A stretch of 64,000 nucleotides of DNA, taken from NCBI GenBank assembly GCA_034401795.1, contig CM067374.1:98304860-98368859 (forward strand), given 5' to 3'. The DNA is from Chaetoderma sp. LZ-2023a. Its lineage: Eukaryota; Mollusca; Caudofoveata; Chaetodermatida; Chaetodermatidae. Made by a program: the position numbers and the translations under genes. Positions 1 through 64,000 of the stretch are shown piece by piece; the stretch's first letter is position 1, and every line of letters begins with the position of its first letter. The notes under the pieces were generated by a model. That model made no database searches, was not told the DNA's origin, and saw only the letters and a list, made by a program, of their open reading frames with translations.

Positions 1-200
1 ACATTTCTCAAGACCATTGCAGAAACATTTTTTGTCCGGCTTGAATCAAGACAGCCAAAAATTGCCTCTGCTGTGGTCTTGAGATTCATCCATTTCCAGG
101 CTAGGAGAATATTTTCGAAAATCTGAATGAGTTATTCTTGTGCTGTTTTAAATAATATTCTTCTCTTGGTCTGCAGATGGATATTGTTCAAATTTCTATT
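1..200. repeat. Partial palindromic foldback MITE (family P)
   Basis: This window-edge copy belongs to the foldback family seen whole at 41645-41880. It contains the recognisable pieces 'ACATTTCTCAAGACCATTGC' at the very start, 'TGCTGTGGTCTTGAGA' on the opposite arm and 'TTCTTCTCTTGGTCTGCAGA' near 160-180. It is degenerate and its left end is cut by the window. Confidence 0.65.
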
Positions 201-471
201 TTCTGAACCAAAATTTCAATTGACTAGATTAATACAAGTTAGATAGATTTCACTGGAAATGACATAAGATGTGTTTTAAAGATAGGTGGTCAGAACATGC
301 ATAATTAACTTAAATCATGTAGCCTCACAAAACACGGCATCTCATGCAGGTTTCATGGCACATATCTCTAAGAGTTAAATGTCACGTTAACAGCTTTACA
401 CTTTCTTAAAACAAAGGTTCTGATAACCCATCCACATGAATAAAAATAAGAGAATCAACCTAATATTTATG
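200..471. other. 3' flank of exon zf10, nothing recognised
   Basis: This is AT-rich sequence immediately downstream (minus sense) of the zf10 stop codon, so it would be 3' UTR and flank. I see no minus-strand AATAAA here; the polyadenylation signal may be non-canonical or outside the window. Confidence 0.4.
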
Positions 472-701
472 TCACGGCATTCCTCTACACACATTGAATT
501 TCTTGTGAGTGCTTTTATTTTGTCGCGATCGAAATCCTTTGCCACACCATTCGCAGTAATAAAATCGTCCCTCGTGGACAACTCTGTGATGCTGATGCAA
601 GTTACTGTGATCAGAATAGTGAAGATGGCAGATCTGGCAAACAAATGTCTTGTGGAGATCATCGCTCAGAGTCTGTACAGTCATTTGCCCCAATTCATAC
701 C
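472..701 (-). CDS. Alternative 3'-terminal zinc-finger exon zf10
   Basis: Most distal of ten minus-strand terminal exons. A strong acceptor (pyrimidine run ATTTCTTTCAG) ends at 702; two bases (GG) complete a split codon, then 75 residues run to the stop. The linker is short (about 18 residues). Finger 1 is C21-x2-C24-x12-H37-x4-H42; finger 2 is C49-x2-C52-x12-H65-x5-C71, a CCHC finger. The inter-finger linker HEGRFYYC is shared with zf4-zf9. Predicted role: DNA-binding C-terminus of one isoform of a nuclear transcription factor. The frame stays open up to 816-822, where a second, weaker acceptor (TGGTGAG) would also fit the phase; I prefer 701 because of the pyrimidine tract. Upstream constant exons are not visible. 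The zinc-finger assignment is sure; terminal-exon status is inferred from phase and stop. Confidence 0.88.
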
Positions 702-924
702 CTGAAAGAAATGGTTTAAAACCATTATTATCTGACTTAGGATGGCTAATTCCTATTAAATCTCTTTCATGTAAAGTGCCCAAGGATTCAAACCATGCCA
801 CCACCCCGAGGTTCATAATACCTCACCAGAAAGATGGGTACTTATTTACCTTGAAAATGCAACACTGAAATGATGACCAAAACAGTGATCCAATTTAAAA
901 GAAAAATTTTCTCACATAGTGTAA

Positions 925-1250
925 TATGCTGAAGCTGCATCCCTCATCCACCAAATCTTTAGCTCATATAATTGATAACAAGGTTGACAGAATCTCGGTA
1001 GTTGCGGATTCCAAAATTCTTCAGTTTTCATATTTTTTCGAATCACACCGCAAGTTGTCAAATCCTAGTGGATGGTCACACCCTTTCTTGTTAAAATTTG
1101 TGGTATCCACAGATCCAGAATTTGATCCAATCCGGATTCATATGGATCCTGGCCAGTCTGGAAATCCTCAGTTTCTTCAGTGTCTTATAATTTGAGGCCA
1201 ATCAGGTCCGCAGTTTTTGACATACAGCCCGCAATAATCTTTTGTGACTG
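925..1250. repeat. Dispersed repeat family E, copy 1
   Basis: It shares recognisable stretches with 59560-59830: 'AATTTGATCCAATCCGGATT' here against 'AATTTAATCCAATCCGGATT' there, both preceded by 'ATCCACAGATC'-like or 'ATCCATAGATC'-like sequence. It also has 'AAGTTGTCAAATCCTAGTG' against 'AAGTTGTGGAATCCTAGTG'. The two copies are in the same orientation and diverged. No coding potential was recognised. Confidence 0.6.
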
Positions 1251-3050
1251 ACTGACTGTTGAAGGGATAGTAATTTATTGAGCTGCTTCCCGCAGCTAAA
1301 AATATAATGGAGATGTCCAGAATGCTTGTAAAATAAAATTGTTAAAATAGTATACTTTTAGAGGACTAAATTGTGTGCCTAGATGTAAATGAAACAAAAT
1401 AAGTCTTAACATATGATGATTGCATTCCATATAAATTAATAAGTTTTTAAGTTGCGAAATTGGATTATAGACTCGTATCTCCAATTCAATTTCACAACTT
1501 TTAAAATTAATATTAATTAATATGTAATGAAATCATTATATGCTATGATTTATTTCGTTTCACTATGTCTAGGCAGATAATTTAAACCTCTATAACGACT
1601 ATAAGTATACTATTTTAACAATTTTATTTTCTTGCATTCTGGTGTGAATATGCACCGTAATTTTTTTTTTATTTAAAAAAAGTACTGCACTTTTGTGTAT
1701 ATTGTACACCCTAATAGGCCCTAATAGATAACATGCAAGGCAAAATTTGACAAAATATGAGCCAAAAGCCGTATACAGGTGCATGGCACGCAGTTGTAGT
1801 TCAGAAATGTTACAAACCATATGTTTTTGAGGAATGAAAATTGCAACTACTGCTATTTATACAAAATAATAATATTAGCTTATCGGCTATGTATGTGTCT
1901 TTTAAATTAATATTAATTAGTTTATTCCATACTTTAACTGTGATAGAACACATAACACCATCTTTGAGCGATAAACACACTCAATATACAGGGGAATCCG
2001 CATTCGTGTTCTTGCTAGATCTACGCTAACATAGAATACAATTATTACAGACAAAATAGACGACAATATTGTTTATAGCACTATAAGGCAAGAGAAAATA
2101 TAGCGATTACCCTTTGCTGATATCACACTTTATGCTGAATTTTACGTCTGGGCGTTCCGAAACAAAATTTTGAGCCCAAAAAATGTGATAACGGTTTATA
2201 TTAATAAATAGTATGCAACCCCTTCCTGCCCTGAGTGAAATGAGCAACAAAAACATCGTATAATATACACGAAAGTACAGTAAGTGAATTAATTTAATTC
2301 ATGTTTATAATTCGTATCTAGTAAGCATCCACCATTTTGTTTTGCAGCAGCCTTTTCTTTTCCCCACACCTCCAACCTAATAAAACAGCTCGACAAATCT
2401 AAATCTGTGCCCATTCACTTTTTGATGCCTCATGTGTAAGATATCTAGCAAGCACTCCAATATCAGTTTCTTCAAATAAAATACAGAGAAATCGCGAACT
2501 GAGGGTGCAAGAATGAAATGAGTACCTTTAGAATAATATCTTCTATCCCATCCAAGAAAAATATCCATTCAAAATTGGACATTAATGTGTAATTTTCTCT
2601 CTCAGACAAGTTATTCCATCTTGCACTAAGTCCAAGACATTTTAGAAATGTTAATAACGCTGGGTAGATCAACTCAATTCAATCCAGTTAGCTTATTTGC
2701 ATATGATCAAAGCGAATGCGGCCTAAATAAATACTCATAATAAGGTGTGCATATCTGATAGGATGCATGATTTTGCATTGTTACATCGCGCCACTGATAA
2801 GAATTCCCAGTAGCACAGGGCAGCTCAGGGTAATATGCAAACATCCAGTTCACGTGATCTGGTCAATATGCACACATGTGTTATATAACGTAGTGATTTT
2901 TGCAAAATGCAAAATGATGTGTTTAATGTGTGGGGGTGACCTATCAGTACAACGATCACTACCAATATTGCTCCACCATCACAACCATGACAACTAATAA
3001 CACCCCTACTTCACCACCCCCTCCCTCCCACTCCACATCAACACCCAAAG
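1250..3050. other. Intron-like AT-rich stretch, nothing recognised
   Basis: There is no conserved domain, splice-flanked open frame or clear repeat in this stretch. Open frames are short and scattered on both strands. By position it lies between alternative exons zf9 and zf10. Confidence 0.5.
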
Positions 3051-3055
3051 CAGTA

Positions 3056-3124
3056 CCACTACAACTACTACAACTGCTGCTGCTACTACTACTGCTACTA
3101 CTACTGCTGCTACTACTGCTACTG

Positions 3125-3160
<36 letters not shown>

Positions 3161-3171
3161 TTACTACTACA
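3056..3171. repeat. CTA/CTG trinucleotide microsatellite
   Basis: About 115 bases of mixed CTA and CTG triplets, preceded by a C-rich stretch (3003-3055). Opposite-strand and plus-strand open frames across it read as homopolymeric Leu or Val and are artefacts of the repeat. Confidence 0.95.
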
Positions 3172-3428
3172 GTATCAGGACAGCAACCACAACCGTGACA
3201 GTTATGCAAGTATCCAATCTTGTTATGTAATTTTGCCATTCCAATGGAGGTATCTGATCTGTTGCTCAACAGCTCAAGTATCTGATATCAATCAATTACG
3301 CGACTGGTTAGCTGACGTCAAAATCATGACCCATGCACCGTTTTGAAAATTGAATGTACAGATTGTAAGTCTTGATAAATTCATAATTTAATTAAGATTT
3401 CAATGAATATTTTGAAGCCAATTTGCTT

Positions 3429-3441
3429 GGGGGGGGGGGGG
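3429..3441. repeat. Poly-G run
   Basis: A run of about 13 G on the plus strand within otherwise unremarkable sequence. Confidence 0.9.
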
Positions 3442-3820
3442 AATATTTTTTAGATAGTAAAGACATAATTCATACAAAAGCTTAGTACGTCATCCATTAA
3501 GGGTTTGTGATGAACTTAGTTACATTATTCATAACGTAATTGATTGACGCCAGCCTACATGTCACATAGTTGATTATGACATCATATGATTGACTAAGGA
3601 ACTGGCTTTATCGATTTCTGCTAACATTGGAAGCCGCTTTAGAACAGAACGATCTATTTCTCTGCGAATACATGTACTCAGTTTGTAAAGGATCATTAAA
3701 CGTACATTTTAGACAGTACTTGGCTGTAGACTAATTGTAAACTAAAAGTTCAACTGTACAATTCTAATCTACTTTTCACCATTATATGTCTAAACTCTAA
3801 AGGTAGCAATCAATTTTCTG

Positions 3821-3826
3821 TTTATT
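3821..3826 (-). terminator. Candidate poly(A) signal for exon zf9
   Basis: Minus-strand AATAAA, 34 bases beyond the zf9 stop codon. The distance would give a very short 3' UTR, which is plausible but unproven. I find no equally close signal for most other zf exons. Confidence 0.45.
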
Positions 3827-3859
3827 TCTTTTAGAAGTTCCGTCATTCAATCTGTTGTC

Positions 3860-4116
3860 CTATTTACGACATGCACGACTAATTTTCTTATGCCCGTAAC
3901 GACGCTGTACAGAGTTGAACTTCTTCCCACAGACATCGCAAAAGTAAAACTTTCCCTCGTGCACGACCTTGCGATGCTGATTTAGGTATCCACGATGAGA
4001 ATACTGCATCCCACAAATTGGGCAGGAAAACTTCTTTTGTGTTTCTGTTCTTGATAACCAATGCTGTTCATCTGCAGGTGGTGGTAGTGTGTATCTTGAT
4101 GGAGAATATATACTCT
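3860..4116 (-). CDS. Alternative 3'-terminal zinc-finger exon zf9
   Basis: This exon has no ATG near its start, as expected of an internal acceptor-defined terminal exon. The acceptor TTGTATTTCAG ends at 4117; two bases (AG) complete a split codon, then 84 residues run to TAG at 3862-3860. The linker of about 28 residues is Ser/Pro-rich with a PPPAD stretch. Finger 1 is C31-x2-C34-x12-H47-x4-H52; finger 2 is C59-x2-C62-x12-H75-x6-C82 (CCHC). The linker between fingers, HEGKFYFC, is the subfamily A signature. The finger 2 helix reads SVQRRYGH, departing from the usual SRQ of its siblings. AATAAA follows the stop at 3826-3821. Expected product: DNA-binding tail of a lola-type transcription-factor isoform. 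Confidence 0.9.
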
Positions 4117-4189
4117 CTGAAATACAAGGTTATATATACGATGTCAAAACCACGCTAGGTATATATGTTATTCTAATGCCTAAATATAA

Positions 4190-4415
4190 CCTGATATTGC
4201 ACAGAAAGCTAGCCAAATTCACGATGTATCAAAGTTCAGCTGTGACTTTGAAAAATTTCCATTTGCAGGTGAAAAGAATACTTTTGAGGACTCTGTAGCT
4301 GAATTAGTAATTCCACTGATAAGATTTTTCACATTTTCTTGTTTCTTACAATTAAATGCCTTCCTCAATACTATTGCAGGAATTGCTTTTGTCTAGTTTG
4401 ATCACTGATGAATTA
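4190..4415. repeat. Family P foldback MITE, degenerate copy
   Basis: It carries 'TTTCCATTTGCAGGTGAAAAG' sequence on the left and 'CTATTGCAGGAATTGC' on the right, around a weak palindrome ('GAATTAGTAATTCCACTGAT'). It lies directly beside the inverted-repeat element starting at 4419. Confidence 0.6.
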
Positions 4416-4418
4416 AAT

Positions 4419-4890
4419 CCCCCAACAGACCCCCCTTTAGTGGGTTGGTCTGTAGTTTTATTAACCACTATAAAAACATACTTACCGTTCAATCACTACT
4501 TGCTAAATCAAATATCTGCATTTAGCTATCAGAATAAAATTTTTATACTCGCTTACATACTCCCTAATGCCAATACCATCACCATGTAGACCCTCAACCA
4601 GGCTTCTGGTAGAGGGACCCCCTGCATTAGCCTTACAATAGACTGGCACCAGTCTGTACACACTCCTTGGTGACGCCTGTCACTAAGCACGCTCGCGCAT
4701 GCGCAGTAGGTCCCAAATGTGAAAACTGATTCACTTTTCTAAATTTAAGTGCCATATATCCAGAATAGATTCTCAAATCAATACCCAGCGGGGTGGCTGA
4801 GGCCGGGTCGTAGTGATTGAACGGTAAGTATGTTTTTATAGTGGTTAATAAAACTACAGACCAACCCACTAAAGGGGGGTCTGTTGGGGG
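4419..4890. mobile_element. Short element with 81 bp perfect terminal inverted repeats
   Basis: 4419-4499 is the exact reverse complement of 4810-4890 (81 bases, read off directly). The ends begin CCCCCAACAGACCCCCC. Sequence inside the left end (4500-4745) matches 11520-11759 in inverted orientation; sequence inside the right end resembles 4943-5010 (GATTTGAGAATC motif). It therefore looks like an internally deleted, non-autonomous relative of the 4890-11812 unit. It has no coding content of its own. Confidence 0.85.
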
Positions 4891-5268
4891 TTGTTATTAC
4901 ACCACAAAAACATCCATTACCGTTCAATCACTACTTGCTAAACCCGTAGATTTGGTCAGTGCCCCACTACGAAACTTTGGTGGGAGGAGATTTGAGAATC
5001 CATAAGCAAGGATAAAAATCAAACAAAAGATAACCAAATGTTAATAACATAACATAATGGTGCATCTTAATCAATCACACAGTGATTATCAAAAAAGGAT
5101 TTCTTTAAACTTAAAGAAATAAATAAAAACCAAAGAACAACTCACACCATTCATGCAGACCCACGGTCCTAACGAAAATGGTGGGATGTGCTTGGTAAAT
5201 GGTCTTCAGCCTTTTTAGTTAAAATCATAAAGTTCCTAAACAAGGAAGCTGCTGTGCTCTGGTCTTTT

Positions 5269-6055
5269 TCAATAAAAAGTAGTAAAAGTAGACTCGGATT
5301 TCCATCCTGTAACTTGCATAACTTCGTCTACAGAAGAGCTAGCAAAAATGGCAAAAGAGGAAGCCATCCCTCTAATGACATGAGCTTTAATGTGAATGGT
5401 CTCACAAATCCAGCTGGGAATAGATGCCCTAGAGACTGGACTGGCCAACCCCTCCTCATACGGAACCCAGAAAAGGGACAGATCGGATCTCTAAAAATCA
5501 GAAAGACGCTTTAAACTTATGGAGCTCTGACAGGACACCAAAATCTGTCAGCCGGAGAAAAGGAGGTTAAAGATTGTGAAATAATCGGCTCAGCTGGATA
5601 ACGGATTGATTGAGTCTTTGACAAAAATTCCCTTCAAGGATATAAGACCAAACCGTCCCCAGATTCGATAAACCTATCCTTTTCAGCGGAGAAAACATGG
5701 ATTTCGGATCGACTTCTAGCAGAAGCAGATGCAATTAGAAAAACGGTCTTAAAAGTTAAAAGATTCAAGCTAATCGTAGAGATAGGTTGGAAATGATGAC
5801 CTGCCCAAGAACCTGAAGAACCAGAGCCAAGTTCCAGGAAGGCAAAGGTTTAACACCTGGAGGACGAATATTACCTAAACCTCTGATCAAAAGATTAAGA
5901 ACCATAGTATCTTCAACTTCAGCGTTCAACAAACCAGGAAGAGAAGATGCAAAAGAAAATCTATATCCTCCTACAGTGTTAGCAGACAGATGTAAAGAGT
6001 CGACCAGATAAGATAAGGAGTCTAGCATCTGGGAAATAGAAACAGAATCAGGCAC
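5269..6055 (-). pseudogene. Decayed DIRS-like tyrosine recombinase
   Basis: Minus-strand reading recovers the C-terminal catalytic region of a tyrosine recombinase in pieces. An N-terminal segment has SYLVDSLHLSANT, then RPPGVKPLPSWNLALVLQVL (6055-5765). Next comes LLTFKTVFLIASASARSRSE, which supplies the first conserved Arg. Further on is AHVIRGMASSFAIFASSS with the HxxR pair (near 5390-5370), and finally STFTTFY with the catalytic Tyr at 5274-5272. At least one in-frame stop (after DGLVLYP) and frame changes break it, and a TGA follows the Tyr directly. In DIRS elements this enzyme integrates a circular DNA intermediate. Family membership is firm on motif order; activity is excluded by the breaks. 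Confidence 0.85.
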
Positions 6056-6480
6056 GAGACCTTGATCTGAACACCATTCTCCAAAAATCTTAAGATTCCT
6101 GGGTTTGGATGATGGTAGGTACTAGAAGATCGAGAAGGTCTACAAACCAGATCCTTATTGGCCAAAAGGGAACTATTAACACGATCTCGCAGATCTGGTC
6201 CCTGACTTTCTTCAGAACCAAAAGAAATCAGGATTGTGGGAGGGAACGCATAAGCGAAGATTCCTGACCAGGACTGAGACAGGGCGTCCACAGCCCACGC
6301 CCAAGACAATTGGTCCGCAAGAAAACTCAGACAGCCTGGGACATGAGTGGACACTCGAAAATTTGTTTATTCATGCGACACCCCATGAGGAGGTTCCACA
6401 CTTCCAAGTACAGGAGAGACGACTTTGTGCCCCCCTGCCTGTTGATATAAGAGACTGCTGTCGAATTGTCCGATCGAATC
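6022..6480 (-). pseudogene. Decayed retroelement RNase H segment
   Basis: On the minus strand, DNSTAVSYINRQGGTKS (from about 6470 down) is the RNase H 'DN-x-A-x-Y-I-x-x-Q-G-G' signature. After a frame change, THVPGCLSFLADQLS gives the downstream H-x-P-G...A-D motif. DALSQSWSGIFAYAFPP then marks the linker that normally precedes the recombinase in DIRS-type and related polyproteins. The single frameshift lies between these motifs (around 6360). The segment abuts and overlaps the recombinase remnant, as expected for one polyprotein. Upstream, 6680-6486 is open and may be the RT/RH connection, but I cannot assign it. Confidence 0.82.
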
Positions 6481-7640
6481 GAGAACTAGAGACCCTTAAC
6501 CTGACTGTCCGAAAAGGGAGACATGAAAGATAAAATCTGGCCAATCAGACATGTCGCAAACAGATTGGATCTAGTAACATACCAAGAAAGACTCGATCCT
6601 CCTTCTAAAAATGAAAGAAATCCCCATGGCAATGGCTGAACGAATCCAACCCAGAACAGAAGCCTGGATTTACTTTCCACAGAAGAGCCTCTTCTTAGAC
6701 TCCTTGACGAGCATAGAAGACAACAAACCCTCTAAAGCTAATAGCTTCTGATTAGAGGAACAGAAGACCATTTGGGAGGAGACTGCAAAGAAGGGTTCTA
6801 GATCCAAGAATATCTGCCCCTTTTGATAAGGGCCGCCCTTAAAGATGTGGCAAGCTTACTATATGCTAAAGAGGACTGCTTATAGAAAACACATAGATTA
6901 CATCTGCCATGATGCTCCAACCAAAATCCTGGGCTATATCCTTATTGCTTAGCCCTCACTAAAGAGGTAACTCATGTTTATTATGGATATTCTAATAATA
7001 CCGCTTAGTCTGAATGGAGAAAAGTCTCATATCAGTATAGCTTAACTTATTAAAAAGCTAGACTCTGCAAAAATTATAGATAATTTTATTTATAGAGATT
7101 TAACCAGATATCGTGGGAAATCAAAAAACCCATAGTAAGCCTAAGGGAGTGCTTAGAGTCAAGATATAGCCAAATCCTGTACCTGAGATCTGCAATAATC
7201 CCGACTGGAATTCGAAAACCTCAAATTGTGACAGAATTTAGCAAGATAAAATGAAGAAACGAAATTACGGTTTCCCAAACCACCACTCAAAAAGATGAAA
7301 TAAGGGAAACTTACTTGTGATGACATCATCACAATTCTACGAATAGAACGCATGACAAGGTCCTGTTAAGAGAACTATGGCAAACATTTGACTATCTAAT
7401 TTAAAAATCGTATAATAATGGAGCAGATTTAACAAGAAAATTGTTATTGAATACATCAACGGTTGCCTAGCCGCTCGGGCTTGACAGATCATCTTGTCAG
7501 CTTGTCAAATAATACTTGATCTACGCAAGTATTTCTTACAAATAGTGTTAATGTATGGAATCCTTTACCAACAGAAGCAATTAACGCGCCAACATAAAAC
7601 ACATACAAAAACGACCTAGACTCATTCTTCAAGTCACAGG
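6480..7640. other. Interior of DIRS-like unit, probable degraded polyprotein sequence
   Basis: Minus-strand open segments (6680-6486, 7353-7159) are compatible with decayed retroelement coding sequence, for example a stretch reading LLALEGLLSSMLVKESKKR near 6760-6690. No reverse transcriptase catalytic motif could be identified. Confidence 0.4.
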
Positions 7641-7644
7641 GTTT

Positions 7645-7663
7645 TATATATATATATATATAT
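7645..7663. repeat. TA microsatellite
   Basis: A short run of TA dinucleotides inside the 4890-11812 unit. Confidence 0.9.
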
Positions 7664-8039
7664 CTAAGGTCGACTAACTCCCAAGATTGTACTCACTTCT
7701 TCTACACTGAAGTATTAGACTGCAATCACTGGAAAATCATCAGCCTGAACGTGACAGGATCCTATAATGATTGCAAAACTGTGTCCTATATTTAAATCAA
7801 CGACATAGGAAAAACAAGCCAGCTTCAAGACTTGGCTTAGGCATACTGATCAATTAGATATCCTAAACCATTCGATATTTATGCCCAGAGGCAGAAAACT
7901 TAAAAGATTTTGTATATATTTATTGATTCTTATATTTATAGTCTTAGAATCAATAATTTCATCTTTGTAATAACAAATGACCTTGTGTTAGAAATCCAGA
8001 TAAAAGGAAAGATTGAACACTGATACTTTATATTAACTG

Positions 8040-9140
8040 TCTGGATACTGAATTTTGCAGACGACATATTACAACTGTAATATCTCTGGACCTGCAAAAT
8101 ATTTTGAAAACATTTTGACCGAAAATTGTTGGTGGCTGCTTAAATCCAGATTCTCAGCCATTCCTCCACCCCTCCAGCGCAACCCCCACCCCACTCCAAC
8201 CGGCCCGTCGCCAGCCCCCAGACAACAACTTCAACGAGCAAAAAACCCAAGACCCACCGAACAGTCCGGGAACAATCCGACCGAAAGTTGCCAGTGGCTT
8301 CACCGTTATCCAGTCAACTCGGCCAAAATACACCCACCCCCCCCTCCCGGCCGACCCTCAACTCGGCCTAGTTCCAACTCGACCTATGTTTATGCCTAAC
8401 ATGTGCGATTATACCCTTGGGTCGAGTTGACCCTACAGTATCACCCATAACCACATACGAATGCACATATGCGCACACATGTATATACCTATAGGTGCAC
8501 TATTAGGCCGAACCGACACTGCGCTATTAACTGTACATATGAACATAGCTATAGCAATATTATTGGGCTAACCAGTACGCTTAAATAGGATAAAGTTTAT
8601 CGAGTGTAGCAGGCCTACCTAGACTTCTATGGTAGCTACTACACACGATAATCTGTATACCATGACATACACGGAAATCTCGGTAATATCTTAAGATCGC
8701 CATTGTCTCACAAAGATAGTGCCTTTAGGAGTGTCTACGTCTTATGTAAAATAGTTGCGCGTTAGTGAAAATAATAGACACTAATAATTCTGACCGTCTT
8801 TTAATAAAGAGACGTAAACGCCAGTAAATATTATTAGATCCACCAACAGACGACTAATGCTGGTATAATACGACTGGTATAAGAGGGATCTCATATTTCC
8901 AAATCATCAATTTTTGAAGAAAAATTCCGAAATCAAGGATATAGAAAGATGAGATTCCCAATTATTCCATGATTCCAGCCAGGTAAAAAGATTTCATCTT
9001 GAGAACAGCTCTCCAAGTGTGATACCAGCGATCGAAAAGAGAAGAAAGAAGCCAGTTAAATGCATTCCTATGCCTATTTGACCATTAAATCGGGCCGACA
9101 TGACTTTTTATCCTAGGCCGATCCGACTAATTTAAGTAGG
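8040..9140. other. Compositionally distinct segment inside the DIRS-like unit
   Basis: Rich in C and in a repeated word of the form AGGCCGAxCCGAC / CGACTCGGCC (8205-8380, 8500-8520, 9085-9175). It starts near 'CTGCAAAATATTTTGAAAAC', a word resembling the ends of repeat family F. It is unlike the surrounding purine-rich coding remnant, so a nested insertion is likely. No gene was recognised. Confidence 0.4.
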
Positions 9141-9899
9141 CCGGGTTGGCAATTGGACCGACTCGACTGGAATTCGCTTCACCAACAACCCTCAGCCAGA
9201 CCACCCCCAAACAAAACCAGCAAATCCCGAGTCCCCGCCCCCCAAAACCACCGTCCGGAGGCCTGCAGCAACCCAGTCAAAATAGAGCAAAAAAAACTAC
9301 GCTAGAAAAGGGAAAACAAGCAAAAATCTGGAAAAAATTAAAACAAAGCGAACTCACCGAAACTATGTCAACGCAGAAGAATTTGGCTTATATTCCTTCT
9401 TCCTGCTCCCTTATCCGCTTGATTATCCTTTCTAAGCGACTATTGTTCTTGTAGACATTAATCTTTTAGTCATACTGATCCCTATGAAACCTTTACTGAT
9501 CTAATTCTTTTCAGCGACTGACAAAACTATACTACGATTTACGCCAGATCACGGTTTTTCCCTATACAAATTCACTCCCTTTGGTTAAAATAAATATGTC
9601 AACCTGCCGACATAAGAGGTAAAAGGAGCGTGAAAAAAGGCTGACTGGCCCGAAGACAACTGGCCATCTAAAGTTGGATTTAAGTAAAAATCGTATCTCG
9701 AGATAATGCGTAGAATAGATTGACTTATCGGCTGATGATATGCGCATATAAAATAATCTGCAACAAAAAACCCCATACGGCAACCAGTCAGAAGAGTCTT
9801 TAATTAAATTGTCACTGATAAACGAATAAATGTCTCAATAGACTACAATTCCAAGAGAGACTGGCAATGAATATTTCCAGCCATTCAACATTTCCAATA

Positions 9900-10500
9900 T
9901 TAAACAAATACGGAAATATGACTAAATCTTAGGCAAGAATATGACAAGATTCTAGGAAAGCGAACATGTAAACCGGACTTGAAGAACAAAACTGGAACCC
10001 CAGGAAGTTCTCTATCACCTGAAATCCAAAACAGGAAGACAGACCCGGAAGCTAATCCTAGAACAATAGAAAGATCCATGAAAACCGGAAATGACCTTAT
10101 CCCCGGCTGTACGAAATCCGGATGTGGGAAAAACGGAAAACGGAAATGCGTAACCGGAAGTAGATACAGGAAACTGATCAAAATTCTACAACCCGGATGT
10201 ACAGAATTACCGGAAGAGGAAGCTGAACCGGAAACGAATATAGATGAATGATGCAATGCTCGGTCTAACAGACCCAGATAAGTATTCTTCCTACCGGAAG
10301 TAGCAACACTACTACCGGAAGAGGAAGCTGAAAAACCGGAAACGGAAATAGATGAATGATGCAATGCCAGGTCCAACAGACCCAGATAAGCATTCTTCCT
10401 ACCGGAAGTAGCAACACTACTACCGGAAGAGGAAGCTGAAAAACCGGAAACGGAAGTAGACGAATGATGCAATGCCACATTCTTCCTACCGGAATCGGAA
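9900..10500. repeat. Tandem repeat with CCGGAAG words
   Basis: A unit of about 120 bases containing 'CTACCGGAAGTAGCAACACT' and 'GAGGAAGCTGAAAAACCGGA' is repeated about three times in 10200-10480. Shorter CCGGAA words extend down to 9960. The minus-strand open frame across it is a Ser/Ala/Gly-rich repeat. It could be part of the retroelement ORF1 or a minisatellite within it. Confidence 0.75.
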
Positions 10501-10551
10501 CTCTATAGCCGGAAACGGCGGAAGTTGACGAAAAAGCCAGATTATCATGAG

Positions 10552-11060
10552 TCACCGGATGTTCAGCCAAGCCAGAAACAATCCGGATGGCAAACCCGCT
10601 TGCCCGGACAAACCAGGAGCAGAGACGGGAGCAGAGGCGATCGGCGATCCTAAAACATTCCTGGCAATCGGTATCACGGAGAAACGAACTTTTGCATGTG
10701 ATGACAAATCGGAGGCTTCCGCCACCGATGCCATCTCTTGAGGATTATGATGATCCTCAAGACTAACATGGTCTTTGGCCTGGCTCCTACCAGAGGATGA
10801 CTTACCAGGCTTCTTTCTCGAGTCGCCGGATTTACCTTTTGGAGACTTGATCTGTTGCCTAGATGTCAAGGAAACCAGCTTAGCCCACTTGCGCAGGCTT
10901 AACGACAAAATCTTTAAAGAACGATTTAGATAAGACTAATGGCCAACCCTTACAAATCCCACACATTTTTTATTTTGAGGGGAGCAGGAGGTACACCTCA
11001 GGTAAACGTGGCCCGCATAGTCCTTAGCGTGAAAAACGATCACACTTGATTGACGTACAT
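10552..11060 (-). pseudogene. Possible retroelement ORF1 (basic, Ser/Lys-rich) remnant
   Basis: The minus-strand frame 10908-10552 encodes a basic, low-complexity stretch (KSPKGKSGDSRKKPGKSSSG). Upstream, in another frame, a short Cys cluster (RCTSCSPQNKKC) occurs near 11000. In DIRS-like elements the first ORF is a basic, often Cys-containing Gag-like protein ahead of the RT/RH/YR ORF, so its position fits. Sequence alone does not prove homology, and an in-frame stop separates the two parts. Confidence 0.4.
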
Positions 11061-11519
11061 TTTACTTTCTCAGAATTTAAGGACACTTCCTTTGAAAAAT
11101 AAGAAATGATAAGAAATAAAGCAGCTAGCTTTTATGAGGATAAGTCATAGGCGTACTTAAGAAAGTGACTGAAGAAAGGAATCATAATGATTCCTGAATG
11201 ATGATGTTTGAGGGCACTAGGAACTACGTTAATAGGAGTGGTACTGGCTATTTTTTAACATGGTACTCTTGATGGTATATAATAGGCCTGGTTACTCTAA
11301 CCTCGAAAACTGGAGTAGTGACACGAAAACTGGTAACTCAAAAACTAGAGTTACAAACACCTCTAAAACACCATGATATAAAAAGTTAAACATAACTTAG
11401 GAAGGATGGGTTTCATGGTAGGCATTATTCGTGTCAAATATAGTAATAACTGAAAACTTTCAGTAGCAAAGCTAAAACTTTTATATCAGATTGATAGCAG
11501 GCAAACTGTACTGCTAGCA

Positions 11520-11812
11520 GAATATTTGAAAAGTGCATCAGTTTTCACATTTGGGACCTACTGCGCATGCGCGAGCGTGCTTAGTGACAGGCGTCACCAA
11601 GGAGTGTGTACAGACTGGTGCCAGTCTATTGTAAGGCTAATGCAGGGGGTCCCTCTACCAGAAGCCTGGTTGAGGGTCTACATGGTGATGGTATTGGCAT
11701 TAGGGAGTATGTAAGCGAGTATAAAAATTTTATTCTGATAGCTAAATGCAGATATTTGATTTAGCAAGTAGTGATTGAACGGTAATGGATGTTTTTGTGG
11801 TGTAATAACAAC
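11520..11812. repeat. Subterminal/terminal repeat R of the DIRS-like unit
   Basis: This is the inverted copy of 4440-4745. Landmarks are TTTGGGACCTACTGCGCATG, TGACAGGCGTCACCAAGGAG and GGGGGTCCCTCTACCAGAAG. The outermost 53 bases pair perfectly with 4890-4942. A third, diverged copy lies at 14400-14600. Confidence 0.85.
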
Positions 11813-11814
11813 TC

Positions 11815-13320
11815 TAGTTCTGTAGAAAATCGTTTCTAAGACAATCAAATTTTCAGATTATTGGGTGGTAGGGAGAAGACCTGAATCTACACAGTGGTGT
11901 GGAGGATACAATCCTTATCAAATCTGATGGCCCTGTTTCCACAACCAAAGTTTTACTGGGAGTAAAGATAAGGTGCTATTAAAATTCAACTGACACAGTG
12001 AGCATTATTATTATTCTTCACTGTGGTAAATGAATTAGAATTGGCAATAGGTTAGGTAGATATAAGCTAAATATTTTTGTCTTGAATAAATTTCTATCAC
12101 TGATTTTCATGGTCATATGAAGAAGAACATTAGCTTATCAGATGTAATTTTCTACATACATAGCTAGAAAGTTCAGAATCAGATTATGGGCATTCATCCC
12201 TGAAACCCAAGATGACAACTCTTGGTGAAAAATTCTTCAGGTAGTAAGAGACTAATGTCGGTCACGACTATGGTATCCCATGGAAATTCTTGCATGTATC
12301 ATACAAATATTGAACAGAAAGATAACTTTGTAACTAAACAATGCAAAGGAGGGATCCATTTCTATTTACACCCCACCAATTTCTATCTAAGCGCCAAACA
12401 TGTTTTGCGCGTGATGGGATCGATTTAAACACTTTGAACACTGAATTCCCAGAATACCAATGTCACGGTAACTATGCAGATAAGCTGTTGAATATTCTGA
12501 TACTAATTTGACTGGTTGTTGTTGCAGCAACAGCTCTGAGTCAAATTACTTTCAAAATGTTAAAAAGAACATTTATTAATTTGTAAACCCATTAAAGACA
12601 TACAATTCGTACACTTGAGACTTTTTAATATTGATTATGACGTTCGATACTTGGGTGACAGATAGCATCCCTCCATTATTTTTCAAGTTTTCAACAGACC
12701 ATTTCATACATCATAAAGAATGTGTCATGCATTTGATCATTCATGTCAGTAGTGGTGAATGGGCCAATATCGGGTTCATGACGATCAGCATCACATACAT
12801 GTAAAAAGATTAACTCTAGTTTATCATTATACAGGTATTTACATTTTATTTTTGGTATCACTTTTAATAAGTTTAACATGTCTAATATTTGCAGGCCCAT
12901 CCAAATTGAAAATTGCGTAACTCATTTTAGGGTTACGCAAATTTGTTTTAGGTAACCTATTTTATTTTGCGTAGCCATTTTAAATGTATTTACGTACAAA
13001 ATGTAAACCACATTAAAGAAATTGTGGAAGGTTCAGGTTGTGTCAGAAATATTTGCGCGACCGAAAAATGGGCTACACCAATTTGGACATGCCTGTAAAT
13101 TGGTAAAAAAAAATACAATTCTAACTGAATACATTGATATAATAATGTGTCTCATAATGTGTCTCATCGCGTATGCCGGGAACTTGTATTGCATGTGTTA
13201 ATACACATCTTGAAATAAACAGTTATTGCATGTAATTTAAAGCATTGGTCCGAGGAATCAAATGTTTATTTGAAAATATTATCGCCTGATATGTAACATG
13301 CGTGGAAATATAATCAATCA
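11815..13320. other. Intron-like sequence with a family F remnant
   Basis: There is no host gene here. Around 12485-12570, 'GTTGAATATTCTGATACTAA' and 'TTTGACTGGTTGTTGTTGCA' face 'CTCTGAGTCAAATTACTTTC' in a loose palindrome typical of repeat family F. At 12900-13090 a GTTACGCAAA-type word recurs. The rest is unassigned. Confidence 0.45.
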
Positions 13321-13324
13321 ATGC

Positions 13325-13640
13325 AACCCTTTAATGGTCAAGGAAATTGAAATCTTTGTTTAGTGCATGTCTATTTTTCCAAGCCAAGATATTCCAGTGG
13401 TAAAATTTAAATTATAGTCTTTCTTGGCCTGCAACTGAGTGTTGCTTAAGAAAAAAGTTGCAAAGGCAAGTTTCCCCAGCAAACACTTTAATGGTCAAGC
13501 TTTGTCCAAAAATGTTAAGTAGTAAGACTATTTTTGGAAATTTACCACTTGAATGACTGTAATCGAGTAGTCTTTTGGCTTGTAAATGGACATTCCTCAA
13601 GACCACCGCAGAGGCCATTTTTCTCCGGCTTGACTTTGTA
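13325..13640. repeat. Family P foldback MITEs, two adjacent degenerate copies
   Basis: The 'AACCCTTTAATGGTCAAG' and 'AACACTTTAATGGTCAAGC' starts at about 13325 and 13485 are each followed by family P internal words. These include 'CCAGTGGTAAAATTTAAATT', 'TTTACCACTTGAATGACTG' and 'TGGACATTCCTCAAGACCAC'. Confidence 0.7.
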
Positions 13641-13712
13641 ACTTATCAACAAACAGTGAAAATAAGACTGATAACAGATTATCACTGCCGTTAACAAATA
13701 GTTTACTGTAAA

Positions 13713-13716
<4 letters not shown>

Positions 13717-13757
<41 letters not shown>
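13717..13757. repeat. TA microsatellite
   Basis: About 20 TA dinucleotides. Confidence 0.95.
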
Positions 13758-13760
<3 letters not shown>

Positions 13761-13948
13761 TCAAATGTGGTACAGTTGATAGATTTTCGACAAACCTTTA
13801 TCTCTATGAAACACGTGTGAAACCGTCTACAAATAAATACGGTTAGTTCTAACCTCACTACCTCCTTTTACTCCTACTATTATTATTACCCGCCTTTTAT
13901 GACTATGACAACATAATAAACAAGAGCCATCGGAAGGACGGCATTATC

Positions 13949-14000
13949 ACACACGCACGCACACACACACACACACACATACACATACACATACACACAC
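13949..14000. repeat. CA microsatellite
   Basis: CA dinucleotides with a few CG and TA interruptions. Confidence 0.95.
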
Positions 14001-14159
14001 CGGATCCAAACATTTCAGATAAACATACATCAAGAGTGGACATACATGTAATGTCAATTGAAAAGGACAATATTTTAGAAAAACTAATCAATGGAAAATG
14101 AAATCCTGACACTGCATCTCACCTTAAAGAAAGATAGATTTGCAAGTGTAGGTTCAATT

Positions 14160-15000
14160 CCGTTCAACTATTCTGCCCGGAAAAGAGATTTTTGGTGAAT
14201 TTTAAGTTATTCAAGGGAGATAAATCAGGAAAATATGGATGAATTTCTTCAAAATGGAATCATAGCACTACTCCTTCAAGTAATATATTCAGTGACAAAG
14301 GAATTGAGAGCATAAGTTCAAAATTCTTCAAGATCTGGCACGAATAAGACAATTTTGATGAATTTTAAATATTTCAGCGGAGATAACGACCAGACACCCT
14401 AGGGTTGGTCTGTCATTCTATTAACCACATGCAAACATACTTATCGTTCAATCACAAGTTGCTAAATAAATCTATTTACATTTAGCGCCAGAAAACGATT
14501 TCTCATCTTGCATTTAATGCCTTCTAATGCAAAAACCACAACTCTCTAATCTAGTCCAGGTTTCTGGATGGACTCGATGCCCTTAATGTCAATCAACCAG
14601 ACTTCTGGAATTGTAGCTAAACTGTAGCTTTGTTGACATCTTGAAATGATTGTCAGAGATGGATGGACCGACAGACTGACATACATACATTCTATACAGA
14701 TGCAATTGGATGTACAGGTATATGGATAATGGTAATGATAACACTTACCCAGTTTCAAAAGAATTGGAGCAAAACTGTAGGAGGAGTTGCGTTGACAAGA
14801 AATGATTGGCAATGCAGTTTATGTATCTGCTTTAAGATAATTAAAGGGGGATAACTCTGTAATGAACAGTTTTTTGTCCGCGAAAAAAGCACATGCATAT
14901 CTGCACATGATACTGATAATGTGGATGAAATTTTAAGTTAATCCATTGAGACCTCTAGGAGTTGAGTTGACAAGATGGGGACAGACAGATGGATGGACAG
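14160..15000. repeat. 'AAGGGAGATAA'-type dispersed repeats with an R-end copy inside
   Basis: Several related words recur: 'TTCAAGGGAGATAAATC' at about 14210, 'TTTCAGCGGAGATAACG' at about 14375 and 'AAAGGGGGATAACTCTG' at about 14845. Each follows 'GATGAATTTTAA'-like or 'TTTAAG...TT' sequence. 14400-14600 is a diverged copy of the R terminal sequence of the DIRS-like unit (GGGTTGGTCTGTCATTCTAT, ATCGTTCAATCACAAGTTGC). No gene. Confidence 0.6.
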
Positions 15001-15027
15001 ATGAATGGACATGCTGATCGCTATATC

Positions 15028-15058
15028 GGGGGGGGGGGGGGGGGGGGGGGGAGGGGGG
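15028..15058. repeat. Poly-G run
   Basis: 24 consecutive G, then a short interruption and six more. The exact length is likely to be assembly-sensitive. Confidence 0.9.
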
Positions 15059-15127
15059 ATAAAAACACAGGAACTCATGTATTTCAAAACGGAACTCCAT
15101 AGCGTATATTAGTTAATGACGTAATAT

Positions 15128-17494
15128 TAACAAGAAGCCCAAGGGCCTTAACACTCACATGGACCATTAGCATTTGATCAGACATAATACTTTCAATTCA
15201 GTAGTAACAAGACATAAAATACAAAATTGGTAATTCAAAATAATGGATATTTAGTGGGAAATTAATGATGAACGCTGCCCACACAATCAGATTGAATCTT
15301 ATGTTCCATCCAGCCAATAAAAAAAAAATTTAAATATGGCCATCAAACCCAAAATTGTGATTGATCCGTGACAGGCATGTTTTACCAAGGATCAAGTTCT
15401 CTTGAACAAACTTTAATCACCTTTAGTTATCAATGAAGCCTGATCCTGATTTTGGAAAACAAGATGGCCACTGGAACAAGAGGTTAATGAGTAGTGTTTT
15501 AAACGATTTTCAGCCATTTTTCAGAAAATTCAAGATGGTTGCCAAACAAATTGACCAATCAAAATTCTGTATATAAGCTCGGAAGCACATGACTCTAAGG
15601 TCTTTCCAGTCGAGTTATCTTGAAATCGTTCAAACAGTTAATAAGTAGTATTTTAACTGATTTTCAGAAAATGCAACATGGCCACCAGAAAAATTGGCCA
15701 ATCAAAATTCCGTATACAAGTTTTAAAACTACCAGCCTAGTATTCTTCCAGTCAAGTCTGGTTGAAATTGCTCAAGCATTTAATGAGGAGTAGCATTTTA
15801 AACGATTTATCAGCATTTTCATGAAAATTCAAGATGGCCACCAAAAAATTGCTCAAACAAAAATTCTGTATACAAGTTCTGAATCATACCATTCTAGGGT
15901 TCTTCCAACCGAGTTTGCTTGAAATTGGCAAAGTGGTTAATGAGGAGTAGGCTTTTAAATGATTACAGAAATTTCCAGAAAATCCAAGATGGCTGCCAGA
16001 AAAATTTACCAATCAAAATTCTAGATACATGGTATGAAACATACCAACCCTAATTAATATCCTTTCAGCCAAGTCTAGTTGAAATTTCCAAAGCAGTTAA
16101 TGAGAAGCGTTTTAAATGATTTCCCACCATTTTTTGGCATATTCAAGATGGTCGCTGGAAAGATTGACCAATCAGAATTCTCGTTAGAAGTGTTGAAGCC
16201 TACCAGGATAGAATCAGTCCACCCACGTTCCGTTGAAGTCGGGCCATTTATATTGGAGGAGTAGCATTTTAAATGATTTCCGCAAAATTTTCGGAAAATC
16301 CAAGCTTCAAAATTCTGTATAGAAATTCTGGAGCTTACCACCATTGGGTCCTTCCAGCCAAATTTGGTTGAAATCTGTCAGAGCATAAATTAAAATTAAT
16401 TAGACCAATTAAAATTCTGTATACAAGTTTTGAAGCATACCCGTCTAGCGTCCTCCCAAAAGAGTTTGCTTGAAATCGGTAAGTGATTAATGAGTAGGCT
16501 TTTAATTGATTTCCAGAAATGTTCAGAAAATCCAAGATGGCTGCCGGGATATACTGACCAAACAGAATTCTCGTTAGAAGTGTTGACGCCTACCAGGATA
16601 GAATCAGTCCACCTAAGTTCCGTTGAAGTCGGGCCATTTATATTGGAGGAGTCGCATTTAAAAAGATTTCCATAAAATTTTCAGAAAATCCAAGATAGCC
16701 ACCAGAAAATTGTCCAATCAAAATTCTGCATAGAAATTCTTGAGCCTACTACCATAGGATCCTTCCAGCCAAATTTGGTTGAAATCCGTCAAAGCACAAA
16801 TGAGATGTGTTTTAAACGATTTCCCGACATTTTTTGAAATATTCAAGAGGGTCGCCGAAAAAATTGACCAATCAAAATTCTGTATAAAAATTCTGGAGCC
16901 TACCACCATAGGATCCTTCCAGCCAAATTTGGTTGAAATCCGTCAAAGCATAAATGAAGATGCATTTTAAACGATTTCCTGGCATTTTTTTAATATTCAA
17001 GATGGCCGCCGAAAAAAAAGACCAATCAAAATTCTGTATAACTTGAAGAATACCCGTCTAGGGTCCTCCCAACCGAGTTTGCTTGAAATTGACCAAGTGG
17101 TTAATGAGTAGGCGTTTTAATTGATTTCCAGAAACTTTAAGAAAATCTGAGATGGCCGCCGGAAATATTGACCAATCAGAATGCTCGTTAGTGTTGAAGC
17201 CTACCAGGATATAATTAGACCACCCAAGGTTCATTGAAGTTGGGCCATTTATATTGGAGAGGTAGCATTCTAAATGATTTCCTGAAAATTTTCAGAAAAG
17301 CCAAGACGGCCGCCAGAAAAATTGATCAATCAAAATTCTTTACAAAAGTTCTGGAGTCTACCACAATAGGATCCTTCCAGCCAAATTTGGTTGAAATCCA
17401 TCAAAGCATAAATGAGGAGATGCGATTTGACGGACGGACAACGGACAGCCACCATGACATAAGCTCACTTGGCCCTTGGGCTAGGTGGGCTAAA
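15128..17494. repeat. Repeat array family B ('CAAGATGGCCGCC/ACCAATCAAAATTCTGTATA')
   Basis: Some nine to ten units of roughly 230-300 bases each carry four landmarks in order: 'AAATCCAAGATGGC', 'ACCAATCAAAATTCTGTATA', 'CCTTCCAGCCAAATTTGGTT' and 'GAAATC..CAAAGCATAAATGA'. The block opens with AAGCCCAAGGGCC and closes with GACGGACGGACAACGGACAG then AAGCTCACTTGGCCCTTGGG, the boundaries also seen for family A. Open frames within it are repeat translations, not genes. Confidence 0.85.
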
Positions 17495-18000
17495 AATTGT
17501 AAGTTGTTGAGCGATTAAATTTTGATAATTAGTTAAAGCCATTTCAAACAACATTTATGATGCTTTAAAACTGCATGTCATTTAATGCTTTATATGTAAA
17601 GTGAAAACTAAACATCATATATGTGGGTTATGAAAGGCTCAAATTCAAATGCAAACATTTACATCGAAAACAATCTGACTGAAAATCATTGTTGAAAAAT
17701 ACATGCGTGCAGAATTTAGGAAATGCATTGCTAGAAAGTATTTTGAGGTTTCATTTGTCATAATACATGGAACCCATGAGAAACTTCAATTCCATGATTA
17801 TCCTGCACTCATGATCAAATCATCATCCAGGAGATGCTTTAGAATCACTGCGCACGCCTGGATTAGAAAGTAGTGATGTTGATTGAGATACAGGTAGCTT
17901 GATGAAGTTACGATTATTTTCACAGTAAAACGCAATGCTTTATCTACAGCTAAAATTCCTTTGGGGGCACATTTAAGATCAAAAAATTGTAAACCGACCT
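17495..18000. other. Nothing recognised
   Basis: AT-rich intron-like sequence with no open frame or repeat that I can assign. Confidence 0.4.
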
Positions 18001-18004
18001 TATC

Positions 18005-18245
18005 AACCAGTAACCCTTTAACGCTTAAATTTGTTCAAGAATTTAATTCTTTTCATAGAAAATGTCCATTTGCAGACAAAGACAGGACTATTTTTGAAAA
18101 TTTACCATTGGAACGACTGGCTCGATAACTGAGCCAGTCGTTCCAATGGTAAATTTTCAAATATAGTCTTCTCTTGGCCTGCAAATGGACTTTTCTCAAG
18201 ACAATGCAGAAGCTGTTTTGGACGTCTTAAGGGTTATACGGTTAA
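18005..18245. repeat. Family P foldback MITE ending 20 bases past exon zf8
   Basis: A well-preserved palindrome: 'TTTGAAAATTTACCATTGGA...' and its complement meet at 'GGCTCGATAACTGAGCC' near 18120. It is flanked by 'AACCCTTTAACGCTTAAA' and 'TAAGGGTTATACGGTTAA'. It sits in what would be the 3' UTR of the zf8 exon. Confidence 0.85.
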
Positions 18246-18265
18246 ACACAAGCTTGCTTCCTATT

Positions 18266-18576
18266 TCAAGTTGGTAACTGGCAAGCTATTGATGACTTCT
18301 TATGCGCACTTCTCTGCTGTCGTGAATTAAAGGTTTTCAGACACACATCGCATGTATAGAATCTCCCCTCATGAACCACTCTCTGATGTTGACGAAGATT
18401 CCGGTTATCACAATATCGTACTCCACACATATTGCAGACAAATTTCTTCCGGTCTTGTAGATCCGAAACACTGCGACGCCAGTTATCAAACAGGTCAATA
18501 GGTTGAATAAGAACTCCTGGATATGCACACCTTTGCAAGGCACTTAACACATTTTTATTATTTGCATCAGGGCACG
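18266..18576 (-). CDS. Alternative 3'-terminal zinc-finger exon zf8
   Basis: The acceptor CTTTGCTTTCCAG ends at 18577; two bases (CG) complete a split codon, then 102 residues run to the stop. The first GTG/ATG-like start would be at 18550, but the frame is open to the acceptor. The 46-residue linker is followed by finger 1, C47-x2-C50-x12-H63-x4-H68, and finger 2, C75-x2-C78-x12-H91-x6-C98 (CCHC). The signature HEGRFYTC and SRQQRSAHKK place it in subfamily A. Finger 1 helix positions -1/2/3/6 read D/R/N/Q. It would give one isoform of the shared transcription factor its own DNA specificity. A foldback MITE begins about 20 bases after the stop, an unusual invasion of the 3' UTR. Confidence 0.9.
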
Positions 18577-18579
18577 CTG

Positions 18580-18990
18580 GAAAGCAAAGAAAGTATTTGG
18601 TTACTAAAGGTTGTTTGTTGAATGTCTGTCGTCTTAATCCAGATAGATATCTTATATCTCATACAAGAGCATTCACTTGCCAAAACCAGATCATGGCCCT
18701 TGCGATGGCAAAGTGGGAAACCAAACTGCAGCATCTACATGTATAATACTGTACGTAGTGCATTAAAAGTCTCATAATATATGTAGTTTGAATGTAATCT
18801 TGTACTTCATTGATCAAAATAGACTGTGATCAGATCCTCAATTTGTCATCTTCAACTTGCAAGATGGGCAGTCGGTGTAGGACAGTTTTTCCTCAGGGTT
18901 AGGCATCGAGGTCAACATTCTGAAGTCAGTAAGTGTTCCTAAAATTGATGGATGAAATAGATTGATGATCTGATTGCAGCATATTTTGAT
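18580..18990. other. Nothing recognised
   Basis: Intron-like sequence between exon zf8 and a family C repeat. No assignable feature. Confidence 0.4.
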
Positions 18991-18994
18991 CAAA

Positions 18995-19345
18995 TAGAAA
19001 TACATAAACTAGAGGCAGCGGCAAGCATGTCGACGAGCCTTTGGAGTATTTAACATTTTTTTAACATTCTTCTAATACTTGGTGCAAAGTCCAAACCACA
19101 TAAAAGTATGGGAAAACTTTGAAAATCAATTTTGTTATTGTTCAGACTGGATATAATGATGGCATAGAACAAATCTGTAAAGTTTTATTGAGAATGTTAA
19201 GATCTTGATGAATTAAATGTTCATTGAAAAACTTTAACATTTACCTACATGTAATTTTTGGTAGATGTCAGACATTGGAGGGCGGATATCATTGGATCGC
19301 TTTGTCGACTCATCCTCAACGTCCATAAGGGCTCGATAAAAATTG
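18995..19345. repeat. Dispersed repeat family C, 3' part
   Basis: It shares 'TGATGAATTAAATGTTCATT', 'AAAAACTTTAACATTTACCT' and a closing 'GGATATCATTGGATCGCTTT' with the complete copy at 45810-46720, which ends 'GAAGTCATTTGGATCACTAT'. No coding content was recognised. Confidence 0.7.
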
Positions 19346-19950
19346 CATATACTCATTATATGACTTCACACGTTAAACAAAATTCTAGCATACAGTAATA
19401 CATTTAGTTACCATATTTTCTTATTGCACATTAGTGACATTTCTGAGCCGCATCAGTTGTGATTCATGTCGTCTAGTTGCAACTAGTATAGCCCCAACTA
19501 CAGTAGTATAAGTTTGTTTGTCTGTTCGTTGGTCAAATTCTTTGACATTCCTGATTAAGCTGCCTACTGACAATCATAATGTCACACTTGCATACAATAT
19601 ACATGTATACTGAGGAAGTAATTAATAAATTCATGAGCCCATATGTAATCAGTGATACACATCTCATTAAGGTGTATCAGCGGGCATGATTAACACACCA
19701 ATAATCACTTTTTAGCTGCAAGCCTGCATTTCGCAACTAGTATAAGTCTGTAAAATTTTTGATATTTTTGACAAAGCAGCAATCTATATCGAAATAATAA
19801 CGCATTGCACATGTTATTATGTCCATAGTAATGAATTTGAATTAACCCAAAAATTAAATCAAACAATTTATTCTACTAATTTGCTTTACAAAATTAGACC
19901 GGTAAAAGGATACATGTACATAACATATAAGATGCGTATAATTTTTTAAC
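19345..19950. other. Nothing recognised
   Basis: AT-rich sequence with no assignable gene. 'CTAGTTGCAACTAGTATA' is a short palindromic word at about 19470. Confidence 0.4.
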
Positions 19951-19954
19951 CTTT

Positions 19955-20180
19955 AACACTCATATCAGCCAAAAACGGCTTCTGCAGTGGCCTTGAGAAA
20001 TGTTCATTTGCAAACTGAGAAGACTATTTTTGAAAATTTACCACTGGAATAACTGGCTCAATAACCGAGCTAGTCATTCCACTGGTAAATTTTCAAAAAT
20101 AGTCTTCTCTTGGTCTGCAAATGGATATTTCCTGTGAGAAAATTGAAATTTTGTGAACAATTTTGAAGGTTAAAGAGTCA
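19955..20180. repeat. Family P foldback MITE
   Basis: The palindromic arms meet at 'CTGGCTCAATAACCGAGC' near 20060. The flanks carry 'CTTCTGCAGTGGCCTTGAGA' on one side and 'TTAAAGAGTCAA' on the other. Confidence 0.85.
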
Positions 20181-20214
20181 ATACAACACATTTTTAGTTC
20201 ATCAGATCATGCTT

Positions 20215-20425
20215 AACACTTTGAGGGTCAAGCCATTCAAAAACGGCTTCTGCTATGGTCTAGAGGAATCTCACTATGTATGCAGAGAAGAGTATTTGAA
20301 GATTTATCAATAAAATGCCTGGCTCGCTAGTTATTCCAGTGATAAGTACAAAAGTAGTCTTCTCTGGGCCCGCAAATGGACATGGACCGCTTTATTTTCT
20401 TGAGTAATCTGGAGCATTAAACGGT
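20215..20425. repeat. Family P foldback MITE, degenerate
   Basis: The second copy within 250 bases. It shares 'AACACTTTGAGGGTCAAGCC', 'GGCTTCTGCTATGGTCTAGA' and a weakened stem. Confidence 0.75.
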
Positions 20426-20505
20426 TAAAATAATTAGAATAATTCTCCCACTCAAGCCTATATACCGGAAAGCTGTGTCCGTCATTTTAAAAGCGATGCA
20501 GCGAT

Positions 20506-20511
20506 TTTATT
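20506..20511 (-). terminator. Possible poly(A) signal for exon zf7
   Basis: Minus-strand AATAAA about 185 bases beyond the zf7 stop. One AATAAA is expected by chance in sequence this AT-rich, so support is weak. Confidence 0.3.
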
Positions 20512-20695
20512 TTACCGGATTGTATGCAATGATACAAATGTTTTCTAAATTCTAAATACAGTACATATGACAACTCACTAGAACATAGTATTAACTCAAC
20601 ATTCTGCTAAGAAGACACTCAAGAGACATGACTTAAAGCACCATACACAGACTAATGACACCAATTTTATGCTTCCAGTTAAAATTAAATTACAG

Positions 20696-21096
20696 TTACT
20701 GAAAGTGTTTAGATGGAGAAAGATAAAGACAAGTTTTCTTGTGGTAGCTGAGAGCCTGTCTAGATGTATAGTTTCTTTGACACTTGTCGCACATATACAA
20801 AAATCCTTCATGAACAACTCTCATATGTTGTTTTAAATTTCCCTGATCCATATATGACATATGGCATTTATCACACTGAAATTTCCTTTGAAGATAATCC
20901 TGGGAATCTATGAATTCAAGTGTATTTGTATATTCTTCACTATTTCTAGCAGACGCGGTTATCCTTTCAATCCGTGGTGTGGAATAGATTTCTTTATCAG
21001 ACACTACATTCAGGCTGATATTCAAACGTTTGGCTCTTGTCTTGAGCAGAAAATCATAATTTGGGCATCCTTCAGAATCACGGATTGTCAAGTACT
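20696..21096 (-). CDS. Alternative 3'-terminal zinc-finger exon zf7
   Basis: The acceptor TTTAATTACAG ends at 21097; two bases (AG) complete a split codon, then 132 residues run to the stop. Finger 1 is C74-x2-C77-x12-H90-x4-H95; finger 2 is C102-x2-C105-x12-H118-x3-C122. Both exon length (401 bases) and the first seven Zn ligands coincide exactly with zf6, and the linkers share SARN-x-EE and the CPNY motif, so zf6 and zf7 are tandem duplicates about 3.5 kb apart. The finger 1 helix differs by D/E at -1 and the finger 2 helix reads SRQALSYH. The short H-x3-C spacing of finger 2 is unusual in the set; a later His lies in the tail. Expected product: the DNA-binding end of a transcription-factor isoform. 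Confidence 0.92.
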
Positions 21097-21318
21097 CTGT
21101 AATTAAAGGAAACAGGATGTGAATTCAGATCAGAAACGACCAAAACAAGTCTTTAGTAAAAGTATTTTGAGGTCAAATCATGTTTAAATTAAAGTCTGGT
21201 ATCTAATTTCAAAGCTTGCTTTAGAACGACGATTAATGCTTAGGTCACTTCAAACTGGGTCACAGGATATACATGTACATTGTACCCAATCAAATATTAG
21301 ATATTATATCCATACCAA

Positions 21319-21320
<2 letters not shown>

Positions 21321-21399
<79 letters not shown>
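21321..21399. repeat. TA microsatellite, ~79 bases
   Basis: Uninterrupted AT dinucleotides. Confidence 0.95.
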
Positions 21400-21404
<5 letters not shown>

Positions 21405-22560
21405 AACAATAAAGATTGAAGAAAGATTCTGAATTTATGTTTTCAACCTTCCAGGATCACTGACTCTCGACATATTAGAACTAATATTTAAATATTAACA
21501 CCAAATCTCTAGATTTTAGTCTAGCCATGTCATTACATAATTAAAAATATTCTTAACAATTGCATATAACCAACTCCATATCGGATAAGACAATGTACTT
21601 TATAGAAACTTTAACATCTCTAATTGCAATTCATTATTACCACTATGAGAAGACAAAATAAAAACTAATAAACAAAACAAACTTACAAACTTTTAATCAC
21701 TTATTAAAACAGAATCTACCTTCAGCCCGTTGAGAATATATTCCCAGCAGCTTCCAACAATCCAACTTGTACATGTAATATCAGTCAATCTGTCTGGTTA
21801 GACTTTTGACCAATACCCAGTTGAGGACAGTTGAGGACAGGCATTTTGGCAAGATGCATGTATGGACAAACTGACCATAAAAATAAGCTTTTTCCTAGCC
21901 CCATTGCCAACCTATCAATTTAGCTTCATCAAAGTAAGCAATGAAAAACACAGATTTGTACACATGATGTGCAATGTGGTGGAGTGAGGGATTCACTCGG
22001 ATTCTCATAATGGTCCTTTTGAGGGTTTATACCCTCAAAATGCAGCTTGGGACCTCCAAAAGCGAGGTCAGTGAGTCCCATGGGACCACTGCAAATCTTG
22101 TATGATTGTGTACTACTAAGTAGTTTTATAGGTTTTTGCACAAAAATACTTACATAGATGTAATCTAGAATGGGAGCAACATAATTCATAGTTGTGAATT
22201 CATGGCACCCTCTAATTTTAGCCTCAGTGACAAATACTTCATAGAAACATCCGATTTCAGATTGGGACCCCCAGATTTCAGCTTGGGACCCCCAGTTTCC
22301 AGGGACTGGGCTCCCTGGAACCTCCAAATGTAGATGCCATGAGAAATACTGATTGGACTGACCACAAAAATAATTGGCTTCTTCCTAGCCCAAATTCACC
22401 TTTCCAGAGTATCCATCCACCATCTGACCTTGTATGACGTCGTAATCAGCTTAGTGCGTGTATGATGACGTCACAATCATTACATCACAAAGGGTTCCAT
22501 ATAGACCATCATCAAAACTCAGAGTCTGACACGTTGTATAAATTGTATGCCTTTGGAATT
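21400..22560. other. Intron-like sequence with small internal repeats
   Basis: A duplicated word 'TTGAGGACAG' lies at 21820-21840. 'TTGGGACCCCCAG' and 'TTGGGACCTCC' words recur in 22040-22325, and 'CTGACCATAAAAATAAGCTT' (21870) pairs with 'CTGACCACAAAAATAATTGG' (22355), marking about 480 bp spaced repeats. The minus-strand open frame at 22327-21929 reflects these repeats; no domain was recognised. Confidence 0.5.
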
Positions 22561-23170
22561 GTTTGCTATTTAATAAACATGCTGATGAATATTTTGAAAC
22601 TAATTTGACTGGGCGCTGTTTCTGCCTTATTCAACAGCCTACCTGTGTATATTTTTGGAAATTGATAGTCAGGGTGTTCAAAGATCGATCGATCCCAACA
22701 CGAGTGAGGTGTGGGTGGAACTTAGCTAGAGATGGGCGGGGCATAGCTAAAACCGGAAAGGTCTATTGCCAGGCAATCCATGAAATTCATCAACATACTA
22801 CACTTGAGAAGAACAGAAGTTATGGAACAAAAACAAAAGATGGAAGATGGACACATGCATACATCGACTGATCCTGGAAAATATTAAGCATGACTTCCTT
22901 GCCATGGCCAACCTACCCATTAAGTTTTATCCATGTACTTCATATAGAACCCATATCAAATGAAATCCAAATATCTGCATAAACACACTCATGATCAGCA
23001 AGACATACAGGTCTAGAAATTAACTTTTTTTTATTCGTGATCCATACACTAGAAAATTTACAAATCCCTGGAATTTTGTTCTGATCCGTACTGTCAAAAC
23101 TGTAATGCTCACAGAATATAAAATTAATCAAATGTTCTGAATGCAGCATATTAATCTTAGGATAATTAAT
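22560..23170. other. Family F remnant and unassigned sequence
   Basis: 'AATATTTTGAAACTAATTTG' at 22588 is the recurrent family F end word. A plus-strand open frame at 22563-22871 has no recognisable domain and starts inside that repeat, so I do not call it a gene. 'CCATGGCCAACCTACCCATT' at 22900 resembles 'CCATTGCCAACCTATCAATT' at 21900. Confidence 0.45.
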
Positions 23171-23174
23171 CATT

Positions 23175-23310
23175 TACATAATGTCCATTTGCAGGCCAAG
23201 CGATTACTATTTTTGAAAATTTACCATTGGAATGACTGGCTCGTTTATTGAGCCTTTCAAAAATAGTATTCTCTTGACCTGCAAATGGACATTTCTCAAG
23301 ATAGCTTCAC
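23175..23310. repeat. Family P foldback MITE, internal part
   Basis: 'GTCCATTTGCAGGCCAAG' and 'GACCTGCAAATGGACATTTC' form the arms, with a deleted right half of the stem (centre 'GGCTCGTTTATTGAGCC'). Confidence 0.85.
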
Positions 23311-24167
23311 CACTAACACAGGTAACACTAACTGGTTGATGAAGTAAGCAGTAAATCCTATTTGAATTTATTGTATAATAAAAACTACTGCTGAAACTGT
23401 TACTGTCCTAAAGCAGTGATCCATTACAGATCCGTATACGAAAAAGGCCTACAGATCACAGGATTAGTGGTTAATTTCTAGCTCTGGACATATAGTCGGA
23501 ATGACAAACGAACAATCTAGCTGAGAGAGTATTGCTGAAAATTGTGTGAATTTCCTTGATATAGGTATAGACTATAGTCTAAGACATTTTTGTGCAGATT
23601 GTGGCCAAATCTTTGCCTGCATACTATTTATTCGTATACATGATAGAGCCAAAAATACCAAATTAATTTTTCAGAAAACATGCTCTGATCCACAGGGATC
23701 AGTTCCCAATATATATCGATGGCTCATTTAAAATACTGATTCGGGCACAAGAAAACCCAGTCTGAGGTCAAACAACACTACCACTACCAGGTTACCATGC
23801 CCAAAATGGGATTTAAATCGGCACAGAAGACACAAAATAAGTTTAATTGAACAATTCTATAATCTTCAAAGTTAATCACCTCAAAGAAAATATAACAAAA
23901 GAAATCTGAATCCACCACTTCCAGTAATCCCGAATTTGATATGGATAAATTCTAGATTACAATTCTGTAATATCTGATAAAGACTACAAAGTACTGGGAA
24001 ATTCTACTTTAGGGTAAAATCATTAATGCTAAACTCTAAGGCAAATTTGATCAGTAATCTGAGTAATCTCCAAGAAATGGCTGTGGATAGACAGATAAAT
24101 AAAACAGCCACATGCATTCAAATGCAATATTCTTGCCTGATGGTAATACACTGCTTACCAGTAAATG
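23310..24167. other. Nothing recognised
   Basis: Includes the 3' flank of exon zf6 (immediately below 24168 in minus sense). No domain or clear repeat was seen. Confidence 0.4.
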
Positions 24168-24568
24168 TTATTGAAATAGGCTAAACCTAGACATGCAGAT
24201 TCTAGTTTTCTTGTGAGAGCTGAGAGCTTGTCGAGTTGTAAAGTTTTTCTGGCACTTGTCACACATATATAAGAATCCCTCATGAACAACTCTGATATGT
24301 TGTCTTAAATTTCCCTGTTCCGTATAGGACATATGACATTTATCACAAGCATATTTCTTCTGGAGGTATTGCTGTGATTCCATGGATTCAGTTAGATTTG
24401 GAAATTCTTCAATATTTCTAGCAAAACTGGTCAATCGTTGCATGTGTGATGCGGCACAACTCTCTTTATTGGCATCAATATCCATGCTGATATCCAGGGG
24501 ATTAGACATTCGCTTGATAGGAGACTCATAATTTGGACATCGTGGATAATCACGGCTTATCCTGAAGT
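24168..24568 (-). CDS. Alternative 3'-terminal zinc-finger exon zf6
   Basis: The acceptor CTTTGTTTACAG ends at 24569; two bases (AC) complete a split codon, then 132 residues run to the stop. Finger 1 is C74-x2-C77-x12-H90-x4-H95; finger 2 is C102-x2-C105-x12-H118-x5-C124 (CCHC). It is the closest relative of zf7: equal length, same ligand positions, same HEGFLYMCDKCQ bridge, and similar linker landmarks (CPNY, FARN-x-EE, QQYLQKK against QDYLQRK). The intron just upstream also matches zf7 (CTGTTTCCTTT before the acceptor). Finger 1 helix positions -1/2/3/6 are E/G/N/Q against D/G/N/Q in zf7, so the pair may bind near-identical sites. Role as for the other exons: isoform-specific DNA binding. 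Confidence 0.93.
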
Positions 24569-24569
24569 C

Positions 24570-24955
24570 TGTAAACAAAGGAAACAGGTGAGGATATCAA
24601 CACTGAAGTAACAAGAAAGACAATTCTTTAAAATAATAAGGTTCCTCATTTTTTCTAAAGCAACCTATTCAAATGTACTTTATAATGACATTGAAGGCAG
24701 GCAGTTCTAAGGCACAAATTACTAGAAAATACTAAAATTATGCCCTCCAAAGAGTAGGTACCCTATAAAGCTTAAATTCATGAGCCAGTTAACTACCATA
24801 ATAATCATCATCATAAAGCAAGTGAGATTTTTTTTTACAGCGGGATCGCGCACAACACACACAACCGTTATACAAAACTATTCATGATACAAATTAAAGT
24901 GATATCCTGGAGATAAACACTAATTCTGTGAATAAACTGCCTTAAATGCATTTAC
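24570..24955. other. Nothing recognised beyond the zf6 upstream splice region
   Basis: The first ~22 bases above 24568 are the zf6 acceptor region. The rest is unassigned intron. Confidence 0.4.
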
Positions 24956-24959
24956 ATGT

Positions 24960-25650
24960 ACTCAAACTAGATGGACTGCATTCCCAGTGCGGAGCCCTTT
25001 AGTTTTCTTCACATAGCACACATCATGCGTGGCAGTGTCGCAAAATAATGCCTTAACCCCTTGATAAATTAAATGTTTATTGAAAACATTATTCCAATTC
25101 CTGAAAAGGAGTTAAATCACACAGAAATAAGCATGCAAAAGTATGGGAAAAAACATTTTAATTTTACCGAAAATTGAATGCAATGATGATATATAACAAA
25201 TCTGTAGTTTCATTGGGATTGGATAAGATCTTGATAAATTTAAAGACCACTGAAAAACTTTAAATTCTGATTCTGGGGTTAAGCAGGATATAAATCACAC
25301 AAAAATAAACTAAGTTCAAACACCGTAAATATAGAAAATCTTATTTAAATTCTAATGTAGATTAAATGCACTGATGGTATAAAGCAAAACTGCAAGGTTT
25401 TAATGGGATTTGATAAGTCCATGATTGATTAAATGTCAACTGAAAACCCCGGAAAAGGATTGAAAAACTTTGAAAACCACAAGTATTATGATGGAGACTC
25501 GATGCAATGATGGCATACAACAAATCCCTATAGTTTTAATGACATCGGGTATGAAGTCGAAATCCCGCAATATGGAAAAAATTTGAAAATTATTTCAATA
25601 AAGATGGTGACTTAATTTATTATTGTTTAGATCATATCTTTAACCTTTTG
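24960..25650. repeat. Dispersed repeat family C
   Basis: It begins 'ACTAGATGGACTGCATTCCC', passes through 'CACATCATGCGTGGCAGTGT' and 'AAAGGAGTTAAATCACACAG', and carries internal sub-repeats of roughly 170-180 bases ('CTTGATAAATT..ATGT..ATTGAAAA' recurring at 25065, 25230 and 25420). It is related to 18995-19345, 29495-29700, 30226-30356 and 45810-46720. Confidence 0.8.
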
Positions 25651-26490
25651 AACCTTTTGAACCCTAAAAGACTGTCAGCCTTGGAATATGATCTTAGTGA
25701 AAACACCTTTTATGTAAGACATTGGAAACCACAAAATGGTAAATTAATAGGTCCTAAATGCCTTATGCTAAGTGAAATGCTTTTACTACTAATTCAGGAT
25801 GGGAAGGTGCCGCTGAAAAAAGTTCAGGGTCCAAGGCTTCTGGTCAGAGAATCAGATTCACAGGAATCATAGAGGATCTGGAACGAGGTCCCGTTTAATA
25901 TTACTTTTATTAAACAAGTTGAAAATGATCACTTTGCACATGCTTTAACGAGTAGTGATAATTTTTGACGAGGTTGATAAGTGATATTAAATGGGACCGA
26001 ATTTGAGATTCTAATTATCATGAACTGAAATTTAGACATTTTCCAATAACATCGATCCCTAAAACCCTAGTTTAGACTTTCCACTAGTGCAATGTCATCA
26101 ATGACGGATAATTACCCCTTGACACGTAGCAGATAAGACGTCATACGACAAAAGATATAGTACTTGTAATTTATTGACAAAACTTTTATTAATTGACATT
26201 TAGCTATAGAATGCTTTACAAGTATTGTTATTAGCACTCGACTTCAACGTAGTGATATCCAATGCCATGGTGATGACCATATTCTGATGGTTAATATAAA
26301 CTTATTTTCTCACGCTATGCACCACTGAAAATACTTCTCTGCATTATTAACGGGATTCATATTATTGTTGCGCAACATTGCATCCGTAAATGCTTCCTTT
26401 GATTTGTGCATGTACATGTACTACATCAAAGTAGTTGTTTGTTGTATACTAAAGTATCACCTTCTTATAAGAGGTGATTCCATGCCTACA
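25650..26490. other. Nothing recognised
   Basis: A 74-codon plus-strand open frame (25648-25872) has no recognisable domain and begins at a repeat edge. Minus-strand AATAAA words occur at 26170-26175 and 26185-26190, about 320 bases past the zf5 stop. Confidence 0.4.
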
Positions 26491-26493
26491 CGG

Positions 26494-26930
26494 TTAAGAG
26501 TAGAATCCAACAGTTTGTTGTCTTTGTGGTATTATGGTGCAAGCAGGACTAAGCTTTCGGTGTGAACTAAGCGCTTGACGGGAATTAAAATGTTTTCCAC
26601 ATATGCGACATACATAAACCATTCCTTCATGAACAACTTTAACATGTTGTCTCAAATTTCCATGGTCTGTGTACGATGTGTCACATTTGGGACACTGGAA
26701 TCTCTTTTTCAAGCCTGCAGGACCAGGAGATTGCTGATGCCTTTTATCCATATAGATGTTTGAAGATGTTAAACTTATATCACTGTATTGCCTAAGAGCA
26801 GGCCTAACTCTATTTATAGAAGACTGAATTTCTGTATTGCAAGCAATGTCTATGTCAGCGCACAATGAATCGTCTGTCAATTCCATGTTCTGTAAGAGAG
26901 ATCTGGTCCCAAAGCGATCGACTCTCAATT
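26494..26930 (-). CDS. Alternative 3'-terminal zinc-finger exon zf5
   Basis: The acceptor TTTAATTACAG ends at 26931; two bases (AA) complete a split codon, then 144 residues run to the stop, the longest of the set. The 78-residue linker contains an acidic patch (MELTDDSLCADIDI) and a Ser-rich stretch. Finger 1 is C79-x2-C82-x12-H95-x4-H100; finger 2 is C107-x2-C110-x12-H123-x6-C130 (CCHC). The bridge is HEGMVYVC, and the finger 2 helix SRQALSSH is the same as in zf6 apart from one position. A 14-residue Gln-containing tail follows the last ligand. The upstream intron end (CTGTTTGGTTTAATTACAG) resembles those of zf6 and zf7. Role: isoform-specific DNA-binding end; the acidic linker could add a regulatory surface, which is inference only. 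Confidence 0.92.
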
Positions 26931-27054
26931 CTGTAATTAAACCAAACAGTAAGGAGTTGAGTGAGCAGAAATATCAACCCAGAAGACCTGAATACATGTG
27001 ATTTGTACACAGATATACCTACATAATTTATTATTGAGCAAGCTAACTTTAATC

Positions 27055-27280
27055 CTTTAACATTCATATCAGACAAAAATGGCTTCTGCAGTGTCCTTCA
27101 GAAATGTCCATAATTTGCAGACTAAGAAGACTATTTTTTTTAATTGACTGGTCACTGGAATACTGGCTCCAGTCATTTCAGTGGTAATTTTCCAAAAATA
27201 GTCTTCTATTGGTCTCCAAATTGACATTTTCTATGAGAAAATTGAAATGTTTTTGAACAAATTCGATGGTTAAAGGTTTA
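27055..27280. repeat. Family P foldback MITE
   Basis: 'AATGGCTTCTGCAGTGTCCT' and 'GAAAATTGAAATGTTTTTGA' ends flank a damaged palindrome around 27165. Confidence 0.8.
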
Positions 27281-27800
27281 AATAAGGGTTTAACCCTCAC
27301 ACACCACTACATCAAGTTCTCTCGTGTAATCTATATCTTGTTAAGTATTTTGAAACTAATTTAACTGTGACCTGTTACAGCAATAAGTTATGGACAAATC
27401 AGTTTTAAAATATTCAACAGCTTCCTTGCAAAGTTGTCTTGATATGAGACATCATAATTTCAAGGAGCAGAGTTACTACCTACACACGGCACATGACAGT
27501 TGACTACCACATATAAAATATTTCAACCAATAAAATGGCGAACAGAAATGAAAATATGGTCACACGCTTGCATAAAAATTTTCTTCCAATATAATATGAT
27601 CAAATAGAATATATACATGTGCTGGGGTCAACATGTTAGTAAATTTGAAGTCATCCATAGGATTATCTCATTTTTTTAATGAGGTCGTCCAAGGTGAACT
27701 GGGGAAAATTTTTAATAAACAATCTAAATTTCAAACATGTGAACTCATCGGTGGATGACATCACACAAAAACAGTCATCCGTAATAATTTCTGATCTTAC
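27280..27800. other. Family F remnant and unassigned intron
   Basis: 'AGTATTTTGAAACTAATTTA' (27344) and 'CAGTTTTAAAATATTCAACA' (27399) face each other, the family F pattern. The remainder is not assigned. Confidence 0.5.
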
Positions 27801-27804
27801 TCCT

Positions 27805-27985
27805 CTAACCATCAGCTTTGTTCAAGAACATTTTTATTTTCTCATAGCATATATTTATTTGCAGATTAATTTTGAAAATTTACCAATGGAATGACAGGCC
27901 TGGTTACCAAGGCAGTTATTTCATTGATAAATTTTCAAAAATAATTTCTTGTTCTGCAAATGGACATTTTGCAAGACAACTACAA
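27805..27985. repeat. Family P foldback MITE
   Basis: 'TTGAAAATTTACCAATGGAA' and 'TTTCATTGATAAATTTTCAA' form the arms, with 'CTGCAAATGGACATTTTGC' on the right. Confidence 0.8.
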
Positions 27986-28079
27986 AAGACACAGTTGGCC
28001 GGCTGGAGCGTTAGTTTTAAAGCGCACACATTTGGGTCGCTGTACATGTGAATCATCCAACATTCATCTGTAAATATTT

Positions 28080-28260
28080 AACCCTTTAACCCGGCCTCTG
28101 TAGTGGTCTTCACGAATGTGCATTTACAGGCCAATAGAAGACTAATTCCAGTGGTAAATTTTCAAAAATAGTCTTCTCTTGGCCTGCAAATCGACATTTA
28201 CTTTTAAAGCAAAATTCTCAAATTTTTTACAAGTCTTGACCAATAAAGGAGTTAAAGTAT
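28080..28260. repeat. Family P foldback MITE, one arm deleted
   Basis: It has the 'GGCCTCTGTAGTGGTCTTCA' end and a single arm 'CCAGTGGTAAATTTTCAAAA', so the palindrome centre is lost. Confidence 0.75.
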
Positions 28261-28865
28261 CTGTGATCACTGAATTGCAGTTTTCCAATTATGTAATCTA
28301 TGTGCTGTCGAAGACAATTTAAGTGAACTGGTAATAAAGCTTTAGCTTTTCAACCATGTAGCAGCCGCCTGGGCCCCCAAAGACATGCAGGACATCATAT
28401 TTTAGGATTTACTAATGTAGAATATGTTAAATACTTTGCTTTCAAGCGGATTATTGGCTCAACCTTCAATAGACTTCATCAGTTCCTCTAAACAATATGC
28501 TATGATCTATGAACATAGGATAAAGACTAATTTTGAAGGGCAGGGGAAGAGTCACACATTTTGTAAAAATATGTATGAAACTTGTGCCATTGCAATTGCT
28601 AGGAGGCATTTCGGTAATCAACAGTCCAATTAATAAGTGATTTCAGTTTCTAGAGAATGAATTGGTATTGGGAAAATGCAAAGAAACATGCTACTAATTG
28701 TTATGTGTATATATAATTTATTTACTAAATATACTTCTAACATAAAAGATACCTTAGTATCAGACTAACATGCATACAGGAGTACATATACATACATAGA
28801 GGATCATTATTGATAGCGACATGTATTATGCAAAATAATTGCATCAATTGTTTAAAACAATATAA
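28260..28865. other. Nothing recognised
   Basis: AT-rich. A plus-strand open frame at 28424-28633 has no domain. Confidence 0.4.
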
Positions 28866-28869
28866 TGGT

Positions 28870-29095
28870 CAGATTTCAGTCAAGAAGATTTAAACTTTCT
28901 CATAGAATATATCCACTGATAGATTAGAAGACTATTTTTTTTAAATTTATCATGAGGATGACTGGCTTGGTTGCAGAGCCAGTCATTCAAGTGGTAAATT
29001 TTTAACTATATTCTTCTCTTGGTCTACAAATGTACATTTTTCAAAGCAAAGGCAGGTTTGGGCCGGCTTGACCATGTTAAGTGTTAAACATTTCA
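28870..29095. repeat. Family P foldback MITE
   Basis: The arms meet at 'TGGCTTGGTTGCAGAGCC' near 28970, with 'TTCTTCTCTTGGTCTACAAA' on the right. Confidence 0.85.
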
Positions 29096-29337
29096 AACAA
29101 CTGAACAAGATAAAGCAAGTACTAAATACGATCTATGAATAGTTCTGCTATCATGATTGAATACATGTATATTGAATTAATTTGACTAGAAGCTGCTGCT
29201 GTCTTGGACAACAATTGCAATAGCTTTGAGTGACCGATTTTTACTTTCCTAAATATTTACCAGCTATATGGCACACAAATGAATACATGTTATTTTAACT
29301 TATTTAGTCAAGCTCTACATAAATTAAAACTTATTTA

Positions 29338-30355
29338 ACAAGAGGCCCAAGGGCCTAGATGCTCAACTGGTTAAAAATGCTTACCAGTGTGGGCCTAAAT
29401 TACTTATAATTTTGTAGTTCTGATGTCAGGGTGAAATTCAATGTCATGTATTCTGCAGAAACAACAAAATGATAAAATGGAGAAATAATTAAACGTCAAA
29501 CTAGATAGACTGCATCCCACGTGTCAAGCCCTTAGTTCTTCTACATAGCACACATCATATGTGGTAGTGTCGCGAAATAAGGACTTCTTAAAATAATATA
29601 TCACCTTGATGAATCAAATGTCTACTGAAATACTCAAACATTCCTCTAATTCTTTAAAAGGAGACAAATCACACAGAAATAAACTAAGTAAAATGCAAAT
29701 TTGAAAACGCGCAAAACAGGAATTCTGATTTCAACTTTTTCAATTCCGGCAATCGATAAGCCAACTGTATCTACATCACTCCAGTTATGGCTAGCATAGA
29801 AATCAATAGTAAGCGAGGCAGATATCGAATGCGGTGTCGCAGAAATTACCTTTAGTACATGCAATATTTGTAATTGATTCTAGTACCATTTTTCCTGCTC
29901 AATACACTCGTACGAGACCGATTTCCCAATTGGTTATTAACGGTGTTGAAAAATCGTCCACCGATTGCCCAAGTTCATTGAAATTATGGTGAAAGGGAAA
30001 TAAATCTTGTCTTATAAGAACTGTCTGGACAAATAAATTAGCGTGATTATGTTCCATAAAGGTGATATATTTTTGTTAGGAATCATTCAGCGCGTTGGTA
30101 GCAAGCAGGCTGTCAGATATTGGACAAAAGCTGTTTTTGCCATTGACTGAGAATGTGTCAAGTGAATCGGTGTGTATTTTATGAAATATTGACAACATAT
30201 GTGATCTATTTATGCAAAGTTATACCAGTCGTGTCATGCACACTTTAACATTGATCTAATTCTCGATGTAAAATAAGCAAGTCCAAATCCCATAAAAACA
30301 TGGAAAAATTTTGAAAATCATTTCAATTATGATGGATACTAGATGCAATGGTTGT
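29338..30355. repeat. Repeat remnants: family A/B start and family C copy
   Basis: 29338-29400 begins 'ACAAGAGGCCCAAGGGCCTA', the start word of the A/B families. 29495-29700 is a family C start ('ACTAGATAGACTGCATCCCA', 'CATCATATGTGGTAGTGTCG'). 30226-30355 resumes family C ('AAAATCATTTCAATTATGAT', 'ACTAGATGCAATGGTTGTAT'). The sequence between 29700 and 30225 is unassigned and may be a separate insertion. Confidence 0.65.
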
Positions 30356-31145
30356 ATGATGATGATGATTACTGTATTCTGCGGCTGTAGTAGTAGAAAC
30401 ATCGTACAGCTGCAATCAGTCCTTCTCCGCTTTTGCCCACTGTGTCTTGTCTTCAGCCAAAATCCTTAGCTTCCTCAGGTCCATTCTTGATTTGAGTGTA
30501 CCGAGTCCTGCTTTCTTGAGGTCACGTAGCATGCCTAGCAGATTTATGCAATGACATCCTCTCCTGGCTTTCAATTTGCTGGCTCCCATAAGGGTGAATT
30601 CCAAGGCTCTCTGTACTGGCATGTCTTCTGTAATCCTTAGCACATGGCCAAACATGGACCATATTTGCTGGGCGACCTTTACTGACAGCGGCGATGTATC
30701 GCACATCTTGCATAGTGCATCATTGGAAATTATACTGTCTGGCCATTGGTCTTCAGTGGACTGTGATGGTGCGTAGGTGTTTGCAGTGGCAGGCATCGAG
30801 TATGTCTAGAGCTGCCTTTGAAGCAGCCCAGCTGTTACAATTATACAGCATTAAATATACACAGGCTGCATTGTATAAACATTGTCTTTTTGTCAAGGGC
30901 ATCTTTGACCTATGAATCCATAGCTTCCAGAAGGACTGGAAAGCTATGTTTCCCATGACGCAACAGTGTGCAGCAATGTCAGCAGTACTGCAAAGCAGTG
31001 AGCCCAATATTTTACTTTTCCTCCATGGTTCGCCGCCACGAAGTGAATCGTCATTTTCTTTAGTTTCATGCTTTGTAGATAGGTATATGTGGGTGAACTC
31101 TGTTTTGGATTCATTCAGATATTCCAAATTTTTAGTTTACCGGCA
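30356..31145 (-). mobile_element. 5'-truncated non-LTR retrotransposon end with ATC tail
   Basis: Minus strand. The C-terminal part of a LINE reverse-transcriptase ORF is present in two frames. 31127-30753 contains GSLLCSTADIAAHC and FWKLWIHRSKMPL, followed by YNAACVYLMLYNCNSW. 30796-30416 contains QWPDSIISNDALCKMCDTSP, MFGHVLRITEDMPVQRALEF and the terminal KTQWAKAEKD. A frameshift near 30770 separates them. This C-terminal signature is common in RTE/Jockey-like LINEs of invertebrates and vertebrates. After the stop at 30416 a short 3' UTR leads to a tandem ATC tail (30358-30371 on the minus strand), typical of RTE-type 3' ends. It inserted into a family C repeat, whose halves flank it. Confidence 0.88.
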
Positions 31146-31260
31146 GCGATATCTGATATGCCCTTGATGAATTAAACGTACATTCAAAAACTTTAACATT
31201 CTTCCAATTCTTTGTGAAATATCTAGGAAATCTTTGGAGAAACTGGGAAAAGTATCAATT
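31145..31260. repeat. Family C repeat, distal half interrupted by the LINE
   Basis: 'CCTTGATGAATTAAACGTAC' and 'AAAACTTTAACATTCTTCCA' continue the family C sequence that breaks off at about 30355. Confidence 0.7.
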
Positions 31261-31850
31261 TAAAAAAAAAAAATTATTAAGTTAAATTAAACCAGCCACT
31301 GCTGAAAGCTGAATTACAGGGCTCCATTAACCGCCTTACTGCTCAATTGTAAACCTTCATTAACCGTTTTACTGCCAAATTTCCATTAACCCTTTTGAGT
31401 CTTACCTCTCTTTTATACTATATCTCTCTTTACCACATAGAAGTGTACATTTTTTAGCATTCATAACTTCAGTATTATAAAGAAATGTGCCACTATTTTT
31501 CAGACAACTGCTATAAAATGTATATTTACCACAGCTTGAAGAGGCAATTACTCAGAGGTATAAATAACCTCTAGAATAAGGTTTTTCTTGTTTGTGGCTT
31601 TTTTTTTTGGGGGTGTGTGTGGGTTAGTGATAATAAAATTATTGTGATGTACTTCATACTAATTTGTATACAGAAATTCTGGCTTGGTCACCCATATGTT
31701 ATTTTTCCGCAACCTATAGTGCAAACACAAGTTTCTTGGCGTGAGACGTCATTGTATTTACGAAACAGTCCAACTGTAAAGAACTGAGAGAAATCTTAAA
31801 TATGTCTAGACAGCTGGGCCATATCAGATAAAGTATTGGTTATTGGTACA
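31260..31850. other. Nothing recognised
   Basis: 3' flank of exon zf4 in minus sense. Short poly-A and poly-T/TG runs (31261-31274, 31599-31622). No assignable signal. Confidence 0.4.
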
Positions 31851-31851
31851 G

Positions 31852-32258
31852 CTACTGAGAACCATGGACTTCAGCTGGAGGCTTCCTTGAGGGTTCATGT
31901 GCACTTAAGCGGTGACGACTACGGGCTTGCCGAGTGGTAAACCTTCGCATGCAGACCTCACAGTAAAAGTAATGACCTTCATGAAGAACTCGTACATGCT
32001 GAAGCAGTCCAGCTCTATTTGCATATATGGCGCCACACTCGCAACACTCATTATTAGTCTTCGACTGTTTATTTTTATTGTACTCTTCCGTAGCCATATA
32101 AGTAACAAAACTCTCACAATTTGGTGTGCACAAAAACTGAGATTGTGAAGAAACAGAGGTGCTATCTATGTCAGGATATGTAGCGGGTAATTGCATTGTC
32201 TTTGGATATCTGGTACGGGCCGAGGCCAAGCTTGAAGGGTCAACCTTCAGTCTCATAA
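31852..32258 (-). CDS. Alternative 3'-terminal zinc-finger exon zf4
   Basis: The acceptor TTGCATTTCAG ends at 32259; two bases (TT) complete a split codon, and 134 residues follow, the first being an incidental Met. The 70-residue Ser/Thr-rich linker leads to finger 1, C71-x2-C74-x12-H87-x4-H92, and finger 2, C99-x2-C102-x12-H115-x4-H120. This is the only subfamily A exon whose second finger is a full C2H2 rather than CCHC. It has the bridge HEGHYFYC and the helix TTRQARSRH. Finger 1 positions -1/2/3/6 are N/A/G/Q, the most divergent in subfamily A. It is the first (most 5') subfamily A exon in transcription order. Role: isoform-specific DNA binding. Confidence 0.92.
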
Positions 32259-32539
32259 CTGAAATGCAAGAGGATAGTGTGGTATCAAATACTAAGTAAG
32301 AGATATATTTAACCTGATGTCAGATATTACTACTTCCCTCAATTTACAATGCACATTATATATCTGCAATATTTGCAACATTCAAGAATACATTAAGTTG
32401 TTTAACAGCTTGTTTTGGGCAGTAAAATTGTTGAATTTAATCTGTAGAGTAATTGTCTTACTTTGCTCATAACCAAAAATGTGGTTGCAGTTTGTTTTAT
32501 ATCGTTGTACATATGACGGTTGTTGACAGAAGGCTACCT

Positions 32540-33150
32540 AAAGTGTATTACTTCTTTACTAGAAAGGATGGACTAAGTCAAAGTAAACCCAAAAGTAACC
32601 AGTACTTAATAACAAAGTCCCTGACCTGGAACTATAAGTAAGAAAATGATAAATGGATTCTACTATTGAAGGAAATGCAGTAATAAGGCTAAATACAAAG
32701 CTTGGTTACTATAACCCTCATAAATTAGCTGTCGCTGATCGAGTTAAACAGAAAAGTTAACTTGTATGGACTAAATCAAGTTAAACACAAACCTTAACCA
32801 GAAATAACAAGAGCCTCAAATATAGGTAGGAATGAGATAAATGCATTACTATTGATAGAACTGCAGTATGACAGAGCTCTTTAGATGGAGTGTGGTTATT
32901 ATTAACCTCGATAGCTTAGCTGTAGCTGAGCACAAACAGAAAAGTTAACCTGTATGGACTAAGGCAAACACAAAACTTAATTTGAAATAATAAAGTCCCT
33001 GAGCCGAAAATATAGGTAGGAATGGGATAAATGCATTAATATTGATAGAAATGCAGTAAGACAGCTGTAGTTGAAGTTTGGTTACTATAACCCCGATAGT
33101 TTAGCTGTAGCTGAGTTAAACAGACATAACAGAAAAGTTACCCTGAAGGC
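32540..33150. repeat. ~190 bp tandem repeat, about three copies
   Basis: Each unit carries 'GGTTACTATAACCC', 'GCTGAGTTAAACAGAAAAGT', 'ATAGGTAGGAATGGGATAAA' and 'TATTGATAGAAATGCAGTA'. Copies begin near 32560, 32750 and 32938 and are diverged. It has the properties of a minisatellite. Confidence 0.85.
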
Positions 33151-33470
33151 AGAACTTTCAACGAAGCTGCCGTGGTTACGACTTATGCTCTTATGCTTTG
33201 AACAGGCGAGCTAAAAAGCACTTCTACCTATAGACCTGTAATATTCTGAATGATCAGTTCTCTAAACTATGACCTGAATAGAAAATATGCCACATATGGG
33301 GCAATAGATGTAATACTAACAAAGATTCAACATTAACTTCAACACTTTTTTCCAAATTGTTTTCTAGCATTCACTATATTAGGACGCTTCATATGTATTA
33401 TCCCAAGGATGTCTGATTGAACTTTGTATAAATATAAACACTTCATTCGGTAGAAATCGACTTGTCAGGG
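33150..33470. other. Nothing recognised
   Basis: Unassigned intron-like sequence. Confidence 0.4.
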
Positions 33471-33665
33471 TTACATGTACACCGGAAACATCCCTTTGCA
33501 GACCAATAACACTTTTTTGAAAATTCATCAGTGTAATGACTGGCTCGGTTATCAAGCCCGCCATTTCAGTGGTAAATTTTCAAAAACAGTCTTCTCTTGG
33601 TCTGCAAATACACATTTCTAAAGACCACCGCATAAGCCGTTTTTGGCTGATATGAGCGTTAAAGG
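33470..33665. repeat. Family P foldback MITE
   Basis: 'AAATTCATCAGTGTAATGAC' and 'CCATTTCAGTGGTAAATTTT' arms, centre 'GGCTCGGTTATCAAGCC'. The right end 'TTTTTGGCTGATATGAGCGT' is intact. Confidence 0.85.
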
Positions 33666-33754
33666 GTGAAATATAAAAATTACATCATTAATATTATTGT
33701 GAATCTATATCGGCATGCATTCTGCATAAATATGAAATTCTGTGAAGCAACTGG

Positions 33755-33880
33755 AATACGGCTTGATCCAGCAACCCTTTCTCCCTCATATCAAAAATAG
33801 TCTTCTCTTGGTCTGCAAATGGACATTTTCTGAGAAAATTGAGATTTTCTTGAATTAATTCGAGTGTTAAAGGGTTAATA
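33755..33880. repeat. Family P MITE, single arm
   Basis: 'AAAAATAGTCTTCTCTTGGT', 'CTGCAAATGGACATTTTCTG' and 'TGTTAAAGGGTTAA' are present, but no opposite arm. Confidence 0.75.
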
Positions 33881-34383
33881 ATGACAAAAACTGGCTTAAC
33901 TGGAGTGTCTTGAGGAAGGTGCTTATGTAAACCACGATACCAATATTTTAGAAAACATAACGTTTGAATTGCACTTCTTAACCAATATTCTCTTAGGTTA
34001 CAAACATACAATGTATTGCCATTCTTGTGAGAAAATTCTAATTGTTGTAAACCAATCGTGAACAATCTAAGAATTGTAATAGAAAGGTAACAGTAAGACT
34101 CAAGAAGCATAATGTTCACGTGGCATATGTTAAACGTAGCGGTCATATACAGTACAGCTCAGAAATAACACGCGTTAAATGCAAAAACAGAAACATGTTC
34201 TAAGATAGTATAGGTTAACACTATATGTAAGAAATGTTCCGTTGAATATTTTGGAGATAACTGGAGTGGAAGACACTGCTGCCTGTCTTCCAATCAAATT
34301 ATGTTCAAAATAATCAACAGTACTGTTTCTTTTATTTATGCTATCCTAATGTTTACAATAAAAAGGTCAACATATATAACAAA
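33880..34383. other. Unassigned, weak family F word
   Basis: 'GTTGAATATTTTGGAGATAA' at 34242 and 'TGTTCAAAATAATCAACAGT' at 34302 face each other as in family F. The minus-strand open frame at 34146-33694 has no domain and ends inside a MITE. Confidence 0.45.
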
Positions 34384-37300
34384 TTTTAAAACAAGATCCC
34401 CAAGAGGCCTGTGTCGCTCACCTGGAGCACCTTCAATTTTTGTCCAAATTGTTGGTGGGTGGTTTAGTAGTCGTTTAAATGAGTTTGTGGACATTTTTGC
34501 AAGTGCACTATGGCCGCCAAACATGCTACATTTTGATTGTCCCACAGCGCCCAGTTTTTTTGATGGATCAACTTCCCTTGAACAAACTTTAATGGCCCTT
34601 AGTCCTTAATCAAACCACCCAAATTTCAGCCTGATCCCTTCAGTGGTTCTGGAGTTGTTTTCGGGAAAACTAAGTCATCCAAGATGGTCGTCGAACCATT
34701 TGGTCAATCAAGTCCTCTTGAACAAACTTGGCTTACCTCATGGCCTAGATGAAGACTACCCAAGCGGTTTCGGAGATTTTTAAAGCCATTTCCTAAAATT
34801 GGCCAAAATCCAAAATGGACACCGGGCAAATTGGCCGATCGCGTTCATTTGAACAAATTGGATCCCTATACCCTAAGGATGCTTCCTGCCAAACATAATT
34901 GAAATCGGCCTAGTAGTTCTCGAGAAGAGATTTTAAATTTCCCATTGCTTTAGCATGGGAGCTTTTGATGAGAAAATTATCCTAGATGGCCGTCAAAATA
35001 TTTATCCAACAATTTCAAAAGATGCAAATTTGAGCTCAGAATACCCAAAACCATATCTAGAACCAATTTCGGCCTCAAAATCCATCAAATAAAAAAATTC
35101 AACATGGCTGCCAAACACGCTACATTTTGATTGGCCCACGGCAGCCATGCTTTTTGGCGGATCAACTTCCCTTGAACAACCTTTAATGTCCCTTAGTCCC
35201 TGATCATATCTCCCAAATTTTGGCCTGATCCCTTCAGCGGTTCTGGAGAAGTCGTTTTTGGGAAAACTAGGTCATCCAAGATGGCCACCGAACCATTTGG
35301 TCGGTCAAGCCTTCTTGAACAAACATGGCTTACCTCTTTCCCTAGATGATGTTTCATGAGTTTTGAATCGATTTCTCAAGTGGTTTCGGAGAAGATTTTT
35401 AAAGACGTTTCCTAAAATCGGCCGTAATCCAAGATGGTCGCCGGCCAAATTGGCCGATTTGCTCCATTTGAACAAACTTGGATCCCTATGCCCTAAGGAT
35501 GCTTCCTGCCAAATATAATTGAAATCGGCCCGGTGATTCTTGAGAAGTCGTTTAAAGGAAAAGTTGAGAGGCGGACGGACAACGGATGGACGGACACACG
35601 ACGGAGGGGCTTTCAGGTCAGGTGAGCTAATAACTTTAGCAAACACAGGTAAAACCAACACAGCCATTACTTTGAGAAAATAATTCAGGCATTTGAGTCA
35701 CATAAATACGTGTTCAAATTCAGAAAGATACTGATAATTATTATGACGTTAAAAAGCACAGGCTCAGCTCCTTTGAAACATGTTAAAGTTGTACAATCTA
35801 AAGATTAGTAATTTACTGAACAAATTTCCAAACTTTCATTTACCAAACACAGTTGCAGACTTCTTTAATCTGCTTCTAATTAGTGGACAGTGGTGACAGG
35901 AAATTGTTGTAATCACCAATGACTCTATGTCTGACTATCTTCACATAACATTACCATCATCAAAAGGTTGTATAAAATACAAGAGGCACAAGGGCTTGTA
36001 TCGCTCTCCCGGAACATAGGCATTTCAACTAGAAGGGCCATCAGCTATAAGTAGAACTCTAATGAGTTAACCATAATTGTAACAAGAACACAGTGGCCAT
36101 GTTTCTTTATATATCAACTTCCCTTGAACAAACTTTAATGTACCTTAGTCCCTAATCACATCTCCCAAAATTCGACCCGATCCGTTCAGCGTTTATGGAG
36201 TTGTAGTCTTCATGAAAAGTAGTGACCGCTAAAGCATTAGACCAATCAAGTTCCATTGAACAAACTTGGTTTAGCTCTTGCCCTAGATTATATGTTATGA
36301 GATTTGAATCGATCCTCCAAACGGATTCGGAAAAGATTTTTAAAGGCATTTCAAAGAAAGAAAATCAGCCAACATTCAAGACACCCGTGAGCAAATTGGC
36401 TGACCAGCTCCATTTGAACAAACCTATATCTCTATGCCTTAAGGACGCTTTCTTCCAAATATACTTGAAATCAGCCCAGCAATTGGCAGCTTTTTGTGGG
36501 AAAGATGAGCACGAAATCGTTTATCCGACAGTTTCGAAAATGGCTAATTTGAAATCAGAATACCGAAAACCCTATATAACTAGATGAAGATTCATTCCCC
36601 AAGCGGTTTCGGAGAAGATTTTTAAAGACATTTCCTAAAATCGGACGAAACATAATTGAAATGGGCCTAGTAGTTCCCGAGAACATTTGACGAGAAAATT
36701 ATCCAAGATGACCATCAAATTGTTTATCCGACAATTTCAAAAATTGCAAATTTGAGCTCAGAATACCCAAAAACATATATAGAACCAATTTTGGCCTCAA
36801 AATCCATCAAATAAAAAAATCCAATATGGCTGCCAAATACACTACATTTTGATTGGCACACGGCAGCCATGTTTTTTGACGGATCAACGTCCTTTGAACA
36901 AACTTTAATGGCCCTTAGTCCCTGATCATATCTCCCAAATTTTGGCCTGATACCTTCAACGGTTCTGGAGGAGTCGTTTTTGAGAAAACTAGGTCATCCA
37001 AGATGGCCACCAAACCATTTGGTCAATCAATGGTCTTCTTGGAACAAACTTGGCTTACCTCTTTCCCTAGATGATGTTTCAGGAGTTTTGAATCGATTCC
37101 TAGTGGTTTCGGAGATTTTTAAAGACGTTTCCTAAAATCGGCCGAAATCCAAGATGGCCGCTGGCCAAATTGGCCGATTGGCTCCACTTGAACAAACTTG
37201 GATCCCTATGCCCTAAGGATGCTTCGTGCCCAATATAATTGAAATCGGCCCAGTGGTCCTTTGATTAGAAGTCGTTTAAAAGGAAAAGTTGATGGACGGA

Positions 37301-39465
37301 TGGATGGACGACAGACAGACACACGACGGATGGTCGCCACGGCATAAGCTCACTTGGCCTTTCAGGCCAGGTAAGCTAAAACCTATTTCCGCTTCAAAAT
37401 CCATCAAATAAAAAAATCCAACATAGCCACAAAACACGCCACATTCTGATTGGCCAATGGTGGCCATGTTTTTTTAAAGTATTGACTTCCCTTGAACAAA
37501 CTGTAATGGCCCTTAGTCCCTAATCGTATATCACCCAAATTTCGGACCGATCCGTTCAGCAGTTTCGGAGTAGTCATTTTCGCAAGTCTTCCAAGATACT
37601 TGACTAAGCATTTGGCCACCAAACCATTTGGCCAATCAAGTTCCCTTGAAACAAACTTGGTGCAGCTCGATCTTGCCCTAGATGATATTTCATGCATTTT
37701 GAATTGATCGCCCAAGCGGTTTTTGGGTATTTCTAGTTTTTAAACAAGAGGCCCAAGGGGCCTGTGTCGCTCACCTAGAGCACTATGCATTTTTGTCACA
37801 ATTGTTGGTGGGTGGTTTAGGAGTAGTCTTCTAAATGAGTTTGTGGACATTTTTGCAAGCCCATTATGGCCGCCAAATACACTACATTTTGATTGGTCCA
37901 CTGCAGTCATGTTTCTGACGTAGCGCCTTCCCTTGAAAAAACTTTAATGTCACTCAGTGCCTAATCATATCTCCCAAATTTCGACCAAATCCGCTCAGTG
38001 CTTCTGGAGTCGTTTTGACAAAAAATAGGTTATCCAAGATGGACGCCAAACCATTTGGCCAATCAAGTTCCCTTGAAATAAACTTGGTGCAGATTGATCT
38101 TGCCCTAGATGATATTTCATGCATTTTGAATTGATCGCCCATACGTTTTTTGGAGATTTTTAGACATTTTAGAGCGGCCAGTTTTTTTGATGGATCAACT
38201 TCTCTTGAACAAACTTTAATGCCCCTTAGTCCCTAATCATATATCACAAATTTCGGCCTGATAGCTTCAGCGGTACTAGGAAAGAAGTTGTATTTATGAA
38301 AATGAGGTCATCTAAGATGGCCGTTGAACCATTTAGTCAATCAAGTTCCCTTTAGCAAACTTGGGTCAGCTCTTTCCCTAAATCATATTTCATGAGATCT
38401 GAATTGATCCCTCAAACAGTTTTGGAGATTTTTAAAGCCATTTCTAAAAACCGGCCGAACTCCAAGATGACTGCCGGCCAAATTGGCCAATCAGCTTCAT
38501 TTGAACAAAATGGAATCTCTATGCCCTAAGGATGCTTCCTGACAAATATAATTGAAATTGGCATTTCCCATTGCTTTAGTATGGGAGCTTTTGGCATGAA
38601 AATGATCCAAGATGGCCCCCAAAACCGTTTATCCGACAGGTTCGAAAATTGCAAATTTGAGATCAGAATACCCAAAAATCTATATAAAACCAATTTCGGG
38701 CTCAAAATCCATCAAATAAAAAATCCAACATGCTATATTTTGATTGGCCCACCGCGGCCATGTTATTTGATGGATTAACTTCTCTTGAACAAAGATTAAT
38801 GGCCCTTAGTCCCTAATCATATATCACAAATTTCGTTCTGATCGCTTCAGCGGTTTTGGGGAGGAAGTCGTTTTTGTTAAAAACTAGGTCAACCAAGATG
38901 GCCACTGAAACATTTGGCCAATCAAGTTCCCTTGAACAAAGTTGGTTGAGCTCATGCTCTGGATCATATTTCATGAGGTTTCCTTCAATCCCTCAAGCAG
39001 TTTCGGAGAAGACTTTTAAAGACATTTCTAAAGATCGGCCAAAATCCAAGATGGTCGCCGGCCAAATTGACCGATCGGCTTCGTTTGAACAAGTTGGATC
39101 TCTATGCCCTAAGGATGCTTCCTGCCAAATATAATTGAAATTTGCCCAGCGGTTCTTGAGAAGTCATTTTAAAGGAAAAGTTGGACGGATGGACGGTCGC
39201 CACAACATAAGCTAACTTGTCCTTTCAGGCCAGGTGAGCTAATAATAGGCTAAAATCCAAGATGGCCAACAGCCAAATTGGCCAATCGGCTTCCTTTGGA
39301 CAAACTTGGATCCTTATACATATCCTAAGTATGATTCCTGCCAAATATAATTGAAATCAGCATGGTGGTTCTTGACAAGCCATTTAAACAAAGAGTTGAC
39401 GGATGGATGGACAACCGGACGATCGCGATGGCATATGCTCACTTGGGTTAGGTGAGCTAATAATG
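34384..39465. repeat. Repeat array family A ('CAAGAGGCCC...AGGTGAGCTAATAA')
   Basis: At least three long copies (34384-35635, 35980-37382, 37743-39245) and two truncated ones (37383-37740, 39246-39465). Each full copy opens ACAAGAGGCCCAAGGGGCCT then GTGTCGCTCACCTGG, and closes CATAAGCTCACTTGGCCTTT then CAGGCCAGGTGAGCTAATAA, so CTCACCTGG and CCAGGTGAG form short inverted ends. Internal landmarks repeat every ~300 bases: 'CTTCCCTTGAACAAACTTTA', 'AAGATGGCCGCC', 'AAGCGGTTTCGGAGAAGATT' and 'CTGCCAAATATAATTGAAAT'. Open frames in it are repeat translations. Confidence 0.88.
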
Positions 39466-39469
39466 ATAA

Positions 39470-39890
39470 CATATATAACTTGGCAACTTGGTTAATCTAT
39501 TCATACCAGATACCGCAGGATCTCGAAAGTGAAAATTGAACCAACAACACAGGTAAGGAGTTAAATATTTTGAAAATAATTTGGTATATTTCTTACATTA
39601 TCATAAAAAAATTTGTCATATCTGTTCTGTCGTGTTGAGAGTGCTAAATTTAATGTACCTGCAGACAACTGAGTAGCAGTTATTACACAATATATAGCTG
39701 AAATTCCATTCAATAAGTGTGTGTAGACAGTATTATAATCAAAGTCCATATGGTCACATCCGTACAAATATATATATAGCCAATGAAACCGGTTTCAACA
39801 CCAAGTGATATCCTACTGCCTGCAAAATCTTTATACCCTTGCAATCTGACCCTGAAGAATTACCTAACGAGGAAATATTAGTTATATTTT
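39470..39890. other. 3' flank of exon zf3, nothing recognised
   Basis: AT-rich sequence with a small TA run near 39766. No poly(A) signal that I would defend. Confidence 0.4.
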
Positions 39891-39891
39891 A

Positions 39892-40313
39892 CTACTTCAA
39901 CTTGCAATATTGTGCTCTATGTCGAGAAAGTGAAGATTGCCAGCGGAACAATTTTTTACAAGTCTCACAGGCGAACAGTCGTGAAGTATGTTTGCCTCGT
40001 AGATGCTCGCGAAGAGTTCGTACTGATGCAAAACTGTCTCCACATTGATAGCATACTAATGTGTTTCTGACAGTTTCACTTCTGCACTCAGATTTTCTAT
40101 CAGAATTCATTAAATGAGAATAAAGCGTCTCATGAGATGAAAATCTTTGTTGACACTTTGAGCAGGAATAGCCACTGCTTGTCGCCTGGAAATCCGCTTC
40201 ACTGATCAAAGAGCTAACACGAAAAGAACTTCCAGGATTCATAGAAAGTGGTATCATATGTGAACCTGGAACCTCTGTATCAACAGCATCAAGTGTTTCA
40301 CTGTTGTCAGGAC
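39892..40313 (-). CDS. Alternative 3'-terminal zinc-finger exon zf3 (three fingers)
   Basis: The acceptor CATTTCAAG ends at 40314; two bases (GT) complete a split codon, then 139 residues run to the stop. The extra fingers make it unlike the others. Finger 1 (C50-x2-C53-x12-H66, next candidate ligand C76) is degenerate. Finger 2 is C87-x2-C90-x12-H103-x4-H108. Finger 3 is C115-x2-C118-x12-H131-x4-C136 (CCHC). The bridge HTSRLFAC and the FRWQSSLSRH helix define subfamily B with zf1 and zf2, which lack HEG and SRQ. The linker before the fingers is acidic at its start (DNSETLDAVDTE). The frame is open 18 codons upstream of the first ATG, which supports entry by splicing rather than a start codon. 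Confidence 0.92.
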
Positions 40314-40900
40314 CTTGAAATGAAAAGAAAATTTAAAGAGCAGTGAAATCATCTTTATAGATCTCAGTAGTTGGCATAAAGAACATGTCAAATTACTGAA
40401 ACTCAAAACCATTGAAATACTGTACATTTATTCTTTAGTTTGGTTACTGTATACAAAAAAACTCTTGAAACTACAACCTAGACAAGAATAAACTATGATG
40501 TTCAGAGAACCGTGAAAAGTAGGTCATGCAGACCTACTTTTAATACATGACACACATTTATGCTATGATGCACTCATGTACCAAGTTTGGTGACTACACA
40601 TGAAAAACCCGTGAAAATATGGTCCCATGCCTTTTGTCCTTCCATTTTGCCATCTTTTTAAAGCAGGGGGTCCCTCCTCTATTGCCTGGTGCTAAATAAA
40701 GTATCCAAAGTAATTATACAGAATCATCCAAATGTAGACAGCAAAACACTGAACAACCTCTTGAGTGTAATGCTTGTACTCTTAGAAGGGGAATAAGGGG
40801 TTCTTGACCCTGTTTGCATGAGAAAGTCCAAATGTTGCCTTCATGCCCTTCCTCATGAGGCAAGGTCTGCCTTGATGTCCTAAGACATTGCATTAATTCC
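40314..40900. other. Nothing recognised
   Basis: The first bases are the zf3 acceptor region (TTTTCTTTTCATTTCAAG on the minus strand). The remainder is unassigned. Confidence 0.4.
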
Positions 40901-41500
40901 CCTAAAATTATGAAGGCCGCTAAGGCAACATTATCTTGCCCTTTTTACTGATATCTTCAAGCTCTACCTCACCATTCACTACCGGGGGTGGGGGTGGGGG
41001 GTCGAGGCAGTGAGCAGAGTCTAAATTCAACATCCCCTCTGTATCTGCAATCATATGGATGTCTCGCATTAACAATTTTGTTGAATTCTGCCATCTTTGA
41101 TGTTCTTTCAAAAAATCCAACACCAACCTGCCACCCCCAACCCACCATATGCGAAGCCTAATATAAACATTGTCTAACAATCCGCAATCATATGAATAAC
41201 TCACATAGCAAATCTGGTTGCATTCCGGCAACATTGCCATTGTACCACCCACACACACCTGACCCCACCCCTTAACCCCTGTGGCAGAGTCTAATGTAAA
41301 CATTGTCTTGCAATCCAATCCGCAATCACATGGGCAACTAACATAACAAATTTGTCAACCTTTGGTTGAGCTCTGCAACTTTGACTTTCTGCCAATCCCA
41401 CCACCACGGGGCGGGGGTGGGGCTAATGCAAACGTTGTCTTGCAGTCTCCAAGCATATGGCTAACTTACATAACAAATTTGATTGAATTCCACGAAACAG
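40900..41500. repeat. Tandem repeat of ~125-150 bp with G-rich/C-rich linker
   Basis: Units contain 'CTAATGTAAACATTGTCTT', 'CCGCAATCATATG' and 'CATAACAAATTTGGTTGAAT'-like words, plus a GGGGGTGGGG or complementary stretch. About four copies, diverged. The 132-codon minus-strand open frame is a translation of this repeat. Confidence 0.75.
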
Positions 41501-41644
41501 TTTTGGAGACAGATTGATATTAATATTATCATAATTAAACACTCAAATCTATTTTAATAACATCTATCAGACTTACAGCATCAAGTGGTAAGTATCTTAA
41601 CAGTCACTAGAAGAAATGTGTGTGTAGAATTTGGAAGCATTGCT

Positions 41645-41880
41645 ATTAACCCTTTAACCCTCAAATTTATTCAAGAAAATTTAAATTATCTCATAGAAAA
41701 TGTCCATTTACAGATCAAGAGAAGACTATTTTGGAAAATTTACCACTGGAATGACTGGCTCGGTTATCGAGCCAGTCATTCCAGTGGTAAATTTTCAAAA
41801 CTAGTCTCCTCTTGGTCAGCAAATTGGACATTTCTCAAGACCGCTGCAGAAGCCATTTTTGGCTGATATGAGTGTTAACA
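41645..41880. repeat. Family P foldback MITE, best-preserved copy
   Basis: Ends are 'AACCCTTTAACCCTCAAATT' and 'GGCTGATATGAGTGTTAACA'. The long arms 'AGAGAAGACTATTTTGGAAA' and 'TTTTCAAAACTAGTCTCCTC' meet at GGCTCG-GTTAT-CGAGCC (41757-41773), giving a near-perfect hairpin of about 55-60 bp with a 5-base loop. There are some 18 relatives in this window. Confidence 0.9.
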
Positions 41881-42516
41881 GAGGTTGCCTGATAGGAATA
41901 GCTTACAATAACATTGAACACAAAATCATATCATGGATGTGATGTAATTTATGAATCCAGGATTTCACTGGTGTACTGAGTGTTAAACAATTAAGGGATC
42001 TGATCTGTTACTCAAGAATATGTCACAATCAGTAGTCACTCATTCATAATGAGGAATGTGTACAAATTGTACGTCTTTGATGCTTTATATGCATCAAATT
42101 AGTTTCAAAATAGTCAACAGCTTACCTATATAATTACATTGAAATTGGTATTCTGGGAATACAGGATTGAAAGTATATAAATCGATTTCAACATGCTTAG
42201 AAAATGGGTGGGCTAGAAAATTGATCCTTAAAATCGCTGAAGCAACAAAATACTGTCTGCGATCAAAAACATGTATAAATTCTTGACAACAGCTTTGCAT
42301 AATTAAATGATTAATAATCAAGCCAGACAAAGATGGCTTCTCAAGTGGCCTTGAGACATGTACAGAGACTACACGTAAAATCATTTGCTGCACCAGAGAC
42401 TTGGAGAATCAGTGATGAAGCGTAGAAGACTACTATAAAGCATATCGACTGAATGGTTCATGTATAATAATAACACCCTAAAAGAAAGTTTCAAGAATCT
42501 GAAAGACAAGCATAAT
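41880..42516. other. 3' flank of exon zf2; family F word
   Basis: 'GCATCAAATTAGTTTCAAAA' then 'TAGTCAACAGCTTACCTATA' at 42092-42130 is the family F end. 42305-42365 resembles a MITE end ('CAAGTGGCCTTGAGACATGT'). No other feature. Confidence 0.45.
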
Positions 42517-42869
42517 TTAACAATGATCTTTCTTCCTGTGCCGATACAAGGAATGTCGCCATTTAAATTGTTTGCTACACAATTCACAGGAATATGTTTG
42601 ATTTGTGTGCATACATGTCATATGTTCACGAAACGTAGCTTTTGAACTAAAGACAGTAGCACATTCTGGGCATTTCCATTCATAGTCAGAAGCCGATACC
42701 ATGTATCTCGGTGGCATTAACGTATTAGACAGTATGTTTCCTGCTAGAAAATCTGACTGTTGTAAAATTGAGGGGATCTGGCCATATTGATCTGCTGGAC
42801 TTGTAACTGCCGGCATTCTCGGATGATGACGATTCTTTTCAACCATTGATAGCCAAGTGTCACTTCTCT
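42517..42869 (-). CDS. Alternative 3'-terminal zinc-finger exon zf2
   Basis: The acceptor CTCTCTATTCCAG ends at 42870; two bases (AG) complete a split codon, then 116 residues run to the stop. Finger 1 is C66-x2-C69-x12-H82-x4-H87; finger 2 is C94-x2-C97-x12-H110-x4-H115, both full C2H2, with one Cys after the last His. The bridge HTNQTYSC and helix FKWRHSLYRH put it in subfamily B beside zf1. Finger 1 helix -1/2/3/6 is S/A/T/E. The 65-residue linker is Ser/Pro/Gln-containing and lacks recognisable motifs. The stop is followed by AT-rich sequence with no close poly(A) signal. Role: isoform-specific DNA-binding terminus of the shared protein. Confidence 0.92.
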
Positions 42870-42899
42870 CTGGAATAGAGAGATTGATCAATACGTTAA

Positions 42900-43680
42900 T
42901 TCTACATCAATTTCTATTTCTTTACCGATTCATGGCTCCCTATTTAGATCTTAATTACTATGTGAAAAACATGTTACAACATTATTGCTCACATCTGCAG
43001 AGGCGGATAACTCTTTGAACACTGAAATCCAACTACCGTATCTACCTTTCTAGAACATCTTCCAAATAGTTTGAAACAAATTGGGCTGGATGCCATTGTT
43101 ACCAAAAAAATTCAAATGATTCAACAGGACATTTTTTTATCTTGTCATGATTGTAAAGATTTTAGGCCTCCAGTTTTTACTCATTTGGTCAAAGCTCCTG
43201 TGAGTTATCATGCAACCAATATCAGTTAAATGCAAAATGATCACATTTAATGATGCACTATTAGAAACTCTCAAAGTAGCTTCAAAAACCTAATAGTGGT
43301 CCCTGATAGATTACATAGATTTATCATAACAATGCACATGGCGTATTAATATTAAGACTGATTTACATTGTAAATTTATAGAGCCTACAATTTCAGTGTG
43401 CATGCACTACATTCTAAGTGTTCAAAATCTGTTTGCTTTTACAAATATTCGCGAGTTCATTGTTTTCCAAACAGGATATAATGATTTATTAACCAGAAAT
43501 GTCGTTGCAATGCAACCATGAAGCTCGACTTTACGACTTTGCAATGAACTATGACACTTGATTTCAAACATAAAATAAATATATACGGTTTATGAATACA
43601 CTTATCAATGACCATGAGCATTGACCATATGACCCCAAAGTAATTGTCTCACTCCCTCTCATTAGCATGTGTCGAAGCTT
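42900..43680. other. Nothing recognised
   Basis: Intron-like, AT-rich. No domain or repeat assigned. Confidence 0.4.
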
Positions 43681-44420
43681 GGGCGCAGTGTCATGGCGCT
43701 ATTAGGCCAGGTATAGGAAATTCTGTGTGGCATTAAATAGTATTAATTTTAACCAGCATAAATTAGAATGTTCATAATTGTGACCAACTGAATCATATGA
43801 AATCAAGCGTGACGATTCTAGTATAGTGGATAGAGGAGAATAGCCCAATTAATAGCCAGGACAATTAAAGTGACCCAGTCTGCAGTGTGGACATAATAAA
43901 TTACAGTATTCCAAGACATGTATATGCTGAACTTTTATATAAAATAACCGTATTCATTCTTAATTCCCACAAACATGATTTCAAGACATTGGCATAAGAA
44001 ACCTGCATATTATTTTGGAAATAATTTGACTGAAGGTTGTTGTTGCTGTTCTTGTCTATCAGGTATGTGCCAAAACTTAATTTACTCTAAAACACTTCCA
44101 ATCACACAAAACACTTAAAGCGTTTGACTTTAATTAACAACTTTCACAACTTGTTATCAGTCTTATTATATAACACAAGCTAATAACAGAAAATGCTAAC
44201 TTTTCAGATTAATATGCATTTTGTTAACAAATAACTGATCTGGTTAAAAGCCATAAGCACAATGATTTCAGCAAGTCATGACACATCTCTCATGGAACTC
44301 CGACTAGAATAGTGTCTTCACCCGTCGTCTCATCCTGAAGTGTAGCAGAGCTATTTCCACCCAGCTAATCCCCCGTATTCTGAAAAGGTGGAAAATAGCC
44401 CAGTAACAGCAGCATCATTA
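43680..44420. repeat. Duplicated segment, copy 1
   Basis: It is closely similar to 47655-48670 in the same orientation. Both contain 'CTATTAGGCCAGGTATAGGA', 'GCCCAATTAATAGCCAGGAC', 'TCAAGACATTGGCATAAGAA', 'ATTATTTTGGAAATAATTTG' and, further on, 'GAAGTGTAGCAGAGC' with 'CCACCCAGCTAATC'. The copies lie about 3.97 kb apart. It ends within or beside a family F word. Confidence 0.88.
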
Positions 44421-44429
44421 ACAGAACAT

Positions 44430-45600
44430 GAGATGAACTTCTAAGTTGAGGTAAAAGCAAAATGTTATTGCTGAAAAAACCCATTGCATTGTGTCATTAT
44501 AACACTGACGACCTTTTAATGCCACGGTGATTGTGTCATACCATCTCATTATAAGGAAAGATGTGTCCGAATGTAGGCCCAGTATGCTTAAACAAACATG
44601 AGAAATAAACTGCTAAGTTAAAAGTAAACGTCAAATGTTATTTTCATAAAAACTAGGTTTTAGCAAGGACAAAGTGACCTTGACCTTTGACATTTTGCTG
44701 CCAATGTGCAATGAGTCATTCCCACTCTTGATAAAGAGGCATGTGTCCAACTTTGGCTCCGATCATTTACCAATATCACAATAATATTGACCTGCGACCT
44801 TGTAGCCCAAAAGTAATTGTGTTGTGCCCTTTTATTATAAGGAAGTATGTGATTGTATAAAACCTTGGGACCAGGAAGATTAAGCAAACATGAGATCAAT
44901 ATGAACTGCTAAGCTGAACCAAACACAAAATATCAATGTTGAAAAAAATCCCAGTTTTTACCAATGTCACAATAACCGTGACCTTGCCATTTTCACCCCA
45001 ACATCATTGTATAATATCCGCCAATTATAAGGAAGTGTGTCCAAGGTAGAGTTCAGTATACTTAACCAAAGATGAGATATGACCTGCTAAGTTGAGCTAA
45101 ATGTAAGATGTTAATATTGAAAAAGCAACTGTTTTACCATTGTCACAGTGACCTTGTTGACCCCAACATCATCATGTGATGTCCTTTCATTATACAGACG
45201 CATGTATCCAAGTTTTGGTCCAGTATGATTAACCAAAGTTCAGATATGAATTGCTACGACAAAAGAATGTTTTACCAAGGTCACAGTGGAATTGACCCTT
45301 GACATTTTCACCTCAACGTCATTGTGGGATGCCGTGTTCTTATAAGCAAGCATGTGTCCACGTTTGATTCCAGTGTGATTAACTAAACCTGAGATATAAA
45401 CAGAAAACATGATATAAATAGAAACTGTTAATGTTGAAAAAGCAAGGTCTTTATCAAGGTCAGTGACCTTTGACCCTTTGACCATTGTGAGATGCAGTGT
45501 CATTATAAGGAAGCATGTGCCCAAGGTTGGACGACGACAACGCCACCACCACCACCGCCGCTGCCGGACGTGCAGGGTATCGCAATAACTTACTTTGTTT
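44430..45600. repeat. Tandem repeat of ~160-180 bp with 'TGACCTTGACCTTTGAC' cores
   Basis: About six diverged units contain 'TATAAGGAAGCATGTGTCCA', 'GATTAACCAAA' and 'GAGATATGAACTGCTAAG'-like words, plus 'GTCACAGTGACCTTGACC'/'GACCTTTGACATTTT' cores (for example 44670-44695). The array ends in a CCACCACCACCGCCGCTGCC stretch at about 45543. TGACCTTTGACC-type words resemble nuclear-receptor direct repeats but come with the repeat. Confidence 0.85.
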
Positions 45601-45809
45601 CGTAAAGCAGAGCTAAAAATAGGCTAGCAGCCGACAGAATGTCTCAGACTTATTGGCTAAGATAATTATCAATATTTTAATCAGCCTTGTTGATCTCTAT
45701 TCATGGATCAAGCCCATTAGGTTTGCGTTAATTCCAAACAAATTTTAAGCACGGATAGTTGACATTAATAGCACTACCCTAATGCAGTCCTTCAGAAATA
45801 AAATAGCAA

Positions 45810-46720
45810 TTACTAGATGGACTGTGTCCCGCGTGTCGAGCCCTTTAGGTTTCTGAATATCACACATCATGTGTAGCATGATTTCTTTAAATAGTATTAC
45901 TAGATGGACTGTGTCCCGCGTGTCGAGCCCTTTAGGTTTCTGAATATCACACATCATGTGTAGCATGATTTCTTTAAATAGTATACCCCTTGATAAATCA
46001 AATGTCTATTTAAAACTCTAACACTATTCATATTCTTGAAAAGGAGACAAATCACACCGAAATAAAATAAGTCAAAACCACGTAAATAACTTTCATACTT
46101 AATTTTAATTTTGCAACAAACTGAATGCAATGATGATATATAACAAATCTGTAAAGTTTCATTGGAATCGAATAAGCCCTTGATAAATTACAAGATCATT
46201 GAAAAACTTTAACATACTTCTAATTCTGGGGCTAAGTAGGATATAAATTATACAAAAATAAACTATGTCCACTGTCCAAGCCCGGGAAAAATAAAGAAAA
46301 AATTTGGAAAATCTTATTTATTGTCATGTAGACTAAATGCACTGATGGTATAAAACAAAACTGCAACGTTTAAATGGGATTGGATAAGTCCTTCATTGAT
46401 TAAATGTCAACTGAAAAACTCTTACCTTCTAATTCTTAGCTTAAACAGGATATATATCACACACAAATATTCTTAAGTTCAAACCCCTAAAAATATGGAA
46501 AGAATTTGAAAATCATTTCAATTATGATGGACACTAGATGCAGTGATGGTATAGATCAAATCTGTAAAGTCATATCAACATTGGATAAGTCCTTGATGAA
46601 TTAACTGTCCATTTAAAAATTGTAACATTTACCTAATTCTTGTCTCACCGGACATCGGAAGTCATTTGGATCACTATGTCGAGATCCTCCGCTTCGCTAT
46701 GGGCTCTGAATACAAAAAAT
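45810..46720. repeat. Family C repeat, longest copy, with an exact 87 bp tandem duplication
   Basis: 45810-45896 and 45897-45983 are identical 87-base units starting TTACTAGATGGACTGTGTCC. Then follow sub-repeats of about 170-190 bases ('GATAAATTACAAGATCATTG', 'TTGGATAAGTCCTTCATTGA'). The end is 'GAAGTCATTTGGATCACTAT' and 'GCTTCGCTATGGGCTCTGAA'. Confidence 0.88.
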
Positions 46721-47655
46721 AACATCTATTTAATCTGTATTTCGCCTATTTGAAGCCTAGGATTCTATTACGACAAGAGGTGTTCAATTTCCAAATGAAC
46801 ATCTCTGAGAAAGGTGGTGAGATTATATTCAATAAAAAAAGTCAATTTCCCAGTACAAATTCTCGCCGCCTTACGACTATGTTTAATGTATACCTCAAAG
46901 ACATCATACCGGAAGCAAAATTTCTTAATTGGAACGCCTAAATCTTGTGTATCCTTTAATAAAGATCATTTACTACATCAAAATTAATCCTAAATTTAAC
47001 ATAAAATGTCGTCGCAAAAAGAGATAAATCACATGATTCGCCTCCAATCGCAAAAGAACTTTATTTAGAGCGAGTACTCGAATATAAATATTCTGGACTC
47101 GGAATTGTTATATCTTACCAACTGAATATTGTACTTTAGGTCTGATCTGAATAATGGGTATCCATTTGATAACAAACTCCCGTTAGCGTATTAGATCTCG
47201 TGAGAACACCGCGCCTCCAATTGCAAGAGCCCCTCACTCGCCAACATAAGAAGCGATCTATCTCATTTTAATTCTCAGACTTTCAAGCAATTTTTGTCGT
47301 ACGTCTTGATTCATAAATTTGGTCTTAACTGTCTCGCTGCTGCAAGCCACCAGAAAATAATTTTAATGATCAAAAACGCTTCACTTACTGAATATTTTGA
47401 AAACAATTTGGCTGAAAGTTGTTGGTATCTTAGCACCTCAAAATGTTTTCAAAATATTTAGCAGGTCCAGAGATATTACCACCGGAATGTCGCCTGTAAA
47501 AACTTTTCATAAGGAAGGTATTTATCATGTTAAGACTGCTTTACGTGTATTTTGACTACAAAATTGTGGAATAAACTTTAGTATATCTTGAACATACGTG
47601 GCCTACTACGATTAGCAGTAATCTAATAGGTGGCAGAGATCTACAATTCTGAGGC
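46720..47655. repeat. Dispersed repeat family G, copy 1, plus a family F pair
   Basis: 46860-47060 resembles 62730-62910 ('CTTACGACTATGTTTAATGT' against 'CGTATGACTATGCTTAATGT', 'AATTGGAACGCCTAAATCTT' against 'AATTGGGATCGCCTAAACAT'). 47225-47310 resembles 50410-50490 inside the hAT element ('CCAACATAAGAAGCGATCTA' against 'CCAACCTAAGAAGCGACTTA'). At 47395-47500 two facing family F words surround GTTGGTATCTTAGC. Confidence 0.65.
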
Positions 47656-48670
47656 CTGTGTCATGGTGCTATTAGGCCAGGTATAGGAAATTCTGGGTGA
47701 AATTATATATTATTGATTTTATCCAGCATAAATTAGAATGTTCCTAATCATGGCCAGCTGAATCATATGAAATCAAGCATGACAGTTCTTGGAGTATAGT
47801 GGAGAGGACAATAGCCCAATTAATAGCCAGGACAATTAAAGCCACCCAGCCTGCAGTGTGGACATAATAAATCACAGTATTCCAAGACATGTATATACTG
47901 AACTTTCATATATAACATACATCTGAAAATACATGTTCATAATCTGATAACCATTTTCATTCTAAATTCCCACAAACATATTTCAAGACATTGGCATAAG
48001 AAACCTGCATATTATTTTGGAAATAATTTGACTGAAAGTTGTTGCTGTCTCAAGCAGAAACAACTTTCGCTTTGATTGTTTTCAAAATAGTCATCAAGAT
48101 TTTCTGGTTTTGTCAGAGTAAAATACTGTCAACGCATACAGCATGAAAGTGGTTAATTATATTTATTTTATAGAATTGCATAAATCCTGTATTCACAAAT
48201 ACTAAACAAATTATTAATGATTTTAGACATGTTTTGAACTTATTTCGAACATGTCCCTTCACTAGCTTCCTGTTTACTTTAACTACCACTAGCTATAAAA
48301 TGTAAAGGAATTTGTGTATTTGGGAGAGTGAGTGAGAGAAACAGTGAGAGAGAGAGAGCTAGAGATAGAGATAGAGATATAGATAGATAGGAGACAGAGA
48401 TTTAAGCCAGAATAGTAGATAGATAGCGTTCTTAGTTTGTATAGAAATTTTGTATCAACATCAGTTTGTGTATAGAGTCAATTTAAAATTATTAAAAGTT
48501 GAAGTCATTTATTATTTGAAGAACCGTCTTGTTGAATACTATTAAAGTGTCTTCACCAATTTTCACCTGCCACCTCATCCTGGCAATTTCTGAAGTGTAG
48601 CAGAGCCATTGCCACCCAGCTAATCTCCCTCAGTGCTTTAAGATAGGTGGAAATTAGCCTCGCTACATCT
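47655..48670. repeat. Duplicated segment, copy 2
   Basis: The partner of 43680-44420 (see there). It is longer because of a GA-rich microsatellite (48323-48400) and extra unique sequence between the two shared blocks. Confidence 0.85.
48323..48400. repeat. GA/GATA microsatellite
   Basis: GAGAGTGAGTGAGAG then AGAGATAGAGATAGAGATAT, lying inside the second duplicated segment and absent from the first. Confidence 0.9.
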
Positions 48671-49390
48671 GTATGAATTTCTAGGAGTCCGGGACTCCGG
48701 GAATGTATCAAGTCAGAGATCAATGTAAAGTTGAGCGATCCTGTGACATGATTGTTATTATTACACGCTATTCTTACAAATTTGTTCTTAAAAAAATGTT
48801 TTCCTGATACAAATTGCTGAGTTTGGGGGTGGGTTTCTAATACAGTTTTGCGGTTTTGAAACTGCTAAGAAAACATTGGAGCATGTCAAAGCTAGGGGGT
48901 GGGATTCTATTTGAGAATGGGCTTTAATTAGGCAAAATACTACAATTAAATCTACTAAAATTATATGGAAAGTTAATGTTGCATCATGCAATTCAAACTT
49001 AACGTGTCAGGGTTTTCGTCAGTGACATTTTTTATTGTGACAACACTAGACAGGTGACATAGATGTCTTAATTGTGACATCCATTGACAAGTGACATATT
49101 TTGACTATGATGTCAGTTGAAACATATGCTTGATAGCTTGAGTGACAGTCCGAATTCATCAATTGACGTTGATAAATCTTAGTAGCATTGACTAGTTTCG
49201 TGTCACATCAGGCCTCGATATTTCAGAATTTATGACAGGCTATTTTTTGGTTCCGTGCACTGTGATGATGGGAACCTACCGGAAAATGATAATTTACCAT
49301 ATTATAATTTATTGGCAGGGTGAGCGGGAAAGCATCCTTAATAATCAACTGAATGGAAACAACAGAAATGATCTCGCCTGCCAGCACCTC
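48670..49390. other. Unassigned, with clustered TGACA words
   Basis: 49019-49130 holds repeated TGACA/GTGACAT words at irregular spacing ('GTGACATTTTTTATTGTGAC', 'CAGGTGACATAGATGTC', 'AAGTGACATATTTTGAC'). No gene. Confidence 0.45.
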
Positions 49391-49408
49391 ATATATATAT
49401 ATACATAC

Positions 49409-49468
<60 letters not shown>
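49391..49468. repeat. TA microsatellite, left flank of the hAT-like element
   Basis: TA dinucleotides with short TACATACA interruptions. Plus-strand Ile/Tyr open frames here are artefacts. Confidence 0.95.
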
Positions 49469-49472
<4 letters not shown>

Positions 49473-51051
49473 GGCTGGGCGGTTTGGCCAAAAAGAAAAC
49501 CGGTGACGGTATCACTAATTAAACCGGTATTAACGAAATACCGGTTTAAGGGGTTAGAATGATCAAAAATAATTTGAAATATTAAAATATGCCGTTTTCA
49601 TTAGCCACAGTACATGTATTTTGCGATTTGACAACTGACGTAAATTGCCACGAAATTAGAACGGTAACTACGTACGACTGCTCACTTCGACGCTATCTAT
49701 CTCAAAATAGTAGTTAAAATAAATTAAACAAATCGTCTGGTTCATGTGATGTCGTGAAAATAACACTAACTACTAAAATGTTAATTTTCAACACTGTTAT
49801 TAAGTAACTATTTTCGAAAGCCTACTAAAATCTAACGCGTGTAAGTAGGAACCCGGATATGAGAGCGAGTTTAGGCTCCTAGTAGAGTACTGCACATATG
49901 GTTAGAGTTCGTATAACCACCTACAGTATGATCTTTTCTAGTAAGTCATGTGTTTGTATTCGAGTATTCGGTATTTAGTAATACTCCTTGATAAACTGTT
50001 GTTCAAGTGGGTGAATGTCATTCAGCACGTAACTAAAGAGTAGTCATTTCCCAGAAATCGTGCCTCAAGAATTCTCACAAAAAATGTATTTGACTATTTT
50101 TCGAGGTTCATATGTCATATAATAGAGATTATGATAATTTGACAACATAAACGCAATGATTCGTGAATCTGGCTTAAATCTACTTAAATCAACACTCCGT
50201 ACTTGAAGATATACGAAGACGAAAAAGACCGGGCCGTAAAACAAAACGATGTGATTCTAACGTCTATCGAGCAGAAGTCGCGTGATAAAAAATACTACAA
50301 ATTTCATTCATAAAATTGATAGTAGTGAATATCCCGGCGGAAGAATTTGTTAACAACCAATCACATTATGCCTGCTTGTATTTGAGAGGCTAAGAGGTGT
50401 ATTTTACTTTAACTACTTTGCCAACCTAAGAAGCGACTTAATCGTTTTCATTTCTCGGGTGTTCAAGCAATTTGTCTCGTATGCCTTAGTCCGTGATGGA
50501 TCATTTTATGTTTGTTGAAATCTAAGGGACATAATGATTTGTTTGGATTGGGAGTTCATTGTATAGCGTCGTTGTTTTCACAGCGCGTTTCTTGATTTTT
50601 TTTGGTATCGTGTCACACTTGGAATCCTAATTAAACATAGTACAAACTCGAATTGAAAAAAGGATTATTTGTTGCAAAGAAATTTAGATTTTCAAAATAT
50701 TCAATCTTACATTGAACACGCAGAGCTTACGTCATGTAAAATTCATTGCTGGCAAATCAAATCATATTTGCCGAGGGTCGTCCTCGGCCGATTTGTTGGG
50801 ATTTCACCAACACCCTTGCTTTCCCACGGCTAATAGTTATAGATGACTGTATTTTATGTCTCTAGTAGCAAATGGTTACACCAGATGATAATATTAAACT
50901 GCAAGTCAAGAACAAACTAGTTTAGGACAGTCACCAGATTTTGCGCAATGGCGATCTTACGGTCAGTTTTTCGTTTTTATTTTCGTAATGGTTTTTAAAC
51001 CGTCGCCATAAAAAACCGTGAGACGGTGTGAAACCGGTATACCGCCCAGCC

Positions 51052-51055
<4 letters not shown>
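49469..51055. mobile_element. hAT-type non-autonomous element
   Basis: The ends are perfect 15-base inverted repeats: TTAGGGCTGGGCGGT at 49469-49483 and ACCGCCCAGCCCTAA at 51041-51055. The 'AGGGCTGGGCG' terminus is characteristic of a large group of hAT elements. Near each end 'ACCGGT' words recur (AAACCGGTATTAACG, GTGAAACCGGTATACC). The 1.59 kb interior has no transposase-like open frame, so it is a deleted or decayed passenger. The flanks are TA repeat on both sides, so an 8-base target duplication would be invisible. Part of the interior (50410-50490) is shared with family G copies elsewhere. Confidence 0.85.

Positions 51056-51114
<59 letters not shown>
51056..51114. repeat. TA microsatellite, right flank of the hAT-like element
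   Basis: Continues the TA tract interrupted by the hAT-like element. Confidence 0.95.
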
Positions 51115-51119
<5 letters not shown>

Positions 51120-51720
51120 CTGGCAACTGCGCTTTTGAACAATCAGTCAGGCTGTGTTATCGGACCATAGTAATTATATGATCATAAATGCCCGGAGATA
51201 ATAAGATTTCTATACGAAATACGTAAGATAGACCTCAAGTAATGCATGTATTTTTCTGAAAAGTTATTTCTCCAGAACTTGCCACCACAATCACAATCGG
51301 TCAATGCTGTTTGATTAACCAATTAATTAATTATACGTATGTTTAGCCTTGATGTCAGCATGAGGACATTCGTTTGAATGGGAAACACTCCTTGAATCTA
51401 TACTCGTAGGTGTGAATTTACTGTTCAAGTGTGATCTTATCAACACATACTATCACTATGAATGCTGTATATCGGCAAATTTGTATTTAGCTCATAGTTC
51501 ACTGATTGGCACCATCATCTTTGTTAACCCACTGGCCCAATAAACAAAAATGTCACATATCTCAATCTCCATGCAAACAAACAGGAAAGCTGTTAAATAT
51601 TTTGAAATTAATATGACTGAAGGCATTACTGCTTATTAGCTTGCTTGCAGGCATGTTAATTTCAAAATATTCAACAAAATATACTGGATATGGTAACTAA
51701 TTTACATTTCAGGGCTTTGT
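51115..51720. other. Unassigned, ending in a family F pair
   Basis: At 51593-51690 'TTAAATATTTTGAAATTAAT' and 'TTAATTTCAAAATATTCAAC' form facing ends around GGCATTACTGCTTATTAGC. This is the clearest palindromic pair of family F. Confidence 0.55.
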
Positions 51721-51960
51721 CTTTGAAGGGGTTAATGAACAAGGGGCCAAAATGTGATGTCAGTACTGAATGTCTATACGCAAGGCAAGAAGAGTATTTT
51801 CGAAAGTCTATCACCGAAATAACTGGCTCACCAACCGAACCAGTCATTCCAGTGGCAAATTAAAAAAAATTACATCCCTTTGCCTGTAAATGGACATTCA
51901 GTATTGAAATATTGTGATTTTTCTTAGGCAATCTTGACCATCAAAGGGCGAATCGCTGTT
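51720..51960. repeat. Family P foldback MITE
   Basis: 'AAGTCTATCACCGAAATAAC' and 'CATTCCAGTGGCAAATTAAA' arms; centre 'GGCTCACCAACCGAACC' is degenerate. Confidence 0.8.
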
Positions 51961-52059
51961 GCTTGCTGTTAATCTGTTCAGATATTCTAAGGCCCGATTT
52001 ATAAGTCGAACTTCTCATGTGCAGTGCCAGCAAGAGTCCACTATTTAAATCAACCAGTT

Positions 52060-52300
52060 GCCCTGTAGGTGGGGTTTAGAATACACCTTCCGTATCCTCT
52101 GCGTGTCGTAAGAGGCAACTAAGGGAGGTACGGTGAGGTAACCCTGACATAAATCTCGAGTGCTGAAGACGGAGGTTCCAGGCCACACGGCGCACTCTAA
52201 TAAACCATGGATCCACGCACTTAAAGCTTATGATCATGTCGATAGTCACTTACAGGACTGGCGGTATGATCAGTGAACGACAAGAAGAAGATCAACCAGT
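52060..52300 (+). repeat. SINE-like dispersed repeat
   Basis: The head 'GCCCTGTAGGTGGGGTTTAG', then 'TACACCTTCCGTATCCTCTG' and 'CGTGTCGTAAGAGGCAACTA', resembles tRNA-derived SINE-like repeats widely seen in mollusc DNA. The tail ends in a simple AAGAAGAAG. I have not shown A and B boxes, so the class is tentative. Confidence 0.55.
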
Positions 52301-52607
52301 CATCATTGGCACGGCGCGACCGAAAGTTCCACATAAAACAGGCCTAAGGATTTTAAAATTGTACTGTTTTGGTTAAATTGACAAAGCCTTCAATAGGAAT
52401 TTTTTGCAAGTCTGAACAAGCTGCTTAATAATTCGCCGTTATTTTCCAGCCCCCACCCTACACCAAACCTTTATGCTTAATAATAGGTGGGAGGGATATC
52501 ATATTATTACCACATTTTCTCACCAGATTGACAACTATGTGTACACGTCTGTTCAAGCTAACGTGTACAAGTGTACTAGTATTGTTCCAAATGCACACCC
52601 CTAATAA

Positions 52608-54600
52608 CAACAAGAGGCCCAAGGGGCCTGTATCGCTCACCTGGACAATAGGCATTTCAACTAGAATGCTCTTTATCAACAAGATATTTTACCACATAAT
52701 CTATTGGCAAACCATTTATCCGACAGTTTCGAAAAATTGCAAATTTGAGATCAGAATACCCAAAAACACATAAAAACAATTTCGGCCTCAAAATCAATCA
52801 AAAAAAAAATGGCCACCAAACATGCTATATTTTGATTGGCCCACAGCGGCCATGTTTTTTGACGGATCAACTTCTCTGGAACAAACTTTAATGGCCCTTA
52901 GGCCCTAATCATATGTGCCAAATTTTGGCCCGATCCCTTCAGCGCTTCTGGAGAATACGTCATTTTCGCTACAACTAGGTCAACCAAGATGGCCGCCGAA
53001 CCAATTGACCAATCAAGTTCCCTTGCCATAAATCATATTTCATGAGGTTTGCATCAATCCCCCAAGCCGTTTCGGAGAAGATTTTTAAAGACGTTTCCTA
53101 AAATCGGCCTAAATCCAAGATGGCCGCTGGCCTAATTGGCCGATCGAGTTCATTTGAACAAACTTAGATCTCTATTCCCTATGAATGCTTCCTCCAAAAT
53201 ATAACTGAAATCGGCCAAGTGGTTCTTGAGAAGTCATTTAAAGAATTCCCCATTGCTTTACTATGGCTCATTGCTTTACTATGGGAGCCTTTGGCGGGAA
53301 AACAAACCAAGATGGCAGCCAAACCGTTTATCTGACAGTCTCGAAAGTGGCATATTTGAACTCGCCACACTGATAAGCATATATAAAGCAATTTTCGCCA
53401 TCAAACTACACCAAATATAAAAAAGCCAATATGACCTAGAAACTCTGAATTTTGATTGGTTGATGGAGGCCAAGTTTTTTAACGAACAAACTTCCCTTGA
53501 ACAAACTTGAAAGGCGCTTGGTCCCTAAGCATATTTACAAAATTTCAGCTCTATCCCTTCAGCAGTTCGGGAGAAGTCGTTTTCACGAAAACTAGGTCAT
53601 CCTAGATGGCCGCTAAGCAAATCGGCCAATCGGGTTGCCTTGAACAAACTTGGGTCTACCGCTACCACAGATGATGTGTTATGAGGTTTGAATCAATTCC
53701 TCCAGCGGTTTCGGAGGAGATTTTTTAGTGTTTCTAAAAATCAGCCATTTTGGCCAACGGCCATCTTGGATTTTGACCGATCCGCTTCGTTTGAACAAAC
53801 TTAGATCTCTATGCCCTATGAATGCTTCCTCCAAAATATAATTGAAATTGTCCCAGTGGTTCTTGAGACGAAGTCGTTTAAAGAATTCCCCATTGCTTTA
53901 CTATGGGCCCATTGCTTTACTATGGGAGCCTATGGCGGGAAAACAACCCAAAATGGCAGCCAAACTGTTTATCCGCTAGTCTCGAAAGTGGCATATTTGA
54001 ACTAGCCACACTGATAAGCATATATAAAGCAATTTTCGCCATCAAAATACATCAAATACAAAAAAGCCAATATGACCAACAAACACTAAATTTTGATTGG
54101 TTGATGGCGGCCATGTTTTTTAATGTACAAACGTCCCTTGAACAAACTTGAATGGACCTTGGTCCCTAAGCATATTTACCCAATTTCAGACCTATCCCTT
54201 TAGCGGTGCGGGAGAAGTCATTTTCGCGAAAACTAGGTCATCCAAGATGGCCGCCAGGCAAATCAGGTTGCCTTGAACAAACTTGGGTCTACCATTGCAA
54301 TAGATGATGCGTTATCAGTTTTGAATCAATTCCTCCAGCGGTTTCGGAGAAGATTTTTTTAAGTGTTTCTAAAAATCGGCTATTTTGGCCGCCGGCCATC
54401 TTGGATTTTGGCCGATCGGCTTCATTTGAACAAACTTGAATCTCTATGCCCTAGGGATGCTTCCTGCCAAATATAATTGAAATCGGCCCAGTGGTTCTTG
54501 AGAAGAGGTCATTTTAAAGGAAAAGTTGGCGGATGGACGACGGACGGTCGCCACGACATAAGCTCACTCGGCCTTTCAGGCCAGGTGAGCTAATAATAAA
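52608..54600. repeat. Repeat array family A, second location
   Basis: It opens CAAGAGGCCCAAGGGGCCTG at about 52610 and closes AAGCTCACTCGGCCTTTCAG then GCCAGGTGAGCTAATAATAA at about 54595. It contains an internal direct duplication of about 650 bases (53240-53530 against 53885-54170: 'CATTGCTTTACTATGGGAGC', 'TAAGCATATATAAAGCAATT'). Some sub-units run in inverted sense ('GCCATCTTGGATTTTGACCG', 53762). Confidence 0.88.
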
Positions 54601-54929
54601 CTACCTGGCATAAACGTATTACACAAGAGATGTATGGTTTGTGACACAAATAAACTGCTCTTCAACCTGATTGACAAGCCGCCTATAGTACATATGTACA
54701 AATATGACAAGACAAAGAATGGTACTATATTCCATTTCTTTGTTGAACTTAAATGTTTCTTCGGTATAACTTTGTTGAACTTGACTAAATGTTTCTTGGG
54801 TATAATGGTTGTCCATCATGTATATAACTATCATTGCATGTAATTTCTTTGATGGGTAGCTAAATACTACAATCATACATGTACAATTGATGCATACCAT
54901 AAACATGATAAACGTTTAACGCGTACATC
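54600..54929. other. 3' flank of exon zf1, nothing recognised
   Basis: A short direct repeat 'GAACTTAAATGTTTCTT'/'GAACTTGACTAAATGTTTCT' lies at 54745-54800. No poly(A) signal that I would defend. Confidence 0.4.
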
Positions 54930-55321
54930 TCAGTTGTTCGGTTTATGCTTCTGACTTTTATGCCAGTACAGAGATCGTCTCCACCGGAACTCTTTCAAGC
55001 AAATGTTACATGTGTATACTTGGCCAGAGTGTTTGCACTTGATATGTTCTCGAACGGTTTGCGAGGACTTGAAAAGTGACTTACAAACAGGACATTCATA
55101 TGGAAGATTCAAAGCAGATTCTGGATTCAGGTTGCGAAACTGTCCATCGTAATTTGACATGGACTTATGTCTCATATAAAATGGTGCAGATGCTTGCTCA
55201 ATAAGTGGCACAGAAAGACTTCTACTTTTATTGGATTGGTAATTGTCAATCAAACTGGAAGGCTGGTCTGGATAAGAGCTGGCTTTCAGGATTGATGAAA
55301 TCTTGGTGTCATAGTAGCTCA
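54930..55321 (-). CDS. Alternative 3'-terminal zinc-finger exon zf1 (most 5' of the set)
   Basis: The acceptor TATTTTTTTCAG ends at 55322; two bases (TG) complete a split codon, then 129 residues run to the stop. There is no in-frame ATG near the start of the open frame. The 75-residue Ser/Tyr-rich linker precedes finger 1, C76-x2-C79-x12-H92-x4-H97, and finger 2, C104-x2-C107-x12-H120-x4-H125, both C2H2. The bridge HSGQVYTC and helix FRWRRSLYWH define subfamily B with zf2 (REH in finger 1, W-R in finger 2). It ends in a basic KSQKHKPNN tail. As the first alternative exon after the missing common part, it is the nearest to the expected constant exons. Role: isoform-specific DNA binding. Confidence 0.93.
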
Positions 55322-55479
55322 CTGAAAAAAATATACTGCGAGTTATTGTCCCAGAATTACATTACTGATTTAGCATGGCAGCTAATTAATATACAGCTTA
55401 ATACCAGACTGGGAATGATCACTGAATATTTATATTAATTATACAGGGATGGTTATATATCGCTCGAGTTTCAATTTTA

Positions 55480-55705
55480 ATCCTTTAACCCTTAAATTTG
55501 CAAATTTTCTCAAAGAAAATGTCCATTTGCAGACCAAAAGAAGACTATTTGTGAAGATCTATCAGCAGAATAACTAGCTCAGTTATCGATCCAGTCATTC
55601 CAGTGGTTAATCTTTAAAAAAAATTGTCTTCTCTTGGTCTGCCATGGACATTTCTCAAGAACACTGCAGAAGCCATTTTTTGTTGGTTTGAGTGTTAGAG
55701 GGTTA
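55480..55705. repeat. Family P foldback MITE
   Basis: Ends 'TCCTTTAACCCTTAAATTTG' and 'TTGAGTGTTAGAGGGTTAAA'; palindrome centre 'AGCTCAGTTATCGATCC'. Confidence 0.85.
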
Positions 55706-55867
55706 AAATTACACAACATCGGACATCTAATATGACGTTCCATTGGATGATGATAATTATGAGATTTCAACCTAAATAATAGCGTATGGTAATATTTGAA
55801 ATGTGGCATAGGATTATAAACAGAATTTCAAATGAATTCACATTAATATTATCAATTATCAAGTCTT

Positions 55868-56700
55868 TAACAAGGGCCTTAATGCTCACCTGGACCACTA
55901 GCATTTGAAGACATAATCAGGGATCGAAATGTACATTTGCCCTGGGGGAACCTGATTTTCAAAAGGGCAAGTAAACTTTGTTAATGGTACACAGGGCAAC
56001 CATGATAAATACTCAGACTAATAGTATTATACTTTGTTTTTGACACCTACCAACTAACTCTTCATTTTAAGGCATTTATTTATTTATTTAATTATTAGAA
56101 AGAGTAACCAGTATGCTTAATGCCATTTCTCAACAATTGTCTATTCTTCAGAATTTACTTGACAAAGCAATATGATTCTAATTTTCTGCCATTTAACTTA
56201 ACATATACGGGCAACCTTAATCTGCAGCGGGCAACCTAAAAATGCATGAAATGGCATCATACATATTTTCATTTATTGCTAACCCTGCATAATACTTTAA
56301 ATTCAGCAGTAACAAGACATAAAATACAAAATTCTAATTGGGAATTCAGTACAATCAATATTTAGTGGGAAATTAATGATGAATGCTGACCACACAATCA
56401 GATTGAGCTTTAGTCCTTAGGTTTCATTCAGTCAATAAAAAAATTTCAATATGGCCATCAAAGCAAAAATTTTGATTGGTCTATGACAACCATGTTTTAC
56501 CAAGGATCAAGTTCTCTTGAACAAACTTTAATCACCCTTAGTTATCGATGAAATTAACTCCATTGAGTTTCAGCCTGATCCGTAAGCAGTTTGTGAGATG
56601 TCATTTTGGAGAACAAGATGGCCACCGGAACAAACGGTTTATGAGTAGTAACGTGTTAAACGATTTCCAGGTAGTTTTTGGAAAATTCAAGATCGCCGCC
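55868..56700. repeat. Family B repeat, truncated and interrupted
   Basis: 'AACAAGGGCCTTAATGCTCA' (55868) is the family B opening also seen at 15128. 56280-56690 parallels 15190-15540 ('TTTAGTGGGAAATTAATGAT', 'AGGATCAAGTTCTCTTGAAC'). An interposed 55915-56280 segment ('GGGCAACC' words) is not in the first copy and may be an insertion. Confidence 0.75.
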
Positions 56701-57640
56701 GATTGCTAAAGTATGGTCCCCCATTCTGCCAAGCACAATCTCCCACACAAGATTAGTCACCGTGACTTTGGACACCAAATTCGATAGGGTTCTTCGAAAC
56801 ACCAAGTACAACCTCCCAAGCCAGATTGGTAACGATCCCTTCAATAGAACTCGTCATCTGGAAATGCAATATTACATAATTAATTAGGCTACCATGACCT
56901 TGAGCTTTGACGTTCTTCGGACGACCCAGCAAAAGCTCTCACACTAGATTGATAATGATCCCTTCAATAGAAATCGAGCTATCATCTGGAAATACAATAT
57001 TACATACTTAATTAGGTCACTATGAACTTGACGTTTGACCGCTTGGCACAAAAATTAATATGGTTCTTCGAACCACCAAGGACAAGCTCGCATGCCAGAT
57101 TGATAATGATCCCTTCAATAGAACTCGAGTTATCATCTGGAAACGCAACATTACGTAATTAATTAGATCACCGTGACCTTGACCGTTGACCATTTGATGG
57201 CAAAATCAATAGACCATGACAGTTTGGCACAAAAATCGATAGGGTTATTTGGACCACCAAGGACAAGCTCCCACATCAGATTCGTAATGATCCCTTCAAT
57301 AGAACTCGAGCTATCATCCGGAAACGCAATATTACGTAATTAATTATGGCACTATGACCTTAATATCTGACAATTTGACTTTCAAGTAAAATCAATAGGC
57401 TTCTTCGGACCACCAAGGACAAGTTCCCACACCAGATTCGTAATGATCCCTTTAATAGAACTTGAGTTATCATCCGGAAACGCAATATTACATAATTAAT
57501 TAGGTCAGTGACCTTGATCTTTGACCGTTTGATGCCAAAACCGAGGGTTCTTCGGACCACCAAGGACAAGCTCCCACGCCAGATTGGTAATGGTCCCCTC
57601 AATAGAACTCGAGCTATCATTCGGAAATGAAACCTGAACA
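56700..57640. repeat. ~140 bp tandem repeat, about six copies
   Basis: Each unit has 'GGACCACCAAGGACAAGCTC', 'AATGATCCCTTCAATAGAAC', 'CGAGCTATCATC..GAAA' and 'TTACGTAATTAATTA' followed by 'GTGACCTTGACC.TTGACC'. Minus- and plus-strand open frames across it are periodic. It sits exactly between a family B fragment and the family B block that resumes at 57715. Confidence 0.88.
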
Positions 57641-57692
57641 GACAGACGAACAAAGCAAATGCTATATATCCCACCCCACCCCTATATTTATA

Positions 57693-57714
57693 GGGGGGGG
57701 GGGGGGGGGGGGGG
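57693..57714. repeat. Poly-G run
   Basis: 22 consecutive G, directly before the family B block. Its length is likely to be assembly-sensitive. Confidence 0.9.
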
Positions 57715-58565
57715 TATAATTAACCAATCAAAATTCTGTATACAAGTTCTAAAACCTACCAGCCTAGTATCTTTCCAGCCAGGTCTGGTTAAATTTCATC
57801 TTAGCATCTTGACTGATTTCCCGCTTTTTTTAGTAACTTATTTTTAGGAAAATTCAAGATGGCCGCCAAAAAATTGATCCAACTGAGTTTGCTTGAAATC
57901 AGCCAAGTGGTTAATGAGGAGTAGGCTTACAATTTCGAGAAATGCTAAGAAAATCCAAGATGGTCAACAGAAAAATTGATCAATCAGAATTCTATATACA
58001 TGTTTTGAAACATATCATCTTAGTATCCTTCCAGCCAAGTCTGGTTGAAATTGCCCATGAGGAGTAGCACTTTAAAGGATTTCCAGCCATTTATCGGAAA
58101 ATTCAAGATGGGCACGAAAAAAATAGACCAGTCAAAATTATATTCTGAGAATACCTCTCTAGGGTCCTCCCAAACGAGTTTGCTTAAAATTGGCCAAGTG
58201 GTTAATGAGGAGTAGGCTTTTAACTGATTTCCAGACATTTTCATAAAATTGAAGATGGACGCTGGAAATATTGACCAATCAGAATTCTCGTTAGAAATGT
58301 TGAAACCTACCAGCATAGAATTAGTCCACCCAAGTTCCGCTGAAGTCAGGCCACTTATATTGGAGGAGTATCATTTTAAATGATTTCCGGAAAATCTCCA
58401 AGATGGATGCCAGAAAAAAGGACCAATCAAAATTCTCAATGTCAGTTCTGGAGCCTACCACGATAGGCTTCTTCCAAACAAATTTGGTTGAAATCGGTCA
58501 AAGCATAAATGAGGAAATGCGATTTGACCAACGGACGGCCGCCATGGAATAAGCTCACCAGGATC
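57715..58565. repeat. Family B repeat block
   Basis: About four units with 'CCAATCAAAATTCTGTATAC', 'TTTCCAGCCAGGTCTGGTTA' and 'CAAGATGGCCGCC' words. It closes ACCAACGGACGGCCGCCATG then GAATAAGCTCACC near 58560. Together with 55868-56700 it may once have been one array, split by the 140 bp tandem repeat. Confidence 0.82.
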
Positions 58566-59560
58566 AAATGTACTGTTGAATATTTTGGACTTAATTTTTT
58601 TGAAAGGCAGCAATCTTACATCATGTTCAAAATTGTACTAACTGACATGTTTCTGTGTTTTGTTTTGGAAATATATTAACTAACTTATGAGCTGTCCAAG
58701 CTCAGGATACCAATTAATAATCAGATCTACTGATGAGAGAGGGCACTGCCTTAGTAACATTGTATACAAGGCAGAACCGGTCTATAACGGAAAATGTATG
58801 AACCAGCAGAAAGTAATCGTTAAAGATTTTCTTGCATGTCACCCAAAACAGATGTCAGCTTTAGAAAGAACGAAGCTGTGAAATAAAAACGGAAAACTGC
58901 TTAGTACATGTAGTAAGAAAAACAATCCAGTTGGAAGTTGCTGGCTTCTCTGGACATTAAAAAATATCCTTGCAGCTCCTTGTAATGGCCTGGATTTGGC
59001 AACAGGAGACATCACAGCACACCAAAACCAATACCGGCATAACTTGAGTGAGAAAGACTAACAATATTAGGTTTAATATATTATGATGCCTAGTTAAGGC
59101 TATTAATATATCCAGGTGTAAGTCAGTGTTCCATGTATTTAAATACAACGATTAGGATACCATATATGTACCAGAATATTATAGAAAATCATAGATAATG
59201 ATTATCATAATTATGAAATATAAACGACCCTATGCTCTGCTACTTGTACATGTAGCTAACTAAAATTGTGATATATATAATATAATTATAGAAGTAATCT
59301 GAAAAAATATGATCTTATGTTATTTTTTTAAACATCACAATTTCTTAAGGGATCCTCATAAGACATCCTTTTTACTAAATTATCCTGGATTAAATAAGAG
59401 TAGTGTAAATATTTCATGTTTTTGTTTAAACTCACAACTACATGATTCTATGGAACATTTCTGACAACCACCTATGCCATAACCACAGCACATCACACTT
59501 TATAGTGGCATTATGGGTATGTGCCAGCAGCCAGACATGACAAATATCTGAAAAATAATG
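58565..59560. other. Family F remnant, otherwise nothing recognised
   Basis: 'TGTTGAATATTTTGGACTTA' (58573) and 'ATGTTCAAAATTGTACTAAC' (58623) are facing family F words. The rest, including a 64-codon plus-strand open frame at 58687-58881, shows no domain. Confidence 0.45.
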
Positions 59561-59830
59561 GCAGTAAGAGCAATCTCGCAATCAGACCCTCGCCCTCCTG
59601 TTTTGTGACATTTGAAACTTTCAGATTTTCTGAATTTTTCCTATTTCTTTTTGGGTGATCACACGCAAAGTTGTGGAATCCTAGTGTACAGTTAAACTTT
59701 TTGTACTAAATTTTATTCAAATCGGACGAGTAGTTTCTGAGAAATCCATAGATCTAGAATTTAATCCAATCCGGATTCAGGGTTTTTATCTGGAGCACGG
59801 CCAAAGTCTAGATGTGGATCAGTACATTTT
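59560..59830. repeat. Dispersed repeat family E, copy 2
   Basis: Matches 925-1250 (see there), same orientation. Confidence 0.6.
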
Positions 59831-60305
59831 GAGATATAGTTCCAGATGCATACACATATGTGCACGCACACACCTGATTGCAATATCCTCTTCCCTTTGT
59901 GGCATGTGGATAATTAAATGATAAAGTGAAGGGCCATCACTCTTGTCAATGCATTCCTTCTCTAATTACAGCTTCAATCTCACTTCCAGTGAATAGCCCG
60001 GCAAAGCACCCAATATATATGGACATCGCAATAGTTTGTAGATATTGACTAAACAGTATTACTGTGTAGCTCTAGATAGAGCAAGCAATCCTATCCAACT
60101 TTCTATTACTGTATATTAAATACATGACACAAGGGTCGTAACAGTTATAAATATTAATTAGCAAGGGTGGTTGACAGGTGATTTTTGCTAGAAAAAGGTA
60201 GAACAAATATCTACGTGTCACTGGGATCAAACAAATATTTAGAAATGTGCACTGTAAATATACTGAATAAGATCAATCTATTTTGTGAATATTTCTTATG
60301 ACCTA
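59830..60305. other. Nothing recognised
   Basis: Unassigned sequence with a short CA/TG-rich word at 59850-59875. Confidence 0.4.
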
Positions 60306-60309
60306 ATTC

Positions 60310-60460
60310 TGTGGGGCCTTCAAGACTATTTTAGAAAATTTACCACTGGAATGACTGGCTCAGTTTAAAAAAATAGTCTTCTCTTGGTCTGCAAATGGAC
60401 ATTTCTCAAGCCCACTACAAAGGCCGTTTTTGGCTGATATGAGGGTTAAAGGGTTAATTG
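60310..60460. repeat. Family P foldback MITE, one arm shortened
   Basis: 'AGAAAATTTACCACTGGAAT' on the left, 'AAAAAATAGTCTTCTCTTGG' and 'TTTTTGGCTGATATGAGGGT' on the right, with much of the second arm deleted. Confidence 0.85.
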
Positions 60461-61020
60461 TGTGTTATTTCTGTCATTTAGTGGGTGTTCCTTGTGAATT
60501 TCAAACTGCTAAATAACGTTCATGGGAGTGTCTCGTGACAGAACTTTTAACATGCTATGAAATATTTAATGATCATATAAATATAGTCACAAAATATTCT
60601 ATTTGTGCAACAATTTGTGAGTTGAAAATTTCTATTGAACCGCTAGTCAGTTTAGCAAGTCAATGACACTGATACAGGTTATTTATCAGCTAATGACTAA
60701 TAAAAACCTTTATGATCATTCAAAGTCACTGTTAGTACATCGTGCTGATGGTACAAATTTATTTTAACCCTTAGCACACTGATGTAAATATTCTATCATT
60801 TATGGTGTCAATACCAAAGAAACAAGTGTACATCTTTCAACAATTTTGCTGGAAGATGTTGATGTCTATGACAGCATCATCTTCCACCAAATTTGTCAAA
60901 AAAATAAACACCAGTTCATCTTTTACTTAAAATTGAAAATTTTAAATTTTGACACCAGAATGGTAAGGGTTAACATGTTTCCATAATCCTGATAACGTGG
61001 AGAAATGAAAGATGATTTAA
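60460..61020. other. Nothing recognised
   Basis: AT-rich. A short quasi-palindrome around 60840-60900 ('CATCTTTCAACAATTTTGCT', 'GGAAGATGTTGATG', 'ATCATCTTCCACCAAATTTG') could be a small hairpin. Confidence 0.4.
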
Positions 61021-61255
61021 CCATTTAACTCCCAAAATTCCTCAAGAAAAATTCAATTTTCTCATAGAAAATTTCTATACCAAGACTAGGCTATTTTAGA
61101 AAAATTACCACTGGAATGACTGACAGGCTTGGTTATTGAGCCAGTCATTTGCGTGATAAATTTTCAAAAATAGACTTCTTTCGGTCTGCAAATGTTCATT
61201 TCACAAGACCACTGTATGTCTTTTTTTAACCAGCTTGAGGTCAGTTAAACGGTTA
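61020..61255. repeat. Family P foldback MITE
   Basis: 'AACCATTTAACTCCCAAAAT' start; arms 'TACCACTGGAATGACTG' and 'CAGTCATTTGCGTGATAAAT'; right end 'CCAGCTTGAGGTCAGTTAAA'. Confidence 0.85.
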
Positions 61256-62700
61256 GAAAATTCTGTTATTCCGACAAATGAAAATCCTTCATCTCGGATG
61301 TAACACACAAAAATATATTACAATGTATTATGGTAATTTTTAAGAGAACCTTTGAAATAAAATTGAACATTTCTTTTTATGCACTATAAATAGATGATTG
61401 TCATTTACTCATTTACAGATATATACTACTCAAATTTATCTTGTTGACTTGAGTTGTACCATATATAGCTAAGAAAAACTAAAAATGAAAATAATTCCTT
61501 CCTTCCTCTGGGTTGCCTGTCTGAATGCCCCATTAATGAGTGTCTTTTAATGACTCATTGATAATTTTCACAATTGAGTAAAAATGTCAATTTTATAATA
61601 GTCCTTTTCCACAATGGCGTATTTTGAGAAAATACCTTCCCACAATGCATTGCGCACACCACTTCTGTTTGCTAACCGTGCCAGTGGTTCAGATACAATG
61701 CACTTTAAGAAGTTTATATGAATAACTAAGATCATGCAATATTATTGAAATCATACATCATTGAGCGAAGCCAATTTTCAATACATTTCTGTACTCATTT
61801 TTATATTTTTGTAAATTTTAATTTAATTGCTATTTTAAAATACCCCCCTATTGTCCACTTGATGTATAACATGCATAATGTTCATACATATACATACAAA
61901 TTGAAAATTTTACAAAAATTAATGTTCAGGCAATTGGATGCTCTTTCGAATGACGTATGACTTCAATAATATTGTGATGTTAGTTTATCATAGAAATGTA
62001 GAAGTGTATTTTAGCGCAATAGTAACTCAATGTGGGTCGGCTGCTTGTTGTTGACTTTACCCGCCAACAGTGGTAATTTGAGCATTGACTTAGGGGAATC
62101 ATGCCCTAATGACGTCAATGTGGGATTGTACACGCATTGAAATTAGTCAAAAGATCTATTTGCTATTGGCATCAATATTTGAATTTATATTCTAAGCCTT
62201 GTATCCAAAATTTATTTTTTATCAAAAAAGCAAACCTACAGAATGGTTCCATATACAAAAACAAACCTACAGACTGGTTCCTAATTCATTGGTCAGGTAA
62301 AATTATAAATAAACGCTTTAGACAAGAATTAACTCATGACCAAATGTTCCATTCATGGATATTACGAATAATGCTATATCTCTCTTTTATGTATTCATGT
62401 CAAAAAATTTAACCTACGGAAATTTAAAATGCTAAAAAATATACATGTAGGGCAGGGCTTCAGAAGCAGAATTTTCCCAGACGGACATGCCACTTCGGGA
62501 GGGGGAAGGGGTGGGGGTGTGTATGAGTGAAAATGCATGATGCAACTGTATGCATAAAACGCTCATTAGTAACTGCGGTTTCTAATAGGACAAGGGCTGT
62601 AAATTCTTTAAATCCAAACCTCTGAGAAAGGGTAGCGACTTCTTTTAGGTATATTTCAAGAACAAATTGGGGGAAAAATGCATCAAAAAAAATAACACGA
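61255..62700. other. Nothing recognised
   Basis: AT-rich sequence with plus-strand open frames of 60-91 codons (61745-61960, 62137-62412) that show no domain and no repeated family member. 'TACAGAATGGTTCC' and 'TACAGACTGGTTCC' repeat at 62237 and 62268. A G-rich patch lies at 62498-62520. Confidence 0.4.
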
Positions 62701-63420
62701 AATTAGAACACATTAAATTTTTCATGCTAGAAATTCTTACCATCGTATGACTATGCTTAATGTATACCTTATATCTGCGGAAGTCAAATTATTAATTGGG
62801 ATCGCCTAAACATTGCATATATTTTAATAAACATTGTATATTTCATCAAAACTAATCCAAAGTTTGACATAAAATGGCGCCGATAAAAATCAGAAATCAC
62901 ATGATAGCTTCCGCTATACGACGAGTTTAGGCTGTTAACCGAGTAGCAGGAAGACACTAATAGTAGTAGCCGCTTAGAGACTTTTCACATAAATAGGAGG
63001 GGAGCTTCGAGTAGCTATGAGAGTGATGGCATAAACTCATCCTATAGCTGATTAATACTCGGTAGAATGTAATGTAACAAAGTCGGCCGGGACGAAATCG
63101 CCCAAGTGAACAAAAATCTCAGCAGTAAATATACTGCTGACTACATTTACTGATTAGGTAAGTGAATTTATTGCTCAAATTGTTTTAAAAACATTATCTC
63201 CTGTATATATTTATTATTAATTTGCAATATTTGCGACGTTGCAAAATCGGTTTTTATTTGGGATGTCTCCTTCCAGTCCAGATAAATTTCAGTGGAATGC
63301 CTCCAATCACAAAAGCGCTTTAATTTTGCTCATCCAACTTAAGAAGGGATCTAACCTCATTTTATTTCTTACATTGTTTTGGGTGATTTTATGTTGGTTG
63401 AAGACAATACATGTACAATG
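62700..63420. repeat. Dispersed repeat family G, copy 2
   Basis: 62730-62910 parallels 46860-47060. 63295-63350 ('GCCTCCAATCACAAAAGCGC', 'CCAACTTAAGAAGGGATCTA') parallels 47040-47060 and 47235-47260. It is diverged and shares words with the hAT interior. Confidence 0.6.
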
Positions 63421-64000
63421 ACTTGTCAGTTTGAGTTTTATTTCATCATTTAAGAATGATAGACGTAAGATTTACAAATATTACATAGAGTATAAGCGGG
63501 AAATTGTGGGTAGAATTTTTTTATTCACAATGATTTAACAAAATACATACACGTACATTGCTGTCCGACTGGACATCACATTTACCGGTCATTGAAGACA
63601 ATTCTCGGTCATGTCCGGACAATATGGACATTTTTGAAGCCCTGATGTAGGGCTATATTTCATGTTTACATGATTGTCTCGCTAATTCCACTTGAAATAA
63701 GTTTTATTTGACAAGCTTGATGCATTATTACCATAAAGCAACATTTAGAATATATTTCCAGGACATGCTTAAAAAGAATAAGAAATATAAGTATACTTGG
63801 AATAAACGGCAATATTTCGTACAGACATGTATACAATTGTAACTAGTAAAACTCATTCTTTCTCACCTGCTTTTGTTTCTGTTCCATCTGATGTTTGACA
63901 TCATAGACTGGGCAGCAAACTGTCATTATTTTTCTTGATGTACACCATAGGAAGAATACATGGTTTATGAGTCTTCGTAGCACCAAGAGTGCCTTACATG
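63420..64000. other. Nothing certain; possible minus-strand splice donor
   Basis: A minus-strand CAG|GTGAGA word occurs at 63869-63861, a good donor sequence, but no open frame of convincing length precedes it in the phase the zf exons need. No other feature. Confidence 0.3.

Follow-up and report, generated by a model that had tools for sequence, protein, structure and literature searches.

Ten zinc-finger exons of one splice phase on the same strand of a 64,000-nucleotide stretch of molluscan DNA (the window) raise the question of whether they belong to separate small genes or are alternative ends of a single gene, and of which N-terminus they would share in the latter case. The exon anatomy described below points to a single gene, in which a constant N-terminus would be joined to one of at least 21 alternative zinc-finger ends; we put the probability of this reading at nearly 0.9. 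The gene appears to work like Drosophila lola, yet not to be a BTB gene.

Terminal exons of the array

The cluster of ten exons proposed by an earlier sequence-only reading is real in all its members (T1–T10, Table 1). Each has an AG acceptor, C2H2 fingers and its own in-frame stop, and in all ten two bases precede the first full codon of an open frame, so the equal split-codon phase claimed for them was confirmed as well. The list was incomplete, however: the array extends 81 kb past the window and comprises, all on the same strand, no fewer than 21 terminal exons (3 of type B, 14 of type A, 4 of type C), about twice the reported size, and the locus is one of a family of genes. The type-A search with T5 as the query gave 94 matches, 27 of which were typed, including all 16 at E<=1e-5.

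Table 1. Exons of the locus (window scale; the higher coordinate of T1–T10 is the AG acceptor)
Feature	Position	Strand	Description
ATG exon	83150-83318 = C16:98388009-98388177	-	encodes 46 aa
Linker exon	76073-76999 = C16:98380932-98381858	-	927 nt, Ser-rich
T1	54930..55321	-	terminal exon, type B, two C2H2 fingers, stop TGA
T2	42517..42869	-	terminal exon, type B, two fingers
T3	39892..40313	-	terminal exon, type B, two fingers and a degenerate one (by eye)
T4	31852..32258	-	terminal exon, type A, two fingers
T5	26494..26930	-	terminal exon, type A, two fingers
T6	24168..24568	-	terminal exon, type A; closest relative T7
T7	20696..21096	-	terminal exon, type A; closest relative T6; fingers without preceding Met
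T8	18266..18576	-	terminal exon, type A; fingers without preceding Met
T9	3860..4116	-	terminal exon, type A; fingers without preceding Met
T10	472..701	-	terminal exon, type A
T11-T21	outside window, below coordinate 1	-	eleven further terminal ends

Across the ten window exons, seven alignment columns that hold zinc ligands (four Cys and three His) never vary, and PF00096 is matched in nine of the exons; with the zinc ligands kept and zf-C2H2 matched, the predicted products are C2H2 zinc-finger proteins. A finger-profile search of the window recovered the same ten ORFs, all on the minus strand (next best match, E 0.16), and an all-against-all comparison of the 1163 six-frame ORFs of the window placed the exons in one group of 11. 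At the nucleotide level, repeats among the window exons are confined to the pair 21096/24568. The eleventh member of the ORF group lies on the plus strand (23525-23728). Of the remaining large groups among the 15 listed, most fall within nucleotide repeats or have members on both strands. Scanning the window for Rfam families and tRNAs gave no hit.

All 21 ends have an open frame and an acceptor of fitting phase, and in 19 of them the acceptor with the highest score is in that phase. In T11, an acceptor in a different phase outscores the fitting one. Rival acceptors in another phase score nearly equally in T2 (at 42756, 2.5 vs 2.6) and equally in T4 (at 32136), and a rival of the same phase scores slightly higher in T5 (at 26714). 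A stop codon closes every terminal exon, and the best internal donor scores 3.8, as against 5.0 and 6.8 for the donors of the two shared exons considered below. Polyadenylation signals within 1.5 kb of the stop are missing in two of the 21 ends (T4, T18); with a chance expectation of 83% per kb, such signals are uninformative.

It could be supposed that one or a few terminal exons are in use and the remainder are decaying relics, since a clearly degenerate type-A copy near -880 to -1010 indicates that loss of ends does occur. Such a state of the array is improbable in view of the 21 open frames, each with its fitting acceptor, and of T6 and T7, the sole pair tested, the fingers of which are under purifying selection (dN 0.17, dS 0.94, compared with dN 0.41, dS 0.59 in the linker).

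Shared 5' exons and the proposed gene

Equal phase had been taken earlier as an argument against unrelated genes. The phases are indeed equal in all ten exons, but this is also expected of tandemly copied whole genes; therefore, upstream exons are needed to decide. A shared 5' part, consisting of an ATG exon and a linker exon (Table 1), is present on the strand of the array, 12-19 kb upstream of the window. The donor of the linker exon (CTGATG/GTAAGT) is in phase 1 with the split base G, as the ends require: G keeps all 21 ends open, whereas T would give an initial stop in eight of them. The suggestion of alternative 3'-terminal exons on one constant 5' part is thereby strengthened, the donor having been found in cis and in the phase predicted.

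Among the ORFs of at least 40 aa in 264 kb, the linker exon has the best coding score (under a coding model built on few genes, in an analysis of a single species). It is also the top exon of the upstream splice-site scan, in which acceptors were strictly selected (66 sites kept), with a score of 41.3; the runner-up (22.7) is a LINE fragment by eye. Its product is probably disordered. The ATG exon matches that of the neighbouring divergent gene in 40 of 46 residues. The ATG exons were found by the splice-site scan and phmmer; neither blastp of one strand of the divergent interval against the other nor a donor-anchored comparison listed them. Another candidate for a shared 5' exon, the exon-like pair 183733 (-) / 191215 (+), was rejected, as it sits in repeated DNA.

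The locus is therefore best read as a single minus-strand gene for a transcription factor, about 165 kb long. Its 5' ATG exon, from which a conserved N-terminal module without a match to anything known would start, would be joined to the Ser-rich linker exon and then to a single terminal exon out of 21 or more. Every terminal exon supplies a linker of its own, followed by two or three C2H2 fingers and the stop codon. The choice of a terminal exon would be made by splicing to it and polyadenylation within it. In such an exchange of ends the N-terminus would stay constant and the DNA-binding end would vary, and different fingers would presumably bind different DNA sites. Standard annotation probably either splits the ends into numerous individual genes or lacks them.

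A row of small independent zinc-finger genes, with a promoter and a first exon apiece, could have arisen by whole-gene duplication, which also yields tandem copies of equal phase, and similarity among the type-A exons does fall with the distance between them (Spearman -0.33, Mantel P 0.0095). Yet no second ATG or linker exon within the array is listed in the genome-wide searches, and the entire array is preceded by the ATG exon and a donor of matching phase, a layout that recurs in paralogues. Moreover, four of the 21 ends lack a Met before the first finger, so not all of them are single-exon genes. Separate genes are therefore very unlikely here.

N-terminal module and known systems of end swapping

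The conserved N-terminal module of the proposed gene comprises about 66 residues, encoded by the ATG exon and the start of the next exon, with the approximate consensus SQFxxWLDEKVAEFKxxGxMNL...APKWIKDYSMSM. It may serve as a protein-interaction module. The sequence-only reading had expected a BTB-type N-terminus and had proposed a search for it upstream on the minus strand; this expectation was not borne out. None of the 77 BTB matches in the genome is near the gene (the nearest on C16 is about 2.4 Mb away on the other strand), and a BTB profile built from the genome's own loci (seven of the eight fetched, one left out) found nothing in 264 kb, the best match having E 3.1. Consequently, a BTB domain upstream was rejected. 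Comparison of the N-terminus with BTB by hhalign gave a probability of 0.4%, a weak test with a shallow alignment and one column aligned.

The N-terminus matched no Pfam family at E<=10, and the best chance match among the N-termini of nine relatives (E 0.031) was not BTB. Searches of the N-terminus against PDB and a protein database gave no significant match. In the large protein database, at the limits used, no homologue was found of the ten window exons, of the linker with one end, or of the N-terminal alignment; this database is probably poor in animal proteins, and the negative result therefore says little about the spread of the family. An N-terminal BTB domain of the TTK type, which distinguishes the insect BTB zinc-finger genes, was not found, and this type is reported to be arthropod-specific (PMC11426971).

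Drosophila lola is reported to have 20 isoforms, 17 of them with different fingers (PMC11426971). The mollusc gene is similar in combining one constant N-terminus with many alternative C2H2 ends, and all 21 ends, being equal in phase, fit one donor, a likeness of anatomy only. In contrast to lola, its short N-terminal module has no known match and no BTB was found, and the mollusc genome holds a family of such genes. The description of the locus as lola-like, given earlier, holds for an analogous working outside arthropods; homology to lola is unsupported, no BTB having been found.

Very many alternative C-termini on one N-terminus are also a property of mod(mdg4), for which at least 30 isoforms with BTB, mostly FLYWCH ends and trans-splicing are reported (PMC11426971); the mollusc gene differs in having C2H2 ends, all in cis. 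Expansion of C2H2 genes in molluscs is known from cephalopods, where it is lineage-specific and forms gene clusters, described in the part of the source available as gene counts, without alternative terminal zinc-finger exons (PMC9068888).

The mollusc gene shares alternative zinc-finger ends on a common N-terminus with insect fruitless and broad, which have few such ends and a BTB domain, and differs from them in its at least 21 ends, with BTB not found. To our knowledge, swapping of whole DNA-binding ends is known from insect BTB genes only, and in the available portions of the papers retrieved in a literature search, such terminal exons with alternative zinc fingers are described for no animal other than insects. 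If the proposed reading is true, a second, unrelated N-terminus with end swapping exists in a mollusc, and the architecture evolved twice. It would then offer an independent case in which to ask what purpose the design serves (neuron identity in lola), and a new protein module for study.

Related genes in the genome

Genome-wide searches gave 37 matches to the ATG exon and a total of 11 linker exons; the latter are not independent, since three (C6) are near-identical copies. Each of the 11 linkers is preceded in cis, at a distance of 1.0-21.5 kb, by a same-strand ATG exon. The ten paralogous linker exons all start with AP[KR]WI[KR]DYSMS, preceded by a phase-1 acceptor, and have a donor of phase 1 close to where the ORF ends; individual E values are only 0.02-0.22 in six of the ten. 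The best donor is in phase 1 in 34 of 35 further ATG exons, and all 12 paralogue ends sampled have a top-scoring acceptor of fitting phase. The alignment of N-termini includes nine of the 11 linker/ATG pairs, two near-identical C6 copies being left out, and two of its nine sequences start at an inner Met.

The type-C search, with one type-C end as the query, gave 113 matches, of which 92 at E<=0.001 were used. At E<=1e-5, all 56 matches, counting the query itself, are situated downstream of a same-strand ATG exon and no more than 400 kb from it, which is true of some 0.3% of strand positions in the genome; since the ends of one array depend on each other, these are not 56 trials. At E<=0.001, 15 of the 92 have no nearby ATG exon. 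Three of the 11 genes with a linker, and 26 of the 37 ATG exons, lack a type-C match downstream, and any ends that they may have were not found. The type-B query was unspecific: eight of its 24 matches at E<=0.001 are in the array, and two outside reach E<1e-5.

Joining of the terminal exons in trans from separate precursor RNAs, as in some lola and mod(mdg4) isoforms (PMC11426971), would suit the divergent gene pairs and the long distances, the shared donor being as much as 157 kb from an end, but has little probability, as all required parts are in cis on one strand and trans-splicing needs no such order as that of the 56 type-C matches.

Extension of the single-gene reading to the whole genome is more tentative, and somewhat less probable than its opposite. 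Molluscs could have a combinatorial transcription-factor system of their own, made up of as many as 37 related genes that share a new interaction module at the N-terminus, and it would have arisen independently of the arthropod BTB genes. At least nine of the genes would have three or more ends (up to 23 in one gene, as counted with a single query). The resulting hundred or so isoforms, or more, could pair through the module and form a cell-identity code.

The molluscan origin proposed from the sequence is supported by 44 matches to the molluscan-type haemocyanin family PF14830 in the genome (best E 5.6e-40), a family confined, as far as we know, to molluscs. Four ATG-exon-like stretches (L069, L070, L072 and L074) are very similar to each other.

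Zinc-finger exons of the array

The sequence-only reading had reported ten phase-matched zinc-finger exons on the minus strand of the window, which is borne out: all ten possess an AG acceptor, an open frame, fingers and a stop, and in each of them two bases precede the first whole codon. The zinc ligands (4 Cys and 3 His) are invariant in these exons, and PF00096 is matched in 9/10. A finger profile applied to the window ORFs recovers the same ten (next match E 0.16). In an all-against-all comparison of 1163 six-frame ORFs of at least 30 aa they form one group, together with an ORF at 23525–23728 (+), probably a chance or weak match; most other large ORF groups listed in that comparison are located in repeats. 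By eye, the ORF at 5765–6121 (-) resembles a fragment of the tyrosine recombinase found in DIRS-type retroelements.

The search region was extended to the window plus 100 kb on either side (264 kb). Seven further strong finger-profile matches lie below coordinate 1, all on the minus strand, and four exons of another type (C), each with three fingers, were traced from weaker profile matches. The terminal exons total 21 (T1–T3, type B; T4–T17, type A; T18–T21, type C) over an array extent of 136.5 kb, T1–T10 being the ten window exons from 55321 down to 472. Plus-strand ends were not detected by the finger profile in the 264 kb (best E 0.26). Mean finger identity within types is 49% (A), 41% (B) and 38% (C), compared with 25–29% between types. 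Likeness among type-A exons rises with proximity (Spearman -0.33, Mantel P 0.0095), the pattern that tandem copying would produce. A further type-A copy at about w -1010 to -880 has decayed; it is a relic and shows loss of ends. Just past the array, a 325-aa ORF (w -86317 to -85343, -) resembles, on visual inspection, the final part of a bHLH transcription factor.

Coordinates of the shared 5' exons and of the terminal exons beyond the window (w, window coordinate; C16 position = 98304859 + w; the window is C16:98304860-98368859)
Feature	Type	w	Strand	Remarks
ATG exon		83318 to 83150	minus	46 codons; phase-1 donor CTAG/GTGAGG; six kb upstream of linker exon
Linker exon		76999 to 76073	minus	acceptor TTTTCAG/AGATTAAC, donor CTGATG/GTAAGT, both phase 1
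T11	A	-1699 to -1970	minus	
T12	A	-7030 to -7289	minus	
T13	A	-12976 to -13247	minus	
T14	A	-17626 to -17879	minus	
T15	A	-27282 to -27607	minus	
T16	A	-35195 to -35538	minus	
T17	A	-45145 to -45548	minus	
T18	C	-56105 to -56574	minus	
T19	C	-63107 to -63603	minus	
T20	C	-66879 to -67321	minus	
T21	C	-80682 to -81208	minus	

Shared 5' exons and probable alternative use of the ends

A scan of ORFs of at least 40 aa in the 264 kb, performed with a small coding model, gave the top score to an ORF at w 75951–77015 (minus strand), which contains the linker exon. In the exon scan upstream of the array (66 acceptors kept, repeats left out), the Ser-rich linker exon is the best candidate (41.3 vs 22.7 for the next). 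Its donor leaves one base, G, ahead of the terminal exons; with G 21/21 ends are open, and with T as the split base 8/21 would start with a stop. The ATG exon was chosen from weak candidates; confirmation came from an independent copy that lies on the opposite strand (w 179192; 40/46 residues alike, dN 0.07, dS not computable), upstream of a paralogous linker exon at w 193637. An in-frame stop is found four codons before the ATG, and an acceptor 30 nt before it implies an upstream non-coding exon (none found). From the terminal, linker and ATG exons, the gene therefore spans C16:98223651-98388177.

Since genome-wide searches gave a single ATG exon and a single linker exon for 21 ends, no Met stands ahead of the fingers in 4/21 ends, a separate stop closes every end, and the best internal donor scores 3.8 vs 5.0 and 6.8 for the shared donors, the ends are most likely alternative terminal exons, rather than separate genes or parts of one long mRNA. 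The top acceptor is in the fitting phase for 19/21 ends, the exceptions being T11 and T4. Joining of the ends by trans-splicing, as in some fly genes, is a less likely alternative and is not needed. Between T6 and T7, dN and dS are 0.17 and 0.94 for the fingers and 0.41 and 0.59 for the linkers; as far as tested with this pair, the exons appear to be maintained. Zinc fingers usually contact bases through positions -1, 2, 3 and 6, and these residues differ among many terminal exons, which suggests different DNA preferences.

Most likely, the polymerase would traverse the array in whole or in part, the linker exon of each transcript being spliced to a single terminal exon, where cleavage would also occur. 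The choice of end would set DNA-binding specificity, the N-terminal module (the ATG exon together with the linker exon's initial residues) and the Ser-rich linker being constant; the module may serve in pairing or in the binding of cofactors.

Related genes in the genome

A genome search at E<=1 turned up ten diverged relatives of the linker exon, four below E 1e-3 and six with E values of 0.02–0.22; three of the ten are nearly identical C6 copies. In 10/10 the motif AP[KR]WI[KR]DYSMS occurs near the start, with a phase-1 acceptor ahead and a phase-1 donor near the frame end; some also hold further GT sites inside, not all of which are phase 1. Counting the ATG exon itself, 37 matches to it were obtained, 35 with E<=0.0015, and the best donor is phase 1 in 34/35 further ATG exons fetched, some donors being weak. 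An upstream same-strand ATG exon exists for 11/11 linker exons, at 1.0–21.5 kb. Divergent ATG-exon pairs 60–170 kb apart are C16:98388010(-)/98484051(+), C11:183701592(-)/183842911(+), C6:31257425(-)/31426699(+) and C6:9785479(-)/9848557(+). Four very similar ATG-exon-like stretches on C9, C6 and C8 (L069, L070, L072 and L074; VTPWTESYFVMWLDMKVAEYKVLGHMRL and near variants) may have a mobile element as their carrier.

The type-C exon T19 as genome query gave 113 matches at E<=0.01. A same-strand ATG exon lies upstream, at a distance of at most 400 kb, for 56/56 matches at E<=1e-5 (query included), 68/70 at 1e-4 and 77/92 at 1e-3; about 0.3% of genome strand positions are so placed, and ends within an array are non-independent. 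None of the remaining matches has an ATG-exon partner on the opposite strand alone. The 77 matches are assigned to 11 ATG exons, nine with at least three ends and two with one each, the most (23) belonging to C9:21022613; 26/37 ATG exons have no type-C match downstream. Such ends follow 8/11 linker genes, the three nearly identical C6 copies being without them. The best acceptor is in the fitting phase in 12/12 paralogue ends hand-picked from eight arrays, one acceptor being weak. A type-A query at E<=1e-5 finds 16/16 matches in the present array, itself included. The type-B query is unspecific (8/24 matches at E<=0.001 in the present array; two elsewhere at E<1e-5).

N-terminus, known systems and host

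The BTB-type N-terminus that the sequence-only reading expected did not materialize near the gene or in the 264 kb: the upstream search it proposed, run over this whole region with a profile of seven genomic loci (7/8 fetched; one, unrecognised by the search pattern, was dropped), found no BTB (best E 3.1). The genome holds 77 BTB matches; on C16, the nearest lies about 2.4 Mb from the gene on the opposite strand, and the nearest on the gene's own strand 8.5 Mb from it. Eight of the 77 belong to a cluster of BTB ORFs of about 930–1070 aa on both strands of C3:58971748-59414996. When the profile of the N-terminal module was compared with BTB, the probability was 0.4%; the shallow alignment makes this a weak test. 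The module has 22 invariant positions across nine relatives. It gave no significant match in Pfam (best E 0.031), and in PDB none lay below E 0.028; the best Pfam match of the linker exon is SBF (E 0.12), under the SBF cut-off.

Of the proposed lola-like gene outside arthropods, the architecture of alternative ends stands and membership of the lola family does not: the lola-type architecture includes BTB, whereas none was found here; the gene works like lola outside the lola family. PMC11426971 gives 20 isoforms for lola, which the present gene resembles in architecture, and at least 30 for mod(mdg4), which it resembles more loosely. Expanded C2H2 clusters are described in cephalopods, alternative ends not being mentioned in the available part of that paper (PMC9068888). 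The titles and abstract beginnings listed by full-text literature searches contained no alternative terminal zinc-finger exons outside insects. The present gene, analyzed in one genome and in genomic sequence alone, adds a new form of the known lola-type architecture.

The earlier ascription to a probable mollusc is supported by 44 matches to molluscan-type haemocyanin (PF14830, a family presumably confined to molluscs) on C8, C17 and C1610 of the 2.44 Gb assembly. Haemocyanin arrays with repeated units are located at C8:96.37-97.02 Mb and 80.83-80.92 Mb, at C17:62.63-62.66 Mb and on C1610; some matches score identically on C8 and C17, possibly as recent copies or assembly duplicates.
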